The position numbers were made by a program, and so were the translations under genes. The notes beneath the pieces were generated by a model. The model was not told where the DNA came from. It saw nothing but the letters and a program-made list of their open reading frames with translations, and made no database searches. A DNA stretch of 62,316 nt from contig PHFX01000157.1 in assembly GCA_007618135.1 (NCBI GenBank), positions 1-62,316 of the forward strand. Reading direction: 5' to 3'. Positions 1-62,316 of this stretch are shown piece by piece (within the stretch, counting starts at the first letter, position 1; each line of letters starts with the position of its first letter). This DNA is from Candidatus Brocadia sp. WS118. Lineage in GTDB: Bacteria; Planctomycetota; Brocadiia; Brocadiales; Brocadiaceae.

Positions 1-220
1 AGCTCGTATTCCTGACATCTCCTTTCTTCCCTACTTCTTCCACCATCTCCATATTCCTCACTTTGGCTTACTTTTGGCATCATGTACCTTAGTATGACAG
101 GGAGACGTCATTTTGTCCAGCAAAAAATTTGTCCAACTGTAAGCGTTTACGGGGGGATTATGGGGGGTAATTGAAATTCCTAAACATGAACTAGGCTGCC
201 TTTGGCAACAACTTTAAATC

Positions 221-298
221 TCCCCTCTAAAAAGAGGGGCCGGGGGTGTGTTATGATATTATGTACACACCCCTTAATCCCCTCTTTCTAGAGGGGAA
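221..298. repeat. G/C-rich double-hairpin dispersed repeat
   Basis: Two CCCCTCT/AGAGGGG hairpins flank a GGGTGTG...CACACCC arm. The same layout recurs at 23491-23625, where it is interrupted by another repeat, and a related form lies at 8941-9005. It is intergenic and non-coding, and is probably a REP or MITE-like element. Confidence 0.75.
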
Positions 299-336
299 TT
301 ACAAAAGATTGAAATTCCTATACCTCAAGACATAAG

Positions 337-417
337 GGTGGATAAAGGCGTTGTTTTTTACGCCGTATCCACCTTCAATATTTTTTGATATGGTGGATTC
401 GCTTCGCTTAATCCACC
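337..417. repeat. Paired GGTGGAT hairpins
   Basis: There are two adjacent inverted repeats: GGTGGATA/TATCCACC (337-373, with an inner GGCGT/ACGCC stem) and GGTGGATT/AATCCACC (392-417). A partial relative, with the GGTGGAT arm and the GGCGT/ACGCC stem, lies at 29113-29143. They are REP-like hairpins with no coding potential. Confidence 0.7.
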
Positions 418-488
418 CTACCGCAAAACCGCTTAATTAAAATGAAAATTCCTATACAATCAAGATACTAAATCGTTTTCGGCATACC

Positions 489-3128
489 TTACTGCATCTC
501 TGTTTTCTGCTCCTTCACCATTGATAAGGAAGTTGACGAGGAGCGCTCTATTCCATCATGAAGATTCCGTTTGATGGCATCGGAGAGCATCTGCAAGTTG
601 ACCGGTTTGGCAACATAATCGTTCATGCCCGCATCAAGACACTTCTCACGGTCGCCCTTCATAGCGTTGGCAGTCATGGCTATTATCGGGATATTATGAT
701 TCCTAACAGATGAATTCTCGTTACGGATGATACGAGTAGCCTCATAACCGTCCAGCTCTGGCATCTGGCAATCCATCAGGACAAGGTTGTAATCCGATCT
801 CTCCAGCGATTCTATGGCCGCCTTCCCATTCGCAACGATATCGGCCGTATACCCGAGTTTCTTCTCCAAAATATGCACAATAACCTTCTGATTGACAACG
901 TTGTCCTCTGCCACGAGGATGCAAAGACTTCGTTTGTGATCCTCGGATAGGGAATAACGCGTAACGATCTGGACTGAGGCCTCTTTACCTGCACTTGCAG
1001 TTGCCCCGGTAATAATTCTGAGACATTCAAACAACTGTGACTGTTTTACCGGCTTGAGCAGATACGCCGCAAATCCCAGCCTCTTAAAATATTCAGCATC
1101 GCCACGCATACCAACCGAAGTGAGTATCGCCAGGATCAGGTATTTGAGTTGCGGATCGGCCTTGATTTCCCTGCACAGTGATTCTCCATCCACATCCGGC
1201 ATACAACGGTCAATCAAGGCAATCTGAAATGGATTGCCATCATGGATAGCCTCATGTAGCTTTTTCATCGCCTCATCAGCCGAGGCAGCCTCATCAACCC
1301 TGCAACACCACGATTCGAGATATGCCCTAAAGATACGCCGGTTCGTTTGATTGTCATCAACTACCAGCACACGCATATTCTCTATGACGCCAGGTTCATA
1401 CGGCAGTCGTTGCCGGACAGAAGGTTGTTTTTCCAGTATTACCGTAAACCAGAACGTTGAGCCCTTACCCTCTTCGCTTTCCACACCTATTTGACCACCC
1501 ATCATCCCGGCAAGCTGTTTGGAAATTGCCAGCCCAAGTCCGGTGCCGCCGTACATCCTGGTGTTGGAAGAATCCACCTGGGAAAAGGACTTGAACAATT
1601 TCTTTATGCGATCGGCAGGAATGCCGATGCCGGTATCTCTGACAGCAAACCGCACGGTTACCTGCGAATCAGTTTCGTTGTCAAGGGTTATGCTGATGGC
1701 GACCTCGCCGTCTTTCGTGAATTTTATGGCGTTGTTAATAAGGTTAGTTAACACCTGTCGCAACCGGCCAGGGTCTCCCCGCAAAAGCGAAGGAACTTCC
1801 GGATCGATAAAATAAGAAATTTCCAGACCTTTCTTCTCTGCCACGACAACCAGGATATCGATGGTGCTTTCCACAGTAATACGTAGATCGAAGTCAATGT
1901 TCTCTATCTCCAGTTTACCAGACTCTATCTTGGAAAAATCCAGGATATCATTGATAATGGACAACAAGGAGTTGGCACAATTGCGAATCGTCTTTGCATA
2001 ATCATGCTGATCCTGAGTCAATTCCGTATCGAGCAACAGATCAGACATACCTATGATACCGTTCATCGGCGTACGTATTTCATGGCTCATGTTGGCAAGA
2101 AATTCACCCTTGGCACGGCTGGCTTCATCAGCCAACTTCCTAGCCTTTTCCAACTCATTATTCTTTTCTTCAACATTCTCTTTTTGTATTTCAAGTTCTT
2201 CATAGTAATGCAATAACTCTTTGTGTCGTAACTGCAATTCTTCCTCAGCTTGCTTTAGACCGGTAATATCATTGAAAATCTCCAAAATCGCCTTTTTCCC
2301 TTTATATACTAAACCTACATGCGTTATCTGAAATACCTTCCCACCCAAGATATCTTCTGATTCTATAGCTTCTGTCTTTCCTGTTCTCACGCCTTCTTTC
2401 AGGAAACAATTCTCGCACTGCTTTTTGTTGTCACGGTAAATATTCCAGCATTTTTCCCCTCTTATTTTTTTACCCAGAAGGGTTTCAAATTTTTTGCTCA
2501 CATAGAGGATATTGCCTTCCTCGTCTACAATATCCAAACCAAAGGGAAGAGAACCAACAAGGGTTTGATTGAAATCACTAAACTCTTGTAGTTCTTCATC
2601 CGCTTTTTTACGCTCGGTAACATCCTGAACCGTTCCGTTCATCTGGATTGCCTTATCTGTGTTATCAAAATGGATTTCACCCTGTCCATGGACAAAGCGT
2701 ATCGAACCATCTGGTAAAATTATTCGAAAGTCAATGCTGTGAGGTTTCTTCTCATATATGGACTCATTAACAGATTTTTTCACAAACTCTCTATCTCCGG
2801 GATAAACGGAATTAAGGAATGCTTCATACGTTACAGCAAATGTCTGACGAATTAAACCAAAAATGCGATAGGTCTCATCAGACCACCATAGTGTATTTTT
2901 TACTATGTCCCATTCCCAATTCCCAATGTGGGCAATTCGTTGAGCATTGGCGAGGCGTGCTTCGCTCTTCCTTAATGATTCCTCCACACGCTTGCGCTCC
3001 GATAGTTCTCCATATAATTTATCTGCTTGTTCAAGTGCAGTTTTTTCGTATGCCTCTAGTAACTGCTCAAAAGCAGCTATTTGAGACCTAAGGTATTGAA
3101 TTTCTGTGTTTTCAGTACTATTTTCCAT
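489..3128 (-). CDS. Hybrid sensor histidine kinase (2 PAS, HisKA, HATPase, 2 receivers)
   Basis: A soluble hybrid sensor kinase of 879 residues with no membrane segment. In order it has an N-terminal coiled coil, a PAS/PAC domain (about residues 65-175), a second PAS domain (about 185-290) with Cys-Trp-Asn-Ile and Cys-x-x-Cys, a coiled coil, a dimerisation domain with the phospho-acceptor His in SHEIRTP (about 349), an ATPase domain with DTGIGIP and GGTGLGL, and two receiver domains with LIDRCMP (about 640) and LMDCQMP (about 786). It should autophosphorylate and pass phosphate to its own receivers; no DNA-binding output is present. The ATG at 3128 is chosen over a start at 3170 because AAAGAG lies 9 bases upstream and the longer form overlaps the preceding gene by 23 bases. 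The Cys-bearing PAS might sense redox state or bind a metal (inference). Confidence 0.93.
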
Positions 3129-3147
3129 AATAACAATCTCTTTCCGT

Positions 3148-3897
3148 TCATGCAAATACCGTATTTTCAAATGGCAATACTGCTATTTTCATATTTAGTG
3201 ACAGGGTCTTGAAATAATTGGCAATCTCCTTCGAGACAGGAACCTTAAGGAACATAACAACTGTAAAAATATCTCCTGATGGGAGTAATCCGCCGAACCC
3301 TAAAACGGATTTTATACCGTAGGGAATGACAAATTCTTTTTGCGTTGGAATGTAAGGACTGCCGGGCGCCTCGGATACATGGAAGACGTTATAGGTCTTC
3401 TGTCCAGCATCCAAGAGAAGTTTTGGGTCCGGTTTGATAACCATGCTTATACTTAATCCCAATTGTATAATAAGGGTCCGGATCATCGGGATATGATGAA
3501 TAGCCTGTTCGCTCGGCAATGGAATTGCTTTGTGCCCCTTTGAGGTTTTCCTGGAATTCCACTCCGGGTTTTCCCCAGCTGTAGCCAGGAGAGTCAGGCA
3601 TTTCATGTCTGGTGAAAAAGAGTAGTCCCCCAGCATACTCCTTGAAAAGTTTTGAAGTTCGTCATCAAGTTTTTCGTAAGTATGGGTTTTGAAAAAACGA
3701 ACCAAAGAACATGCCCGATTCCCGCTTTCCCCATCGATCAGGTTATTGTACAAATAGTGAACAGTCCTATTAGCTACATCTTCCATGTTTTTAGCGCCTT
3801 TTCCAATATTGCGCAGGATTCTCCCACATTCAGTCATATCACGTATAGTAAAATTTATTAAGTCATAGCTCTTAGACTTTTCATTTTGAGTATTCAT
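3148..3897 (-). CDS. Conserved sensor-partner protein, function unknown
   Basis: A 249-residue soluble protein ending 20 bases before the hybrid kinase start, so the two are probably co-transcribed. It has no signal peptide or membrane helix. Recognisable stretches include [11 protein letters not shown] near the N-terminus, [22 protein letters not shown] and [11 protein letters not shown] toward the C-terminus. I recall this type of protein next to or fused with PAS kinases and phosphatases, where it may be a GAF-like sensory module; that role is inference. The kinase neighbour suggests it supplies or modulates an input signal. Length and frame look intact. Confidence 0.75.
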
Positions 3898-4040
3898 AAT
3901 TCGTTTTTATCCACTATGAATTCAACAATTTCTTGTTGCAACACCCACTGCTTGATTTTATTTCATCAGAATTATGGAACAATTTACCAAGTTTTTTATT
4001 TTTTTGCATCTCTTCACCCTAACCCGAACGAGTCGGAATG

Positions 4041-4097
4041 CGTAGCGCGGGTGGTTTATCCCCCGCCAAAGGCCGACCACAAGGGATCGGCGCTACG
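4041..4097. repeat. Inverted repeat before sensor operon
   Basis: The arms CGTAGCGC (4041-4048) and GCGCTACG (4090-4097) enclose a G/C-rich loop followed by a T-run. It could act as a plus-strand terminator or be another dispersed hairpin. It lies in the 261-base gap between the sensor operon and the TPR gene. Confidence 0.5.
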
Positions 4098-4158
4098 TTT
4101 TTTGTCAAAAATGTAAAAATATATTTTGAAAGACACTAAATTATCAGGTTTGTACCGC

Positions 4159-4599
4159 TCAGTGATATTCCGTGTATTTCTGTGTCGAACCTTTACTATT
4201 TTTCTTTAGGAGTACGACAAAGTGTTTTTCTGCCTCTCTGTACCGCTGCTGATTGTGAAGTTCAATGGCAAGCCACAATCTTACACTCCGGTCATCCGGT
4301 GTTATTTTTATCATGGTATTCAAGACCTTTATCGCTTCTTTTCTCTTTTCCACCCTTATTAAAATTTTCCCGAGGCAATAGTATGAATTGATTTCCTTTC
4401 GGCCTGGCACTTTTCTTATCATAGCGTTGTAGAGCATCATGACCTTATCAGCATCAGGGGACTCATTGTTCTTGTACAGTGATTGTAAAAGGATCTCATT
4501 TTTATAAACCCATTGAAAAGCGCCCCAGCATATTCCAATATAGAGAAGGAAGAAGGTTACAATGAACCACTTGCTGCGAATGAGTTTGATTGAGTTCAT
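4159..4599 (-). CDS. Membrane-anchored TPR protein
   Basis: A 146-residue protein with a short basic N-terminus, one hydrophobic helix (about residues 12-30) and then about two to three TPR-like helical hairpins (YYCLGKILIRVEKR, LWLAIELHNQQRYREAEKHF). It is probably anchored in the cytoplasmic membrane with the TPR part outside. It starts 17 bases after the PilZ fragment stop, so it belongs to the glycosyltransferase-PilZ operon and may scaffold polysaccharide synthesis or export (inference). No enzymatic motif is seen. Confidence 0.75.
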   Translation of the reverse strand: MNSIKLIRSKWFIVTFFLLYIGICWGAFQWVYKNEILLQSLYKNNESPDADKVMMLYNAMIRKVPGRKEINSYYCLGKILIRVEKRKEAIKVLNTMIKITPDDRSVRLWLAIELHNQQRYREAEKHFVVLLKKNSKGSTQKYTEYH

Positions 4600-4616
4600 A
4601 GGTAATATTATTGCTC

Positions 4617-5288
4617 CTATGTGCCGGTAAGATGTAAAAGGATCGTTTTTGAATCCCCGGAGATATTGATAAATTTGACGCCTATAAAATAAGAATGCCC
4701 ACCTGCGACTTCCCTTTGTTGTGCGATTTTGCCTTTTGCAAAAAAGATTCCTGATGGCGTGAAAACCTCCATGTCCAGTATTTCTTCCGCTTCTACGGGC
4801 ATGAAACTGATAAAAGAGAGGCCGGAGGCGCTAAGATCATTGGTGACAACGGTTAGCATAATTTTGCCATTGGTTCGAACAATAAGGGGAAGGTTTATTT
4901 TTCTCCGGACATGTTTTCTGAACTTTTCGTGGCTATAACACTTAAAAATCAGTTTTACAAAAAAGGATGGTTTTCTACCAAAGGTATGGCGAAACCGGGG
5001 AAGGAGCGTGTTAAAGCAGTACAAATTCATCAATTCAATGTTTTCCTTACTTAATTCCTCAAATTTGACTCCGTGGACAAACATGCCGTGATGGTAACCT
5101 TCGTTACGCATGAAAAGGACAGACGCATGACATTGCAAAATTTTCTGGCCAAGGTAAAGGGAAAGAGAGATGTTTCTCTTAACCGGCAGCGGGACAAAGG
5201 TAATCAGGGAAATGCCAAATTCATTCATATCTTTTGTGACTCCCAGACCGCTTATTGAATCCACACCGCCAGATAAAAGAAAAATCAA
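4617..5288 (-). pseudogene. PilZ-domain 3' half of broken glycosyltransferase
   Basis: A frame opening with TTG at 5288 that encodes the C-terminal PilZ-like region of a BcsA-like protein. From GLGVTKDMNEFGIS onward it matches the last third of the intact paralogue at 6379-8622, including NDLSASGLSF, the PilZ D/NxSxxG signature. It overlaps the upstream half by 68 bases in a different frame, and no Shine-Dalgarno site precedes it. About 140 codons that in the paralogue encode the late membrane helices and the start of the PilZ region are missing at the junction. It could still be translated as a free PilZ protein, but the simplest reading is a decayed half-gene. Confidence 0.75.
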
Positions 5289-6357
5289 AGGATTGTATAG
5301 GATTTAATCCCGCAAAAACTGCAATGGATGGTATCGTAAGATAGATTGCTTTGGGGAATCCAAAAAGCCAGCCGAAAATCGTAGAGGAAAAACAGATTCT
5401 CTGGGGAATGGTCAGCCCTTTTTTAAACAGAGGGTTACATTTAAAAAACATGCCCATATTCCCTTCTGCCCAACGGAGCTGCTGAACATGATAGTTCTTC
5501 AGGTCTTTGGCTGCAAGTTCGTTTGAGAGCACCTCGTTATGGTAAACCCCATTCCAGCCACGCGAGTAAAGGAGAATGGTTGTATGGAGATCCTCGGTAA
5601 TACTTCCTGTGGCAAATCCCCCTATATCTTCAAGCGCCTTTTTCCGAAATACCGCTGCCGTTCCAGCAAAAAAGGCAGAATTCCAGTAATCCCGCCCCGG
5701 CATAATCAAGCGGTAAAAGAGATTTTGCTCTGTCCAGGATTTTCTCTTTTCCATGCTGATCCTGAACTGAAATGAGTCTACATTATAGTAATTATGGGGG
5801 GTTTGAACGAAGGCAACCTTCTGATCGTGAAAATAACCAAGGGTTTTATCCAGAAAATCAGGCTGAGGGACGCAGTCCGTATCGAGAATCACCACAAATT
5901 CCCCACGGGTTAATTGCAGTGCATAGTTGAGATTTCCTGCTTTGGCATGAGTTCTTTCTTTTCTGGCAATATATGCACAGCCCCATTCTTCAGCTTTTAT
6001 TCGTAATTCAGGGCGATTTCCATCATCCAGGATATATATCTGATGAGGATAGCTTATGTGTGCACAGCCAAGCACCGTTTTTCTTATAACAGGGACATCC
6101 TCATTGTAGGTAGGGATGTAGATATCTACCGTTACGTTGGAAAGAGCAGGAGGCGCTTTCCTCTCGCGTGGATTCCATAACTGAAAGGCAAAGAGAAATA
6201 TGGAAATAAAACCATGAACATCCGCGTAAAAAAAACTCAGGGAAAGGATTAAGGCGTCCGGATTGATGGTAAATCGGATCCGATACACAAGATAATACAA
6301 ATACACACTTAAAATAAAAATGATCACAACCTGATATTTTAATTGTTTTATTTGCAT
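5221..6357 (-). pseudogene. Truncated BcsA-like family 2 glycosyltransferase (5' half)
   Basis: Encodes 378 residues: two N-terminal membrane helices and a cytoplasmic GT2 domain whose catalytic motifs survive (DDGNRPEL, DTDCVPQP, TEDLHTT and QQLRW). It starts 21 bases after the intact paralogue. After SFDFSFIWR it leaves the family frame and ends with 14 unrelated residues. Compared with the paralogue, about 430 bases are deleted and the frame shifts by one base, separating catalytic core from PilZ regulation and removing the remaining channel helices. It is most likely non-functional for polymer translocation. Confidence 0.8.
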
Positions 6358-6378
6358 GTTTCTCTATGCAACATCCCT

Positions 6379-8622
6379 TCAATTCTTTCCGTTTGCAGCA
6401 ATCTTTAACCACCGGACGAATCTCTCTTTATCGTCACTTCCAGCACCCCTTAAACGTAGCTCTTCTGACTGGCCAAAAAAATGAGTAAATTTGACGCCCA
6501 CGAAATAAGAATTTTCAGACACGATTTCCCTCATTTGCATTATCTCCCCTTCTGCAAAAAGTTTCCCAAATGGCGTTATAATCTCCATATGCAGCAGCGT
6601 GCCTGTCGCCAACGGGATATAACTCGTAAATGAAAGCCCGGAAATACTGACATCATTCGTAACCACCAGAAGAGAAGATTTGCCATGATTGTAAATAACA
6701 AGAGGAATCGTTATTTTTTTCCGAACATGCCTCCGAAACCGTTCGTGATGATAAAACCTGAAAACCAGTCTTAAAAAGACGGATGGCTTTTTTCCGAATC
6801 TCTGAAGAAATCTGGGCAGGATAGTGTTGAAGCAGTATACACTAATCACATCCATCTCCTCTCTGCTTAAACCTTCAAACTTCAGGCCGTAAATAAACAT
6901 TTTTTCATGGAGGTAGTTGGTTAGATGACTTGAATGGGCTGTATAAAGAATGGTGGCCTTACATGTTACCGTTCTTTCATTCAGATAGAGAGAAAGCAAG
7001 ACCGGTTTGTCCAATGGCAAAGGAGTAAAAGTGACCAGGGATATCCCGTGCTCGTTAAGGTCTCTGCTGATTCCTACATTGCCCAACGAAACCGCATCGG
7101 ACGGTACAGAATATCGTACCGGTATCGCTCCGATGAACCGGAAATCCTTGCGCTTAAAGTATGGCCTGGTAACCAGTTCAATTCCAGACACGGCCAGAAA
7201 TCCATTCACGAAGCTCCAGAAGATGGCAACACCAATACCCATAAAATCGGGAGATATACCATAATAGAGTTTTAATCCCCCCCATGCAATTCCACCAAAA
7301 CAGATAAGACACAAGAGAGATTGAGGAATAATTTCTAAAATATTGGTAGATGCCTGAAGACCTTTCCCGGTGACTTTGAATACCGATTTTCGCCGTACTA
7401 AATTCTTCAAAGCTGCCTTAATGAAGATAAAGAAATTCATCATGAGATAAGATTCGTCATATCTGATTTTTCCATATCCACGGCAGGCAAACTTGAACCC
7501 AAGGAGGATCACACCAAGAAACATCACATATCTCCATATAAAGGAGAAATCAAATGATCCTATAGGATAGCCACCCGAGAGGATCATAATAGGCGGCAAA
7601 ATAAAGTAGATAAGTTTCGGGAACCCAATAAGCCAACCAAAAATGACGGCAAAAAAACAGATTCTCTGGGGAATTGTTAAACCTCTGATAAATAAAGGAT
7701 TATTTACAAAAAACAACCCGATATTTCCTTCTGCCCAGCGCAGCACCTGTGTGTGGTAGTTTTTCAGATCCTTTGCCGCAAGCCCATTTGATAATACTTC
7801 ATTATGATAAATCCCCTTCCAGCCATGTGAATACAGGAGAATAGTCGTATTGATATCTTCCGTAATATTTCCGGTGGCAATGCCACCGATATCGTTCAAG
7901 GCTCGCTTCCTGAATACCGCTGCGCTGCCGGTAAAAAAGGTCGAATTCCAATTGTCTCTGCAGGGCATCATGAGCTTATAAAAAATATCCTGTTCGTTCC
8001 AGGATTGTTCTTTTTTCTTATTGATTCTGAATTGGAATGAATCAACATTATAATAATTGTGAGGAGTTTGAACGAAGGCAACCTTTGGGTCATGAAAATA
8101 ACCAATCGTCCTGTCGAGAAAATTCGGCTGAGGAACAAAATCTGCATCAAAGATAACCACATAATCGCCGTCCGTGTGTTGGAGTGCGTTATTTAAATTT
8201 CCAGCCTTGGCATCTTTCCTTTCCTTCCTGGCAATGTATTTACATCCCCAGCTTTCAGCTTCTTTTGCCAATTCAGGACGATTCCCATCGTCCAGGATAT
8301 ATGTTGTGTGAGGATATTGTATCTTGGCACAACTCAGTGCGGTTTTTCGCAGGATGGAAATATCTTCATTATAGGTAGGAATGTAGATGTCTACTGATAA
8401 CCCAGGGATTGGTGAAGGCCATTTTCTCTTTGCCGGCTTCCATATTTGAAAGAAAAAAAGAAGTAAGGCAAGAAAACCATGAGCCTCTGCATAAAAAAAC
8501 CCAATTGAAAGAATAAAGGACTCCGGATTAATCGTGTAACGAATCCGGTATATGAGATAATAAAGATATACCCCTAGGGTTATGACAATTGCAGCCTGAT
8601 ATGGTGTATGTCGAAATTTCAA
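6379..8622 (-). CDS. Cellulose-synthase-like glycosyltransferase with PilZ domains
   Basis: A 747-residue membrane protein. Two N-terminal helices (about 10-65) are followed by a GT2 domain with DDGNRPEL, DADFVPQP, TEDINTT and QVLRW (the QxxRW processive-synthase motif), then several membrane helices (about 335-500) and two tandem PilZ-like segments (RDLNEHGISL and RKKITIPL...NDVSISGLSF). It should polymerise an exopolysaccharide from a nucleotide sugar and extrude it across the inner membrane under c-di-GMP control, like BcsA; the sugar cannot be told. The start is a TTG with no clear Shine-Dalgarno site, so a slightly different start is possible. It heads an operon with its broken duplicate and a TPR protein. 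Confidence 0.88.
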   Translation of the reverse strand: MKFRHTPYQAAIVITLGVYLYYLIYRIRYTINPESFILSIGFFYAEAHGFLALLLFFFQIWKPAKRKWPSPIPGLSVDIYIPTYNEDISILRKTALSCAKIQYPHTTYILDDGNRPELAKEAESWGCKYIARKERKDAKAGNLNNALQHTDGDYVVIFDADFVPQPNFLDRTIGYFHDPKVAFVQTPHNYYNVDSFQFRINKKKEQSWNEQDIFYKLMMPCRDNWNSTFFTGSAAVFRKRALNDIGGIATGNITEDINTTILLYSHGWKGIYHNEVLSNGLAAKDLKNYHTQVLRWAEGNIGLFFVNNPLFIRGLTIPQRICFFAVIFGWLIGFPKLIYFILPPIMILSGGYPIGSFDFSFIWRYVMFLGVILLGFKFACRGYGKIRYDESYLMMNFFIFIKAALKNLVRRKSVFKVTGKGLQASTNILEIIPQSLLCLICFGGIAWGGLKLYYGISPDFMGIGVAIFWSFVNGFLAVSGIELVTRPYFKRKDFRFIGAIPVRYSVPSDAVSLGNVGISRDLNEHGISLVTFTPLPLDKPVLLSLYLNERTVTCKATILYTAHSSHLTNYLHEKMFIYGLKFEGLSREEMDVISVYCFNTILPRFLQRFGKKPSVFLRLVFRFYHHERFRRHVRKKITIPLVIYNHGKSSLLVVTNDVSISGLSFTSYIPLATGTLLHMEIITPFGKLFAEGEIMQMREIVSENSYFVGVKFTHFFGQSEELRLRGAGSDDKERFVRWLKIAANGKN

Positions 8623-9137
8623 ACGATGTTGATTTATTTTTAAACAAATTTTTGGACAAATTGTTTATTTATTACACAAAATTATGAACAAATCATTTTT
8701 AAGTTTAATTAATATGCAAACGGAAGTCCTAAATTTCGTGTTAATGGACAACAGGGTACTTTTCGTTCTCGTATGAATATGGTAGAAATGAGGGATATTT
8801 TGTTTTATACTCTTAAGCGAATACTACAATTGCCCTTGAATCCGGGTAGCGTCTTGCCGTGGGCACTTTCAGGGATTTTCACACTTTCGCAATATAAATT
8901 AGGTTGGGTTTTAAAAGACAAAAACCCAACGACTTTTTACCCACCCCTAAATCCCCTCCCAAGAGGGGACTTCTCAAATTCCCCTCTTGAGAGGGGCAAG
9001 GGGTGTGTTCATTCATAGATTAACAAAAAAAGAATTGAAATTCCTTAACATTAAATTAGGCCTTCGGCTACTTTCCCCCCTGTTTCCTCCCGTAAACGGG
9101 GGGATTATGGGGGGTATTTGAAATTCCTTAACATTAA
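8623..9137. other. Repeat-rich intergenic region
   Basis: An AT-rich stretch (8623-8770) precedes a CCCCTC hairpin repeat (8941-9005). Divergent promoters for the flanking genes should lie here, but I see no clear consensus pair. The reading frame at 8773-9018 runs into the repeat and is not supported as a gene. Confidence 0.55.
9035..9125. repeat. Dispersed CCCCCC-type repeat
   Basis: This repeat contains TAGGCCTTCGGCTACTTTC, then a C6/G6-rich hairpin and a GAAATTCC end. The same element, inverted, lies at 33505-33582, and a partial copy lies at 147-180. It is non-coding. Confidence 0.75.
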
Positions 9138-9210
9138 AGTAGGGGCGAAGCATTTGCTATAATTGTCATGAACGCTTTCAGAGCAAAACGGGCAAATGCT
9201 TCGCCCCTAC
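9138..9210. repeat. 20-base perfect inverted repeat
   Basis: The arm at 9138-9157 and the arm at 9191-9210 are perfect reverse complements (AGTAGGGGCGAAGC... and ...GCTTCGCCCCTACT) around a 33-base loop. It lies directly upstream of the flavoprotein gene, and an ATG inside the loop gives a spurious longer reading frame. A large hairpin here could affect expression of the downstream gene. Confidence 0.8.
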
Positions 9211-9284
9211 TCTGCACGACAAATATTACAATTATGGAAAATTTTAAAAAAAACTACCTTGTTACCAAAAGGAGGTATCTTTCA

Positions 9285-10340
9285 TTGGTATTGAAATACG
9301 ATGTGGTAGTTGTGGGTGCCGGGCCATCCGGTGCAGCCACAGTCAGGGGACTGGTAAATGAAGGATTCAAAGTCCTGGTAATAGAAAAAAAGAAACTACC
9401 CCGATATAAGATCTGTTCTGGCATTATTTTCAAAAAATCACAAGAGCTCACTAGAAAATATTTTGGTGAAATTCCCCATGCAGCCTATGCTACTCCAAAT
9501 TTTTTACAAGGGGTAAGGTTTTGGGATCGACAGGGACATTTTACCGATTGGTCCTTTAGCAAAGATGGAGATGGCGCTCCCAACATATGGCGGTCTGAGT
9601 ATGATTACTGGCTTATTAAAAATTCAGGGGCTGAAGTATGGGATTGTTGCAGCCTGAAGGGATTTACTACTTCAGCTAATCATGTATCCCTGGAATGTTA
9701 TCATGCAGCCAGGAACGAAAAGAAAGAAATACAATGCAAGTACTTAATAAGCGCGGAAGGCGGCAGGTCATTAATCAGGGCAAGACTGGATCCCGATTTT
9801 GAAAAGAGCCTGAAATGGTTTGTCGCATATCAGAATTACTACGAAGGACACTCTGATGTGGATCCTTGTTTTTATCACGGTTTTCTCGACTCTCAATACG
9901 GCGACGTGTATGCATGGTTTAATGTAAAGGACGGTCTGCAAATTTTTGGCACAGCGATAAAAATGGGCAATAAACTCTATTCCTGCCTGAACAATTACAC
10001 GGAAATGCTGAAAAATAAGTTTGGCTTACAGCTCACAAAGCTGGTAAGAAAAGCCGGTTGCCTGGGTAATGATATGTGCACAACTGGCAGGTTTTATTTG
10101 GGAAAGGGAAATGTGCTGCTGGTTGGAGAAGCAGCGGGATTTCTGAATGCATTTGGGGAAGGGATTTCATGCGCATTATCAACCGGACTATCAGCTGCAG
10201 AGGCGATCAGCAAAGGTATACGATCAGGAGACGACACGCTTGAGTTGTATACCGAATTAACAAGACAGGAAAGAAGGCAGACCGCTGTGTCATGGAAGTT
10301 AGGCGCTAAGATCGCCGGCAGAAATCTGATGCCATTATAA
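9285..10340 (+). CDS. Geranylgeranyl-reductase-family FAD oxidoreductase
   Basis: A 351-residue flavoprotein with the Rossmann FAD motif VVVVGAGPSGAAT at its N-terminus, an acidic end of the second strand (LVIEKK), the family YKICSGII segment and the second FAD motif LLVGEAAGFLNAFGEGI. Family members reduce isoprenoid double bonds (for example geranylgeranyl lipids) or modify related substrates. The TTG at 9285 is chosen because AAGGAGG ends 9 bases upstream. A longer frame from 9168 would begin inside a dispersed inverted repeat. The next gene, 216 bases on, is uppP, which acts on a polyprenyl carrier, so an isoprenoid substrate is plausible but unproven. No membrane helix is seen. Confidence 0.85.
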   Translation: MVLKYDVVVVGAGPSGAATVRGLVNEGFKVLVIEKKKLPRYKICSGIIFKKSQELTRKYFGEIPHAAYATPNFLQGVRFWDRQGHFTDWSFSKDGDGAPNIWRSEYDYWLIKNSGAEVWDCCSLKGFTTSANHVSLECYHAARNEKKEIQCKYLISAEGGRSLIRARLDPDFEKSLKWFVAYQNYYEGHSDVDPCFYHGFLDSQYGDVYAWFNVKDGLQIFGTAIKMGNKLYSCLNNYTEMLKNKFGLQLTKLVRKAGCLGNDMCTTGRFYLGKGNVLLVGEAAGFLNAFGEGISCALSTGLSAAEAISKGIRSGDDTLELYTELTRQERRQTAVSWKLGAKIAGRNLMPL

Positions 10341-10431
10341 TGGGGTGCATACTAAATGTTTAGGAATTTCAAAGTTGTTGCAGAGCGAAGATTTTTTTCG
10401 TTCTCCATTGAAAAGCAGTACGCCGAATATC

Positions 10432-10489
10432 GAACAAGGAATGGTGAATGATGAAGTATTTTAACTTCACTATTCAACATTCCTTGTTC
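10432..10489. repeat. Long hairpin (GAACAAGGAATG type)
   Basis: Arms at 10432-10449 and 10472-10489 pair at 17 of 18 positions, and the loop holds a further GAAGT/ACTTC stem. It lies between the flavoprotein gene and uppP and may be a dispersed repeat serving as a terminator or a processing site. Confidence 0.7.
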
Positions 10490-10556
10490 TGCGGTTCGAT
10501 CTTCTCTTTAAATAAACCGCCGAAGGCCCAATTAATATCACGAAAGGACTGAATGC

Positions 10557-11330
10557 ATGACTTATCTGGAAGCGCTGATTCTTGCAATTATCGAAGGAAT
10601 TACTGAGTTTTTACCAATTTCGTCAACCGGTCATATGGTAATTGCCTCTACCTTTATGGGTATCAGCGATAATACCCTTACCAAAAATTTTGTAATCATT
10701 ATTCAGCTTGGCGCTATTTTATCTGTAGTGGTATTGTATTGGCGAAAATTTCTTACTTCTTTCCGGTTTTATTTGAAACTCGCATTTGCTTTCCTCCCTG
10801 CGGCCATTGCAGGTTTTTTCCTGGAAGATTACATTGATCTTTTATTGGCAAATGTCTGGGTGGTGGTTGCCTCACTTATTTCTGGGGGAATTATCCTGAT
10901 CTTTACCGATCGATGGTTTCAACATGCCGAAGGAACGGAAGAACAGGAAACATCATGGTTCCAGGGCTTTAAAATCGGCTGCTTTCAGTGCATTGCCATG
11001 ATTCCCGGAGTATCCCGTGCGGCTGCAACGATCATCGGCGGAATGACTGTAGGACTCAACCGGCGAACCGCTGCTGAATTCTCCTTTTTTCTTGCTGTTC
11101 CAACTATGCTTGGCGCCAGCGCAAAGAAGATGATGGACTCTTACAAGATAATTCAAAACCACGACATTACCATCCTTCTCTTTGGGAATTTCGTGGCTTT
11201 TCTTGTGGCCATGATTGCCATCAGGGCCTTTATCGGTTTCCTGAAGCAACATGGTTTTAAATGGTTTGGGTATTATCGTATTGTCTTTGGCGCAGCAATC
11301 GCTCTTATTGAACTTCTCATGAATCTTTGA
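10557..11330 (+). CDS. uppP: Undecaprenyl-diphosphatase UppP (BacA)
   Basis: An integral membrane enzyme of 257 residues that removes a phosphate from undecaprenyl diphosphate, recycling the lipid carrier for peptidoglycan and O-antigen synthesis. Both signature motifs are present: EGITEFLPISSTGHM (about 13-27) and PGVSRAAATIIGGM (about 148-161), each with the catalytic Glu/Ser or Arg residues. About eight hydrophobic helices are seen and length is typical. AAAGGA precedes the ATG. It may confer bacitracin tolerance, as in other bacteria. Confidence 0.96.
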   Translation: MTYLEALILAIIEGITEFLPISSTGHMVIASTFMGISDNTLTKNFVIIIQLGAILSVVVLYWRKFLTSFRFYLKLAFAFLPAAIAGFFLEDYIDLLLANVWVVVASLISGGIILIFTDRWFQHAEGTEEQETSWFQGFKIGCFQCIAMIPGVSRAAATIIGGMTVGLNRRTAAEFSFFLAVPTMLGASAKKMMDSYKIIQNHDITILLFGNFVAFLVAMIAIRAFIGFLKQHGFKWFGYYRIVFGAAIALIELLMNL

Positions 11331-11360
11331 TCAATTATAAATTTTTGAGATTGCCTCAGC

Positions 11361-11699
11361 CTACAAAGAGTCAATCCTACCATAGACATCTGTTAGGGGA
11401 ATCGATGGCTCTGGCCCGATTATTGAAAGATTAGCATTTGTCTCATCTTCTTTGTGGGGAGTGAAGTTCTGCCTGCGGATGTCCTTCTTTTCCTTCGAGA
11501 CAATTGCCATTCCAGTCACCCAATCGGTAATTTTCCTTACTTGGGTAACTACGGGTAAAAATATTTCCCCAACATTTTTTATGAACCCAACTCCTACAAC
11601 GTATTTATCACCACGTTCAATCATAATTTTCACATTCCTTTCAATAAGTTTACGTGAATAGGCTGTTAACTCACTAGCGATAGGTGTACCTGTTATCAT
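11361..11699 (-). CDS. Small hypothetical protein
   Basis: A 112-residue open frame without recognised domains. It contains a hydrophobic beta-rich middle (KYVVGVGFIKNVGEIFLPVV) and a charged C-terminus. No clear Shine-Dalgarno site precedes the ATG, and the gene stands alone, convergent with uppP. The composition is protein-like rather than shadow-like, because no gene lies opposite, but I do not recognise it. It may be a remnant. Confidence 0.4.
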   Translation of the reverse strand: MITGTPIASELTAYSRKLIERNVKIMIERGDKYVVGVGFIKNVGEIFLPVVTQVRKITDWVTGMAIVSKEKKDIRRQNFTPHKEDETNANLSIIGPEPSIPLTDVYGRIDSL

Positions 11700-11922
11700 A
11701 GTAAAATAACAAATAATTTATAACAGATAATATTTTAATAACTTGTGATAAAAATTAAAAAATAAGAGAGAAATTATCTGGCAGGTATCCGGCTTAAAAT
11801 GTCGTCAATTTCAATATTTCGTCGCATAATTAAGCAGTTAATTTTTTTCATAAGTAATCAATATCAAAAGCGACATTCGAGCAGGTAGGCGTGCTGGCAA
11901 TTTGCCGCAGCGAAGTGATACA

Positions 11923-12339
11923 TTACTCATCCGTGGTAAATGGATCGTCTGCCATTGTCCCACGGAATTTTTCCGCGTGGGTAAGGGCATCCTGGCGTTG
12001 CTGAAAGACATGGATACGGTTGTCGTTCGTTTCGTTGGTAATAAGCTCACTCTCAACAAAATAGGCCATATATGAGTCAATCTTATTGCCCCTGATTTCA
12101 TCGGTAACGACAACATGATCAACCCACGGGGCATTGTTTTTAAACCATCGTACTGCGCAGTAGATTGAACAAAATTTTTTTATAGAACGATCGCTGAGGA
12201 CAATATCCACCTCATAAATGGGCGTAATGGCAGAACCGTCGAAGGCGCAACGAGGGCTTTTCAGGAATTTTTGATACGCTACCCCGGCAATCGCAACAAT
12301 GATACTAATAACGAGTCCAATCCAGAATTTTTTTGTCAT
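11923..12339 (-). CDS. Membrane-anchored NosL-like protein
   Basis: A 138-residue protein with one N-terminal hydrophobic helix (about 5-23) and an outward-facing domain with CAFDGSAI (Cys31) and KFCSIYC (Cys57, Cys61). It resembles the NosL family of copper-binding lipoproteins but lacks a lipobox Cys. The three Cys residues are likely metal ligands. The ATG at 12339 forms an ATGA overlap with the preceding membrane protein gene, so it is the last gene of the four-gene operon. A longer frame upstream would overlap that gene heavily and is rejected. Metal delivery to a periplasmic enzyme is inferred. Confidence 0.7.
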   Translation of the reverse strand: MTKKFWIGLVISIIVAIAGVAYQKFLKSPRCAFDGSAITPIYEVDIVLSDRSIKKFCSIYCAVRWFKNNAPWVDHVVVTDEIRGNKIDSYMAYFVESELITNETNDNRIHVFQQRQDALTHAEKFRGTMADDPFTTDE

Positions 12340-13361
12340 GTAAATATCAGATGTATTGTTACCATCATAAGGGAGGCCAGCAGGCAAAAAGCAGACAAGC
12401 CATTTACCTTCTTGAAAAGATGCCCAGTTACATGCTGTGTTTCTGCATTCAAGCATAGCATGCGCAGGATGCCCATCCACCCAACCGCAAAGGTGCCTAT
12501 GACAAACAATCCGAGCATAATCGGTGCGTCAGGGACCACCCCTTTCCCCATAAAACAATAGATACAATGATGATAAGGAAGTTGCATGAGTCTTGGAACA
12601 ATGTTTTCAAGATACGTATAAATAACTACCGGAATATTGACAACCCCTACGATAGCCAGGCAATACAAGACAATTTTTCTATATAACGTAGTAAATAAAA
12701 GCCACTTTTTGGAAAGCAATAGAAATAACAAAGCAATAAGTATGATATTTGTCAGATAGTACAGGACAAACAATATCTTCTGAAAATGCCTTCCGAAAAT
12801 TGCATGAGGAATCATGGCTGAAGGTCGTAGGGGCACATCAAAGAAGGTGGCACAGCAGGAGACTGACATCAGGGGTTTCATCCGGAGTACGTAAAAGATG
12901 TCGGCAATACTATCAGCAAGCAGTACGCCACATGCGATGAGGAGAAAACACAAGTTCCGCCTGGCAAGCGGCGACGTGGATGCAGCTTTATCAACGTAAT
13001 AACACAGCAGCCAGCCTCCCATGATGAAAAAAGAGATGGGTTTAATAATTTGTAAAAAGGTAACGGTAAAAGGAAGAATTTGCGTAACACCAAACATGCA
13101 CATTGCACCGGGCACTTCTGGCACAAAACTCTGAAGCATAAAGTAGAACCACGGCCAGGCAAGCATCCTTACCGAAAGGATCACACATGCCAGGAGAAAT
13201 ACCAGATAACCCCTCTGTTCAAATTTACTCTTTGTCTCCAATGACATCGCAGATTCAAAACGAAGAAGCATCTTTAAGACGGCATAAAACAAAAATCCGC
13301 CTAAGAAGAGCGACAAAAAGGCAACAAACAGCATGATAAGGGTGTAGATGTTAACAATCAT
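12336..13361 (-). CDS. Polytopic membrane protein of ABC/NosL operon
   Basis: A 341-residue protein with about seven or eight hydrophobic helices and no recognised enzymatic domain. It carries several Cys and His residues facing a possible periplasmic loop, notably ACMFGV, VSCCATFF and YHHCIYCFMG, which could bind copper or haem or carry out thiol chemistry (inference). It is coupled by a TGATG overlap to the ATPase gene and by ATGA to the NosL-like gene, so the four products are probably made together as one membrane complex. Confidence 0.7.
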   Translation of the reverse strand: MIVNIYTLIMLFVAFLSLFLGGFLFYAVLKMLLRFESAMSLETKSKFEQRGYLVFLLACVILSVRMLAWPWFYFMLQSFVPEVPGAMCMFGVTQILPFTVTFLQIIKPISFFIMGGWLLCYYVDKAASTSPLARRNLCFLLIACGVLLADSIADIFYVLRMKPLMSVSCCATFFDVPLRPSAMIPHAIFGRHFQKILFVLYYLTNIILIALLFLLLSKKWLLFTTLYRKIVLYCLAIVGVVNIPVVIYTYLENIVPRLMQLPYHHCIYCFMGKGVVPDAPIMLGLFVIGTFAVGWMGILRMLCLNAETQHVTGHLFKKVNGLSAFCLLASLMMVTIHLIFT

Positions 13362-14023
13362 CAGAGTATTCTGCCGTTTTTCATTTTAAATACCACATCG
13401 GCAACCTTTTCAAACATTGCATCGTGGGTGGCAACAAGAATGGTAACCCCGCGTGCCTTTAGTTCATTCAATAATTCTCGTATCTGGACGCTGGTTTCTT
13501 CATCAATATTCGATGTCGGCTCATCAGCAATAATAATTTCTGGATTATTTATCAGCGCCCGGGCAATAGCTACGCGCTGCTGTTGACCTCCGCTGAGTTC
13601 CTCTGATGTGTGGTCTAACCGGTCGCCAAGCCCCATCTTTTCTAAAAGCAATTTTGCCCTTTCAAACCGCTCCTTATAACCGATTCCCCGTGGGACAAGC
13701 GGATAAGCAACATTCTCCCAGCTCGTAAGCCTCGGAATGAGATGAAAGTCCTGAAAGATAAAGCCGATCTTTTCACGCCGAAGCCGTGCAAGGGCAATAT
13801 CGGAAAATGGGGTAATCTCTTCTCCATACAGAAACACCTTACCCGCAGTAGGCCTGTCCAAAGTACCCATGACATTCAGCAGGGTCGTCTTCCCGGAGCC
13901 AGATGGGCCGTTGAATACCACAAAGCTGTTTTTCGAAATGGTTACGTTAATATCATATATAGCTCGTATCTCGTATTGTGAAGAATGGCTATAGGATTTA
14001 CAAAGATGTTCTGTTCGAATCAT
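13361..14023 (-). CDS. ABC transporter ATP-binding protein (LolD/MacB type)
   Basis: A 220-residue ATPase with Walker A GPSGSGKTT, Q-loop IFQDFHLI, signature LSGGQQQR, Walker B IIIADEPT and the switch His in ATHD. Its closest type is the LolD/FtsE/MacB group that pairs with FtsX-like permeases, and such a permease lies immediately upstream with a TAATG overlap. The ATG at 14023 is preferred to 14065 because of that coupling. It would power a mechanotransmission-type transporter rather than a classical importer. Confidence 0.9.
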   Translation of the reverse strand: MIRTEHLCKSYSHSSQYEIRAIYDINVTISKNSFVVFNGPSGSGKTTLLNVMGTLDRPTAGKVFLYGEEITPFSDIALARLRREKIGFIFQDFHLIPRLTSWENVAYPLVPRGIGYKERFERAKLLLEKMGLGDRLDHTSEELSGGQQQRVAIARALINNPEIIIADEPTSNIDEETSVQIRELLNELKARGVTILVATHDAMFEKVADVVFKMKNGRIL

Positions 14024-15171
14024 TATTTCATCAACACAACCGGTGACGCCGTTGATGACCTCCACGAAGAATAGACACTTCCAACCATAGTCAGGAGAAA
14101 GGCAAAAAAGAAACTAAGCAGGCAGGGCAAGGGTAAAAACCTTGCAGGCAGGGTAAATCTGGGCAGCATGGTTATCTCTGCAATAAAAAACTGCGCGATA
14201 AACGCACCGTTAAAACTCTTCACCCAAAGGACGGATAGCAATATGGCTATGGTAGCACCCAGGAAGCTAATGAGTAATTGTTCCATAGAAATGAGTTCTA
14301 ATACCTCCAGCGTCTGCCAGCCGGTAGCCTTCATGATGCCAATCTCCTTTTTTCGTTCAGACAATCCAAAACCAGAGGCAACCAGAATGGCAGGCACACC
14401 CAGGGCAAAGGCAACGACATAGAAAGCACTAAAGATCCCTTCCTTGAGCATAAATCCTTTTTTAACATATAACGATACCATCTGTTTGTCTTGCAGCCGG
14501 TAGGCTTCATGCTGAAAGATATCATACAAATCAGTCGCAATCTCAGAATTGTGCCCGGGCAGGGTATGAATTTGTATGTCCGTAGCGACATCCTGTTTGC
14601 CGAACAACTCCCCGGCATCCCTGAAAGACATGAATATCATTGAAGCGCCCCAGATACTGGAGTCTGAGGAAAAGATACCCACCACCGTAAAGACCTTGCG
14701 TTGCTGGCAGCGCATGCTGAACTGATCACCGGTTTTTAAATGAAAGTGCGTTGCTAATTCATATCCCACAACCACCTCATGGGAATTTTCAAAAAGCCTG
14801 CCTGAAACACAGGAAATGGATTCAGGGACATCTTCTTGGTTGATACCAACAATAATCGCCAGTTTATTTTGTAAAAATCCCCGGCCAATAATCCGTGGTA
14901 CTACCCTTGTCACCCCAAAGATCTTTTTAATCTCATCCAGGTATTTCAGTGGAACGGCGGCATTTCTACCAAATTCGTCATAGGTCAGGTAAAGATCGGC
15001 GCCGGCATTTACGGAGATGAGCGATTGCCCCCGTACCCCTTCAGAGATGGCAATGGCGGTTATGAAAGGAGAAAGGATGGCAATAAGGCAGAGACAGACG
15101 ACAACCGTCTTTGCCCTGTGTCGCAATAAGTTTTCTGTTGCCAGGAATAATAAATTTAAATGTTTATTCAC
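14023..15171 (-). CDS. FtsX/MacB-like ABC permease
   Basis: A 382-residue permease with an N-terminal helix (about 20-42), a periplasmic MacB-type core domain (about 43-245) and three C-terminal helices of an FtsX domain (about 250-372, with ERKKEIGIMKATGW). It starts with GTG and has no clear Shine-Dalgarno spacing. As first gene of the operon it should form the membrane unit with the ATPase. The substrate is unknown; the NosL-like and Cys-rich partners suggest metal or metalloenzyme assembly (inference). Confidence 0.88.
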   Translation of the reverse strand: MNKHLNLLFLATENLLRHRAKTVVVCLCLIAILSPFITAIAISEGVRGQSLISVNAGADLYLTYDEFGRNAAVPLKYLDEIKKIFGVTRVVPRIIGRGFLQNKLAIIVGINQEDVPESISCVSGRLFENSHEVVVGYELATHFHLKTGDQFSMRCQQRKVFTVVGIFSSDSSIWGASMIFMSFRDAGELFGKQDVATDIQIHTLPGHNSEIATDLYDIFQHEAYRLQDKQMVSLYVKKGFMLKEGIFSAFYVVAFALGVPAILVASGFGLSERKKEIGIMKATGWQTLEVLELISMEQLLISFLGATIAILLSVLWVKSFNGAFIAQFFIAEITMLPRFTLPARFLPLPCLLSFFFAFLLTMVGSVYSSWRSSTASPVVLMK

Positions 15172-15275
15172 TCTTTGCGATTAAAATGGTATTATAAGGA
15201 ACCCATACCTGATAATAAAAAGTATTTCAGATTATATTGAAAATATCTTTGTATATTCAATGGAATTATGGTGAC

Positions 15276-15304
15276 TTGACATACATTATATCGTACGATA
15301 CCAT
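15276..15304 (+). promoter_or_regulatory. Candidate promoter with palindromic operator
   Basis: TTGACA (15276-15281) stands 17 bases before TACCAT (15299-15304), and a perfect 12-base palindrome TATCGTACGATA (15289-15300) sits between them. It lies about 60 bases before the retropepsin-like gene. The weak -10 and strong palindrome suggest a repressor-controlled promoter. Confidence 0.45.
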
Positions 15305-15360
15305 GCCGGTAAATCGATAAAAATAGATGGTGCGTTGAATGACCTTGATAAGGAATCTGA

Positions 15361-15744
<384 letters not shown>

Positions 15745-15889
15745 GCAGATAGGTGGACAATACCCACCACACCTTGTTGCCTCACCTTAAAAGCCCGGGG
15801 CATACAAAACCAGACAATTATCATAATTCAGCATAATAAATTCTCAAGCCTAATAACGAAATACAGTTCACAATTCTATTCATTATTGG

Positions 15890-15918
15890 TTGACATCATA
15901 CATTTCATGTAATAATAT
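15890..15918 (+). promoter_or_regulatory. Sigma-70-type promoter
   Basis: TTGACA (15890-15895), a 17-base spacer and TAATAT (15913-15918) make a near-consensus promoter. It could drive the toxin-antitoxin pair at 16082-16550 with a leader of about 157 bases. The -10 box overlaps the ATG of the HepT remnant. Confidence 0.6.
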
Positions 15919-16015
15919 GCTGACAGCGGTAATGAGAAATATCGAACTTTTGGGCGAAGCTGCCAAATTGCTATCAGATGAAACTAAAGAAAATAGATTG
16001 AAGGGGGAAAGATAA
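15917..16015 (+). pseudogene. HepT (DUF86) fragment
   Basis: Encodes 32 residues containing AVMRNIELLGEAAKLL, which matches the core helix of HepT-family ribonuclease toxins (typically AVIRNLEIIGEA). The N-terminal part and the C-terminal RxxxxHxY catalytic motif are absent, as is the partner MNT antitoxin. It is a remnant of a lost HepT/MNT system beside an intact Phd/RelE-type pair. Confidence 0.6.
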
Positions 16016-16081
16016 GGCTACTCCCTATCCCGATTATGCGACAAAATACATCACATAATAATCAGAAATCAGGAGGTATTT

Positions 16082-16291
16082 ATGTTGGAACTTCATAAAA
16101 AAATAGTAATTGATGAAAACAGTAAGCCGATTGCAGTTCAGATACCAATTGAGGAATTCGAACGTTTGGAGGAAGTAATAGAAAATTACGGCTTGTCAAA
16201 ATTAATGGACGAAGTAAAAAGTGATGAGCGAGTTACAGGTGAAGATGCAAAAAAATATTATCAATCATTGAAACAAAATGTGGAAAGTTGA
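16082..16291 (+). CDS. Antitoxin, Phd/RelB-like
   Basis: A 69-residue acidic protein with an N-terminal strand segment (KIVIDENSKPIAVQIPIEEFERLEEV) typical of Phd/YefM-type DNA-binding antitoxins, then a charged helical tail. A strong AGGAGG lies five bases before the ATG. It overlaps the following toxin gene by 14 bases. It should neutralise the toxin by binding its active site and repress the shared promoter, as in other type II systems. Confidence 0.8.
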   Translation: MLELHKKIVIDENSKPIAVQIPIEEFERLEEVIENYGLSKLMDEVKSDERVTGEDAKKYYQSLKQNVES

Positions 16292-16550
16292 ATATACAAA
16301 ACGTTTTCTTAAAGAACTCGTCAAATTACCCAAAGAAATACAAACTAGGGCGGAGGAAATAGTTTTTAATGAACTACCATCTTTCAATCCCTTTGAACTT
16401 GGATATATTCAACGAATGACAGGTTATCCGGATAAATATAAAATCCGCTTTGGAAATTATAGAATAGGCATCACAATAGATAAAGATAAACAGATTGTTG
16501 TTTGTCAACGTGTTGCACATCGTAAAGACATTTACAAAATATTTCCGTAG
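16278..16550 (+). CDS. RelE/ParE-superfamily toxin
   Basis: A 90-residue basic protein with the fold signature of RelE/ParE toxins: YTKRFLKELVKLPKEIQ at the N-terminus, YKIRFGNYRIGI in the central strands and VVCQRVAHRKDIYKIFP at the C-terminus. The conserved Arg and His residues of the RelE-type mRNA interferase subgroup are present. Its start lies inside the antitoxin gene, as usual for this arrangement. Whether it cleaves ribosome-bound mRNA or poisons gyrase cannot be decided from sequence alone. Confidence 0.85.
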   Translation: MWKVEYTKRFLKELVKLPKEIQTRAEEIVFNELPSFNPFELGYIQRMTGYPDKYKIRFGNYRIGITIDKDKQIVVCQRVAHRKDIYKIFP

Positions 16551-16698
16551 ACATCACATAAACAATTAAATACAGCCAACCGTAAAATAGACGAATGGTT
16601 TAAAAAGAATGGCAATTTTATACCGAATATTTTCGTCTAGTCAATTGAGTTTCAAAATACTTATAGCTACATAGCGATCAATTATTCATCTTGAGCAA

Positions 16699-17220
16699 GT
16701 GATGAGCAGCAACAAAATTCTCAATCCTATCCCCGCTATTACCGAAGTCGATCGAATTGCTGCGATTCAAGACCCGATCATTCGCAATTTACAGATCACA
16801 CAGTGCTATCACGAATTGTCTGCCGTGCTCGCAGAAAGAACTAGACTGAGCGCTAATTGGTGTACGTTTGCAACCTGGGCATCAAAGCAAGCTGGTCAGA
16901 CGATTCGGACGGAAGACCTCGTGCGCTCACTGGAAAACATCCTCGATACTGAACCCACCGTAACACGGGCAATCAAAAACGTTGTCACAACCACTCACCA
17001 CATCGGTGGAAAACGTGATCTGCCGGAAAACGAGAAGACGGTACTTGAAATCTTAAACCCGTTTGAGGCAATCGACCGGGCTGACCTGCCGGATCGGCTG
17101 CACTTCATTATCGACCTGTTCCGATGTTACCAGGAATTGAAAGATCTCTTTGAGCCCCCTTTTACTGCCGAACAAGTCACAGCAATAAAAAACGGCCACC
17201 TTCCTGATGGCCGATTATGA
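16699..17220 (+). CDS. Unrecognised 173-residue protein
   Basis: A helical, soluble protein that I do not recognise with confidence. A motif SANWCTFATWASKQAGQTIR (about 49-68) resembles the N-terminus of larger uncharacterised proteins seen in distant bacteria, so this could be a truncated version or a horizontally acquired gene. Base use is more GC-rich than in the neighbouring toxin-antitoxin genes. The C-terminus ends at a GGCC-rich hairpin (17191-17213). The start could be GTG 16699 or ATG 16702; the Shine-Dalgarno site is weak. Confidence 0.6.
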   Translation: MMSSNKILNPIPAITEVDRIAAIQDPIIRNLQITQCYHELSAVLAERTRLSANWCTFATWASKQAGQTIRTEDLVRSLENILDTEPTVTRAIKNVVTTTHHIGGKRDLPENEKTVLEILNPFEAIDRADLPDRLHFIIDLFRCYQELKDLFEPPFTAEQVTAIKNGHLPDGRL

Positions 17221-17270
17221 ATATTTCTGTCGTTGAATGACTCAATTAGTATAAAAGCTTTAGGCCTCTA

Positions 17271-19520
17271 CTAAAACTGATAGCTCAGGCCGGCAAAAAA
17301 CGTCCTTCCCGGCCTGGGTAGATCGTCTGGTATGACAGTAGGCCCTGGATCACTATAGTCCTTGTCAAGCAGATTGAACACCGTCCCCTGTATTTCCAAG
17401 GTTTTGAAGAACTCTTTTGCAATGACAGAAAGATTCAGGAGTGCGTAAGCAGACAAGTCATCCCTGGGGTCATCGTCTTCCCGGGAACGTGACCCGCTGA
17501 CAAAGGTGCTCAGGTTGGTATTGATATATTTTGGATAGTGTACATTTACCCCGAAGTTGCCGTAATGTTGGGCAACGAATGGGAGATCATTTCCATGGTT
17601 ATCCTCAGGATTCTGGAAGGTATAGTTCATAAAAATGTAATTGTCTTTGACGATATTCACCTTCGTCTCCATCTCAATGCCCTGGACATGGGCATTCCCA
17701 GCATTTTCATACTGGGATGTGTTTTGGTTGGGGGGCGGTAGGCTATGCAATACAATCAGATCCTCTATATCGTTATAGAAATAATTAATACTGCTGGTGA
17801 CATGTTTGTTGAACTGATAACTTAAACCGACCTCATATGTTTTAATTTTTTCCGGATCTAAATCCTCATTTCCCAGAATGGCTGGCTGATTCTTGGTAAA
17901 CATCTCTATAAAGTTGGGGGCACGGAATGCCTCTCCATAAAGCACCTTTAATGACGCATTCTTCATAAATGCCCATGTTAATCCTGATCTCGGACTAGTT
18001 GCCCCTCCAAAATCGCTATATTGATCATGCCTTACCCCAAGGGTGAGGTTTAAGGTATCAGTGATATCCCAGGTATCTTGCAAATAAACCGCCCATATCC
18101 TTCGCGTGACTTCTTTTATAAAGGGGTAATCATCTGAAACGTCCTGGATAGAAGGCAAGGGACTCAGCGTTGCAGGATCAAAATTGGTAAAAAACTCGAC
18201 ATTCGTTTGGTTAATCAAGCGATATTCCAGACCCAGGGTAAGGGTATTCTCATCAAACAATTTATAATCAAAAGGAATCTCTGTGCCGACGATCTTTTCA
18301 CTCACCTTGGCGTCACCAATGAACCCATCCGGGAAAGTGTTAAATATGTCCGGGATTCCATCTCCATTTATATCCAAAGGTAGGGTTGTGCCATCCGGCA
18401 AGGCTTTGACGAAATTATCAGCGTCAATTTGATCGTAATATATCCTTGGTTTTATCGTAAATTTTTCATCGATACTCTTTCTGTATCCTACTTCGCCAAA
18501 TACATGATTATCCTCAATAGATGATCCATCCGCTAAAGCATATTGAGGCCCTACAAATGGGTCAAAATTTTTATTACTGTACCATCCCTGAAACCAAAAA
18601 TCAGAATAAGCAACTTTCAAATGCATGTCATATTCCTGCCTGCCATCATGTACACTTCCTGGCGCTTGTGAGGCTGCAGAAAACCCAAGAGGGGAAAGGG
18701 CATTGTCAAGGTTCGTTTGGCTATCACTCTCTATAATACCATTAAAGCCACTGGTTTGACGGTAATGCAACATCCCTGAAATCTCGATCTTTCCTAATAC
18801 CTTCCCGAATATAATATTCTCTTCGTATGTGTCGAAACTTCCATAACCACTGCTGATCTTTACGCCATCGATGTCTTTTGCATCCTTTGTAATAATCTCG
18901 ATAACCGCAGAAAATGCATTTTCTCCGTATAAAGCGGAGCCAGGTCCACGGATGATCTCTATCTTCTTGATATTTTCCACAGGAAAATCATCAAATTCAG
19001 TTAAGGCTCCTCCTGTCAGTGGATCATTTACAAAATGCCCATCAAGCATTACCCTTATTCTGTTTGCGTAAATTGAGTTTGCAAGGCCACGCACGGCAGG
19101 CATTGTTTCCCCGAATGATGCCGTCTTCAAAATCTCAAATCCGGGTACCGTCCTCAATATTTCAACAAAGGTGCGGTATCCTAGATTCTTGATCTCCTCA
19201 GCCGTAATTACCGTAACGATGCTCGGTGCCTTGCTGACTGGGGTTTCAAGCCTTGTTGCAATAGTTACTTCCTCCTTAAGACCAAACCAGATGGCCTCGG
19301 CAGCGATTTCTTCTGCCAGGGCAACTTCCATATCCTGTGGATGCTTGTCCTTCTTATCGGATAGGGTCCCCGTTGATTGAGTTGCTTCCGTGATTGTAAT
19401 CGAGGATGTATCTGTACCTTCGGCAAAAGTTTCGGATAAATTGGAGAAAAGGAACCATAGTTGGAAAAGGTTTAAGAAGAGGATGATCAGAGATAGATCA
19501 TTTGTTGTGGATTTGGCCAT
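17271..19520 (-). CDS. TonB-dependent outer membrane receptor
   Basis: A 749-residue receptor with a signal peptide (about 1-33, ending at ETFAEG), a short linker, a plug domain (about 95-205: APSIVTVITAEEIKNLGYRT...IEIIRGPGSALYGENAF) and a 22-strand beta-barrel ending in the aromatic LSYQF, as expected for outer membrane assembly. It resembles the CirA/FepA type and probably imports ferric chelates or another scarce nutrient using TonB-ExbB-ExbD, none of which is encoded in the window. It lies 181 bases downstream of a close paralogue in the same direction. Confidence 0.93.
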   Translation of the reverse strand: MAKSTTNDLSLIILFLNLFQLWFLFSNLSETFAEGTDTSSITITEATQSTGTLSDKKDKHPQDMEVALAEEIAAEAIWFGLKEEVTIATRLETPVSKAPSIVTVITAEEIKNLGYRTFVEILRTVPGFEILKTASFGETMPAVRGLANSIYANRIRVMLDGHFVNDPLTGGALTEFDDFPVENIKKIEIIRGPGSALYGENAFSAVIEIITKDAKDIDGVKISSGYGSFDTYEENIIFGKVLGKIEISGMLHYRQTSGFNGIIESDSQTNLDNALSPLGFSAASQAPGSVHDGRQEYDMHLKVAYSDFWFQGWYSNKNFDPFVGPQYALADGSSIEDNHVFGEVGYRKSIDEKFTIKPRIYYDQIDADNFVKALPDGTTLPLDINGDGIPDIFNTFPDGFIGDAKVSEKIVGTEIPFDYKLFDENTLTLGLEYRLINQTNVEFFTNFDPATLSPLPSIQDVSDDYPFIKEVTRRIWAVYLQDTWDITDTLNLTLGVRHDQYSDFGGATSPRSGLTWAFMKNASLKVLYGEAFRAPNFIEMFTKNQPAILGNEDLDPEKIKTYEVGLSYQFNKHVTSSINYFYNDIEDLIVLHSLPPPNQNTSQYENAGNAHVQGIEMETKVNIVKDNYIFMNYTFQNPEDNHGNDLPFVAQHYGNFGVNVHYPKYINTNLSTFVSGSRSREDDDPRDDLSAYALLNLSVIAKEFFKTLEIQGTVFNLLDKDYSDPGPTVIPDDLPRPGRTFFAGLSYQF

Positions 19521-19669
19521 GCTAGTGGAGAAAAACTCCCTCTGTGCAAGAGAACTGATTTACTACCCACTTTTATTCACACGTTATACGCTTCTAGAAA
19601 ATGCTTTCAATGAAAACATTTCCCTCTAGTAAACATCTTAAATAAGCTGGCATTCTGTTCCTTCGTGTC

Positions 19670-19690
19670 ATTCCCACGTACGTGGGAATC
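19670..19690. repeat. Short perfect palindrome
   Basis: ATTCCCACGTACGTGGGAAT forms a perfect palindrome in the gap between the two receptor genes. It may be a dispersed repeat unit or a weak transcription stop. Confidence 0.55.
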
Positions 19691-19701
19691 TCTGATGGCT
19701 G

Positions 19702-21876
19702 TTAAAACTTGTAGCTCAGGCCGACAAAAAACGTCCTTCCCGGCCTGGGTAAGTCATCGGGCACAGAGGGAGGAGCTGGATCGCTATAGTCTTTATCCAG
19801 GATGTTGAACACCGTTCCCTGTATTTCCATGGTCTTGAAGAATTCCTTTCCGATAACGGAAAGATTGAGGAGTGCGTAAGCTGGCAGGTCTTCCCTTTCG
19901 TCAGTAGCAATTCTGGAGCGTTTTCCACTAACAAAGGTGCTCAGGTTGGTATTAATGTACTTCCAGAAGTTTGCATTTACACCGAAATTTCCGGTATGTT
20001 GCGCAACAAGTGGCAGGTCGTTTCCATCTTCACCTTCAGGATTTTTGAAGGTATAATTCATAAAAATGTAGTTCCCTTTGGAAATATCTACCCTGGTTTC
20101 CATCTCAAACCCCTGGACATGGGCATTTGTTAGATTTTGATAATGACGCGGGCTCGGTGCATTACGATCTACTGCAATGAGGTCTTTAATATCATTATAA
20201 AAATAGTTGATACTGCTTGTAACGTATTTGTTAAACTTATAATTCAAACCAGCTTCATATGTTTTAATTTTTTCGGGATCAAGATCTTCATTCCCAAGTT
20301 CAATTTGAAACATTTCGTAAAAAGTAGGCGCGCGAAATGCCTCTCCATACAAAAGCTTCAGAGATGCATCTTTCATAAATGCCCACGTTAACCCACATCG
20401 TGGACTGGTTGTCTGACCAAAATCATTATACCGGTCATGCCTGACCCCAAGGGTAACATTCAGGGTATCCGCGATATCCCATGTGTCCTGTAAATATAAA
20501 GACACCACCCTTCGTGTAATATCCGGCAAAAAAAGAGAGGTATCAGAATAATCCTGAATTTCATTGTTTGGATTTGGAGCACCGGTAACTGGATCAAAAT
20601 TGGCTAAAAAATAATTATTGGATTGATTGATTAACCGATATTCCATACCAAACGTGAGGAGATTTCCATCAAACAATTTTACATCAAGCGGAATTTCAGT
20701 TCCTGCAATCCTTTCAATACCTTTAACAACATAAATCAATCCATCTGGATACGTGTAGGGAGGAAGAAACGTATTCTCCGGGTTCGACTCAAACTTGCTG
20801 TTACTGTCAAATTGATCATAATAGATTCTTGGTTTTACGACAAACCTCTCCTCAAAGGTCTTTTTGTATCCTATTTCACCAAATACATAATTATTTTCAA
20901 TGCCAGACTCATCATTTAACGAGAGGCCGCCCCCGACAAAAGGCTCACGGTTCTTGTTACTGTACCAGCCCTGCAACCACAAATCCTTATAGGTGGCCTT
21001 CAGGTTCAGGCCAAATTCTTGCCTTCCGTCGTGCACACTTCCTGGCGCTAATGATGCCGATGACCCAAATATGCGATCAAGACCCGACTGCGCATCTTCT
21101 TCAACAATCCCATCAAACCCGCTCGTCTGCCGGTAATAAGCCATTCCAGAAATGTTAACCTTCCCAACTGCCTTTCCAAATACAGCATTCTCTTCATAGG
21201 TATCAAAGCTTCCATATCCGCTGCTTATTCTTACGCCATCAATATCCCCTGCATCGAGGGTAATAATATTAATAACAGCCAGAAATGCATTTTCACCATA
21301 CATTGCAGAACCTGGTCCCCGGATAATTTCCAGCTTCTTTATGTTTTCTAATGGAAAATCATCGAATCTGCCAAAGGCTGAACCCGTAGTAGTTGTGTTT
21401 ACGGTATGTCCGTTGAGCATTACCTTTACTTTACTGGCGCCTTCAGCCCCACGTACAATTGGTTCTACAACTCCCGTGCCTGGTTCTTTTCGGATCTCAA
21501 ACCCCGGTATGGTTCTTAGTAATTCAATCAAAGTACGGTATCCTAAATTCTTAATCTCCTCTCCGGTAATTACGGCAACGATACTTGGTGCCTTGTTAAT
21601 TGGTGTTTCCTGTCGCGTAGCGATGGTTACTTCTTCCCCGGAACCAAACCAGACGGCTTCAGTTGCGATTTCTTCTGCCAGGGCAACTTCCATAACGCGG
21701 GGATGCTTTTCTTTATTATTGGATAGGATCTCAGTTAATTGGGTTGTTTCCTTGGCCGCAATCGATGATGTATCGGTACCTTCGGCAAAAATCCTTGATG
21801 ATTGAAAAGAAATCGGGCAGAAAAAGGTTAAATAAAGGAAGGAAATCAAGAGACCATTTTTTGCGTATTTGGCCAC
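19702..21876 (-). CDS. TonB-dependent outer membrane receptor (paralogue)
   Basis: A 724-residue receptor with a signal peptide (about 1-33), plug domain (EEIKNLGYRTLIELLRTIPGF, LEIIRGPGSAMYGENAF) and beta-barrel ending in LSYKF. It matches the downstream receptor along its whole length, including the unusual linker MEVALAEEIA and WFG preceding the plug. The tandem pair is evidently a duplication. The loops in the first half of the barrel differ most, suggesting related but distinct ligands. Substrate class is likely an iron chelate (inference). Confidence 0.93.
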   Translation of the reverse strand: MAKYAKNGLLISFLYLTFFCPISFQSSRIFAEGTDTSSIAAKETTQLTEILSNNKEKHPRVMEVALAEEIATEAVWFGSGEEVTIATRQETPINKAPSIVAVITGEEIKNLGYRTLIELLRTIPGFEIRKEPGTGVVEPIVRGAEGASKVKVMLNGHTVNTTTTGSAFGRFDDFPLENIKKLEIIRGPGSAMYGENAFLAVINIITLDAGDIDGVRISSGYGSFDTYEENAVFGKAVGKVNISGMAYYRQTSGFDGIVEEDAQSGLDRIFGSSASLAPGSVHDGRQEFGLNLKATYKDLWLQGWYSNKNREPFVGGGLSLNDESGIENNYVFGEIGYKKTFEERFVVKPRIYYDQFDSNSKFESNPENTFLPPYTYPDGLIYVVKGIERIAGTEIPLDVKLFDGNLLTFGMEYRLINQSNNYFLANFDPVTGAPNPNNEIQDYSDTSLFLPDITRRVVSLYLQDTWDIADTLNVTLGVRHDRYNDFGQTTSPRCGLTWAFMKDASLKLLYGEAFRAPTFYEMFQIELGNEDLDPEKIKTYEAGLNYKFNKYVTSSINYFYNDIKDLIAVDRNAPSPRHYQNLTNAHVQGFEMETRVDISKGNYIFMNYTFKNPEGEDGNDLPLVAQHTGNFGVNANFWKYINTNLSTFVSGKRSRIATDEREDLPAYALLNLSVIGKEFFKTMEIQGTVFNILDKDYSDPAPPSVPDDLPRPGRTFFVGLSYKF

Positions 21877-22072
21877 GAAAATTGCTCCCCGAGAGGCAAG
21901 AGGCTACTTTTAAAAGCAACATGAGTGCGGTTTGTGCACGCACTTTGAGCAAAAACCTGATTTAAGACTTTGTTATTCAGGGCATTATATACCAAAATGA
22001 GTGAATGTTGTCAACGAAAAAAATATCTTCGGAACAAATGGTTTTTTGAATTTGACGACAGCTACAAAAAGC

Positions 22073-23371
22073 TCAATGCGCATCGGTGGTTTCTTTTATC
22101 TGAATAGTATCATCAAGCATACGCAGTTTATGCATGAGCTTCTCTTCCAGAAGCAGTCGGAACGTTGCCTGTTGTTCGTCAAACCGGCTGTTTAAAATAC
22201 GGGCATGTTCATGAAGGTATGCAATGAATTTTCCATTTCCCGGATTACAGGTAAGCTCTATATCCACAAAATTCCTTTCAAGCGCATCTCCAATCCTTTG
22301 TTTCAGCCCTTGTATTCCCTGACGTGTCTTTGCAGAGATTATCATGCAATCCTTGTGATATGATTGGATCAAAGGGATAATGGACGCATCACTTAAGGCA
22401 TCCACCTTATTAAATACCATAATCGTCGGCGTTTTATCGCAATCCAATTCCTTCAGTACGGCATTTACCGCCTCGACTTGTTTGTGAACCAGGGGAGAAC
22501 TAATATCCGCAACATGAAGCAGAAGGTCTGCGTGCCGGGCTTCTTCCAGCGTCGCCTTGAATGACGAGATCAAGTGATGAGGCAATTTCTGGATAAAACC
22601 GACGGTGTCGCTCACCAGAATTTTTTGCCCGTTCTCCAGTTGGCAACCGCTCGTTTTTGTGTCGAGTGTGGCAAATAGTTTATCTTCCACAAAGGTATCA
22701 ATCGCCGTCAGGGCGCTCATGAGTGTTGATTTCCCGGCATTGGTATAACCCACAAGCGATACCGTGAAAAACTCATTTCTGGAGGCGACCAGCCGTTCCT
22801 GCCTCTTTTCAATTTCATTCATCTTCTTTCTGAGGTCGTGGATCTTCCTTAACACGATACGCTTATCGACTTCCAATTGTTTTTCACCAGGCCCCCGGGT
22901 TCCAATACCACCCTCAATTCTGGAGAGGTGCGTCCACATCCTCTTTAACCTGGGTCGTGTATATTCTAACTGGGCCAACTCCACCTGCAGTTTTGCCTGA
23001 TGTGTTTTTGCACGCGTCGCAAATATATCAAGAATTAATTCACTCCTGTCAATAACTTTCTTTTCGATGACTTTTTCGAGATTCCTGACCTGGGCCGGAG
23101 TAAGGTCATCGTCGCAGATGAGCACGTCGGCATCCATTTCCTTTGAAATACCAGACAATTCAATTGCCTTTCCCTTCCCAAGGTAATACACGGGATCAAT
23201 GTGCATCCTTTTCTGAACTACCCTGTGGACAACGGTTGCTCCGGCAGTCTCGGCCAGCCGTCTTAGTTCTTCCAACGGCGACTCATCATCGCAACGGTCT
23301 CCGGAAACCATAACACGGAAAAGGATGGCGCGTTCTGCCCTCACGGTAAACGCGGTCTCTTTTAATTTCAC
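22073..23371 (-). CDS. hflX: GTPase HflX
   Basis: A 432-residue GTPase of the HflX family, which splits or rescues stalled 70S ribosomes under stress. The N-terminal HflX domain (about 25-190, with a glycine-rich RIEGGIGTRGPGE linker) precedes the G domain with G1 GYTNAGKST (about 208), G3 DTVGF and G4 NKVD. Length and motif order are typical. It is a single gene; the 5' gap is filled by nested repeats, so the promoter is not obvious. Confidence 0.95.
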   Translation of the reverse strand: MKLKETAFTVRAERAILFRVMVSGDRCDDESPLEELRRLAETAGATVVHRVVQKRMHIDPVYYLGKGKAIELSGISKEMDADVLICDDDLTPAQVRNLEKVIEKKVIDRSELILDIFATRAKTHQAKLQVELAQLEYTRPRLKRMWTHLSRIEGGIGTRGPGEKQLEVDKRIVLRKIHDLRKKMNEIEKRQERLVASRNEFFTVSLVGYTNAGKSTLMSALTAIDTFVEDKLFATLDTKTSGCQLENGQKILVSDTVGFIQKLPHHLISSFKATLEEARHADLLLHVADISSPLVHKQVEAVNAVLKELDCDKTPTIMVFNKVDALSDASIIPLIQSYHKDCMIISAKTRQGIQGLKQRIGDALERNFVDIELTCNPGNGKFIAYLHEHARILNSRFDEQQATFRLLLEEKLMHKLRMLDDTIQIKETTDAH

Positions 23372-23490
23372 TTATACCTCTCTCTTGATAGCACCCCGTG
23401 GGGTACCCTCATGTAAGCCGAGAATGGGCGAAATGCGATACACCCACACTCCAAAACACTGAATTAGGCCTTCAGCCGTGAATTTTAACC

Positions 23491-23625
23491 TCCCCTCACT
23501 GGTAGGACAAGCGTCCCCGCTTGTCATTATAATATCAACCGGAACGGTTGACCTACCATTGGGGCCGGGGGTGTGTTATGACCGATTTACACACCCCTTA
23601 ATCCCCTCTTTTTAGAGGGGAAAAA
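23491..23625. repeat. Nested dispersed repeats
   Basis: A CCCCTC...GGGGCCGGGGGTGTG double-hairpin repeat like the one at 221-298 is interrupted at 23501-23557 by a 57-base element. The inner element has GGTAGG/CCTACC ends and two internal hairpins (GACAAGCG/CGCTTGTC and TCAACCG/CGGTTGA), which would fold as a three-way junction. Confidence 0.75.
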
Positions 23626-23647
23626 CTGGTTTGAAATTCCTGTACGA

Positions 23648-24394
23648 TTATGTGCCGCTATTTCTATCCAACTGATTCAAAACAATCCGCGCATCCACAG
23701 CCTTCAAACCTTTCGGATAAACAAGGACGGGGTTCAGGTCTATTTCCTTAATCTCTGCTATGGCAACCATGATATCTGACACCTGCACTATCGTTTGAGC
23801 CAATGCGGAAATGTCCGCGGCTTCCCTGTTCCTAAAACCCTTTAGCACCTCGGCGCCTTGTATCTGATGAATCATATCAAGTGCCTCATATTCCTCCACC
23901 GGTGCGATGCGAAAGGAAACGTCTTTAAATATTTCAACAAAGATTCCGCCTAGTCCAAACATTACTGCCGGACCAAATTGAGGATCTCTCAGCCCCCCCA
24001 CAATAACTTCTGTGGAAGGTGTTGCCATTTCCTGGACAAGAATTCCTTGAATCCGTGCACCTGGCTGCCTCTTTGTTACGTCTGCGATAATCTCGGCATA
24101 AGCGTGCTCAATGCCGTTGTCATCCTTTATACCAAGCTTTACACCACCCACATCGGTTTTATGGCTGATATCTGGAGAGATAATCTTAAGAACAACAGGA
24201 TAACCAATGGATCTGGCTGCTTGAATTGCTTCTCCACAAGAAGAAGCAGCTCTGTGCTCAGGAGTCTTTATGCCAAATGCTTCAACGAAATCCTTGGCCT
24301 CTGGTTCAAGTAATTCGTATCGCTTCTGAAGCATGGCTTTTTGGATAATACTTTGAGCAGTCTTTGCACTCTTTGACAAAAGATCGTTCATCAT
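23648..24394 (-). CDS. ATP-grasp subunit of ADP-forming acyl-CoA synthetase
   Basis: A 248-residue protein matching the beta (ATP-grasp) part of NDP-forming acetyl-CoA synthetases: EAKDFVEAFGIKTPEHRAA, GYPVVLKIISPDISHKTDVGGVKLG, GILVQEM, MFGLGGIFVEIFKDVSFRIAP and EIDLNPV. These enzymes interconvert acyl-CoA plus ADP with acid plus ATP. The CoA-binding alpha part is not fused here and is not encoded elsewhere in the window, so a partner must be elsewhere or the gene has another role. No operon neighbour. Confidence 0.88.
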   Translation of the reverse strand: MMNDLLSKSAKTAQSIIQKAMLQKRYELLEPEAKDFVEAFGIKTPEHRAASSCGEAIQAARSIGYPVVLKIISPDISHKTDVGGVKLGIKDDNGIEHAYAEIIADVTKRQPGARIQGILVQEMATPSTEVIVGGLRDPQFGPAVMFGLGGIFVEIFKDVSFRIAPVEEYEALDMIHQIQGAEVLKGFRNREAADISALAQTIVQVSDIMVAIAEIKEIDLNPVLVYPKGLKAVDARIVLNQLDRNSGT

Positions 24395-24853
24395 GTTTCC
24401 TCAGGATATAAACATCGCAATTTGAGAAAATTCTCTGTATCTTAGCTTTTAAAATTACTGTATTTTATTTATTATACTGAGAAAAATAAAATGTTCAAAG
24501 TCAATATAACAAATATCGGTGGCATGGCCTGCGGATCCTCTGAAACGATTACATTTTTAAAAAAATGTATCTGATGATAAATGGATGAAATGTCCAATGT
24601 AACTCGCGGGTCTTGCCGGTAATGAATTTTAAGAGAGAATACGAAATCCATTCCACAGGGGAAAGGACGGCAGGCTGTACGAAGATGATGTATGAAGGTG
24701 GTAGTCCCTGCTAATGCTTCTGTATCGAATGCTGGCGTTGTTTTCTTTGATCTTAAAGACCTTTTCAAGCATCATTAATTTTTCACATGATTATAATCAG
24801 ACAACTATCCGCCTCTGCATCGAAGACAGGCATATGATGCGAGTCCCTGCTTT
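24395..24853. other. Gap with permease remnant
   Basis: Apart from the NCS2 remnant listed separately, no supported gene is seen. The 98-residue frame at 24472-24768 is one frame of that remnant followed by unrelated sequence. Confidence 0.55.
24691..24772 (-). pseudogene. NCS2 (AzgA-type) purine permease remnant
   Basis: From the ATG at 24772 one frame reads MLEKVFKIKENNASIR, then a second frame reads TEALAGTTTF. Together these match the conserved start of AzgA-type adenine/guanine permeases (MLEKLFKLKENxTxVRTEILAGxTTF). A frameshift lies between the halves, and homology stops where the first membrane helix should begin. Only about 27 codons remain of a gene normally over 400 codons. Confidence 0.55.
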
Positions 24854-25681
24854 TTATTCCGGACTCTGACTTCTTGCTCCTTGTTTCTGATTTATCTTTA
24901 CTTTGTTCCAAATAGCATCCATCTCTTCCAAAGTGCATTTCTCGATATCCTTCCCCATGGATGCCAGTTCCGTCTCAACCTTTTTAAACCGCTCAACAAA
25001 CTTATAGATGGTCTTGTGTAGCACGTTCTCCGTATCGAGCTTCAGAAATCGCGAGAGGTTTACGATGGAAAACAAGAGATCCCCAACCTCTTCTTCGATA
25101 TTTCCCGGCTTATTTTCCCGGATGGCCTCTTTTACCTCACCCAGTTCTTCGTCTACCTTAGCAATCACGTCATTGATATTCGTCCAGTCAAAGCCTACCT
25201 TGGCCACCTTCTTTTGTAACTTCTGGGCCTTTTGCAGAGCGGGGAGATATTTGGGCAGTCCGTCCACAACAAACTTCCTCTCTTCATATCCCTTCTCCTG
25301 CTTCTTGATCTGCTCCCATTGGTGAATGACCTCCTCCGGGGTGGCTGCCGTAGCGTCTCCAAAGACGTGGGGATGGCGGCGCGTCATTTTATCAAGGCAG
25401 AGCGCCATTACATCTCCAATATCAAATTCCCCCTTTTCCGTTGCAATCTGGCAGTGAAAAATAATATGGAAAAAGAGGTCTGCCAGTTCTTCCTTCAGTT
25501 TATCGGGGTCTCCGGAATCTATCGCATCAATTACCTCGTAAGCCTCCTCTACCAAATGGGGTTTTAAAGACGCGTGGCTCTGTTCTTTATCCCATGGACA
25601 TCCCTCCTTACTGCGTAATTTCCGCATCAAATCTATCAAGTCATGAAATAATGAAATGGATTTATCTTCAGATGTGTTCAT
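24854..25681 (-). CDS. mazG: Nucleoside triphosphate pyrophosphohydrolase MazG
   Basis: A 275-residue enzyme that hydrolyses NTPs to NMP plus pyrophosphate, a house-cleaning activity that also affects ppGpp. Two tandem MazG domains are seen: the first begins LRSKEGCPWDKEQ with EEAYEVIDAID, and the second has VDEELGEVKEAI and EEEVGDLLFSIVNL, both carrying the EExxE/D metal-binding pattern. The last dozen residues (QKQGARSQSPE) are encoded by a 7-base repeat (24862-24889) and are probably not part of the ancestral protein. Confidence 0.95.
   Translation of the reverse strand: MNTSEDKSISLFHDLIDLMRKLRSKEGCPWDKEQSHASLKPHLVEEAYEVIDAIDSGDPDKLKEELADLFFHIIFHCQIATEKGEFDIGDVMALCLDKMTRRHPHVFGDATAATPEEVIHQWEQIKKQEKGYEERKFVVDGLPKYLPALQKAQKLQKKVAKVGFDWTNINDVIAKVDEELGEVKEAIRENKPGNIEEEVGDLLFSIVNLSRFLKLDTENVLHKTIYKFVERFKKVETELASMGKDIEKCTLEEMDAIWNKVKINQKQGARSQSPE
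24862..24889 (-). repeat. Heptanucleotide repeat at mazG 3' end
   Basis: Four degenerate 7-base units of the CAGAAGT type are read on the minus strand across the last codons of mazG. The same unit occurs inside the SAM hydrolase gene at 28851-28885. Confidence 0.65.
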
Positions 25682-25934
25682 AATGCGATTATCCTGTTAA
25701 AAATATTGTAACAATTTAGTATTTTGAAAAATCCCACCAATAATAACGTTACACGCAATTAGGTGCAGGTTTAATACCTGCTCCTGTTACGGAAGTATTC
25801 ATCCAAAATTCTCTGGCAAATCTCTATAGTGTCAGAAAATTCTAGCAATTATTTTTATTGAAGTCAAATATGCAAATGATAAGATATTAACCTGTCATAA
25901 ATATGATTCCTGAACCTTTTATAAGGATAAACAT

Positions 25935-26927
25935 ATGGGCTTTCCAAAACAGCGGCTGCGCCGGTTACGCAAAAACGAAAATATCAGAAGATTGGTGAGA
26001 GAAACGCATCTTTCCATAGATGACCTGATTATGCCCCTCTTTGTTCGACCCGGAAAAGGGATCAGGCAACTGATTCCCTCTATGCCGGGAAATTATCAGA
26101 TGTCCGTTGACAAAATTACGGAAGAGGCAAAGGAATTGGAAGGACTGGGAATCCCCGGCATCATACTCTTTGGGATCCCCGAGCAAAAGGACGAGATGGG
26201 TTCGGATGCCTATGCAGACGATGGCATAATTCAACAGGCAATTATCGCCATAAAAAAAGAAGTAAAAAATATCCTCGTGATCACAGACGTTTGTATGTGT
26301 GAGTATACCGACCACGGGCACTGTGGATTTGTCAGAAGAGACGAAAAGACAGGTCACTTTGATGTCGATAACGACATGACCTTAGAACTTCTGGTAAAAG
26401 AGGCCGTTTCCCATGCAAAGGCAGGTGCAGACATTGTAGCTCCAAGTGATATGATGGATGGCCGGGTAAAGGCTATCCGTGACGGACTTGATGAGAATGG
26501 TTTTGAACAGACCCCCATTATGGCATATTCTGCCAAATATGCATCTGGATTTTACGGCCCTTTCAGGGAGGCTGCTGAGTCTACACCGGGATTTGGAGAC
26601 CGTTCATCTTACCAAATGGATCCGCACAATGCATCAGAGGCACTTCGTGAAGTATCTCTGGATATAGACGAGGGTGCGGATATCGTGATGGTAAAACCGG
26701 CGTTGGCCTATCTCGATATCATCCGGAGCATAAAGGACACATTCGATTATCCCGTCGCTGCATATAATGTCAGCGGTGAATTTTCTGTCGTGAAGGCCGC
26801 TGCAGAAAAGGGCTGGATTGATGAGAAGCGAGTCGCCCTGGAAATTTTAACAGGAATAAAACGCGCCGGCGCCGACATGGTTCTAACCTATTGGGCAAAG
26901 GACGCCGCGCGGTGGTTGAAAAAATAA
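25935..26927 (+). CDS. hemB: Porphobilinogen synthase (HemB)
   Basis: A 330-residue enzyme that joins two 5-aminolevulinate molecules to porphobilinogen, an early step to haem and other tetrapyrroles. The two active-site Lys residues are in [12 protein letters not shown] and [11 protein letters not shown]. The Cys-rich motif [14 protein letters not shown] marks the zinc-dependent type rather than the Mg/Asp-rich type. AAGGAT precedes the ATG, and a strong terminator follows. Haem demand would be high in a cytochrome-rich organism. Confidence 0.97.
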
Positions 26928-26984
26928 GTCTAAGTGCAAGAATTTCAACACAAATGATCTTTTAATTTTGTTTTTTTCAAAACA

Positions 26985-27022
26985 AAAAGCCCCAATATCC
27001 TTTACCGAATATTGGGGCTTTT
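26985..27022 (+). terminator. Rho-independent terminator after hemB
   Basis: A 14-base perfect stem, AAAAGCCCCAATAT paired with ATATTGGGGCTTTT, has a 10-base loop. With A-run on one side and T-run on the other it can end transcription from hemB and also from the convergent cold-shock gene. Confidence 0.9.
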
Positions 27023-27129
27023 ATGTCGCAATTATAATTATAATTTCAGTGACTACTCCATATTTTTAAACACCTGACCTATTGCAATTGATTATCCTTT
27101 AAAATATAAGAGTGTGCCTTTTCATAATT

Positions 27130-27330
27130 TTATAATTTTACGACGTTTGTAGCTTTGTAGCCTTTCTGGTCCTTTATGACCTCGAACTCAACCTTATCGC
27201 CCTCGGCGAGGGTCCTAAAACCCTCAGATTTGATCGACGTCTGATGTACAAACACATCCTGACCGTTGTCCTGGGAAATAAAGCCAAATCCCTTCTTGTC
27301 ATTGAACCACTTCACAGTTCCTGTTGCCAT
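27130..27330 (-). CDS. Cold-shock domain protein
   Basis: A 66-residue OB-fold protein with both RNA-binding motifs, KGFGFI and VFVHQ, and full family length. It binds single-stranded RNA or DNA and acts as an RNA chaperone or antiterminator. A strong G-rich ribosome site (GAGAGGGGGTG) precedes the ATG. The leader contains a terminator-like hairpin (27375-27405), which suggests conditional expression. Confidence 0.95.
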
Positions 27331-27370
27331 GTAAAATCACCCCCTCTCGCGTATAAAAAATTTTTTAAAC

Positions 27371-27405
27371 AAAAAAGGCTACACGGTTGTACACCTTGTA
27401 GCCTT
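27371..27405 (-). promoter_or_regulatory. Terminator-like leader hairpin of cold-shock gene
   Basis: On the minus strand AAGGCTACA and TGTAGCCTT arms (27405-27397 with 27383-27375) enclose an inner GGT/ACC stem and are followed by six T residues. It lies 45 bases before the cold-shock ATG with no other minus-strand gene upstream for 1.9 kb, so it may be an attenuator in the leader. Confidence 0.6.
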
Positions 27406-28016
27406 ATATTACGTCAATATATATATAATACGACTTGCAATACAACTAAACATGCGCAAAATATTAACAAAGAATAGGTATTAAAGCAAAGGAAAAATTA
27501 AAATATTTGTAACAATTTAGTTTTTTGAAAATCTCAAGAGAAAGCCGTGTTTTGCTGACGGTATCTGGGCGTATAACAAGGAGAGACAGATTTAAAACAT
27601 GTCTTTGTAATTTCCAAATCCTGAAAGGATGTCATGATTATAGCCAATGGATGCATTTTCTCCTGTTAACCCCGTAGGGGGTGACATTGTTTTTTATGTC
27701 GATGTCATGGTAATGTTATTTCACCCCTTCAGGGTTGTGTATTTTGTCTATCCATGGTTCTATAATTATTTCAGCCCTTCGGGCTTATTTACCGCAGAGC
27801 GGATTTGTTTTATTGCGTGTGAATGTCCGCAGGTATGCGCCTACAGAGAAAGGTGTTTTTCAAAAAGCTAAAGTATTACAAATTCCAAAACATTTGTATT
27901 CATTTTTACCGTGAATATACCAGCTAAAAAAGTCCTTGAATTTGAAATATTTTGTCATTACTATACTGTTTAATTCCCTGTATTAGACTGCTAAATACAA
28001 TATCCTGCTCTGAAAA
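27406..28016. other. Repeat-bearing intergenic region
   Basis: Positions 27500-27535 repeat a motif also present at 25700-25732 (GTAACAATTTAG with flanking A/T). Positions 27655-27795 carry CCCCTTCAGGG and AGCCCTTCGGGCT small hairpins in a series, a dispersed repeat whose frame at 27647-27871 looks like a protein but is not supported. Confidence 0.55.
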
Positions 28017-28196
28017 ATGGTACCTTGCAAGAGATGCGTTCGTCAGAAAGGCAAACGATTGTGTATCGAACTTGGAGACTGGTTATGTCCGGAATGTTGC
28101 GGTCAACATCGAATCATAGATATCAATTGCTGGACTCACTGTCCGTTTTTTTTGGGTGAACATACTTCTGTCAGCCCGGAAAAGGATGAAAAATAA
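28017..28196 (+). CDS. 59-residue Cys-rich putative zinc-binding protein
   Basis: A small gene reading MVPCKRCVRQKGKRLCIE at its N-terminus. It has nine Cys and three His residues arranged as CKRC, LCPECC, INCWTHC and H residues, resembling one or two zinc ribbons. It ends 23 bases before the SAM hydrolase gene and probably shares its transcript. No membrane segment is seen. It may bind zinc and act as a regulator or a partner of the downstream enzyme (inference). Confidence 0.7.
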   Translation: MVPCKRCVRQKGKRLCIELGDWLCPECCGQHRIIDINCWTHCPFFLGEHTSVSPEKDEK

Positions 28197-28219
28197 CCCT
28201 TACAGGAGAACACCTATCG

Positions 28220-29122
28220 ATGCGCCGGCCGAGGATAATTACCTTACTGACGGACTTTGGCAATCAGGACGCATACGTGGGTGTTATGAAAGGTGTAATT
28301 ATCGGCATCAATCCTACCGCAAATATTATTGACATCTGCCACAGCATTCCACCACAAGACATATTCAACGGCGCCTATCTTCTCTCCACATCGTATAAAT
28401 ATTTTCCCAAAGACACAATTCACGTAGCCATTGTTGACCCAGGCGTTGGAAGTAAAAGAGCTATTGTTTGTGCCGAAACACGAGATTACCTCTTCCTTGT
28501 ACCTGATAACGGCATACTCAGTTTTATTGTTCGGGAAGAAAAGCTGAAAAGGATTTTCCGGGTAACAAACAGCAGATATTTCTTGGCGTCTCCCTGCACT
28601 ACCTTTCACGGCCGTGACGTTTTTGCGCCTGTTGCAGCACACCTGTCGCTTGGTATAAAACCGCAACAACTTGGCAACAAGCTCAATCACCTAAAAACCC
28701 TTGACATGCCTCAGCCAGAGCATAAAAATACAGGACACTTGGAAGGTCAAATCATTTCAATCGACCGGTTTGGAAATCTTATTACCAACATTACGAGAGT
28801 GCATATTGAACAGCACATCATCAAACAAATGCAAAACAGAGGTAAGGGATCAGGAGTCAGGGGCCAGGAGTCAGAAATCAGAAGTCATATCCCATGCACT
28901 TCCAAAAATAAGATGCTATTACCGTATAGCACTACGGAAACAACCATTGGAGGGAAAAAAATCAGAGGATTGAGCACAACCTATGTGAATGTACAGGTAG
29001 GGAAACCGCTCATCCTTTTTGGAAGTGCAGGTTTCTTAGAAGTCTCTGTTAATCAGGGAAATGCCCAAAAATATTTTAACGTAGACAAAGGGGACACCAT
29101 AACCATGAGAAGGGTGGATTGA
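28220..29122 (+). CDS. S-adenosylmethionine hydrolase (DUF62 family)
   Basis: A 300-residue member of the SAM hydroxide adenosyltransferase family, related to fluorinase and chlorinase, which converts SAM and water to adenosine and methionine. Motifs ITLLTDFGNQDAYVGVMKG, VAIVDPGVGS, PDNGILSF, HGRDVFAPVAAHL and IDRFGNLITNI are all present; Asp and His of the water-activating triad are in TDFG and HGRD. Between the two domains, residues about 209-226 (GKGSGVRGQESEIRSH) are encoded by a 7-base repeat and are an insertion relative to the usual family sequence. AGGAG precedes the ATG. Confidence 0.9.
   Translation: MRRPRIITLLTDFGNQDAYVGVMKGVIIGINPTANIIDICHSIPPQDIFNGAYLLSTSYKYFPKDTIHVAIVDPGVGSKRAIVCAETRDYLFLVPDNGILSFIVREEKLKRIFRVTNSRYFLASPCTTFHGRDVFAPVAAHLSLGIKPQQLGNKLNHLKTLDMPQPEHKNTGHLEGQIISIDRFGNLITNITRVHIEQHIIKQMQNRGKGSGVRGQESEIRSHIPCTSKNKMLLPYSTTETTIGGKKIRGLSTTYVNVQVGKPLILFGSAGFLEVSVNQGNAQKYFNVDKGDTITMRRVD
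28851..28885 (+). repeat. Heptanucleotide repeat inside SAM hydrolase gene
   Basis: Five units, CAGGAGT, CAGGGGC, CAGGAGT, CAGAAAT and CAGAAGT, lie in frame within the gene. Because the unit is not a multiple of three, gain or loss of one copy would shift the reading frame. Confidence 0.8.
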
Positions 29123-29261
29123 GGCGTCGGTTTTTACGCCGAACGATTCGGAAGAGACAAAATCAGAAGCACGAACTTTGTGAGTCAACCCTGACAGGGT
29201 TAATAGTTTTGCTTAAAAGGTCAAAATTATCTTTGGAATACCCTACAGAACTGCTTTCCTT

Positions 29262-30452
29262 CTATTTTATGGGAACGATTTCGGCCCTTCTGTTCAGGGC
29301 GCGACCTGCTTCGGTGTCATTAGGAGCAATAGGATTTTTATATCCAAAACCTACGATAGAAATACGTGATTCCTGAATGCCTTTTCCAACCAGATAATTC
29401 TTTACCGCATTGGCTCTTTTTTGGGAAAGGTCTATATTATAATCCATTGAACCGATATTGTCTGTGTGTCCCTCTATTCGTATCTTCATATCCGGATTAT
29501 TTTGCAAAATATCCACAATGTTGCTTAAATTCGAGTTAAACTCTTCTTTAATATCCCATTTCTTATAATCAAACGTGACTCCTTTTACCACCCAGCACCC
29601 TCTGGAATCAACAATGGCCCCTTTCGGCGTATCCGGGCATTCATCGTCCTTGTCATAAACACCATCACCATCACTATCAATATCATGAGCTTGTCTTGGT
29701 ATCTCTGTCAAAAATACCTTTTTTACAAATTCCGCCATGTTTTCACTGGACGCAATCTCATCAGCAGTTACTGAAAAACCACATTTTGCCTCCCTCGCAA
29801 GCTCTCTGAGTTCTCTTTCTCCTTCAGTGGCATTTCCCACAAAAATGGTGTAAAGACATGCCCTGTCTCCATACATTTCTTTTAAATCCTGCGCCCTCGA
29901 CAAGGGACTTCCGAGCAACTGTTCACCGTCACAGACAAGTATTACCGCATTTTGGCCGCCTGACGTCAGCAACAGGTTCTTTGCGTCTTTAATGGCATTG
30001 CCAGCCGGACTGCATCCTTCGGGTTTCGTTATCCCATTTAACGCATTTTCTAGATGCTCCCGTGAGTGTTTCGTAAGCTCACAGACAATAAATGTCTTGT
30101 CCAATGGCTTAAAAAATCCATGCCCAAAGGTTACCAATGCACTGTTTATATCGATTTCAGGCAGGGTATTATTCATTCTCATTAAAATATCTTTCGCTAC
30201 GGCAAATTTGGGATGCCCCTTATTAACGATACCGTTATATTCGTCTTGCATGGATGCGGATGCGTCTAAAATAATTACAAAGCTTTCAATTTTTGGCACA
30301 TACTGTACATCCTGAGACGCTGCATCTAAATCTTGAGGAACGAAAGTTTCAAGTGGTCCGACAGGTTTCTTAAGAGATGCAAGCTGTGTGCAACCTGCTA
30401 AAATGGTACTTGACGCCATAAGAAACGATGCCAATAGATATAGTTTTCTCAT
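29262..30452 (-). CDS. VWA-OmpA outer membrane lipoprotein
   Basis: A 396-residue lipoprotein with a lipobox LAGC (Cys21), a von Willebrand A domain (about 55-235) bearing the MIDAS motif DASAS, a thrombospondin-3-like calcium loop (DIDSDGDGVYDKDDECPD, about 263-280) and a C-terminal OmpA domain (about 300-396) with the peptidoglycan-binding pattern GHTDNIGS...LSQKRANAV. It is anchored in the outer membrane and bound to peptidoglycan, with VWA offering a metal-dependent protein-binding face. The partner is unknown. It is a single gene. Confidence 0.92.
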   Translation of the reverse strand: MRKLYLLASFLMASSTILAGCTQLASLKKPVGPLETFVPQDLDAASQDVQYVPKIESFVIILDASASMQDEYNGIVNKGHPKFAVAKDILMRMNNTLPEIDINSALVTFGHGFFKPLDKTFIVCELTKHSREHLENALNGITKPEGCSPAGNAIKDAKNLLLTSGGQNAVILVCDGEQLLGSPLSRAQDLKEMYGDRACLYTIFVGNATEGERELRELAREAKCGFSVTADEIASSENMAEFVKKVFLTEIPRQAHDIDSDGDGVYDKDDECPDTPKGAIVDSRGCWVVKGVTFDYKKWDIKEEFNSNLSNIVDILQNNPDMKIRIEGHTDNIGSMDYNIDLSQKRANAVKNYLVGKGIQESRISIVGFGYKNPIAPNDTEAGRALNRRAEIVPIK

Positions 30453-30563
30453 AACGATTCCTCAGTAAAAGATGATAGATAATAGGAAATCCGTTTCCCC
30501 ATTGCGCGAATAGCTTAACAAAAACGAAAAAGATTGCAAGCTTTTTTCACATTCGTTGGCTGG

Positions 30564-30653
30564 TTATTTCCCTAAGAACATCTTCTCAAAATACTTTTGT
30601 CGACTCAGCTCTTTCTTTGAAACGGACAACATCATCAAAAAGAACTCACTCAT
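30564..30653 (-). CDS. Possible 29-residue small protein coupled to flavoprotein gene
   Basis: An ATGA overlap joins this 29-codon frame (MSEFFLMMLSVSKKELSRQK...) to the stop of the large flavoprotein gene. The hydrophobic N-terminus followed by a basic amphipathic tail would suit a small membrane-associated subunit, but it may be the stub of a deleted downstream gene. No family is recognised. Confidence 0.35.
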   Translation of the reverse strand: MSEFFLMMLSVSKKELSRQKYFEKMFLGK

Positions 30654-33340
30654 TGAAGACCAAAAAGCGATAGCATGCGTTTTACCAACCAACCAATAAT
30701 AGCCGTAAATATTTTGAATATAACCGATACGCTAATCGTATCGAAAACGATCTCACGATACGCCTTTTTTCCTGACACGCTGTCGAATAATGCCTTTCGC
30801 AATGCCTGATCATTGTTTGCAATCCGGATAACTGGCGTAAGAAAACCGTAATAAGCGCCCCAAATTACCAATCTTCTCACGGTATGCGCATAGGGAAGGT
30901 CTTTTATGACCTCACGAAAACTACTCACGTAGGTTCGAAATGCCTGCCTGGATATCCCCACGTCCATCATGACTTCTGCCGCCCTGATGCCCATTAAACT
31001 TGCGGAATTAACTCCTTTCCCCTTGAAAGGGCGAATAAGACCCGCTGCATCACCGATAGTAACATACCGGTCACCATAGAGATGCCTGGCAGGTTTTATG
31101 GGAAAGCAACCGCGATGATAGTCAAGTTTCTCCTGGGATTCCCTGAAGGTTTTTGGAAGTACTTCCAGAACATCGGGCAGACGCAAAAACTCATCCATAG
31201 ACCTGGATGAAATTTTTGCCCCGGCGATATTCATGGTATAGTGATCTGCCTTCGGGGTGATTGCGCCAAATTCAATCCCTTTTATCGAAGGTAAGAAGGC
31301 ATGGATGTACCCATCGGTAGTCTCCAGGTTCTGATGCTTCCCTTTGGGGTGGAATTTGGTCAGTATGGTTAATAAAAATTTCGGGGACTTATAATTGGTC
31401 TCCCTTTCAAAGATCCTGTGAGTTCCTTCCTCAAGGCCAAACGCACCCACGACGACGTCGGCCCGGACATGTCTTGTTTCGCTATATACCGTAACTTTAT
31501 TTTTATCAATTTCCACATCGGTAACCTTGCTTCTGATAATCGTTGCGCCTGCCTCTTTTGCCTTTTGCAAGAGATAGGCATCGAACTGAACCCTGCGAAG
31601 GGCGTATGAGAGTTCTCCTTCTCCATCAAGTTTGATGACATGACCATTGGTGTGGAGATAGTAGCCAGGCACATCCCTTTTCACGAGATGCCAGGGGAAA
31701 GGAATGCCCAGTTTATCCTGGATAATCTGCTCGATGGGTTGAGAAAGAACGCCCGCACATTCATTATGTTCAATACCACCTTCAAAGTCTTTGTATTCGT
31801 AAACAATAACATCAAGGTTAATATTTCGTTTTTTAGCAAGATTCTTTAAGGCAATTGCACAACTAGCGCCTGCAGGCCCTCCGCCAATTATGACAACCGT
31901 TTTACCATTGTCCAGGGGTCCCAGTCCTAATTCTTGTAACTGTGTCAGCCTTTTTGGACGCTCCGGAAGCGTCAGAAACTTGGCATAATCATATCCCTGT
32001 TTTACGGCAGCTGAAAGTATATAAGGGAACATGGCAATGTGCAGGCGAATATTGATAACCTTGAAAAAAATCTCTTTATAACTTGCATTGCCGGTAACCA
32101 TATTCCAAAGGATATTATTAATCTGAATTGATTCCCACGCAGTCTGATGTTTCTCTAAAAGATCAATTTGCACGTTTACTAGGCGTTTTTTGGACGTGGT
32201 GAACTCATGGATACGGAACAAGAGATTGCCAAAGAAGTTATCCTGTGCCAAAAGTCTCAAGGCAGGTTGATAATATCCCTTCTTAAAATCTTCTTCAGAA
32301 ATGCCTTTTTCGAAGACGGCACGTGCAGCTAATTGTGCCGTATCAAAGGCAGATTCAATGCCATTTTTATAGGTGCGGGAAATGCTTGCATCCCCGACAA
32401 TTACCAACCTGTTCGTATAAGGATGGGCAGCGTGCGTAACAGATATTTTCGGGAAACAAATGCAGAGATCCCGGGGCAGTGACCACCCTTCAGGGAAAAG
32501 TTCAATCACTTTGGGATGTCTCATAAATTCAACCAAGTGGGCCTTCGTTATGTCGTCCTTTCCGACAAGAGATATCGTAACATAGTCCACTTTGGGTATA
32601 AAGGCGGCAAATTTGATGGGTTTAATTCCTAATGCGAATACGTAAATCGAGTTGCGGAAACGTTCCTGAATAAAGGACTTCCCCAAATAGATTTCTGCAT
32701 TGCACGTCCGCACCGATTCCGGTTCCCGATAGCCGAATTCCTTGCCTACAATCCTTTTTATGAGGGCGGTATTCAGACCGAATGCGCCTACAATAAGATC
32801 AGCAGACATCTTTTTTCTTACCTCCGCTTCCTTGTATACGATATTTACAAAATCCTGCGGATATTTGGGGAGTTCTATCTCTTCTACAACGGCCGAGATG
32901 ACTTTTACCCCCTGGGCTGCGACGTGCTTCAGTAAAAAATCGTCAAAACTGATATTGGTGGTTAATTCCGAGAATCGGGGACCATTTCCGCGAAAGACGG
33001 TTATTATTTTTGGTTTATGTCCGGGTTTTGGGTGGTGAAGTTGAATACCACGTTCTTGTGTCTGAAAGTAATAGCCGCTTATTTCTTGTTGAACACGCGT
33101 CTTGGGGAGTATAATCCCCTGACTTTCCATCTTATCAAGGAGGGTTTCAGACAGGACCCCGGCGCACATGTTGCATCCAACGGGACCTTTTTGAATAAAA
33201 TTTCTGCCGTCAAGAATAGTTACATGAATCCGGCGACCTTGTTTCTTTGCAAGTGTTAAGGCAAAATGAGTAAAAAAACTACCCGCCGGACCACCGCCGA
33301 TAACTAAAATATTTGCGTCATCTCTCAGTTGAATATTCAT
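30650..33340 (-). CDS. Tandem-fused geranylgeranyl-reductase-like flavoprotein
   Basis: An 896-residue protein made of two complete FAD-dependent oxidoreductase modules of the geranylgeranyl reductase family, head to tail. Module one (about 1-440) has ILVIGGGPAGSFF, NMCAGVLSETLL and VGDASISRTYKNGIESA. Module two (about 475-896) has VVIIGGGPAGASCA, NECAGVLSQPIE and IGDAAGLIRPFKGKGVNSA. The second copy keeps the canonical GDAxG motif; in the first it is GDASI, so the first may be less active or regulatory. The C-terminus is hydrophobic and may lie on the membrane. A role in saturating isoprenoid or other membrane lipids is inferred. ATG 33340 is preferred over GTG 33358. Confidence 0.85.
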   Translation of the reverse strand: MNIQLRDDANILVIGGGPAGSFFTHFALTLAKKQGRRIHVTILDGRNFIQKGPVGCNMCAGVLSETLLDKMESQGIILPKTRVQQEISGYYFQTQERGIQLHHPKPGHKPKIITVFRGNGPRFSELTTNISFDDFLLKHVAAQGVKVISAVVEEIELPKYPQDFVNIVYKEAEVRKKMSADLIVGAFGLNTALIKRIVGKEFGYREPESVRTCNAEIYLGKSFIQERFRNSIYVFALGIKPIKFAAFIPKVDYVTISLVGKDDITKAHLVEFMRHPKVIELFPEGWSLPRDLCICFPKISVTHAAHPYTNRLVIVGDASISRTYKNGIESAFDTAQLAARAVFEKGISEEDFKKGYYQPALRLLAQDNFFGNLLFRIHEFTTSKKRLVNVQIDLLEKHQTAWESIQINNILWNMVTGNASYKEIFFKVINIRLHIAMFPYILSAAVKQGYDYAKFLTLPERPKRLTQLQELGLGPLDNGKTVVIIGGGPAGASCAIALKNLAKKRNINLDVIVYEYKDFEGGIEHNECAGVLSQPIEQIIQDKLGIPFPWHLVKRDVPGYYLHTNGHVIKLDGEGELSYALRRVQFDAYLLQKAKEAGATIIRSKVTDVEIDKNKVTVYSETRHVRADVVVGAFGLEEGTHRIFERETNYKSPKFLLTILTKFHPKGKHQNLETTDGYIHAFLPSIKGIEFGAITPKADHYTMNIAGAKISSRSMDEFLRLPDVLEVLPKTFRESQEKLDYHRGCFPIKPARHLYGDRYVTIGDAAGLIRPFKGKGVNSASLMGIRAAEVMMDVGISRQAFRTYVSSFREVIKDLPYAHTVRRLVIWGAYYGFLTPVIRIANNDQALRKALFDSVSGKKAYREIVFDTISVSVIFKIFTAIIGWLVKRMLSLFGLQ

Positions 33341-33415
33341 TGTCGCGGACAACCTCACTACTGCACAAGAATTTTAACATCAAGGTTATATTATAGAAAA
33401 CGCACAAAGAAAGAT

Positions 33416-33486
33416 GTCCATTGCGAGGGGGCGTTGGTCCAAAGCAATCTCTCTCGTGGGATTGCTTCGCTTTGCCCGCAATGACA
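33416..33486. repeat. CATTGCGAG/CGCAATGACA inverted-end repeat
   Basis: The ends GTCCATTGCGAG and CCCGCAATGACA frame AAGCAATC-rich internal sequence. Relatives lie at 35016-35133 and 40489-40556. It is probably a MITE-like or REP element. Confidence 0.75.
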
Positions 33487-33504
33487 GAGAGAACAGCATG
33501 TCAT

Positions 33505-33582
33505 ATGTTTAGGAATTTCAATTACCCCCCATAATCCCCCCGTTTACGGGGGGAAACAGGGGGGAAAGTAGCCGAGGGCCTA
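33505..33582. repeat. Inverted copy of CCCCCC-type repeat
   Basis: This is the reverse complement of the element at 9035-9125, including GGAATTTCAATTACCCCCC and AGTAGCCGAGGGCCTAA. It lies next to the element at 33416-33486. Confidence 0.75.
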
Positions 33583-33646
33583 ATTTATTGCTTTTGCACA
33601 GGCTAAAACCTGTGGCTACAAATGCCAATATTTGTGAAACGACGCG

Positions 33647-35182
<1,536 letters not shown>

Positions 35183-35190
<8 letters not shown>

Positions 35191-36061
35191 CTATACTTTC
35201 CCGGTAAACCATAAGAGCCTTTGGCAATTTATTCAGGATGTCTGTGGCAATCAGAGACATTTCACCCGTCTCCTGTACCGCAAGATCCCCTGCCATACCA
35301 TGCAAATAGGCACCCAACTGAGCAGCTTCAAAGGGTGAATAATTTTGCCCTAAAAAGGCGGCAATCATGCCGGTCAGGACGTCTCCCGCCCCGGCGGTAG
35401 CCATCCCGGGATTCCCCGTCTTATTTACATAAAACCGATCCTCATTGACGACGAGGGTCTGATGCCCTTTCAGCACAAGGGTTACATTCTTTCTTCCCCG
35501 TATAAATATCCGGGAGACTTCTAACCGTTTCGATTGAATCTCCTGAGTTGAAGATACTCCCATAAGACGCGCCATTTCTCCGGGATGAGGCGTAAGGATA
35601 ATCTGCTTTTTTATCTGACGTAATACATCGAGGTTATCAGCTAGGGCATGAATACCATCTGCATCCAATACGATGGGGCAATCCAAAGATTGTAACAGCC
35701 ACAAGACTAATCTCCTCGTCTCTAAGTATTGTGACAGGCCGGGACCGATAGCAACGACATCAAACCGTTGTGAAAAATCGAGGATATCCTGGCGTCCCAA
35801 CTCGGACAGGGTCTTCAGGTGCGTTTCCGGCAGAGGATGCGTCATAACACAGGTCAGTTTGGATGCCACAATTCCCTGCAGACTCTCCGGGATGCCCAGA
35901 GTTACCAGTCCTGCTCCGGCACGCAGTGCAGCCTTGCTGCAAAGATACGCTGCACCTGTCATCCCGCAGGAACCCGCCAGCACCAATATTCTTCCGTAAT
36001 CTCCTTTGTGAGTGTCAGGTTTTCGGGAAGGAATCTTTGGCAATATCTTTACTTCATACAC
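35183..36061 (-). CDS. nnrD: ADP/ATP-dependent NAD(P)H-hydrate dehydratase
   Basis: A 292-residue ribokinase-fold enzyme that repairs hydrated NADH and NADPH. The family motifs GDYGRILVLAGS, LTPHPGEMARLMG and GNPGMATAGAGDVLTGMIAAFL are present, including the GAGD catalytic Asp. The N-terminal epimerase domain (NnrE), often fused, is absent here, which is common. It is followed with overlap by the PLD-like gene. Confidence 0.94.
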
Positions 36062-36065
36062 AAAA

Positions 36066-36260
36066 TCACCTTACCTTTTTAACCACAGAGTTCGCAGAAA
36101 ACACAGAGTTGTAAGGGATACTTCTCAGTGATAATTCATAACAAAGCGCTTCCTCATAAATTGATTCTAACAAACCTGGGCCTAGTATACGATGGACATC
36201 TATGACTGCAGATATAATCTGTTCAGTCAATAAATCCGCCATATCTTTCTCTGTGCTCAC
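36066..36260 (-). pseudogene. Truncated GxxExxY protein
   Basis: A 64-residue frame whose first 45 residues match the GxxExxY family (TEQIISAVIDVHRILGPGLLESIYEEAL, with the name-giving G-x-x-E-x-x-Y). Family members run to about 125 residues; here the second half is replaced by sequence from a dispersed repeat (TCTGTGTTTTCTGCGAACTC), giving an unrelated tail. The start region also looks repeat-derived. It is most likely a remnant. Confidence 0.7.
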
Positions 36261-36294
36261 TGTGTGCTCTGTGGCTAGTGTTCTGTAATCGCCA

Positions 36295-37047
36295 CTACTT
36301 CTTTGTTCGATTAATCAATGATGCGACATAAGCTGCACCAAAGCCATTGTCAATATTCACGACAGAAACACCGGAGGCGCAACTATTCAGCATGGCTAAA
36401 AGCGGTGCAACTCCATGAAAACTTGCGCCATAACCGATACTCGTTGGCACGCCAATGACAGGACAATCCACCAACCCTCCCACAACGCTTGCCAGTGCAC
36501 CTTCCATCCCTGCCACAACAATGATTACATTGGCTTTTAGTAATTCCCCATGACTCTTCATTAACCGATGGATACCCGCAACCCCGACATCGTACAAGAC
36601 CCGCACATTATTACCCATGATCTCCGCGGTTACCCGCGCCTCCTCGGCAACAGGGATATCAGAGGTGCCCGCTGTTATAATCAGAATGAGTCCCTTGTGC
36701 GGTTTTCTTCTGGTCTTTCGTATGGTAATCGTCCTTGCCTGTTCATGATAAACAGCCTCTGGAAATTCGTGGGAAACAGCCTGATAAATTTCCTTCGTTG
36801 CACGAGTCGCAAGCATATCGTTTTCACCTGCAACGATATGCTCTGCGATCTTCACTACCTGCTCAGGGGTCTTACCCAGGCAAAAAATGACCTCTGGAAA
36901 GCCGCAACGAATTTTACGATGGCTATCCACCTTCGCAAAACCAATGTCTTTATACGGTAGTTCTCTGATCTTTCCGAGGACCTCATGTAATGACACATCA
37001 CCGGCTTTATAATCTTCTAATAATTGTTTTATGACGTCAATATCCAT
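36295..37047 (-). CDS. larB: Nickel-pincer nucleotide cofactor synthase LarB
   Basis: A 250-residue enzyme of the AIR-carboxylase-like LarB family, which carboxylates and hydrolyses nicotinic acid adenine dinucleotide in the first step of the nickel-pincer cofactor pathway used by lactate racemase relatives. The C-terminal LNSCASGVSVVNIDNGFGAAY contains the conserved Cys (about 223), and GTSDIPVAEEA marks the nucleotide site. larC and larE are not in the window. It sits between the GxxExxY remnant and tsaD. Confidence 0.92.
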   Translation of the reverse strand: MDIDVIKQLLEDYKAGDVSLHEVLGKIRELPYKDIGFAKVDSHRKIRCGFPEVIFCLGKTPEQVVKIAEHIVAGENDMLATRATKEIYQAVSHEFPEAVYHEQARTITIRKTRRKPHKGLILIITAGTSDIPVAEEARVTAEIMGNNVRVLYDVGVAGIHRLMKSHGELLKANVIIVVAGMEGALASVVGGLVDCPVIGVPTSIGYGASFHGVAPLLAMLNSCASGVSVVNIDNGFGAAYVASLINRTKK

Positions 37048-37100
37048 ATTTATTCTTTGCCATTATCCACCTTGCTCGTTTAGGCTACAGTTTCGCCATC

Positions 37101-38108
37101 CTATGGAACAGCTTCTATATCAAGGGTTGAAATATCTCCGCCAAGATACTTCTTATATGCAAGCCCTGCTACCATAGCGGCGTTATCGGTACATAATAAA
37201 GCAGACGGGTAATATACGGGAATAGCCAGTTCCTTCGATTTATCCTTCAACTTCTGACGTAGCCTGGAATTCGCCGCAACACCCCCACCCGTTAAGATCC
37301 CGAGGACATTATAGATCCTTGACGCAAGAAAAGTTTTTTCAACCAGGACATCAACCACCGCTTCCTGAAAGCTTGCGGCAATATCAGCTACCTCCTGATT
37401 GCCTGATGTTGTTGCTTTGGATGGTCTTGCATTTTGTCCCTCACAATAATATAATACCGCAGTTTTCAGCCCGCTAAAACTAAAATCGAGGGAATCTTTT
37501 TCGAGGTACGCCCGGGGAAAGGGCACGGCATACTGATTCCCATATTTTGCAAGCCTATCAATAATAGGTCCGCCAGGGTAACCAAGACCCAGTATTTTTG
37601 CTACTTTATCAAATGCCTCACCTGCTGCATCATCAATGGTCCAGCCCAATGGAATATGCCTTGTTTCACTTTCCGATAAAAATAATATGGTATGTCCTCC
37701 CGACACAACAAGGCTGATTGCGGGATACGGTATATCATTATATTCAAGATTGTTTGCATAAATATGCGCGTGGAGGTGATCAATAGCTATGAGAGGCACG
37801 TCCAGTATCATACTCAACGATTTCGCTGCTGTAACACCAATGAGTAAGGAGCCAATCAGTCCCGGAGTATTTACCACAGCAATCGCATCGATTTCCTTCA
37901 ATTGAATTTTGGCGTCAACGAGGGCGTTGTCAATAATACCCGTGATAGCCTCCAAATGTGCACGGCAGGCAATTTCGGGAACGACACCTCCAAATTCACC
38001 ATGCAATGTGTTTTGCGACAGAATGATGCTCGATACGATTTCTTTCCCATCTTTTACCACTGCAGCCGATGTCTCATCACACGATGTTTCAATACCTAAA
38101 ATGAGCAT
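37101..38108 (-). CDS. tsaD: tRNA threonylcarbamoyladenosine transferase TsaD
   Basis: A 335-residue ASKHA-fold protein that, with TsaB and TsaE, transfers threonylcarbamoyl to A37 of ANN-decoding tRNAs. It starts ILGIETSCDETSAAVV and contains the metal-binding HLHAHIYAN, VSGGHTI and GGVAANSRLR. ATG 38108 matches the family N-terminus. The start codon lies only four bases after a terminator T-run (38113), with no visible Shine-Dalgarno site; an alternative TTG at 38141 would start inside the terminator stem. Confidence 0.94.
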   Translation of the reverse strand: MLILGIETSCDETSAAVVKDGKEIVSSIILSQNTLHGEFGGVVPEIACRAHLEAITGIIDNALVDAKIQLKEIDAIAVVNTPGLIGSLLIGVTAAKSLSMILDVPLIAIDHLHAHIYANNLEYNDIPYPAISLVVSGGHTILFLSESETRHIPLGWTIDDAAGEAFDKVAKILGLGYPGGPIIDRLAKYGNQYAVPFPRAYLEKDSLDFSFSGLKTAVLYYCEGQNARPSKATTSGNQEVADIAASFQEAVVDVLVEKTFLASRIYNVLGILTGGGVAANSRLRQKLKDKSKELAIPVYYPSALLCTDNAAMVAGLAYKKYLGGDISTLDIEAVP

Positions 38109-38112
38109 ACAT

Positions 38113-38138
38113 AAAAAAGGCAGGGCGTATTCCTGCCT
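38113..38138 (-). terminator. Terminator between protease gene and tsaD
   Basis: On the minus strand AGGCAGG pairs with CCTGCCT around a 7-base loop, followed by six T residues. It lies 42 bases after the protease stop and directly abuts the tsaD start. Confidence 0.88.
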
Positions 38139-38179
38139 CAAACGAAATGATTATTGATTTGAATACCCAATGCAAATTC

Positions 38180-39517
38180 CTAATGAGTGCGCTTCCCCTG
38201 CGCATAAACCTCGATACCTTTCAGTATGTCCATGGCCCTTTCAAGCTGAATATCTTTATACATGAGCTGTTTTTTTTTCTTCTCAGAAATCTCTTTGTGT
38301 GCTGTATCTTTTTGCATAACTGCATCCATTTTTCGTTCTACATTTGACACAGATAAATTTTCGTGCAATGCCTTTGTCTCGGCCAAGCTAAGCGGAACCT
38401 TTACGTCAGGTTCTATTCCTTTATCGTGGATACAAACTCCCGAGGGGGTATAATACCGCGCAGTCGTCAATTTTAAGGCAGCTTTCCCGCTCCCTACCGG
38501 AATCAGACTCTGAACAGACCCCTTGCCAAACGTCTTAATACCTAATAATAAACCTCGCTTGTGATCCTTGAATGCACCTGCGACAATTTCCGATGCGCTC
38601 GCACTCCCGTTATTCACCAATACTACCAGGGGAAAATTGGGATACGTTCCCTTCTTATGGGCCTGATAGACATAATTTTGTGTCTTGTCTTTCCCTTGTG
38701 TAGAAACGATGATTCCTTTCTCCAGGAATTTATCAGCCATATCGACCGCAACATTCAATAAACCACCGGGGTTAAACCGTAAGTCCAAGATCATGCTTTT
38801 CATACCGTTTTTGAACAAATCTTGAACAGCAATATCCATGTCTTTTATGGTATTTTCCTGGAAATTCGACACAGCAAGATAACCAATTTTATACTCATCG
38901 TCCACAATTCTCGCACCCCGGATACTATTTACATAAATCTTTGCCCGTTCAATAGTGATATCGACTGGCGCTGTGTCACCTTCATGAACAACCGTCAGGG
39001 TGATTTTCGTCCCCAACTTTCCCCTGAGCTTTTTCACAGCTTCACGGATCGTCATGTTTTCGGTGGATTCACCATCGATCTTGATAATTCGATCACCCAC
39101 CAGGATTCCGGCTTTAAATGCAGGAGAATCAAGTAAGGGAGTAATTACGATCAACAACCCCTCCTTGATAATCACCTCGATTCCCAATCCTTCAAATTCC
39201 CCTTCTGTTTCAATCTTGAGGTCTTCCAGCTCTTCCGAACTGAAATATTGGCTATAGGGATCCAGGCCGGAAAGCATGCCACGGTATGCATTGGTAAGGA
39301 TTGTGTTAAGCTTGATTTCTTCAACATACTTATCCTGTAACTCTTTTACAATCCGGATGAACTCTTCAAATTCCTCATAAACACTCTTTTTGTCCTGTTG
39401 AACGTCTTCTTTTACTTCAACGAGAGGTTTTTCAAGGGCATTGTCCTGCCCGAATGCAATTACATTCAGCAACAGAAGGATTATAAATATTACAGAAAAG
39501 CATAATCTCGGCTTCAT
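38180..39517 (-). CDS. C-terminal processing protease (S41 family)
   Basis: A 445-residue periplasmic serine protease. It has a signal peptide (about 1-23), a PDZ domain (about 95-180, with GLGIEVIIKEGLLIVITPL) and an S41 catalytic domain with the Ser in NNGSASASEI and the Lys in GIKTFGKGSVQS. It trims or degrades envelope proteins from exposed C-termini. The ATG at 39517 overlaps the stop of a transketolase remnant by four bases (ATGA), which preserves an ancestral operon link. Confidence 0.94.
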   Translation of the reverse strand: MKPRLCFSVIFIILLLLNVIAFGQDNALEKPLVEVKEDVQQDKKSVYEEFEEFIRIVKELQDKYVEEIKLNTILTNAYRGMLSGLDPYSQYFSSEELEDLKIETEGEFEGLGIEVIIKEGLLIVITPLLDSPAFKAGILVGDRIIKIDGESTENMTIREAVKKLRGKLGTKITLTVVHEGDTAPVDITIERAKIYVNSIRGARIVDDEYKIGYLAVSNFQENTIKDMDIAVQDLFKNGMKSMILDLRFNPGGLLNVAVDMADKFLEKGIIVSTQGKDKTQNYVYQAHKKGTYPNFPLVVLVNNGSASASEIVAGAFKDHKRGLLLGIKTFGKGSVQSLIPVGSGKAALKLTTARYYTPSGVCIHDKGIEPDVKVPLSLAETKALHENLSVSNVERKMDAVMQKDTAHKEISEKKKKQLMYKDIQLERAMDILKGIEVYAQGKRTH

Positions 39518-39684
39518 TTTTTCTTTCGCTCTATGACTCGTTTTACTGTCAAAATAATATCTTCCGGCATGAGATGATAGTCCTTAAAAAGGATATCAGG
39601 ATCTCCCGATTGGCCAAACCGATTGTCAATACCTGTCATCTCTATGGGAACAGGGCAAGTTCTTGCTATTACTGATGCAACAGT
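39514..39684 (-). pseudogene. Transketolase C-terminal subunit remnant
   Basis: An open frame encodes about 56 residues matching the end of transketolase or DXS-type C-terminal subunits: TVASVIARTCPVPIEMTG, DNRFGQSGDPDILF and MPEDIILTVKRVI. The DRFGxSG signature is present as DNRFGQSG. Everything upstream of this point is unrelated, so the 5' part of the gene has been deleted. The stop overlaps the start of the S41 protease gene. Confidence 0.7.
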
Positions 39685-40128
39685 GCAGGACAACCGTGTC
39701 CTTTCGACAAAATGAACCTATCCCTATCACTCCACGCAGGAAGTTGTGGGTTGTGTCTTAATTTATTATAAAAAAGTGCAACCAGGAGATCTACCGCTTA
39801 CAATGAACTGACAGGATGTCCAGACCCTGCCTTGGTCAGCATCCTTATAATATGTCTTCGAATAACCTTTAAGCGTTCTTCTAAAGATTTTGTATTTAAT
39901 GACTGTAAATTTTTCTTAAATTTTATTCTTTATCCCGTGCGGACAAATAGATACCCATACCCATTTTTAATGTTAGTACATAACAGAACGTTTTACAACT
40001 TGTCTCGTATGCCAGAATGTAAGCATAATTCGGGGGGGGGATTATCGTGTATTGAACAACTATTCCATGGTAGGTGTGAGGACACGGATCTTGACTACTT
40101 TTGCTCTAAGCGGTCCGCCAGAGATACG
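39685..40128. other. Gap upstream of transketolase remnant
   Basis: No gene is supported. The frame at 39832-40251 runs across the tRNA gene and is an artefact. A run of nine G at 40032-40040 is notable. Confidence 0.6.
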
Positions 40129-40204
40129 TGGTGGGCAGAGCCGGGATCGAACCGGCGACACCAGGATTTTCAGTCCTGTGCTCTACCAACTGAGCTATCT
40201 GCCC
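40129..40204 (-). tRNA. tRNA-Phe (GAA)
   Basis: A 76-base cloverleaf including an encoded CCA end (40129-40131). The acceptor stem GGGCAGA, D arm AGCTCAGTTGGTAGAGC, anticodon loop CTGAAAA with anticodon GAA, and the T arm GCCGGTTCGATCCCGGC are all standard. A near-consensus promoter lies about 40 bases upstream. Confidence 0.97.
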
Positions 40205-40244
40205 TTTTTAACATAACAAACGATATATTGAAATTTATTGTAAC

Positions 40245-40273
40245 ATTATAGGGTTTCTATAGAAGCAAGTCAA
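40245..40273 (-). promoter_or_regulatory. Consensus promoter for tRNA-Phe
   Basis: On the minus strand TTGACT (40273-40268), a 17-base spacer and TATAAT (40250-40245) form a strong sigma-70-type promoter. Transcription should start near 40238, about 34 bases before the mature tRNA. Confidence 0.88.
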
Positions 40274-40837
40274 GGTATTTATTCTTCCCCTTTTTCATAG
40301 TTTGTTACTATTTTTAATCGCAAATTCTTTTGTATATGACCATCATAAGTACTGTTTAATTATTGATCAACGAAAAATCTCGGGTGTTTAACATTTCACC
40401 AATGTAACATATTTGCTCCAATGATTTTTCTCTCTGTCAATCAACTGCTTTTCTATAGTAAACGTATTGAATACGTTGACATGTGCTGGTCATTGCGAGC
40501 AACAGCGAAGCAATTCTACCATAGAGATTGCTTCGGGCCGACACCCTCGCAATGACAACTTTCCCTATGCGCTTACTATACGATCAGTACCACTGCTGAT
40601 ACATAAAGATGCCAATAATTTTCTCTTGCCAGCCTTTTAAGTACGAAAGGGCGAAATCTCCTGGTTAAGGACAGGTTAATCCGGATAGTAAGTTTGTAAA
40701 ACTCATGTCTGTCGGGAGAATGATATGATTTGTTTGGCTTGAATATTGCTTGTAGTCTGGTGCTACCGGGAAATAATGATTGATTTTTCGTTTAATTTCA
40801 TTATGGCAGATTATTCGATCTCGAAGACATCAAAAGT
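40274..40837. other. Upstream region of glycosylation island
   Basis: This holds the repeat at 40489-40556 and an unexplained G/A-rich stretch (40640-40790) before the first glycosyltransferase gene. I find no sigma-28 or clear sigma-70 promoter here. Confidence 0.5.
40489..40556. repeat. CATTGCGAG inverted-end repeat
   Basis: The 11-base ends GTCATTGCGAG and CTCGCAATGAC are perfect inverted repeats. It is a third copy of the family at 33416-33486 and 35016-35133. Confidence 0.8.
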
Positions 40838-42349
40838 ATGCCAATACCAGAAGCAGATCACTATTTTTGCGAAGCAAAACAGTTTAAACAAAACGGACTT
40901 CATCAGGAAGCAGTTACATCTTATAAAAAAGCCATTGAAACAGACCCGCATTTCATTCCTGCATATTACAACCTAGCCCTGCTTTATCACCAGACACATC
41001 AATTTGACGACGCCGTTATATATTTGAAAAAAGTATTGGCTTTGGACCCCAACGACGCCTCCGCAATGAACAATTTAGGTGTTGTATTGTATGCAATCGA
41101 CAGGTTTCATGAAGCAAAAAAATATTTTCAAGAGGCTATATCACTCGAAAAAGAATATCAGGAAGCCCGGGATAACTTAAAAAAAGTACGCCAAAGATTA
41201 CAGAATACGCAAATACCGTCAACCCATAATCGTCCCATTGATACTAATGATACCCCTGCATTAAAGGTTGGTTTTGTTAGTATCTGGTTTGAACGGGGGC
41301 AATCGTACGTAACAAAAACCTTACGGGATGCTATTGCGCAAGAACATGAGACTTTTGTTTTTGCGAGAACTGGCGGTGTATACGACCAACCTATGTTGCA
41401 AACCGATGGCATGTGGGCGGTCCCGAATTTAACAACATTTCCTGATTATACTATTCCCTGCGAAATATTCGGTAAATGGATAGATAATAATGCTCTCGAT
41501 GTAGTAATTTTTAATGAAGAATACGACTGGAAGCTTGTCGGTTTATGCAAGAAAAAAGGTGTCAAGACAGTAACGTATCTTGACTATTACAAGGATGACT
41601 GGAAACCCTACATGTGCTTGTACGATGCGGTGCTCTGTTCTACGAAACGCACCTTTTTTCTGGTCAAAGATTTTTGCAAAGCCTATTACATTGGGTGGGG
41701 AATTGATACAGAACTTTTTAAACCATCAAATGGTGGAGATAAACATACCTTTTTTCACAATGCAGGATGGTTAGGCATCAATTACCGGAAAATGACGCCT
41801 GCCGTAATCATTGCTTTTGATGCACTTTCCCGGCGTAATCCGGATATAACTTTATTCATTCATGCCCAGGCTGAACTTGAAAGGCTTCCGCCAGAAATTA
41901 TCCCCATCGTCCGTAATAATTCCCGTATTACGTATCACAGAGAAACCGTACCAGCGCCGGGCCTCTATCATAAAGGGAAGATCCTTGTTTTCCCAAGCAA
42001 ACTGGAAGGACTGGGATTGCCTCTCCTGGAAGGCATGTCATGTGGCCTGCCTGCTATAGCAACTGATGCTCCACCCATGAATGAATTTGTTCAGGACGGT
42101 TGCAACGGTATTCTGGTTAAGGTTGCTCAAAAGTTCACCAGACAGGACAATATCGCATTTCCTGAAGAAACGGTAGATATCAATGATTTGATGATAAAGA
42201 TGCAAAAACTAGCAAATGATCAGAAACTCCAAGTCTTTATGTCAGATAATTGCCGAAAATATGCAGTACAGCACTTAAATTTGCGTAAATTAAAAGATAA
42301 GATTCACCGTATTTTGTTTACCCTACCCGTAAACGGAATCACACCTTAG
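40838..42349 (+). CDS. TPR-glycosyltransferase family 1 fusion
   Basis: A 503-residue protein with three N-terminal TPRs (about 5-110) and a GT-B glycosyltransferase (about 135-490) carrying the C-terminal donor-binding region LGLPLLEGMSCGLPAIATDAP. It first makes the TPR module and then a nucleotide-sugar transferase, a layout suited to binding a protein acceptor. It opens a same-strand run of sugar genes that ends at the flagellin cluster. The acceptor is probably flagellin or a surface glycan (inference). Confidence 0.85.
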   Translation: MPIPEADHYFCEAKQFKQNGLHQEAVTSYKKAIETDPHFIPAYYNLALLYHQTHQFDDAVIYLKKVLALDPNDASAMNNLGVVLYAIDRFHEAKKYFQEAISLEKEYQEARDNLKKVRQRLQNTQIPSTHNRPIDTNDTPALKVGFVSIWFERGQSYVTKTLRDAIAQEHETFVFARTGGVYDQPMLQTDGMWAVPNLTTFPDYTIPCEIFGKWIDNNALDVVIFNEEYDWKLVGLCKKKGVKTVTYLDYYKDDWKPYMCLYDAVLCSTKRTFFLVKDFCKAYYIGWGIDTELFKPSNGGDKHTFFHNAGWLGINYRKMTPAVIIAFDALSRRNPDITLFIHAQAELERLPPEIIPIVRNNSRITYHRETVPAPGLYHKGKILVFPSKLEGLGLPLLEGMSCGLPAIATDAPPMNEFVQDGCNGILVKVAQKFTRQDNIAFPEETVDINDLMIKMQKLANDQKLQVFMSDNCRKYAVQHLNLRKLKDKIHRILFTLPVNGITP

Positions 42350-42398
42350 TTTTGATTTTGAACAAGAACCGGTGAAATACGTATCTTATTGTGGAAAT

Positions 42399-43316
42399 AT
42401 GCTCAAAGTTCACTTAGTTGGTGCACAAAAAACAAATTATCCCTGGGGTTTTGAAAACCATGTAATCTCGGCATTAGAGAAGATAGGTTGCAAGGTCATC
42501 AGTACAGACTTCCGCCAAGAACGTCAAAACCTCCAAAAACTCTTGCAACAAGAAGCGGACATTGTTCTTGTTTGTAAAGGTGAATTTATTCCCCCGGAAT
42601 TGATAAAATCGCTTCCTTACCCAACAGCCTTATGGTATTGCGAGCAGATTGGCAATGAAAAAGAGGTAGATTATGAATCATTTCTCAGGAGAAAAGAACT
42701 GGCATACAACGCAACTGCCTTTGATTTTGTTTTTACCCACGACAAGGCAAACAGGGAAATTTACAAAAATATTGGCTGTAAACGCGTGTATTGGTTACCT
42801 TCTGCGGCAGTAAATACCACGGTGCATAAAAAGCTTTGTATTCCCAAAAAACATGATATTACCTTTATTGGTAGTAAAACAAACCGACGCAAAAATATAC
42901 TCACTGCTCTGGAAAAACATTTTAACATTTTTACTCCGAATATATGGGACAGTAAAGAACTAAATAATGTATTTAATGAGTCAAAAATCGTCCTAAATAT
43001 TCATCTTTCTGACCTACCTAATATGGAAACAAGAATTGGCGAGGTACTCGGTTCAGGATCATTTCTCCTTACAGAAGAACTTTCAAGTAAAGATCTTTTT
43101 AACAACAGAGAACACCTTGTCCAATGGAAGAGAGGAGACCTTGACGACCTTACAGATAAAATTAAATATTACCTCCTTCATGACGGTGAAAGAGAAAGAA
43201 TCGCCAATAATGGACATCAATTTGCGGTTGAGCAGCATACCTTCGAGAAGAGAATGGAAGAATTATTGACTTTTGTCGATTTTGGTAAAACCGTAGTGGG
43301 TAATCTTCAAGCATGA
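42399..43316 (+). CDS. CgeB-like glycosyltransferase
   Basis: A 305-residue GT-B protein of the CgeB/DUF3880 type. It opens directly with a strand (MLKVHLVGAQKTNYPWGFEN) and ends with the glycosyltransferase 1-2 segment (NMETRIGEVLGSGSFLLTEEL...). GTG 42372 is an alternative start, nine codons earlier. Its last four bases overlap the next gene, so the two are translationally coupled and may act successively on the same glycan. Confidence 0.8.
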   Translation: MLKVHLVGAQKTNYPWGFENHVISALEKIGCKVISTDFRQERQNLQKLLQQEADIVLVCKGEFIPPELIKSLPYPTALWYCEQIGNEKEVDYESFLRRKELAYNATAFDFVFTHDKANREIYKNIGCKRVYWLPSAAVNTTVHKKLCIPKKHDITFIGSKTNRRKNILTALEKHFNIFTPNIWDSKELNNVFNESKIVLNIHLSDLPNMETRIGEVLGSGSFLLTEELSSKDLFNNREHLVQWKRGDLDDLTDKIKYYLLHDGERERIANNGHQFAVEQHTFEKRMEELLTFVDFGKTVVGNLQA

Positions 43317-44419
43317 AACTAATCAGCTCAAATTCTAAATACAACCATGAGTTAGATACATCTTCATTGAATGAACAAATTCATAAGATACGAGCACATC
43401 TTAGGAAAACAGGCAAGACACGTTCTTCAAAAGACAGACTTCGAGTCTTCGCCGCGGTACATCATGTGAATTGGGAAAAACATGGTTTAGTAGACGGATG
43501 GGCAGAAATTACCGACACAATACACTATGATTGGGGAAATTCTTTTGATCAATATACCCCTGACTGGCATCAAAAAGGTAAGGTGGCTTTCAATAAAGAG
43601 TTACTCCGCCGTGTTGAATTGGTCCATCGCAAGGAACCGATCGATATTTTTTTTTCCTACCTTTCCGGAAGATGGGTTTACCCCGAAACAATACGAACCA
43701 TCAGTAATATGAATCTCATAACAGTCAATATTAGTTTGGATGACACACTAAAATTTCGGGGACTCCCGGAAGCCGGTGGTTTTTCCGGAAATGTTGAAAT
43801 TGCACCAGAATTTGATTTTTGCATCACCTGCCAATCCCAAGAAGACGTTCACAAATATCGTACGGTTGGCGCCCGGGTGCTGTTTTTAGCGCCGGGAGCA
43901 AATCCATATACTTTTTCCCCATTGCCAGTATCACGAGATATTCCCGTTTCTTTTACTGGTCAATGTTACGGTGTACGGCCCCGTATCATCGCCTGGTTAA
44001 AGGACCATGGCATCTCAGTCCAAACGTATGGCAAAGGCTGGCCCTCATCTGAGATATCATCTCAAGATATGAATGTAATTTATTCCCGCTCTCTTATAAA
44101 CCTTGGCTTTGGTTTTATTGGAAACTCCTATGTAACCGGTTTAAAGGGCAGAGATTTTGAAGTTCCTCTGATGGGAGGGCTTTATTTGACAACATATAAT
44201 CAAGGGCTCGAAGATTATTTTACTATCGGAGAAGAAATTGACTGCTACCGGAATGAAGTGGAATTACTTACAAAGCTATACTATTACTTGACACATCCGT
44301 CTCATGCCTTAAAAATTGGCGCATCGGGAAGGATTCGGTGTCTTCGGGATCATACCTGGGTCAACCGATTTAAAACCATCCTTAACATCACTGGTATTTC
44401 AGACCATACTTTAGAATGA
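43313..44419 (+). CDS. CgeB-like glycosyltransferase
   Basis: A 368-residue protein with a GT-B type C-terminal half (RDFEVPLMGGLYLTTYNQGLEDYF and DHTWVNRF), related to but divergent from the gene just upstream. Its ATG overlaps the preceding stop (ATGA). Similar proteins modify spores, surface polysaccharides or flagellin in other bacteria. No membrane segment is seen. The donor sugar cannot be told from sequence. Confidence 0.8.
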   Translation: MKLISSNSKYNHELDTSSLNEQIHKIRAHLRKTGKTRSSKDRLRVFAAVHHVNWEKHGLVDGWAEITDTIHYDWGNSFDQYTPDWHQKGKVAFNKELLRRVELVHRKEPIDIFFSYLSGRWVYPETIRTISNMNLITVNISLDDTLKFRGLPEAGGFSGNVEIAPEFDFCITCQSQEDVHKYRTVGARVLFLAPGANPYTFSPLPVSRDIPVSFTGQCYGVRPRIIAWLKDHGISVQTYGKGWPSSEISSQDMNVIYSRSLINLGFGFIGNSYVTGLKGRDFEVPLMGGLYLTTYNQGLEDYFTIGEEIDCYRNEVELLTKLYYYLTHPSHALKIGASGRIRCLRDHTWVNRFKTILNITGISDHTLE

Positions 44420-44426
44420 GCCATAG

Positions 44427-45590
44427 ATGGCAATAAACTTAAACATTATGCCAAAAATAATGAGTGTGTTCGGCACACGACCAGAAGCCATTAAGCTTGC
44501 ACCGGTAATTAAAGAACTCCGGCAACATTCTGATGCACTAAAAAGCGTTGTAGCAGTTACTGCTCAACACAGACAAATGCTTGACAGCGTTCTGAAAGCC
44601 TTCTCTATTCAACCAGATTACGATCTGGATGTTATGGCTGAAAACCAAGGGCTATCCGATATAACCAGTAAAGTATTAAAAAATATGGAAACAATTTATG
44701 ATAAAGAACGGCCTGATCTGGTCTTGATACAAGGAGACACAACCACGGTGTTTTCAGCCTCATTAGCTGCTTATTATAAACGTATCCCTGTTGGACATAT
44801 TGAAGCCGGATTGCGGTCACGGAATAAATATCATCCTTTCCCGGAAGAGATAAATCGGTGTCTTACCAGTGTTATAGCGAACCTACACTTCGCACCAACT
44901 GATGAAGCAAAAAGCAATTTATTGCGTGAAGGAATTGATGAAGATCGTATTTGTGTAACCGGCAATACGGTTATCGATGCCCTGCTGGATACCGCAAAGC
45001 ATGATTTTACTTTTGAGAATGATTCACTCAACACCATAAAGGGCAAAATGGTATTAATAACAGCACACAGACGGGAAAGCTTCGGAAAACCCTTTATTAA
45101 TATCTGTAACGCAATCCTGACGTTAGCGAAAAAATACCCGGACGTTACTTTTGTGTATCCCGTTCATCCCAATCCAAATGTAAGAAATATTGTATACCAG
45201 ATGTTAGAACACGCGGCAAATATATTACTTATCCAGCCTTTAGAATACGGGCCTTTTGTTCACTTAATGAAACGTGCCTGTATTATTTTAACAGACTCCG
45301 GCGGTATTCAGGAGGAAGCCCCTTCCTTGCATAAACCAGTCCTCATACTTCGTGAGGTAACAGAACGCCCGGAGGCCGTGATGGCTGGATGCGCAAAACT
45401 CGTGGGTACACATCTAAAGACTATTGTCAAAGAAACAGTACGATTGCTAGAAGATCAGAAAGAATATCATCGAATGGCTCATGCTGTAAATCCTTTTGGG
45501 GATGGATGTGCTGCAAAACGCATCGTTAACTTCATTAAAAATAAACTTATCAAAAAACAACGACACCATGCAAATTATGAAATGTGTTAA
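44427..45590 (+). CDS. wecB: UDP-N-acetylglucosamine 2-epimerase
   Basis: A 387-residue epimerase that interconverts UDP-GlcNAc and UDP-ManNAc. It contains SVFGTRPEAIKLAPVI, GDTTTVFSASLAAYY, HIEAGLRS, PEEINR and DSGGIQEEAP, all standard. ATG 44448 would give the usual family N-terminus; no Shine-Dalgarno site decides between the two. In this cluster it would supply a ManNAc-type donor for the neighbouring transferases. Confidence 0.95.
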   Translation: MAINLNIMPKIMSVFGTRPEAIKLAPVIKELRQHSDALKSVVAVTAQHRQMLDSVLKAFSIQPDYDLDVMAENQGLSDITSKVLKNMETIYDKERPDLVLIQGDTTTVFSASLAAYYKRIPVGHIEAGLRSRNKYHPFPEEINRCLTSVIANLHFAPTDEAKSNLLREGIDEDRICVTGNTVIDALLDTAKHDFTFENDSLNTIKGKMVLITAHRRESFGKPFINICNAILTLAKKYPDVTFVYPVHPNPNVRNIVYQMLEHAANILLIQPLEYGPFVHLMKRACIILTDSGGIQEEAPSLHKPVLILREVTERPEAVMAGCAKLVGTHLKTIVKETVRLLEDQKEYHRMAHAVNPFGDGCAAKRIVNFIKNKLIKKQRHHANYEMC

Positions 45591-45602
45591 GGATGAACTG
45601 TT

Positions 45603-46361
45603 ATGACTCAAAGCAACCTGCTGGAAAATCTTAATTATTTAGTACGTCATCTCAAAAGTATAAAATCCCCGATATTGGAGCATCCAAACTTTGCTCAATA
45701 TATATCGGATATTACAGAATACTATAAGGATGCACATGCTGAATCACGCTTGACTTTCTGGCCTTGCCTGGATGATAGAACACACGAAACATTCTTTGAT
45801 AAATATTACTTCTACCAGGATACCTGGGCTGCCCGTAAGATATTTGAAATACATCCAAAACAGGTAACGGACTTAGGGTCTACTGCGCTGCTTGTTGGAA
45901 TCATTTCTCAGTTCGTTCCCACCGTGAGCATTGATATAAGACCTTTACCTGTTTCACTGCCCGGCTTTACCTGTAAGCGTGCCTCTATTACCGACTTGCC
46001 TTTTGAGGCAGGTACCATTGAATTTCTCGGCAGCATGAGTGTTATGGAACATGTTGGGCTTGGGCGCTATGGTGACAAATTAGATGCACAAGGGAGTATC
46101 AATGCCTTTATGGAGGTCTCACGGGTAATCAAGCCCGGCGGACATTTTTTGTTTAGCGTTCCCCTGAGCCATACACCGGGACTGGTATTTAATGCCCACA
46201 GGATCTTTAGCAAACAACAATTTACCTCTTTTTTGCCTAATTTTAGGTTACTTGAAGAACTGTTCCTTTTCCCCGAACCGGGAAGTGAAAAAGACGTGAC
46301 AAAACTTAAGGATTTTCAGTTCTGCGTCTGGTGTGCACACATGGTAAAAATGGACACCTAA
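45603..46361 (+). CDS. DUF268-type SAM-dependent methyltransferase
   Basis: A 252-residue protein with a methyltransferase fold: motif I DLGSTALLVG, acidic strand-2 end SIDIRP, and the family signature VMEHVGLGRYGDKLDAQGS with VIKPGGHFLFSVPL. This DUF268 group sits in surface-glycan loci and likely methylates a sugar. AAGGATG precedes the ATG. It lies 12 bases after wecB, in the same run. Confidence 0.82.
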   Translation: MTQSNLLENLNYLVRHLKSIKSPILEHPNFAQYISDITEYYKDAHAESRLTFWPCLDDRTHETFFDKYYFYQDTWAARKIFEIHPKQVTDLGSTALLVGIISQFVPTVSIDIRPLPVSLPGFTCKRASITDLPFEAGTIEFLGSMSVMEHVGLGRYGDKLDAQGSINAFMEVSRVIKPGGHFLFSVPLSHTPGLVFNAHRIFSKQQFTSFLPNFRLLEELFLFPEPGSEKDVTKLKDFQFCVWCAHMVKMDT

Positions 46362-46428
46362 ATTGTCACATTAGTTTACCGGATATTTATTTTTCATCAG
46401 TAATAACAATAGAATAAATGTAAACACG

Positions 46429-47853
46429 ATGGAAAAATCTCAAAATCAAAGAATTTCGGCATGTCTAATCGTGAAAAATGAGGAAGAACTGCTCCCCAAG
46501 TGTTTAAACAGCATCAAAAATGCAGTCGATGAAATTGTTATTGTCGATACGGGATCTACAGATAACACCGTAACAGTTGCCAAAAATTTCGGCGCTCAAG
46601 TCTATCATCACTCGTGGAATGACAGTTTCAGTGAGGCAAGAAATCATTGCTTAAAATATGCATCGGGTGACTGGATTCTTCAGATAGATGCCGATGAAGA
46701 ACTCGAACAAGCGGATATTACTAAACTGAAAAGTGCCATAAACAGCGCTAATTATAATGCCATTGCAGTAGCAATCCACAGCACTATAAAAGACAGCGAT
46801 CACAAATTCTACAATATTAGAGTTTTCAGGCGCGGCAAGGGTTTCTATAAGGACATTGTCCACGAGCAAGTTGTTATTGACGGAAACCGTCTTTCAACTG
46901 AAATAAGGTTTTACCACCATGGGTATAATCTTGATGAAAACAAAATGAAAATAAAGTGGCAAAATACTACTCGTCTTCTTCAAAAACAAATTGAACAAAA
47001 CAAGTTTAATAGTTTTGCATGGTTCAATCTTATACGGAACTATCGTACACAAGAACTCTTTAACGATGGTATTATTGCAGGAGAAAGAGCCCTCACCATA
47101 TTAACGCCAAACACTTGCCCAACGTATCAAAATACGAGCATCAATATGCATCACTATGCAATGATTAGCTATGAAACTGCTAATTGCCATCTTCACATAT
47201 CATCCACGGAAAAAGCAAAGGAATTGTGTTATCATGCTTTATCGAAGCTAGAAGCGGCTGGAATTGCTCCAGAAAACATTGATATTTTATTCACCCTTGC
47301 CTGTACCTATCTAAAAGAAGGCAGTTATCAAGGAGCAATTCAATATTTTAATCGCTTTTTATCGCTGCAAGAATGGTATCTTAACAACATGAATACGAAT
47401 TCTCTTATGGCTGATACGTTGGGATATAATTACGCAGCACATAATGGCATAGGTTATTGCCTGGGAAATTTAGGACAATGGAAAGTCGCTATAAAATATT
47501 TACAAAAAGCGATAGCTCTTAATCCGAGATATTGCACAGCATACAAGAATCTTGCACTTTGTTACGAAAACACCGGAAATCTTAACCATGCGATTAATAC
47601 CCTATTAAAAATCATTTCAGAAAATATTGCAGATGACACTGTATGGTTAAATCTAGGAGAACTATACATAAGACAAGATGCATATGAGAATGCAATCCCG
47701 TGTTTTGAGAAATATTTATGGGAACATCCTGCTGATAAAAAAACATTACTGAAAATTGCATGGTGTTATGAAAAGCTAGGCCATCTAGAGGCAGCACTGA
47801 TTGGTTATAGATCTGCAGAAGCGTTAAAAGAGCCGGTATGTTTTAAACCGTGA
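46429..47853 (+). CDS. GT2-TPR glycosyltransferase (SunS-like)
   Basis: A 474-residue protein with an N-terminal GT-A domain (about 8-230: SACLIVKNEE, DEIVIVDTGSTDNT, FSEARNH, LQIDADEELE with the metal-binding DxD equivalent) and a C-terminal TPR array (about 270-465). SunS-type enzymes glycosylate proteins, and the TPR part would bind the acceptor. It is one of four GT2-TPR paralogues around the flagellin genes, with flagellin as the likely acceptor (inference). Confidence 0.85.
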   Translation: MEKSQNQRISACLIVKNEEELLPKCLNSIKNAVDEIVIVDTGSTDNTVTVAKNFGAQVYHHSWNDSFSEARNHCLKYASGDWILQIDADEELEQADITKLKSAINSANYNAIAVAIHSTIKDSDHKFYNIRVFRRGKGFYKDIVHEQVVIDGNRLSTEIRFYHHGYNLDENKMKIKWQNTTRLLQKQIEQNKFNSFAWFNLIRNYRTQELFNDGIIAGERALTILTPNTCPTYQNTSINMHHYAMISYETANCHLHISSTEKAKELCYHALSKLEAAGIAPENIDILFTLACTYLKEGSYQGAIQYFNRFLSLQEWYLNNMNTNSLMADTLGYNYAAHNGIGYCLGNLGQWKVAIKYLQKAIALNPRYCTAYKNLALCYENTGNLNHAINTLLKIISENIADDTVWLNLGELYIRQDAYENAIPCFEKYLWEHPADKKTLLKIAWCYEKLGHLEAALIGYRSAEALKEPVCFKP

Positions 47854-47927
47854 GACACTACCGTGGGAATTCATGCAAATCCATCTTATTTAAAACAATA
47901 GCAATAGAGAAACTTCAATAACAACCC

Positions 47928-49679
47928 ATGAAGGACAAAGGACATCAGACAGTACAAAATAATGGTCAGCCAACACTCTCCGCATGTATGATCGTCAAGA
48001 ACGAGGAGAGATTTTTATCACAGTGCCTTACTAGTATTAAAGGTGCCGTGGACGAGATTGTTATTGTTGATACCGGTTCCTCAGATAAGACAGTTGAAAT
48101 TGCACGTTCCTTTGATGCAAACGTCTATTACCACCCTTGGAATAATAGCTTTAGTGAGGCGCGAAATCATTCCTTGAACTACGCAACAGGCGATTGGATA
48201 CTGCAAATTGATGCTGATGAAACACTTGAACAGGGAGACATCCCGCTTTTGCACAAATTATTAAACAATGACTCATATAATGTTATTTTTGTGGCAATAT
48301 ATAATGAACTCCCCGGTGGACGCGCAAAACATTACTTCCAAAGAATATTCCGGAGGGGCAAAGCACATTTCGAGGGAATTGTACACAATCAACTTATATT
48401 TGAGGGAAAGGCACTTCAATCTGAAATACGATTCTATCATTATGGATATAATTTGTCCGCGAATGAAATGCAAAAAAAATATAAACGGACGGGAGATCTT
48501 TTAAGGCAACAACTTGCAAAAAGTCCTGACAATTTATTTATTATGGCAAACCTTATTCGAAATTACAGGAACGAATATAATTATGATGAAGTCATAGCTT
48601 TGGCAGAAAATGGATTAAAGATATCCACGTCACAAACAGATCTCGTTTCAAAAAATCAACGGCAAAGAATGTCCATTGATCTGGTACACGCCCTTATAAA
48701 TACGAACCAGGTAGACAGAGCTGAAATGGTGTGCAAGGAAGCGCTCATGGAAACTCCTGACTCTTTTGATATTTTATTAGTCCGTGGCGAAGTATTAATG
48801 AAAAAAGGCGTCTTCCGCGACGCCCTTATTTGTTTTAAAAAATATCTCATTTTAAAAGAAAAGGAAAATAAGGAACCGACATTTTTTTTGCTCTCTTCTG
48901 ATTTTTATCAATATGAACATACCGTATATAACCATATTGGTGAATGCTATAAATACCTTGGGCTGATAGATGATGCTATCGTGGCATACAAAAAAGCCAT
49001 CGAATTAAATGGCAATGATCCGCACTATTACTCAAATCTCATTCACCTTTATATTTCACAAAATCGATTAACCGATGCAAAAGATTTAGTTTTTGCTACC
49101 ACGAAACTAGGAATTGCCAATCATCTAATATATTTATTACTGGGCAAAATATATGTTGCACAAGGGAAATTCCAAGACGCTATTAACGCCTGCAAACAAT
49201 CTATTGAAATTGATATCACAAATATACCTGCACACACATTTTTGATAAACCTCTTAATACAAGTAAATCTGCTTGACGAAGCCGAAGAATCATTAAAAAG
49301 AATTCTTTCTTTGTATCCAAATGAATTTCAATTTAGATGTCTTAGGGAAAGGATTAAGTATAAAGAGGGCAACAAGGAAAGTCCTCTCTCTTTTGTCCGG
49401 AATATCCTGTTGACTAACCCATCAGATCAAAACATATACCTAGAACTAGGAGACCTCTGCATGGAAATGGAGCAGTACGCTGCTGCAATTGAAGTGTTGG
49501 AAAGGCGGCTTAAAAGCTCCCCCATTGCTGATGCAAAAGTTGTTGCCAACATTGCTGTTTGTTACGCAAAACAAGGCAAATTGGAATCTGCCCTGGTCGG
49601 ATTCCAGACAGCCCTTAAACTTGATCCTAATTGTAGTTGCGCTTTACAAAATCTCGCTGCATTGAACACTAAACTATAA
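47928..49679 (+). CDS. GT2-TPR glycosyltransferase
   Basis: A 583-residue paralogue of the preceding gene: SACMIVKNEERF, DEIVIVDTGSSDKT, FSEARNH and LQIDADETLE in the GT-A domain, followed by a longer TPR array (about eight repeats to the C-terminus). It is very close to the next gene in both domains, pointing to recent duplication. No signal peptide, so it acts in the cytoplasm. Confidence 0.85.
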   Translation: MKDKGHQTVQNNGQPTLSACMIVKNEERFLSQCLTSIKGAVDEIVIVDTGSSDKTVEIARSFDANVYYHPWNNSFSEARNHSLNYATGDWILQIDADETLEQGDIPLLHKLLNNDSYNVIFVAIYNELPGGRAKHYFQRIFRRGKAHFEGIVHNQLIFEGKALQSEIRFYHYGYNLSANEMQKKYKRTGDLLRQQLAKSPDNLFIMANLIRNYRNEYNYDEVIALAENGLKISTSQTDLVSKNQRQRMSIDLVHALINTNQVDRAEMVCKEALMETPDSFDILLVRGEVLMKKGVFRDALICFKKYLILKEKENKEPTFFLLSSDFYQYEHTVYNHIGECYKYLGLIDDAIVAYKKAIELNGNDPHYYSNLIHLYISQNRLTDAKDLVFATTKLGIANHLIYLLLGKIYVAQGKFQDAINACKQSIEIDITNIPAHTFLINLLIQVNLLDEAEESLKRILSLYPNEFQFRCLRERIKYKEGNKESPLSFVRNILLTNPSDQNIYLELGDLCMEMEQYAAAIEVLERRLKSSPIADAKVVANIAVCYAKQGKLESALVGFQTALKLDPNCSCALQNLAALNTKL

Positions 49680-49796
49680 TTCATATTTAACCACTTAAGG
49701 TTTATTTTACAACAAACAAATGCAATTCATCAAAAACTTGAGAAAGGAACGTTGAATGCATAAATCTTATGCTCTTACTGATAAGGATAATAAAAG

Positions 49797-51560
49797 ATGG
49801 CAATTTTAAACTATTATAATGAATTAAACAATGGCAGACCTTCACTATCCGCATGCATGATTGTTAAAAATGAAGAAAAATTTTTAGCCCAATGTCTAAA
49901 TAGTATCAAAAATGCCGTAGATGAAATTATTATCGTTGATACTGGTTCTACAGACAAGACCGTTGAAATTGCTCAATCTTTTGGCGCAAAAATATACCAT
50001 CACCCCTGGCGGAACAGTTTTAGCGAGGCGAGAAATTACTCCTTAAACTATGCCAGATGCGATTGGATTTTACAAATTGATGCTGACGAAACGCTTGAGC
50101 ATATGGACATCCCCCTTTTGCACAAATTAATATGCGGGGATTCATATAATGCCATATTTGTTGCTATATATAGCGAACTTCCTGGTGGCCAATCAAAACA
50201 CTATTTCACAAGAGTATTCCGGAGGGGAAAGTCCTATTTCGAGGGAATTGTACACAATCAACTCGTTTTCGAAGGTTCATCATTGCAATCTGAGATAAGA
50301 TTTTACCACTATGGATACAATTTAACCGCACACGAAATGCAAAAAAAATATAAAAGAACAGGAGATCTGCTAAGGCAACAGCTTGTGGAAAATCCTGATA
50401 ATATTTTTATCATAACAAACCTTATTCGAAATTATAGAAATGAATATAATTTTAATAAAGTCATTGAGTTAGGTGAAAAAGGATTAAAATTATCTGTATC
50501 ACAAACAGACCTTGATTCAAAAAATCAAAGGCAAAGAATATATATTGACCTCGTATACGCCTTCATCAATATAAACCAACTTGACAGGGCAGAAGAGACC
50601 TGCCAAGATGCGATTAAGGAAAATCACGATTCACTTGATATTTTATTCGTTATGGGAGAAATATTATTGAGGAAGGAAAAATTCAACGAGGCCTTAATAT
50701 ATTTTAAAAAATACCTTATTATGAAAGACAGAGAAAACAAAAAACCTGCATTTAACCTATCTATCGTTGATGCTTATTACTACGAACATAAGGCATATGA
50801 TAATATTGGCATTTGTTACGAAAGGCTAAATCTCATAAACGAGGCCGAGATCGCTTACAAAAAAGCCATTAACCTCAACAATAAAGAACCTCAGTACTAC
50901 TCAAACCTCGCACAACTATATATTGCTCAGAATTATTTAGATAAAGCCGAAGAGATAGCTACTACTGCCTTAACCATGGATATTGCTAATGATTCAATAT
51001 ATCTGTTGATCGGAAGGATACAATCTTTGCAGAAAAAACCATACAAAGCTATTAATACCATTAGGCAATTGATTACTAGAAACAACAATAACATACCTGC
51101 GTATATCTTCTTAATAAACTTATTAATACAAACAAATCAACTTAAAGAAGCAGAGGGTACAATCAAAAGAATAATTCTTTCTAATCCGGATCATTTGGGG
51201 ATCAAATGTCTCATGGAAAGAATAAAATTCAAAAATGGAGATAAGCATAGCGCCATCAATTTCATTCACAACACACTAGAAGCCAATCCATCGAATGGCT
51301 ATGTGCTTCATGACCTTGGAAACCTTTGCATAGAGATAGAAGAATACAATACCGCTATTGAACTGTTGGAAAAATACCTTAAAACCTCTCCTGTTGATAT
51401 AACAGCGATTACCAACATTGCCACCTGTTACGCAAGATTGGGTAAACTAGAACCCGCAATCATTGGGTTTCGTGCAGCGCTTACAATAGACCCCACTTGC
51501 ACCTACGCATTACAGAATTTATCGATTTTAAACAAGAGGTTAGAGAATGTCTCGAATTAA
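49797..51560 (+). CDS. GT2-TPR glycosyltransferase
   Basis: A 587-residue near-duplicate of the preceding GT2-TPR gene, with SACMIVKNEEKF, DEIIIVDTGSTDKT, FSEARNY and LQIDADETLE, and the same length of TPR array. AAGGAT precedes the ATG. It lies immediately upstream of the first flagellin, separated by a sigma-28-type promoter. Differences concentrate in the TPR region, which may alter acceptor choice (inference). Confidence 0.85.
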   Translation: MAILNYYNELNNGRPSLSACMIVKNEEKFLAQCLNSIKNAVDEIIIVDTGSTDKTVEIAQSFGAKIYHHPWRNSFSEARNYSLNYARCDWILQIDADETLEHMDIPLLHKLICGDSYNAIFVAIYSELPGGQSKHYFTRVFRRGKSYFEGIVHNQLVFEGSSLQSEIRFYHYGYNLTAHEMQKKYKRTGDLLRQQLVENPDNIFIITNLIRNYRNEYNFNKVIELGEKGLKLSVSQTDLDSKNQRQRIYIDLVYAFININQLDRAEETCQDAIKENHDSLDILFVMGEILLRKEKFNEALIYFKKYLIMKDRENKKPAFNLSIVDAYYYEHKAYDNIGICYERLNLINEAEIAYKKAINLNNKEPQYYSNLAQLYIAQNYLDKAEEIATTALTMDIANDSIYLLIGRIQSLQKKPYKAINTIRQLITRNNNNIPAYIFLINLLIQTNQLKEAEGTIKRIILSNPDHLGIKCLMERIKFKNGDKHSAINFIHNTLEANPSNGYVLHDLGNLCIEIEEYNTAIELLEKYLKTSPVDITAITNIATCYARLGKLEPAIIGFRAALTIDPTCTYALQNLSILNKRLENVSN

Positions 51561-51743
51561 ACCAGTGAACTAGGTAATATATACTTCCACTGATGAATAC
51601 CCTAACAAATACACACCGGTATGATTTTTTCTGTCAAATATCAAAGGAATCAACAACCGCCATGCCAAGCTATTTTGAGCAATAGATAGAATGCTAAAAA
51701 GAATTCTCGGTATCTCTTTAATACCACATTTTTTAAAAATTAT

Positions 51744-51770
51744 TAAACTTCTCAAAACTCTTTCCGATAA
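51744..51770 (+). promoter_or_regulatory. Sigma-28 (FliA) type promoter for flagellin 1
   Basis: TAAACTTC (51744-51751), an 11-base spacer and TCCGATAA (51763-51770) closely match the flagellar sigma-28 consensus TAAAGTTT-N11-GCCGATAA. The start would be near 51777, leaving a leader of about 128 bases. A 10-base palindrome TGACTAGTCA (51804-51813) lies in that leader. Confidence 0.78.
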
Positions 51771-51904
51771 TTTCGTCAGGTACCGTAAAAGTTTTCAAAG
51801 ACTTGACTAGTCAGTCTGAGAATATGTGTGTTTTATATTAAATAAACTGGTTTCTTCTCGTTATGGAATGCGAGAAAAACGCAAGAACAAGGAGGTTTAA
51901 GAGT

Positions 51905-52831
51905 ATGAGTACAAGAATTAACACAAATATTAATGCTTTAAATGCCCTGAGGTCTTTGACTGATATAAATAATAAAATGTCTATTAGTCAATTACGTCTG
52001 GCTACAGGTAAAAGGATTAACAATTCAGCCGACGATGCGGCTGGCTATACTATTGCGAAAAAGATGAATGTGCGTGCAGAAGGTCTTGGGCAGGCATTAA
52101 GCAATATCGGCTCAGCCAAAAACCTGGTAACCGTAGCAGAAGGCCATTTAAATAATATTGTAGATATTCTGACACAGATGAAGACAAAAGCCATTCAGGC
52201 AGCTGACGATTCACTTGGTACATCAGAACGTACTGCTATTAAGTCTGAACTTGCTTCTTTATCTAATCAAATCAATATTGAAGTTACGCAAGCCACATGG
52301 AATTCCAAATCCATATTTAATGGTACAAGTTCGAGTAACGCTACTGCCGGTAACGTCCTATTCAAATTCCAAATTGGCTCAGGAAATAGTTCAACAAACG
52401 ATTTGTTACAGTTTAATTTACTTAAGACGGGTAATGTTAGCCTTGAAAGCGGTAATACGGGTTTTAAAGCTGCTCAGTTGAGACTTGATTCAAGTGGCGC
52501 TACTCGACTCAGCGGCAATACCCTTGCTGGTTCGCTTTTAGGTTCTTCAGCATCAGCTCACGTTTTAATGGGTAGGGTTGATAATGCTATTGCTGATGTA
52601 TCAGAGGCATTGAGTTACATAGGTTCTGTGGTAAATAGGCTGACCTATCAGGAAGCTAGCTTGACAGTAGCCAAGACAAATACTGAGGCAGCTAGGAGTA
52701 GAATTGAAGATGCTGATATGGCTTTTGAACAGTTACAATATACGAAGTTTCAGATATTGCAACAGACGGCCAGTTCAATGCTTGCACAAGCAAATGCTGG
52801 ACCTCAATCCATATTGAGTCTTTTCAGATAA
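51905..52831 (+). CDS. fliC: Flagellin
   Basis: A 308-residue flagellin with conserved N-terminal (STRINTNINALNALRSL, LRLATGKRINNSADDAAGY) and C-terminal (ARSRIEDADMAFEQLQY, LQQTASSMLAQANAGPQSIL SLFR) coiled-coil parts and only a short Ser/Thr/Asn/Gly-rich central region (about 150-210), giving many candidate O-glycosylation sites. ATG 51905 follows AAGGAGG by eight bases. It is almost identical to the second flagellin on the opposite strand. A sigma-28 promoter and a strong terminator frame it. Confidence 0.96.
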   Translation: MSTRINTNINALNALRSLTDINNKMSISQLRLATGKRINNSADDAAGYTIAKKMNVRAEGLGQALSNIGSAKNLVTVAEGHLNNIVDILTQMKTKAIQAADDSLGTSERTAIKSELASLSNQINIEVTQATWNSKSIFNGTSSSNATAGNVLFKFQIGSGNSSTNDLLQFNLLKTGNVSLESGNTGFKAAQLRLDSSGATRLSGNTLAGSLLGSSASAHVLMGRVDNAIADVSEALSYIGSVVNRLTYQEASLTVAKTNTEAARSRIEDADMAFEQLQYTKFQILQQTASSMLAQANAGPQSILSLFR

Positions 52832-52844
52832 GAAAAAGTTCACC

Positions 52845-52874
52845 CTGGGGATGGTAGAAAAATACCATCCCCAG
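52845..52874 (+). terminator. Terminator after flagellin 1
   Basis: A 12-base perfect stem CTGGGGATGGTA/TACCATCCCCAG with a 6-base loop is followed by TTTGTATTT. It would let flagellin be made in excess over the downstream cap genes. Confidence 0.9.
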
Positions 52875-52921
52875 TTTGTATTTAGTATTTTCAGTAAACA
52901 CCCTTCCGAAAGGTTTGCAAC

Positions 52922-54703
52922 ATGGCCATATCATCGTCTATCACATCCGCATTTAACGCTAACGCAGGTCTTAACTTGCTGATTAATCAGTTTATGGCTT
53001 TAGAACAAAGGCCGTTGACGTCGTTAAATACAAAAAAGGCAAGCATCAACACCACCATAGGCATTTATAGTGATTTAAAATCAAAGCTTGCAGATCTTCT
53101 GACCGCAGCAAGAGATTTGTCCAGCACTAGTACAAGTTCCGTATATAATTCAAGAACATCAAGCTCCAGTGATGAAACAAAACTAACGGCATCTGCCGGT
53201 ACAAGCGCTGCAGTAGGAACGTTTCAGATTCGCATTAAACAATTAGCCACTGGCGCATCAATCCAGAGTACCGGAGAACTCATAACCAAAGCATCTGCTA
53301 AAAGTACATCAAAAGTTGCTCCAGGTTCAGGCACTATCGATGTAACAAAAAGTTTTGCTAATGCAGGTTTTACTAATAACCCAGATGGCACAATAACTAT
53401 CAATAGTCAAACTTTTACTCTATCTGATTACAGTACGGTACAATCTTTTTTAGACGCAGTCAATAATGATGCTACTGCAAATAGTAATATTTATTATAAT
53501 AAAACAGAAGATAAATTCTATATTGAACAAAAGAGTGGAAATACGGATCTAATTATATCAGAGACAGGATCTAATCCATTATTTTCAGAGATAAAAATAA
53601 CTGCCGGCACACATACTGGCAATGGGAATACCGGCATTCAAAGTGACGTACTGTTAAGTAAGGCTAATTTCGATGGTATATTAACAAGCACTACAAGCGG
53701 TAGCTTTAAAATTAATGGTATAACTCTTACCTATAATACCAATACAGACACGCTAGATAGCGTTCTTTCCAAAATAAACAGTTCTACGGCAAATGCAAAT
53801 GCATTCTATGATAGTTCTTTGGATAAAGTTGTTATCAAGTCAAAAAGCACCGGAAGTACAGATACGATCACACTCTCTGATGTAAGTGGCAACTTATTAA
53901 GCACATTGAATCTGTCTGGTGCTACTGCTACTAATGGTGCGGACTCACTATTTACGATCAACAGTACAAATTCTGCAGACCAGATAACGAAAAGTACAAA
54001 TGCATTTACCATTAATGGGATTACCTATAATCTGAAAAATACCAACGTCACAAACTACACAGATTCAACCTATACAACCATTACAATTACTCAAGATACG
54101 AGTGCTATTCAATCCAAAATTACCAATTTTCTTGATAAATTCAATTCGGCAACAGAATATATGAAAACTAAATCTAATATCGATCCTATTACAAAAATAA
54201 GAGGCCCTCTTGCAGGAAACGCAACATTTATATCACTTTCAAATCAATTATTTCAAAAACTGTCTGAACAAATAGCAGGAATTGCTGGTGGTAATCCTGA
54301 TTATCTTAGTGATATTGGTATTACCATTGATAAAAGCTTAAAGGCAAGTTTATCTGATACAACGAAATTCAACAATGCCATCACCTCAAATTCTAAGGCG
54401 GTTGAAGACCTGTTTAATTCGACAAATGGTGTTGCCAATAAAATCGACACCCTCTTAAAACCATTTGTAGAGAGCTCGTCTGTTTCCAGAGAATCAATTA
54501 TCGATGAAACGAAAAAAATATTCAGCAGACAAATAGAAAACATTGATACGAGAATAAACCGGATGGAAGAGCGGTTAAAAATAAAAGAAAATCAATATCG
54601 ACAACAGTTGTATACTATGCAAGGTCTTTTGAATAGTGCAGTACTACAAGGCAGTCAAATTATATCGTTTACAAACTCAATATTTAGTAATAATACATTC
54701 TAA
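52922..54703 (+). CDS. fliD: Flagellar hook-associated protein 2 (filament cap)
   Basis: A 593-residue cap protein. The FliD N-terminal domain (about 10-110, LNLLINQFMALEQRPL), a Ser/Thr/Asn-rich variable centre, and the C-terminal domain (about 380-580, coiled coil IDTRINRMEERLKIKENQYRQQ) are all recognisable. It caps the growing filament and folds flagellin. AAAGG lies before the ATG. It is 90 bases downstream of flagellin. Confidence 0.93.
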   Translation: MAISSSITSAFNANAGLNLLINQFMALEQRPLTSLNTKKASINTTIGIYSDLKSKLADLLTAARDLSSTSTSSVYNSRTSSSSDETKLTASAGTSAAVGTFQIRIKQLATGASIQSTGELITKASAKSTSKVAPGSGTIDVTKSFANAGFTNNPDGTITINSQTFTLSDYSTVQSFLDAVNNDATANSNIYYNKTEDKFYIEQKSGNTDLIISETGSNPLFSEIKITAGTHTGNGNTGIQSDVLLSKANFDGILTSTTSGSFKINGITLTYNTNTDTLDSVLSKINSSTANANAFYDSSLDKVVIKSKSTGSTDTITLSDVSGNLLSTLNLSGATATNGADSLFTINSTNSADQITKSTNAFTINGITYNLKNTNVTNYTDSTYTTITITQDTSAIQSKITNFLDKFNSATEYMKTKSNIDPITKIRGPLAGNATFISLSNQLFQKLSEQIAGIAGGNPDYLSDIGITIDKSLKASLSDTTKFNNAITSNSKAVEDLFNSTNGVANKIDTLLKPFVESSSVSRESIIDETKKIFSRQIENIDTRINRMEERLKIKENQYRQQLYTMQGLLNSAVLQGSQIISFTNSIFSNNTF

Positions 54704-54785
54704 GGTTAAGGTAATTCCAGTAACAAATTAAGCCTAGCATTTTACAATTTATTTTACGCTGACTCTGATATTAAATTCATTTAAA

Positions 54786-55217
54786 ATGGATAAAAAGAAA
54801 ATAATAGACAGGCTTTCTACACTCGCTTTAGATAACAAGGCACTCTTCACTCATACCATGGAGATTAAAAAGGCACTGTTGGGTGATTTCAGTGAAAATA
54901 TATTAGAAGATTCATTTAAAAAAAGAGGGTTGCTGCTTGAAAAAATGAATTCCTCAATAAAAAATTTTGACTCTATTAAGGAATTCTGTAATTGTACCGA
55001 TAATACTGGGTGGAATTCAACAAACGAGACTCTCCAACAAATTAAACAGGAATTAAATGCTACAATCGTACTAAATGAGGAAATTACATCCTTGATAAAA
55101 CAGCAAATTAACGACATTATTTCTTATTTGGAAAAAATGCAAGAGGGTAGACATTTCATTAACACTTTAAAAAAGCATCTTAGCCCCACGCCCTCTTTGA
55201 TTGATATTTTTGGATAG
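54786..55217 (+). CDS. FlgN/FliT-like flagellar chaperone (candidate)
   Basis: A 143-residue all-helical acidic protein with no clear family signature. Position between fliD and fliS, size, and a helical coiled-coil profile suggest a FliT- or FlgN-type export chaperone. A C-terminal SLIDIFG resembles the disordered tail of such proteins. I cannot tell from sequence which substrate it guards. No Shine-Dalgarno site is evident. Confidence 0.6.
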   Translation: MDKKKIIDRLSTLALDNKALFTHTMEIKKALLGDFSENILEDSFKKRGLLLEKMNSSIKNFDSIKEFCNCTDNTGWNSTNETLQQIKQELNATIVLNEEITSLIKQQINDIISYLEKMQEGRHFINTLKKHLSPTPSLIDIFG

Positions 55218-55268
55218 TCAATAATTGAGTGTAGATTTTTAACATCTTTTAAAAGGAGTCATAAACTT

Positions 55269-55610
55269 ATGCTTGCTGCTAGAAAAATGAGTAATGCCTA
55301 TTTGGAACAGGAAATCATGACATTAAATCCTCTTCAGTTACTAATCAAAGCTTATGATGCTGGAATTACCGCATGCAATCGTAAAGACGAACCTAAAGCA
55401 AGTGCAGTTCTTTCTGAATTAATAGATTCTCTCAACTTTGACTACGCTGAAATCTCCAATTCCTTGTTTAGATTGTATGAGTATTGTATGAGAGAAGTTA
55501 AGTCTGGTAATTTTGAAGTTACCTTAAAAATCTTAAAAGAATTACGAGAAACATGGATTCAAGCACAAGAAAATATCCGGGCAGAGGTGCCGCAACCTAA
55601 CAATTTATAG
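55269..55610 (+). CDS. fliS: Flagellin export chaperone FliS
   Basis: A 113-residue helical protein with the FliS pattern NAYLEQEIMTLNPLQLLIKAYDAGITAC and a C-terminal helix region LKILKELRETWIQA. It binds the C-terminus of flagellin in the cytoplasm and keeps it export-ready. AAAAGGAG lies eight bases before the ATG. It sits between the chaperone-like gene and flaG. Confidence 0.9.
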   Translation: MLAARKMSNAYLEQEIMTLNPLQLLIKAYDAGITACNRKDEPKASAVLSELIDSLNFDYAEISNSLFRLYEYCMREVKSGNFEVTLKILKELRETWIQAQENIRAEVPQPNNL

Positions 55611-55669
55611 AATTAATAATCTGTAAATCGTAATTGTTGAACAGTTGCGATGATTTTGGGAATGAATAT

Positions 55670-56080
55670 ATGGAAACACATGATATTCATAATTTGAATA
55701 CCTATAACAATTACCATACCTATTACAATAAAAATGCATCAATTAAGAATACGAATAATGCAGAAAAAGGTATTACTATATCAGAAATTAAGAAAGACCT
55801 ACCAATTAATAATATTAATATCATGGATAGACAGACTCAACATCTGAAATTACCAATTTACTATACACCACATCTCTTGGAAACAGAAATTACTATGTCT
55901 GTTGAAAAGGATTTGAATATTATTGTCACCACAGTAAAAAATAAAGATACAGAGAAGGTTATCAGACAAATCCCCGATAAAGAAATCATTGAAAGATTAA
56001 AATACTTAAAAAAATACTCAAAACAACTTATTTCCCAAAAGGAAAACGACCAGTCTATCATTGATACTAAAGGCTTTTAA
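55670..56080 (+). CDS. flaG: FlaG-family protein
   Basis: A 136-residue protein with the FlaG domain in its C-terminal half (LNIIVTTVKNKDTEKVIRQIPDKEIIERLKYL). The N-terminal half is Asn/Tyr-rich and low in complexity. FlaG proteins affect filament length. ATG 55670 is preferred over TTG 55634. It ends the plus-strand flagellar run. Confidence 0.82.
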   Translation: METHDIHNLNTYNNYHTYYNKNASIKNTNNAEKGITISEIKKDLPINNINIMDRQTQHLKLPIYYTPHLLETEITMSVEKDLNIIVTTVKNKDTEKVIRQIPDKEIIERLKYLKKYSKQLISQKENDQSIIDTKGF

Positions 56081-56184
56081 AATTTTTTAACCCAAAACCT
56101 GTTGTACAAGGATTATCATTTTATTTGAGCGGGTACCGGGTGGGATTGATAACCTTATTTGCCTAGAATTAACTTCAGTCATCA

Positions 56185-57624
56185 TCACAAGTTGTTGTTC
56201 TTTTGACTTTTTAGACTTTGAAATTTCTCTAACCAATCTTTAGCTATAATATTCCAATCATAAAGCAGTTCGGTTCGTTGCCGCGCTCCATGACTTAATC
56301 GTTGCCATGTCTCTTCATTCTTAACAAGGGTAACTACGGTTTCAATAAAGCGATGTTCAAATTCAGCAGTGTGAGGATCGCCAGGAATAAGATATCCGCT
56401 CACACCATCTATCACAGTTTCTGACAAAGCGGCCAGTGTGCTAGCAACAACTGGAGTTCCCGATGCCTGCGCTTCGATTGCAGCAATACATGATGTTTCG
56501 TAAAAAGTACAAGGATATAACATTAAGCGGGCAACTGACAGGTCTTTCGCAAGGATTTCTTTAGGCAAACTCCCGCGCATATACACTCCAGGTTGTTGTG
56601 CCAGCCGACTAATCTGACTTTCCAGTCTATCACTAGATAATTGATAGGTATAGATATGTAACTCAGCATCAGGAATTCTTTGACGGATGCGTGGAAATAG
56701 GCTCAATAAGACATCCAGGCCTCGATTGAGACGACTCATATAAACAAAACGATTGAGATTTCTCTTTTCACCAGGCTTGAACATCATTAGGTCCACGCCA
56801 TTTCGTGTTAAATAGAACCGATTGTTAGGAATTTTAAAATGATGCAACCATTCATCCATTTGCCAGTGACTAATAGCAAAAATACTGTCAATAGGTAGGC
56901 GGGTAGGATCTTCACCTTTTAAGAACGATACGTTAATGTGATCGTGTATCCAAAGGATGCGTGTTTGTGCTTCCAAAGCGATTTTGAATGGACGCATTGA
57001 ACGAGACGAAATAAACACTGGCAGTGAATGTTGCTGACGATAGATATGGAAATCAACAAGATTTCCATAATATACGCCATTATAATCACCTGGTTTGTCA
57101 CAATTACAAAAGACGCGAACCCGAAGCCCATGTGCAGCAAGTGCACGCGCTATATAAACAAGAGCGCTTTCACTACCACCAAGACCCTTTTCTTCTATGG
57201 TTCTACCATGAAAGGGGACACCTCCAGTGTAGAATACAATGTCGGCCTTGTCTCCTGCCTCAGAATAACCCATTGCAGATGAAATAATTCTTATGCCTTC
57301 GTAGGCGGCAGTAAATTCAACGTCACGAATTATTGTTTCACGAAATGACTGATAAGCCTCAGTAAAACGCCCAGCTTTCAAGTGTAATTGTCCCAGATAG
57401 TAGTGGGGATTAGCGAAAGTGGGATCAGCATTAATACTGCGATATAACAAATTTATCGCTTGATTTCTTCGGCCAAGCAAGTCAACAACAACTGCAGCAT
57501 TGAAAAGTGCCCTGGGTTCTTCAGGATAGATATCAAGCATCTTTTCAAAAAAAGACGAAGCTTGATGAAGCATTCCCTGTTTGGTTAGATTAATACCTTG
57601 TTGAAGAAGCGTTTCGATAGTCAC
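56185..57624 (-). CDS. TPR-glycosyltransferase family 1 fusion
   Basis: A 479-residue protein with N-terminal TPRs (about 1-110) and a GT-B transferase domain with FYTGGVPFHGRTIEEKGLGGSE, YMSRLNRGLDVL and YETSCIAAIEAQASGTPVVAST. GTG 57624 is preferred; the longer frame to 57732 would run over the preceding gene. It mirrors the TPR-GT1 at 40838, giving each flagellin one such gene, and is probably co-transcribed with the GT2-TPR gene upstream. Confidence 0.83.
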   Translation of the reverse strand: MTIETLLQQGINLTKQGMLHQASSFFEKMLDIYPEEPRALFNAAVVVDLLGRRNQAINLLYRSINADPTFANPHYYLGQLHLKAGRFTEAYQSFRETIIRDVEFTAAYEGIRIISSAMGYSEAGDKADIVFYTGGVPFHGRTIEEKGLGGSESALVYIARALAAHGLRVRVFCNCDKPGDYNGVYYGNLVDFHIYRQQHSLPVFISSRSMRPFKIALEAQTRILWIHDHINVSFLKGEDPTRLPIDSIFAISHWQMDEWLHHFKIPNNRFYLTRNGVDLMMFKPGEKRNLNRFVYMSRLNRGLDVLLSLFPRIRQRIPDAELHIYTYQLSSDRLESQISRLAQQPGVYMRGSLPKEILAKDLSVARLMLYPCTFYETSCIAAIEAQASGTPVVASTLAALSETVIDGVSGYLIPGDPHTAEFEHRFIETVVTLVKNEETWQRLSHGARQRTELLYDWNIIAKDWLEKFQSLKSQKNNNL

Positions 57625-57685
57625 TTTTATTTTTGTCCATTTATAATTTAAACAAAACGAACAATATTTTGAAATACCTTGCTTA

Positions 57686-58894
57686 CTATTTATTAATGTC
57701 AGTGCAACATAATGCAAGGCCGTCACTAGCATTCTCTAGCAACGGGTCGATAGCAAGAGCAAGTTCATACATCTTTTTAGCCTCTTTTGTATCTCCCTGC
57801 AAATAACGGCAATTTCCCAAAAATACATAAGGCAATGCCGCAGCAGGATTGTACTCTACTGATCGGGCAAAGTCTTTTTCTGCATCCAGTATATTACCTA
57901 ATGCACTGCGGCAACTTCCCAACTCCAAATAAATCTGAGCTAAATTCAAATCGATACTCGGAAACGAACCTGTCTCACCCTTAACGATTTGTATTGCATT
58001 TTCAAGATGAAAAATTGCCGTTTTATATTGTTTGTTATCAGCAGCCACGGTCGCAAGTATGTAAGCAGGTAAAGGGTTTACAGGATCATAAGATGAAACC
58101 ATCTGGGCATGATAAGTAGCTTCTGTAATATTATCTAATGCTAAATAAAGTTTCGCAAGGCATAAATGAACCTGTCCTATAAGCTCACGCTTGATACTTC
58201 CATTGTCCAAATCAAGAGCATGTTGCAACGAACGGATTGCAGCATCCTTCTTTCCAAGCTCATAGTAGGTTATCCCTAAATTAAAATATATAAAGGAATC
58301 ATTTTGCACAATCTCTAATTCATTTAACAGGTAGCGGAGATTCCGTTCCGCACGGCAACGTTTTTTTTCTTCGTTAATAGCATAGGCCCAATGATAAATA
58401 ACGATGTCTGTACGTAATACCTTACCACCCAATCGCTCGATGGAAGGTAAAATCTGTTCATGTATTTTACCTTTAAAACGGACATCTTTATGACGACGAA
58501 AGATACGACAGTATTCGCTGTAGTAGGCAGTAGCAATATTGTTGCTTTGTTGAGGGATACACTGACGTACGGTAATACCCATGATATCTTTTCTGTTTAT
58601 TACACTACGAATTTTATTAGCATTCAATCTGTCTATAGTTTCATCTGCATCAATATAAAGGATCCATTCACCACGTGCATAACTGAGGGATTTATTGCGC
58701 GCAGCGGAAAAGTCCTCTATCCATGGAACTTGATGCACTTGTGCACTATATTTTCTTGCTATTTTCATAGTTTCGTCAGTTGAGCCTGTATCTACAACTA
58801 TAATTTCGTCTACAAAAGTACTGAGACTTTTTAAACAATGTGGTAGAAGAGCAGCTTCGTTTTTGACAATAAGGCAAGCTGATAGTTGTATCAT
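57686..58894 (-). CDS. GT2-TPR glycosyltransferase
   Basis: A 402-residue protein: GT-A domain with SACLIVKNEAAL, DEIIVVDTGSTDET, FSAARNKSL and LYIDADETID, then TPRs (about 200-395). It is the fourth GT2-TPR paralogue of the island, more distant from the other three. It lies 239 bases downstream of the second flagellin on the same strand. Confidence 0.85.
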   Translation of the reverse strand: MIQLSACLIVKNEAALLPHCLKSLSTFVDEIIVVDTGSTDETMKIARKYSAQVHQVPWIEDFSAARNKSLSYARGEWILYIDADETIDRLNANKIRSVINRKDIMGITVRQCIPQQSNNIATAYYSEYCRIFRRHKDVRFKGKIHEQILPSIERLGGKVLRTDIVIYHWAYAINEEKKRCRAERNLRYLLNELEIVQNDSFIYFNLGITYYELGKKDAAIRSLQHALDLDNGSIKRELIGQVHLCLAKLYLALDNITEATYHAQMVSSYDPVNPLPAYILATVAADNKQYKTAIFHLENAIQIVKGETGSFPSIDLNLAQIYLELGSCRSALGNILDAEKDFARSVEYNPAAALPYVFLGNCRYLQGDTKEAKKMYELALAIDPLLENASDGLALCCTDINK

Positions 58895-59060
58895 ATAAAT
58901 TCTATTTTCAACCCTTAATTAATCTAATGCTATCGATTACAAAAGGAATTTCGGCTTATAATACTTGGGTAATTCCTTTTGCTATCTCTTATTTTGATTC
59001 AAGAAAATCCACCATAGAATAATTTGTATTTATTGCATTTTCGTCAATAATGCATAAAAC

Positions 59061-59104
59061 ATCCCCCTTTATCCTCATACGATTAAAAGAGGATAAAGGG
59101 GGAT
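59061..59104 (-). terminator. Terminator after flagellin 2
   Basis: A 16-base perfect stem (ATCCCCCTTTATCCTC with its complement) has a 12-base loop, 30 bases past the flagellin stop. On the minus strand it is followed by GTTTTATG, a weak T-run. Confidence 0.75.
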
Positions 59105-59133
59105 TAATCTTTGCTCTCGTAAAAAAAATAATT

Positions 59134-60060
59134 CTACCTGAACAGACTGAGAATGGCTTGTGGGCCTGAATTTGCTTGTGCAAGCATTGCACTGGCCGTT
59201 TGTTGCAATATCTGATACTTCGCATATTGTAACTGTTCATAAGCCATATCTGCGTCTTCAATTCTGCTCCTGGCTGCCTCAGTATTTGTCTTGGCTACCG
59301 TCAAACTAGCTTCTTGATAGGTCAGCCTATTTACTACAGCACCTATGTAACTCAATGCCTCTGATGCATCAGCAATAGCATTGTCTAGTCTACCCATCAA
59401 TAAGTGTATAGATGCAGCAGAGCCTAAAAGCGAACCAGCAAGGGTATTACCGCTGAGTCGAGTAGCACCACTTGAATCAAGTCTTAACTGAGCAGATTTA
59501 AAACCTGTATTACCGCTTTCAAGGCTAACATTGCCCGTCGAGAGTAAATTAAACTGTAACAAATCGTTTGTTGAACTATTTCCTGAGCCAATTTGGAATT
59601 TGAATAAGACGTTGCCGGCGGTGGCATTACTCGAAGCAGTTCCGCTAAAGATGTTTTTGGAATTCCATGTGGCTTGTGTAACTTCAATATTGATTTGATT
59701 AGACAAAGAAGCTAGTTCAGCCTTAATAGCAGTACGTTCTGATGTACCAAGTGAATCATCCGCTGCCTGAATGGCTTTTGTCTTCATCTGTGTAAGAATA
59801 TCTACAATATTATTTAAATGCCCTTCTGCTACGGTTACTAGGTTTTTGGCTGACCCGATATTGCTTAATGCCTGTCCAAGACCTTCTGCACGGGCATTCA
59901 TCTTTTTCGCAATACTATAACCTGCAGCATCGTCAGCGGCATTATTAATCCTTTTACCTGTAGCCAAGCGTAGTTGTGCAACAGACATTCGATTATTTAT
60001 ATCAGTCAATGACCGCAGCGCATTTAAGGCACCAATATTAGTGTTTATCCTTGTACTCAT
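59134..60060 (-). CDS. fliC: Flagellin (second copy)
   Basis: A 308-residue flagellin almost identical to the copy at 51905-52831, with differences scattered over the whole length, e.g. NSKNIFSGTASS in the centre and SAASIHLLMGRLDN near the C-terminus. The ribosome site AAGGAGGTTTAGAGT is the same type as in copy one. No sigma-28-like promoter is visible in the 100 bases upstream, so expression control probably differs. Confidence 0.96.
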   Translation of the reverse strand: MSTRINTNIGALNALRSLTDINNRMSVAQLRLATGKRINNAADDAAGYSIAKKMNARAEGLGQALSNIGSAKNLVTVAEGHLNNIVDILTQMKTKAIQAADDSLGTSERTAIKAELASLSNQINIEVTQATWNSKNIFSGTASSNATAGNVLFKFQIGSGNSSTNDLLQFNLLSTGNVSLESGNTGFKSAQLRLDSSGATRLSGNTLAGSLLGSAASIHLLMGRLDNAIADASEALSYIGAVVNRLTYQEASLTVAKTNTEAARSRIEDADMAYEQLQYAKYQILQQTASAMLAQANSGPQAILSLFR

Positions 60061-60162
60061 ACTCTAAACCTCCTTGATTAAAAGGAATTAAATAAAGTGA
60101 TATTTTATATTTTGTAAGGACAAAAATTGCGAATAATCCTGATGCAAACAATTATGCTATTT

Positions 60163-61860
60163 TCACCTTATACTTGATACTTCGTTATTATACCTACGAG
60201 GCACTTCGATGGATTCTTTATAGCTATTCATCTGCATAAACTTAATAAATTTCTTTAATAATTCTTTGTCATAATATCCGTCTTTTTCTTTTACCATACG
60301 CTGTAGTACTTGAAAAGCCGGGTTTGTATCTTTTTCTGTAATCTTCGACAAATCTATTTCAAACTCATCTAAGATACGGGCAATCCGACTATAATAGTGG
60401 ATTTCTTCCCCTTTTAAACCGTATGGATATCCTTCCCCATTATATTGTTCATGGTGTTGCCTAGCAACGAGACTCGCTTCTCTGGGGAAATTGCCAGTAC
60501 TAGATAACAAAACAAAACCCATGTCAGGATGTTTCTGCAACATTTCTTTTTCTATTTTTGTCACCTCATCAAATTCCTTTTTTAAGATACGTGAGTCTAT
60601 TTTCATTTTTCCAATGTCATGAAATAACAAGCCACTGCCCAAAGACAAGAGATCGCTTGCAGGAATACCCAAATACTGACCAAACAATAAACCCATTACC
60701 GCCACATTTACTGAATGATTAGAGACATTTCCATTGCACGTCAACACCTTTATAAAATTTGAATAGACCTCTTTATCCCTTGACATAAAGTCCAATATAG
60801 CAGTTATCAATTCCTTCCCTCTTTCGATGATAACAAAAATATTTGAGCTTTTTAAAGTATCAGTCAACACATTTGTCGCTATGTTATAAATGATCTCGAT
60901 CTTTTCTTGCCGTGTGGACAGTTCATCATTCACTATATCCCCAAGGTTCGCTTCCATATATCGCAGGTATTGTGCATTTCCATTTTTTGCTACATAAATT
61001 TTGTTGATATTTTTCTTCACGAAGGATACTTTCCGTTCGTCATCGAATAAGTTGTTTCCCTTACAATACAACAAATAGCTAAATTCTTGATTTACCAATG
61101 TTTGCAAATATATATCACATTCCGTAAATGCACCTGTTTTTATGCTTCTTAATGTCACCGGTAAATATTTATTGTTCTTATCATGGTAGGTTGTTGTAAG
61201 TTTGTCTATCTTATTAGATTTTTTACATCCTGTATAAAGGTAAGAATCTTTTATCGCAATAGATGTATAGTCTGCAACCATTTCTAAAAACTGAATATCA
61301 CCATCCGTATAAATCTCTCCGTACTTTTTATTATTTACACTTATTACACCAATAACCTTATCCTGGATTTTGATGGGAACACAAAGAAAAGTATTGCCAG
61401 TTAACCACCAAATTTGGTGCTTGTTAAAGCGTTTGTCTTTTCCAAAATCACTTACTGCTATTGAGTCACCCTGTTTTACTACCCATTCAATTGGATCTTC
61501 ATCAATTTTGAATATCATATTGTTTGCCGTTGTGTGCTGCAAGCCTATTGAGGCCTTCAAATGGATCTCTTCTCCCATAACTAAAGCGATCATTCCAGAT
61601 AAACTATCGGTACCACTAATTGTAAAATTATTAACAAGAGGAAACAATCTCTCCAAATCAAGCACCGATATTAGGGCATGACCTATTTCCCTCAAATTTA
61701 ATTCATCAAGCGTCCCGTTAAAATTATCCCTAGATTCTTTTGTATCACGAACATTTTGTAATAGCCGATATAACTTTGTAAGGCATTTAATATCGTGTAA
61801 AGTGTCTTGAACTGTCTTTACATCTTCAAGAGCTGTATCGTCCAATGTAGCCGTGGTCAT
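60163..61860 (-). CDS. GAF / HD-GYP domain protein
   Basis: A 565-residue cytoplasmic protein with an N-terminal GAF-type sensor (about 60-205: FLCVPIKIQDKVIGVISVNNK) and a C-terminal HD-GYP domain (about 370-530) bearing HDIGK, HPDMGFVLL, HHEQYNGEGYPYGL, that is, most metal-binding residues and the GYP triad. It should hydrolyse c-di-GMP in response to a small ligand, linking second-messenger level to motility or to the PilZ glycosyltransferase elsewhere in the window. It lies upstream of the second flagellin on the same strand (102-base gap). Confidence 0.9.
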   Translation of the reverse strand: MTTATLDDTALEDVKTVQDTLHDIKCLTKLYRLLQNVRDTKESRDNFNGTLDELNLREIGHALISVLDLERLFPLVNNFTISGTDSLSGMIALVMGEEIHLKASIGLQHTTANNMIFKIDEDPIEWVVKQGDSIAVSDFGKDKRFNKHQIWWLTGNTFLCVPIKIQDKVIGVISVNNKKYGEIYTDGDIQFLEMVADYTSIAIKDSYLYTGCKKSNKIDKLTTTYHDKNNKYLPVTLRSIKTGAFTECDIYLQTLVNQEFSYLLYCKGNNLFDDERKVSFVKKNINKIYVAKNGNAQYLRYMEANLGDIVNDELSTRQEKIEIIYNIATNVLTDTLKSSNIFVIIERGKELITAILDFMSRDKEVYSNFIKVLTCNGNVSNHSVNVAVMGLLFGQYLGIPASDLLSLGSGLLFHDIGKMKIDSRILKKEFDEVTKIEKEMLQKHPDMGFVLLSSTGNFPREASLVARQHHEQYNGEGYPYGLKGEEIHYYSRIARILDEFEIDLSKITEKDTNPAFQVLQRMVKEKDGYYDKELLKKFIKFMQMNSYKESIEVPRRYNNEVSSIR

Positions 61861-62316
61861 ATAAATTTCCCTGCCATATAATTATTTTCTGTAAAATAAG
61901 TTATTGGATTAAAAGCAATATAAGTGCCAAATTACTCCTGTAGCATCCTATTGATAAATATAATTATAACTAATTGTAAATTAATGGGTTAGCACTTTAT
62001 AAAATTATGCAACAACATGTAAAGAAAAGTCAAATTCTTAAACATTAAATATTGGGCATGTAAATTTTTCCTATACAGAGGGAAAAAGAGACGTTATTTT
62101 GTTTGCTTAAAGGTATTATACGGTGCTTTGGAAATATTCAAATTGAGGAGATTTAACCTTTTGATAGGCAGGATCACTAGTGTCCGGTTATAAGTTGAAC
62201 AAAGACAATTGTTTATAAAGAACGCGCGGTTCGCTTTTGTAATCAGAATTTGTAAGTACTTGCAAAATAGGGGCTTTCTCAAATAGGGTAATACTCAAAA
62301 TTTGTAAAATTGTGTA
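61861..62316. other. Right-edge region, possible insertion sequence end
   Basis: AT-rich and without a supported gene. From about 62181, AGTGTCCGGTTATAAGTTGA resembles the terminal repeat of some IS elements, so a transposase could continue beyond the edge. This is recalled similarity, not demonstrated. Confidence 0.3.

Follow-up and report, generated by a model that had tools for sequence, protein, structure and literature searches.

Candidatus Brocadia sp. WS118 carries, in the 62,316-nucleotide stretch of DNA analysed here (the window), two flagellin genes embedded in a dense group of glycosyltransferase and sugar genes, which raises the question of whether the products of this group modify flagellin and by which steps. 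The role of the island in flagellin glycosylation is well supported by its gene content, domain order, motifs, selection, co-inheritance and homology. We are confident that it represents a flagellin O-glycosylation locus of a motile anammox bacterium, which would operate in the cytoplasm, before export, through fixed flagellin-proximal transferases combined with an exchangeable sugar cassette. The substrate, the order of the steps, the contact between TPRs and flagellin, the acceptor residues and the identity of the sugars are inferred.

According to the ORFs and Pfam domains, transferases and sugar genes in this window of a Brocadiaceae (anammox) planctomycete surround two flagellins, FliD, a FliT-like ORF, FliS and FlaG. 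The inventory given in a preliminary description of this DNA, with four GT2+TPR chains, two TPR+GT-B chains, two CgeB-like transferases, WecB and a methyltransferase around the two flagellins, agrees with the Pfam domains and ORF positions:

40838 to 42349, plus strand: GT1a, with TPRs at about residues 15 to 120, then a GT-B domain (Glyco_trans_1_4/Glycos_transf_1, Pfam)
42372 to 43316, plus strand: CgeB-like transferase 1 (PF13524)
43313 to 44419, plus strand: CgeB-like transferase 2 (PF13524), the start of which overlaps the stop of CgeB-like transferase 1 by 4 bases
44427 to 45590, plus strand: WecB, a non-hydrolysing UDP-GlcNAc 2-epimerase (Epimerase_2; TIGR00236; PDB 1vgv)
45603 to 46361, plus strand: SAM methyltransferase (DUF268/Methyltransf_11, Pfam)
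46429 to 47853, plus strand: GT2a, a GT2 domain (GT-A, Glycos_transf_2) and TPRs, with DADE at residue 87
47928 to 49679, plus strand: GT2b, a GT2 domain (16 to 172) and a TPR superhelix (178 to 582), with DADE at residue 95
49797 to 51560, plus strand: GT2c, a GT2 domain and TPRs, 63% identical to GT2b
51905 to 52831, plus strand: flagellin 1, 308 aa, for which the listed ORF start (51863) lies 14 codons early
52922 to 54703, plus strand: FliD, the filament cap
54786 to 55217, plus strand: 143-aa helical protein, by fold and position between fliD and fliS probably a FliT/FlgN-like export chaperone
55269 to 55610, plus strand: FliS, the flagellin export chaperone
55634 to 56080, plus strand: FlaG
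56185 to 57732, minus strand: GT1b, with N-terminal TPRs, then a GT-B domain; true start probably near 57624
57686 to 58894, minus strand: GT2d, a GT2 domain and TPRs, of a lineage separate from GT2a-c
59134 to 60060, minus strand: flagellin 2, 308 aa, 92% identical to flagellin 1

The start of flagellin 1 at 51905 (MSTRIN...), which replaces 51863, is preceded by AAGGAGG. For GT1b, homologues align only from about residue 31 to 38 and the listed N-terminal stretch overlaps GT2d, so that its true start probably lies about 36 codons downstream of 57732. The two flagellins are indeed a close pair, although "nearly identical" is slightly strong for sequences sharing 92% of protein and 89% of DNA positions; likewise, their centre, described as rich in Ser, Thr and Asn, reaches 28% Ser+Thr at residues 141 to 215, compared with 14 to 17% elsewhere, but shows no special enrichment in Asn. 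Purifying selection acts on all the island transferases: dN/dS ranges from 0.09 to 0.23 across the transferases, WecB and the methyltransferase (0.17 to 0.22 for GT1a).

The four GT2 chains have as their nearest solved sequence, among natural glycosyltransferases, GmaR, which in Listeria monocytogenes attaches GlcNAc to flagellin (PMC9638930). The GmaR entry 22ao is matched by GT2b at 1.5e-34, by GT2d at 6.5e-33 and by the profile at 2.9e-66, while the TPR part of GmaR (7x9r) matches at 1.8e-20, with profile positions 152 to 396 covered. In GmaR (22ao, 7x9r), the N-terminal GT2 domain spans about 180 residues and is followed by TPRs, and in GT2a-d the TPR domain likewise lies directly C-terminal of the GT2 domain. 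The DxD motif is intact in all four chains as DADE, and no membrane segment was evident in the island transferases, the catalytic motifs of which are intact. The island differs from GmaR, which has a linker and acts as a thermosensor, in having four copies, long TPR arrays in GT2b and GT2c and a set of extending enzymes. The model of GT2b (pLDDT 91.5) shows a GT-A domain followed by a superhelix of 22 helices, and its best fold match is SunS (Z 27.0). The GT-A domain followed by helical repeats is shared with SunS/ThuS (7msn, 7msp, 7msk; Z 24.7 to 27.0), but these are peptide S-glycosyltransferases, the acceptor of which is a bacteriocin cysteine. Despite the best fold match, GT2a-d were rejected as SunS-type enzymes, with 84 to 112 bits against TIGR04195, compared with a cut-off of 350 bits.

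The other precedent to consider is FlmG of Caulobacter crescentus, in which an N-terminal TPR domain binds flagellin and a GT-B domain follows at the C terminus (PMC7591256). As a model for the whole island, as initially proposed, FlmG fits only in part: GT1a and GT1b meet its architecture of N-terminal TPRs and C-terminal GT-B (Pfam domains compared with PMC7591256), a likeness in domain order, while GT2a-d carry the reverse order and another fold, GT-A, with GmaR as nearest solved sequence. GT1a also has an E-x7-E motif at 390 to 398.

FlmG transfers pseudaminic acid, and the domain order which it shares with GT1a and GT1b (PMC7591256), together with two strong NeuB-type genes in the genome, suggests a reading in which flagellin receives a CMP-activated nonulosonic acid, synthesised by genes outside the island, and not a UDP-HexNAc/ManNAc derivative. 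We regard this as unlikely, since the NeuB-type genes lie on contig C180, away from the island, the GT2 chains are similar to an enzyme that transfers GlcNAc, and the island WecB is of the non-hydrolysing type, scoring 503.8 bits against the NCBIfam wecB model TIGR00236 (cut-off 210), matching PDB 1vgv at 4.8e-125 and remaining under the cut-off of the NeuC model. The "methylated ManNAc" first proposed is plausible. It stays unproven because WecB and the methyltransferase are gained and lost independently in related islands, WecB occurring without the methyltransferase in G002, G004 and G005 and the methyltransferase without WecB in G008. A search of the PDB by sequence returned no relative of the methyltransferase at E 1. 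Maf was also considered as flagellin transferase; the genome gave no match to PF01973/PF20157, but the controls were too weak to establish its absence, as PF20157 gave no match in any control genome either.

WecB, CgeB-like and GT4-type enzymes are frequent in polysaccharide loci, which counts for an alternative where the transferases serve a different surface glycan (on an S-layer glycoprotein, in LPS or in exopolysaccharide) and lie close to flagellin through shared regulation or chance. Anammox surface proteins are glycosylated, and an extracellular glycoprotein has been described (PMC10202920). Furthermore, of 79 wider GT2+TPR relatives in named records, 43, mostly from Bacillota, have no flagellin or FliD nearby, so that the GT2+TPR architecture alone is no proof of a flagellin substrate; in the other 36, one or other of these genes lies about 10 kb away or less. 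Across these relatives, linkage to flagellin clusters on the tree, with 15 changes as compared to at least 18 (mean, 26) in 200 shuffles. We nevertheless deem this alternative improbable in view of the nearest solved relative, GmaR, which glycosylates flagellin, of the membrane and lipid-carrier functions looked for among the island genes, where no flippase, polymerase or oligosaccharyltransferase was recognised, and of the distribution within Brocadiaceae. The co-occurrence survey suggested earlier, once run, showed that GT2+TPR genes follow flagellin, being present in 21 of 22 flagellin-bearing genomes and in none of 11 flagellin-less ones (Fisher p 6e-8, a value which overstates the evidence because genomes from the same family cannot count as independent; by genus, 6/6 versus 0/5, p 0.002). 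The one flagellin-bearing genome in which no such gene was found, G019, is an 86%-complete draft. Far from being consistently located away from flagellin, GT2+TPR genes across the order have a flagellin gene no more than 12 kb away in 75 of 93 copies (median, 2.3 kb).

Most flagellated relatives retain the order FliC2-GT2d-GT1b / FlaG-FliS-ORF-FliD-FliC1-GT2c-(GT2b)-GT2a. In G005, about 1 Mb separates two parts of the island, each of which retains a flagellin. Counting against the link, the GT2 cassette does not adjoin flagellin in G020, G025, G028 and G021 and, by contig, also in G008 and G012; the GT2a/GT2c cassette is relocated in lineage g11. Synteny, joint inheritance with flagellin and homology to an established flagellin transferase give strong support to the initial description of the region as an island of TPR transferases for flagellin glycosylation.

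A third reading, that at least one GT2+TPR chain mainly regulates flagellar expression with glycosylation as a secondary activity, takes its argument from GmaR being both flagellin transferase and regulator (PMC9638930, PMC3150276) but is most improbable: the antirepressor region of GmaR forms a separate C-terminal domain, for which GT2a and GT2d are too short, the GT2b model keeps a TPR-like fold as far as its C-terminal end, and all four chains retain their catalytic motifs.

In flagellin glycosylation as we envisage it, soluble TPR-armed transferases would bind newly made flagellin in the cytoplasm, perhaps with FliS or in competition with it, and sugars would be placed on Ser/Thr residues of the exposed central segment ahead of export. 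The first sugar, probably an N-acetylhexosamine, would most likely be attached by the GmaR-like GT2+TPR chains, and the glycan may then be extended by the TPR+GT-B chains of FlmG-like order, the CgeB-like enzymes and a 1542-aa chain encoded on contig C113, with WecB providing UDP-ManNAc and the methyltransferase modifying the glycan. The flagellin-proximal transferases would remain constant, while the WecB/methyltransferase/CgeB/GT1a cassette would be swapped among strains and thereby set the outer sugars.

The glycosylation system extends outside the window, to C113, where sugar genes and the 1542-aa chain (CgeB-like, four GT2 domains and TPRs) lie downstream of flgI-flgK-flgL; in four relatives, a locus of this type is fused to the flagellin island. 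GmaR-type GT2+TPR chains are confined to the island in the 5.04-Mb genome, which argues against a chance gathering of its genes. The GT2 part matches five other sites, of which four are GT2 ORFs without TPRs and the fifth is the C113 chain, which also bears TPRs but is of another kind, its four GT2 domains being distinct. The latter rules out the broader statement that the genome has no other TPR-bearing transferase, and uniqueness holds for the GmaR type only. We tentatively raise the possibility, itself doubtful, of a protein-docked assembly line, where each TPR transferase, including the C113 chain, would dock through its own arm on flagellin or its chaperone complex and a long glycan would grow step by step on the protein, in the cytoplasm and with no lipid carrier; the arm would be a module transferred between unrelated transferases, and strains would vary the outer sugars by cassette exchange beside fixed priming enzymes.

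Parallels exist in the Type A locus of Clostridioides difficile (CD0240-CD0244), in which an initial transferase puts GlcNAc on Ser/Thr of flagellin and adjoining genes, including a methyltransferase, decorate it, although that decoration is phospho-threonine and the initial transferase is single (PMC4441256). GT2+TPR chains were already proposed as candidate flagellin transferases in Clostridium and Geobacillus islands, which likewise combine flagellin genes, several transferases and strain-variable sugar genes (PMC13317340, PMC5109656) but belong to Bacillota, often with Maf, and differ in gene order and cassette. Our literature search found no report on flagellin glycosylation in anammox bacteria. 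The island very probably sugar-coats the flagellum by the mechanism known from Listeria and Caulobacter, though with a set of enzymes that is unusually large and in part exchangeable. If so, anammox planctomycetes join the bacteria in which soluble TPR transferases glycosylate flagellin, and the GmaR and FlmG domain orders would act jointly on the same flagellins. How arms choose substrates could then be studied on a natural set in which a single target is presumed for several transferases and arms occur on unrelated catalytic domains, and the exchange of cassettes next to invariant priming enzymes would account for strain variation of the flagellar surface in these bacteria.

The 143-aa ORF between fliD and fliS gave no match over the cut-off in the Pfam search and nothing significant in Foldseek on its own. 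In VIA-align, its predicted fold lies near 5gna, FlgN (2fup) and FliT (3a7m), with Z of 10 to 11, a resemblance which is not unique. Syntaxins and Smac rank near FlgN and FliT among the VIA-align matches of this protein.

According to our analysis, the island is real, and its gene content, with catalytic modules and tetratricopeptide repeats (TPR) on the same chains, is as follows.

Plus strand, in order: GT1a (TPR+GT-B chain), two CgeB-like transferases, WecB, a DUF268-type methyltransferase, GT2a, GT2b and GT2c (GT2+TPR chains), flagellin 1 (start revised to 51905), FliD, a 143-aa ORF, FliS, FlaG
Minus strand, read from 60060 down to 56185: flagellin 2, GT2d (GT2+TPR chain), GT1b (TPR+GT-B chain; start revised to near 57624)

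The two flagellins share 92% protein and 89% DNA identity. None of the island proteins contains a strongly hydrophobic segment, and dN/dS values of about 0.08 to 0.22 indicate purifying selection on all transferases, WecB and the methyltransferase. In flagellated Brocadiaceae, fliD and fliS flank the conserved 143-aa ORF (54786-55217; 27 to 76% identity), which is without a Pfam family and whose predicted model is similar to FlgN/FliT chaperones. The spacer upstream of GT1a carries a short palindromic element, ATTGCGAGCAACAGCGAAGCAATTC ... (40492-40570), which looks like a dispersed repeat and is the sole such match in the window, where 0.05 would be expected by chance.

The main idea of the preliminary description, a flagellin glycosylation island, is judged right. 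In a co-occurrence survey of 33 Brocadiaceae genomes (the genome studied here, of 5.04 Mb in 299 contigs, and 32 others), GT2+TPR genes were found in 21 of 22 flagellin-bearing genomes and in none of 11 flagellin-less ones (Fisher P = 6e-8). Since the genomes are kin, the genus-level figure (6/6 with flagellin versus 0/5 without; P = 0.002) is the safer one. The sole flagellated exception, G019, is a draft that is 86% complete. A flagellin gene lies within 12 kb of 75 of the 93 GT2+TPR copies in the order (median, 2.3 kb), and most flagellated relatives show the arrangement FliC2-GT2d-GT1b / FlaG-FliS-ORF-FliD-FliC1-GT2c-(GT2b)-GT2a. The flagellin-GT2d pair is also present at a Candidatus Brocadia sp. 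locus, and in G005 the island halves are about 1 Mb apart, each retaining a flagellin. The exceptions concern GT2a and GT2c, which lie away from flagellin in genus g11 (G020, G025, and G028; 89 kb in the complete genome G020), 2.1 Mb from it in G021, and on separate contigs from it in G008 and G012.

By sequence, the closest natural glycosyltransferase of solved structure to GT2b and GT2d is the Listeria enzyme GmaR (22ao; 1.5e-34 and 6.5e-33, respectively), in which an N-terminal GT2 domain that places GlcNAc onto flagellin precedes TPR, linker, and antirepressor domains, and whose TPR part was proposed by its authors to recognize flagellin (PMC9638930). The AlphaFold model of GT2b (pLDDT 91.5, pTM 0.84) comprises a GT-A domain (residues 16 to 172) and 22 helices (178 to 582), with SunS as the top fold match (Z 27.0). 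FlmG of Caulobacter, to which the transferases had been likened, has its TPR part, which binds flagellin, first and its GT-B part second (PMC7591256). This domain order is shared by GT1a and GT1b but not by the four GT2 chains, for which GmaR should replace FlmG as the analog; both known orders of TPR flagellin transferases thus occur in one island. In a tree of GT2 domains, GT2a and GT2b/c are sister groups, GT2b and GT2c stem from a later duplication, and GT2d is a separate lineage. The kind of system is already known, whereas the multiplicity and mixture of transferases are new.

With the gene set, domain order, motifs, selection, co-inheritance and homology established here, we propose that the GT2+TPR chains would put the first sugar on flagellin Ser/Thr residues in the cytoplasm, plausibly in the exposed flagellin center (residues 141 to 215; Ser plus Thr, 28%). 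The remaining transferases may lengthen the glycan, the outer sugar would be shaped by WecB and the methyltransferase, and flagellin and FliD would then be passed to export by FliS and the FliT-like ORF.

The sugar itself varies, since the cassette differs between related islands: the flagellin-proximal transferases are constant, whereas the genes beyond GT2a are variable. WecB occurs without the methyltransferase in G002, G004, and G005, the methyltransferase without WecB in G008, and both in the window. In their place, G001, G025, and G028 have genes of the B12/radical-SAM, transketolase-like, GHMP-kinase, nucleotidyltransferase or DegT aminotransferase type; G009 carries a sugar epimerase together with a GT2-radical-SAM fusion. 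The methylated ManNAc-type glycan suggested earlier is a guess that applies to this strain alone. One related island (L158:3873-6506) encodes a single 878-aa chain in which a GT2 domain is fused with a radical-SAM domain of the B12-binding type. A flagellar glycan of the nonulosonic-acid type, supplied by NeuB genes on contig C180 of the same genome, is deemed unlikely. At about 10000-22200 (L199-L201, L205), that contig holds a pair of strong NeuB-type synthase genes close to a distant relative of UDP-GlcNAc 2-epimerase; this is probably a locus for nonulosonic acid, and no flagellin gene adjoins it.

Beyond the order, 79 GT2+TPR loci came from a scan covering 84,980 species genomes. Flagellin or FliD lies in the stretch around 36 of them, in at least eight phyla, while the examined stretch of the other 43, mostly from Bacillota, has neither, so the substrate is not readable from architecture alone and linkage carries most weight. 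That linkage is clustered on the tree, with 15 changes, whereas 200 shuffles each needed 18 or more (mean 26). The alternative that the transferases produce another surface glycan is quite improbable. GT2+TPR chains of flagellin islands were already named candidate transferases in a 2026 Clostridium survey (PMC13317340). That the chains are mainly regulatory is very improbable beside the intact catalytic motif, DADE, of all four GT2 chains; the two GT-B chains likewise keep theirs, E-x7-E. Four Bacillota loci (L089, L140, L144, and L145) show three GT2+TPR genes in succession, accompanied by a short, oppositely oriented GT2 gene, an arrangement that recurs in Paenibacillus and Thalassobacillus with no flagellin gene nearby.

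The most interesting addition is a second locus on another contig of the same genome, with a five-transferase TPR chain found via a weak GT2 match.

C113, 39309-70000 (L206, L212, L213), one strand: sugar genes and both long chains downstream of flgI-flgK-flgL

The 1542-aa chain (39309-43934) combines a CgeB-like domain with four GT2 domains and carries its TPR arm at the C terminus. Beside it come a second long chain (1445 aa; CgeB/GT2/methyltransferase) and genes for a DegT aminotransferase and a GHMP kinase. B12-radical-SAM, TPP-dependent, and epimerase genes follow, and flgL, flgK, and flgI close the stretch of about 30 kb. In G005, the 1542-aa chain (78%) directly follows GT1a of the flagellin island, with flgL 17 kb beyond, and in G001, G007, and G009 the island, the chain or its parts, and flgL lie on one contig within 65 kb; the C113 locus and the island are therefore very likely parts of one system. 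Caution is due to G010 (same genus, 99% complete), a genome that has the chain and a flgL-like gene (contig C2) but lacks both flagellin and GT2+TPR genes, the island being either lost as a unit or missing from the assembly. The N-terminal arm of GT1a matches the arm at the C terminus of the 1542-aa chain with 47% identity over 116 residues (98 bits, versus 72 bits for the next best arm among the TPR ORFs compared). Similar arms on unrelated catalytic parts are suggestive of, and consistent with, a common docking partner, although TPRs resemble one another anyway. In a whole-genome search at E 1e-20, the 1542-aa chain was the only other GT1a match.
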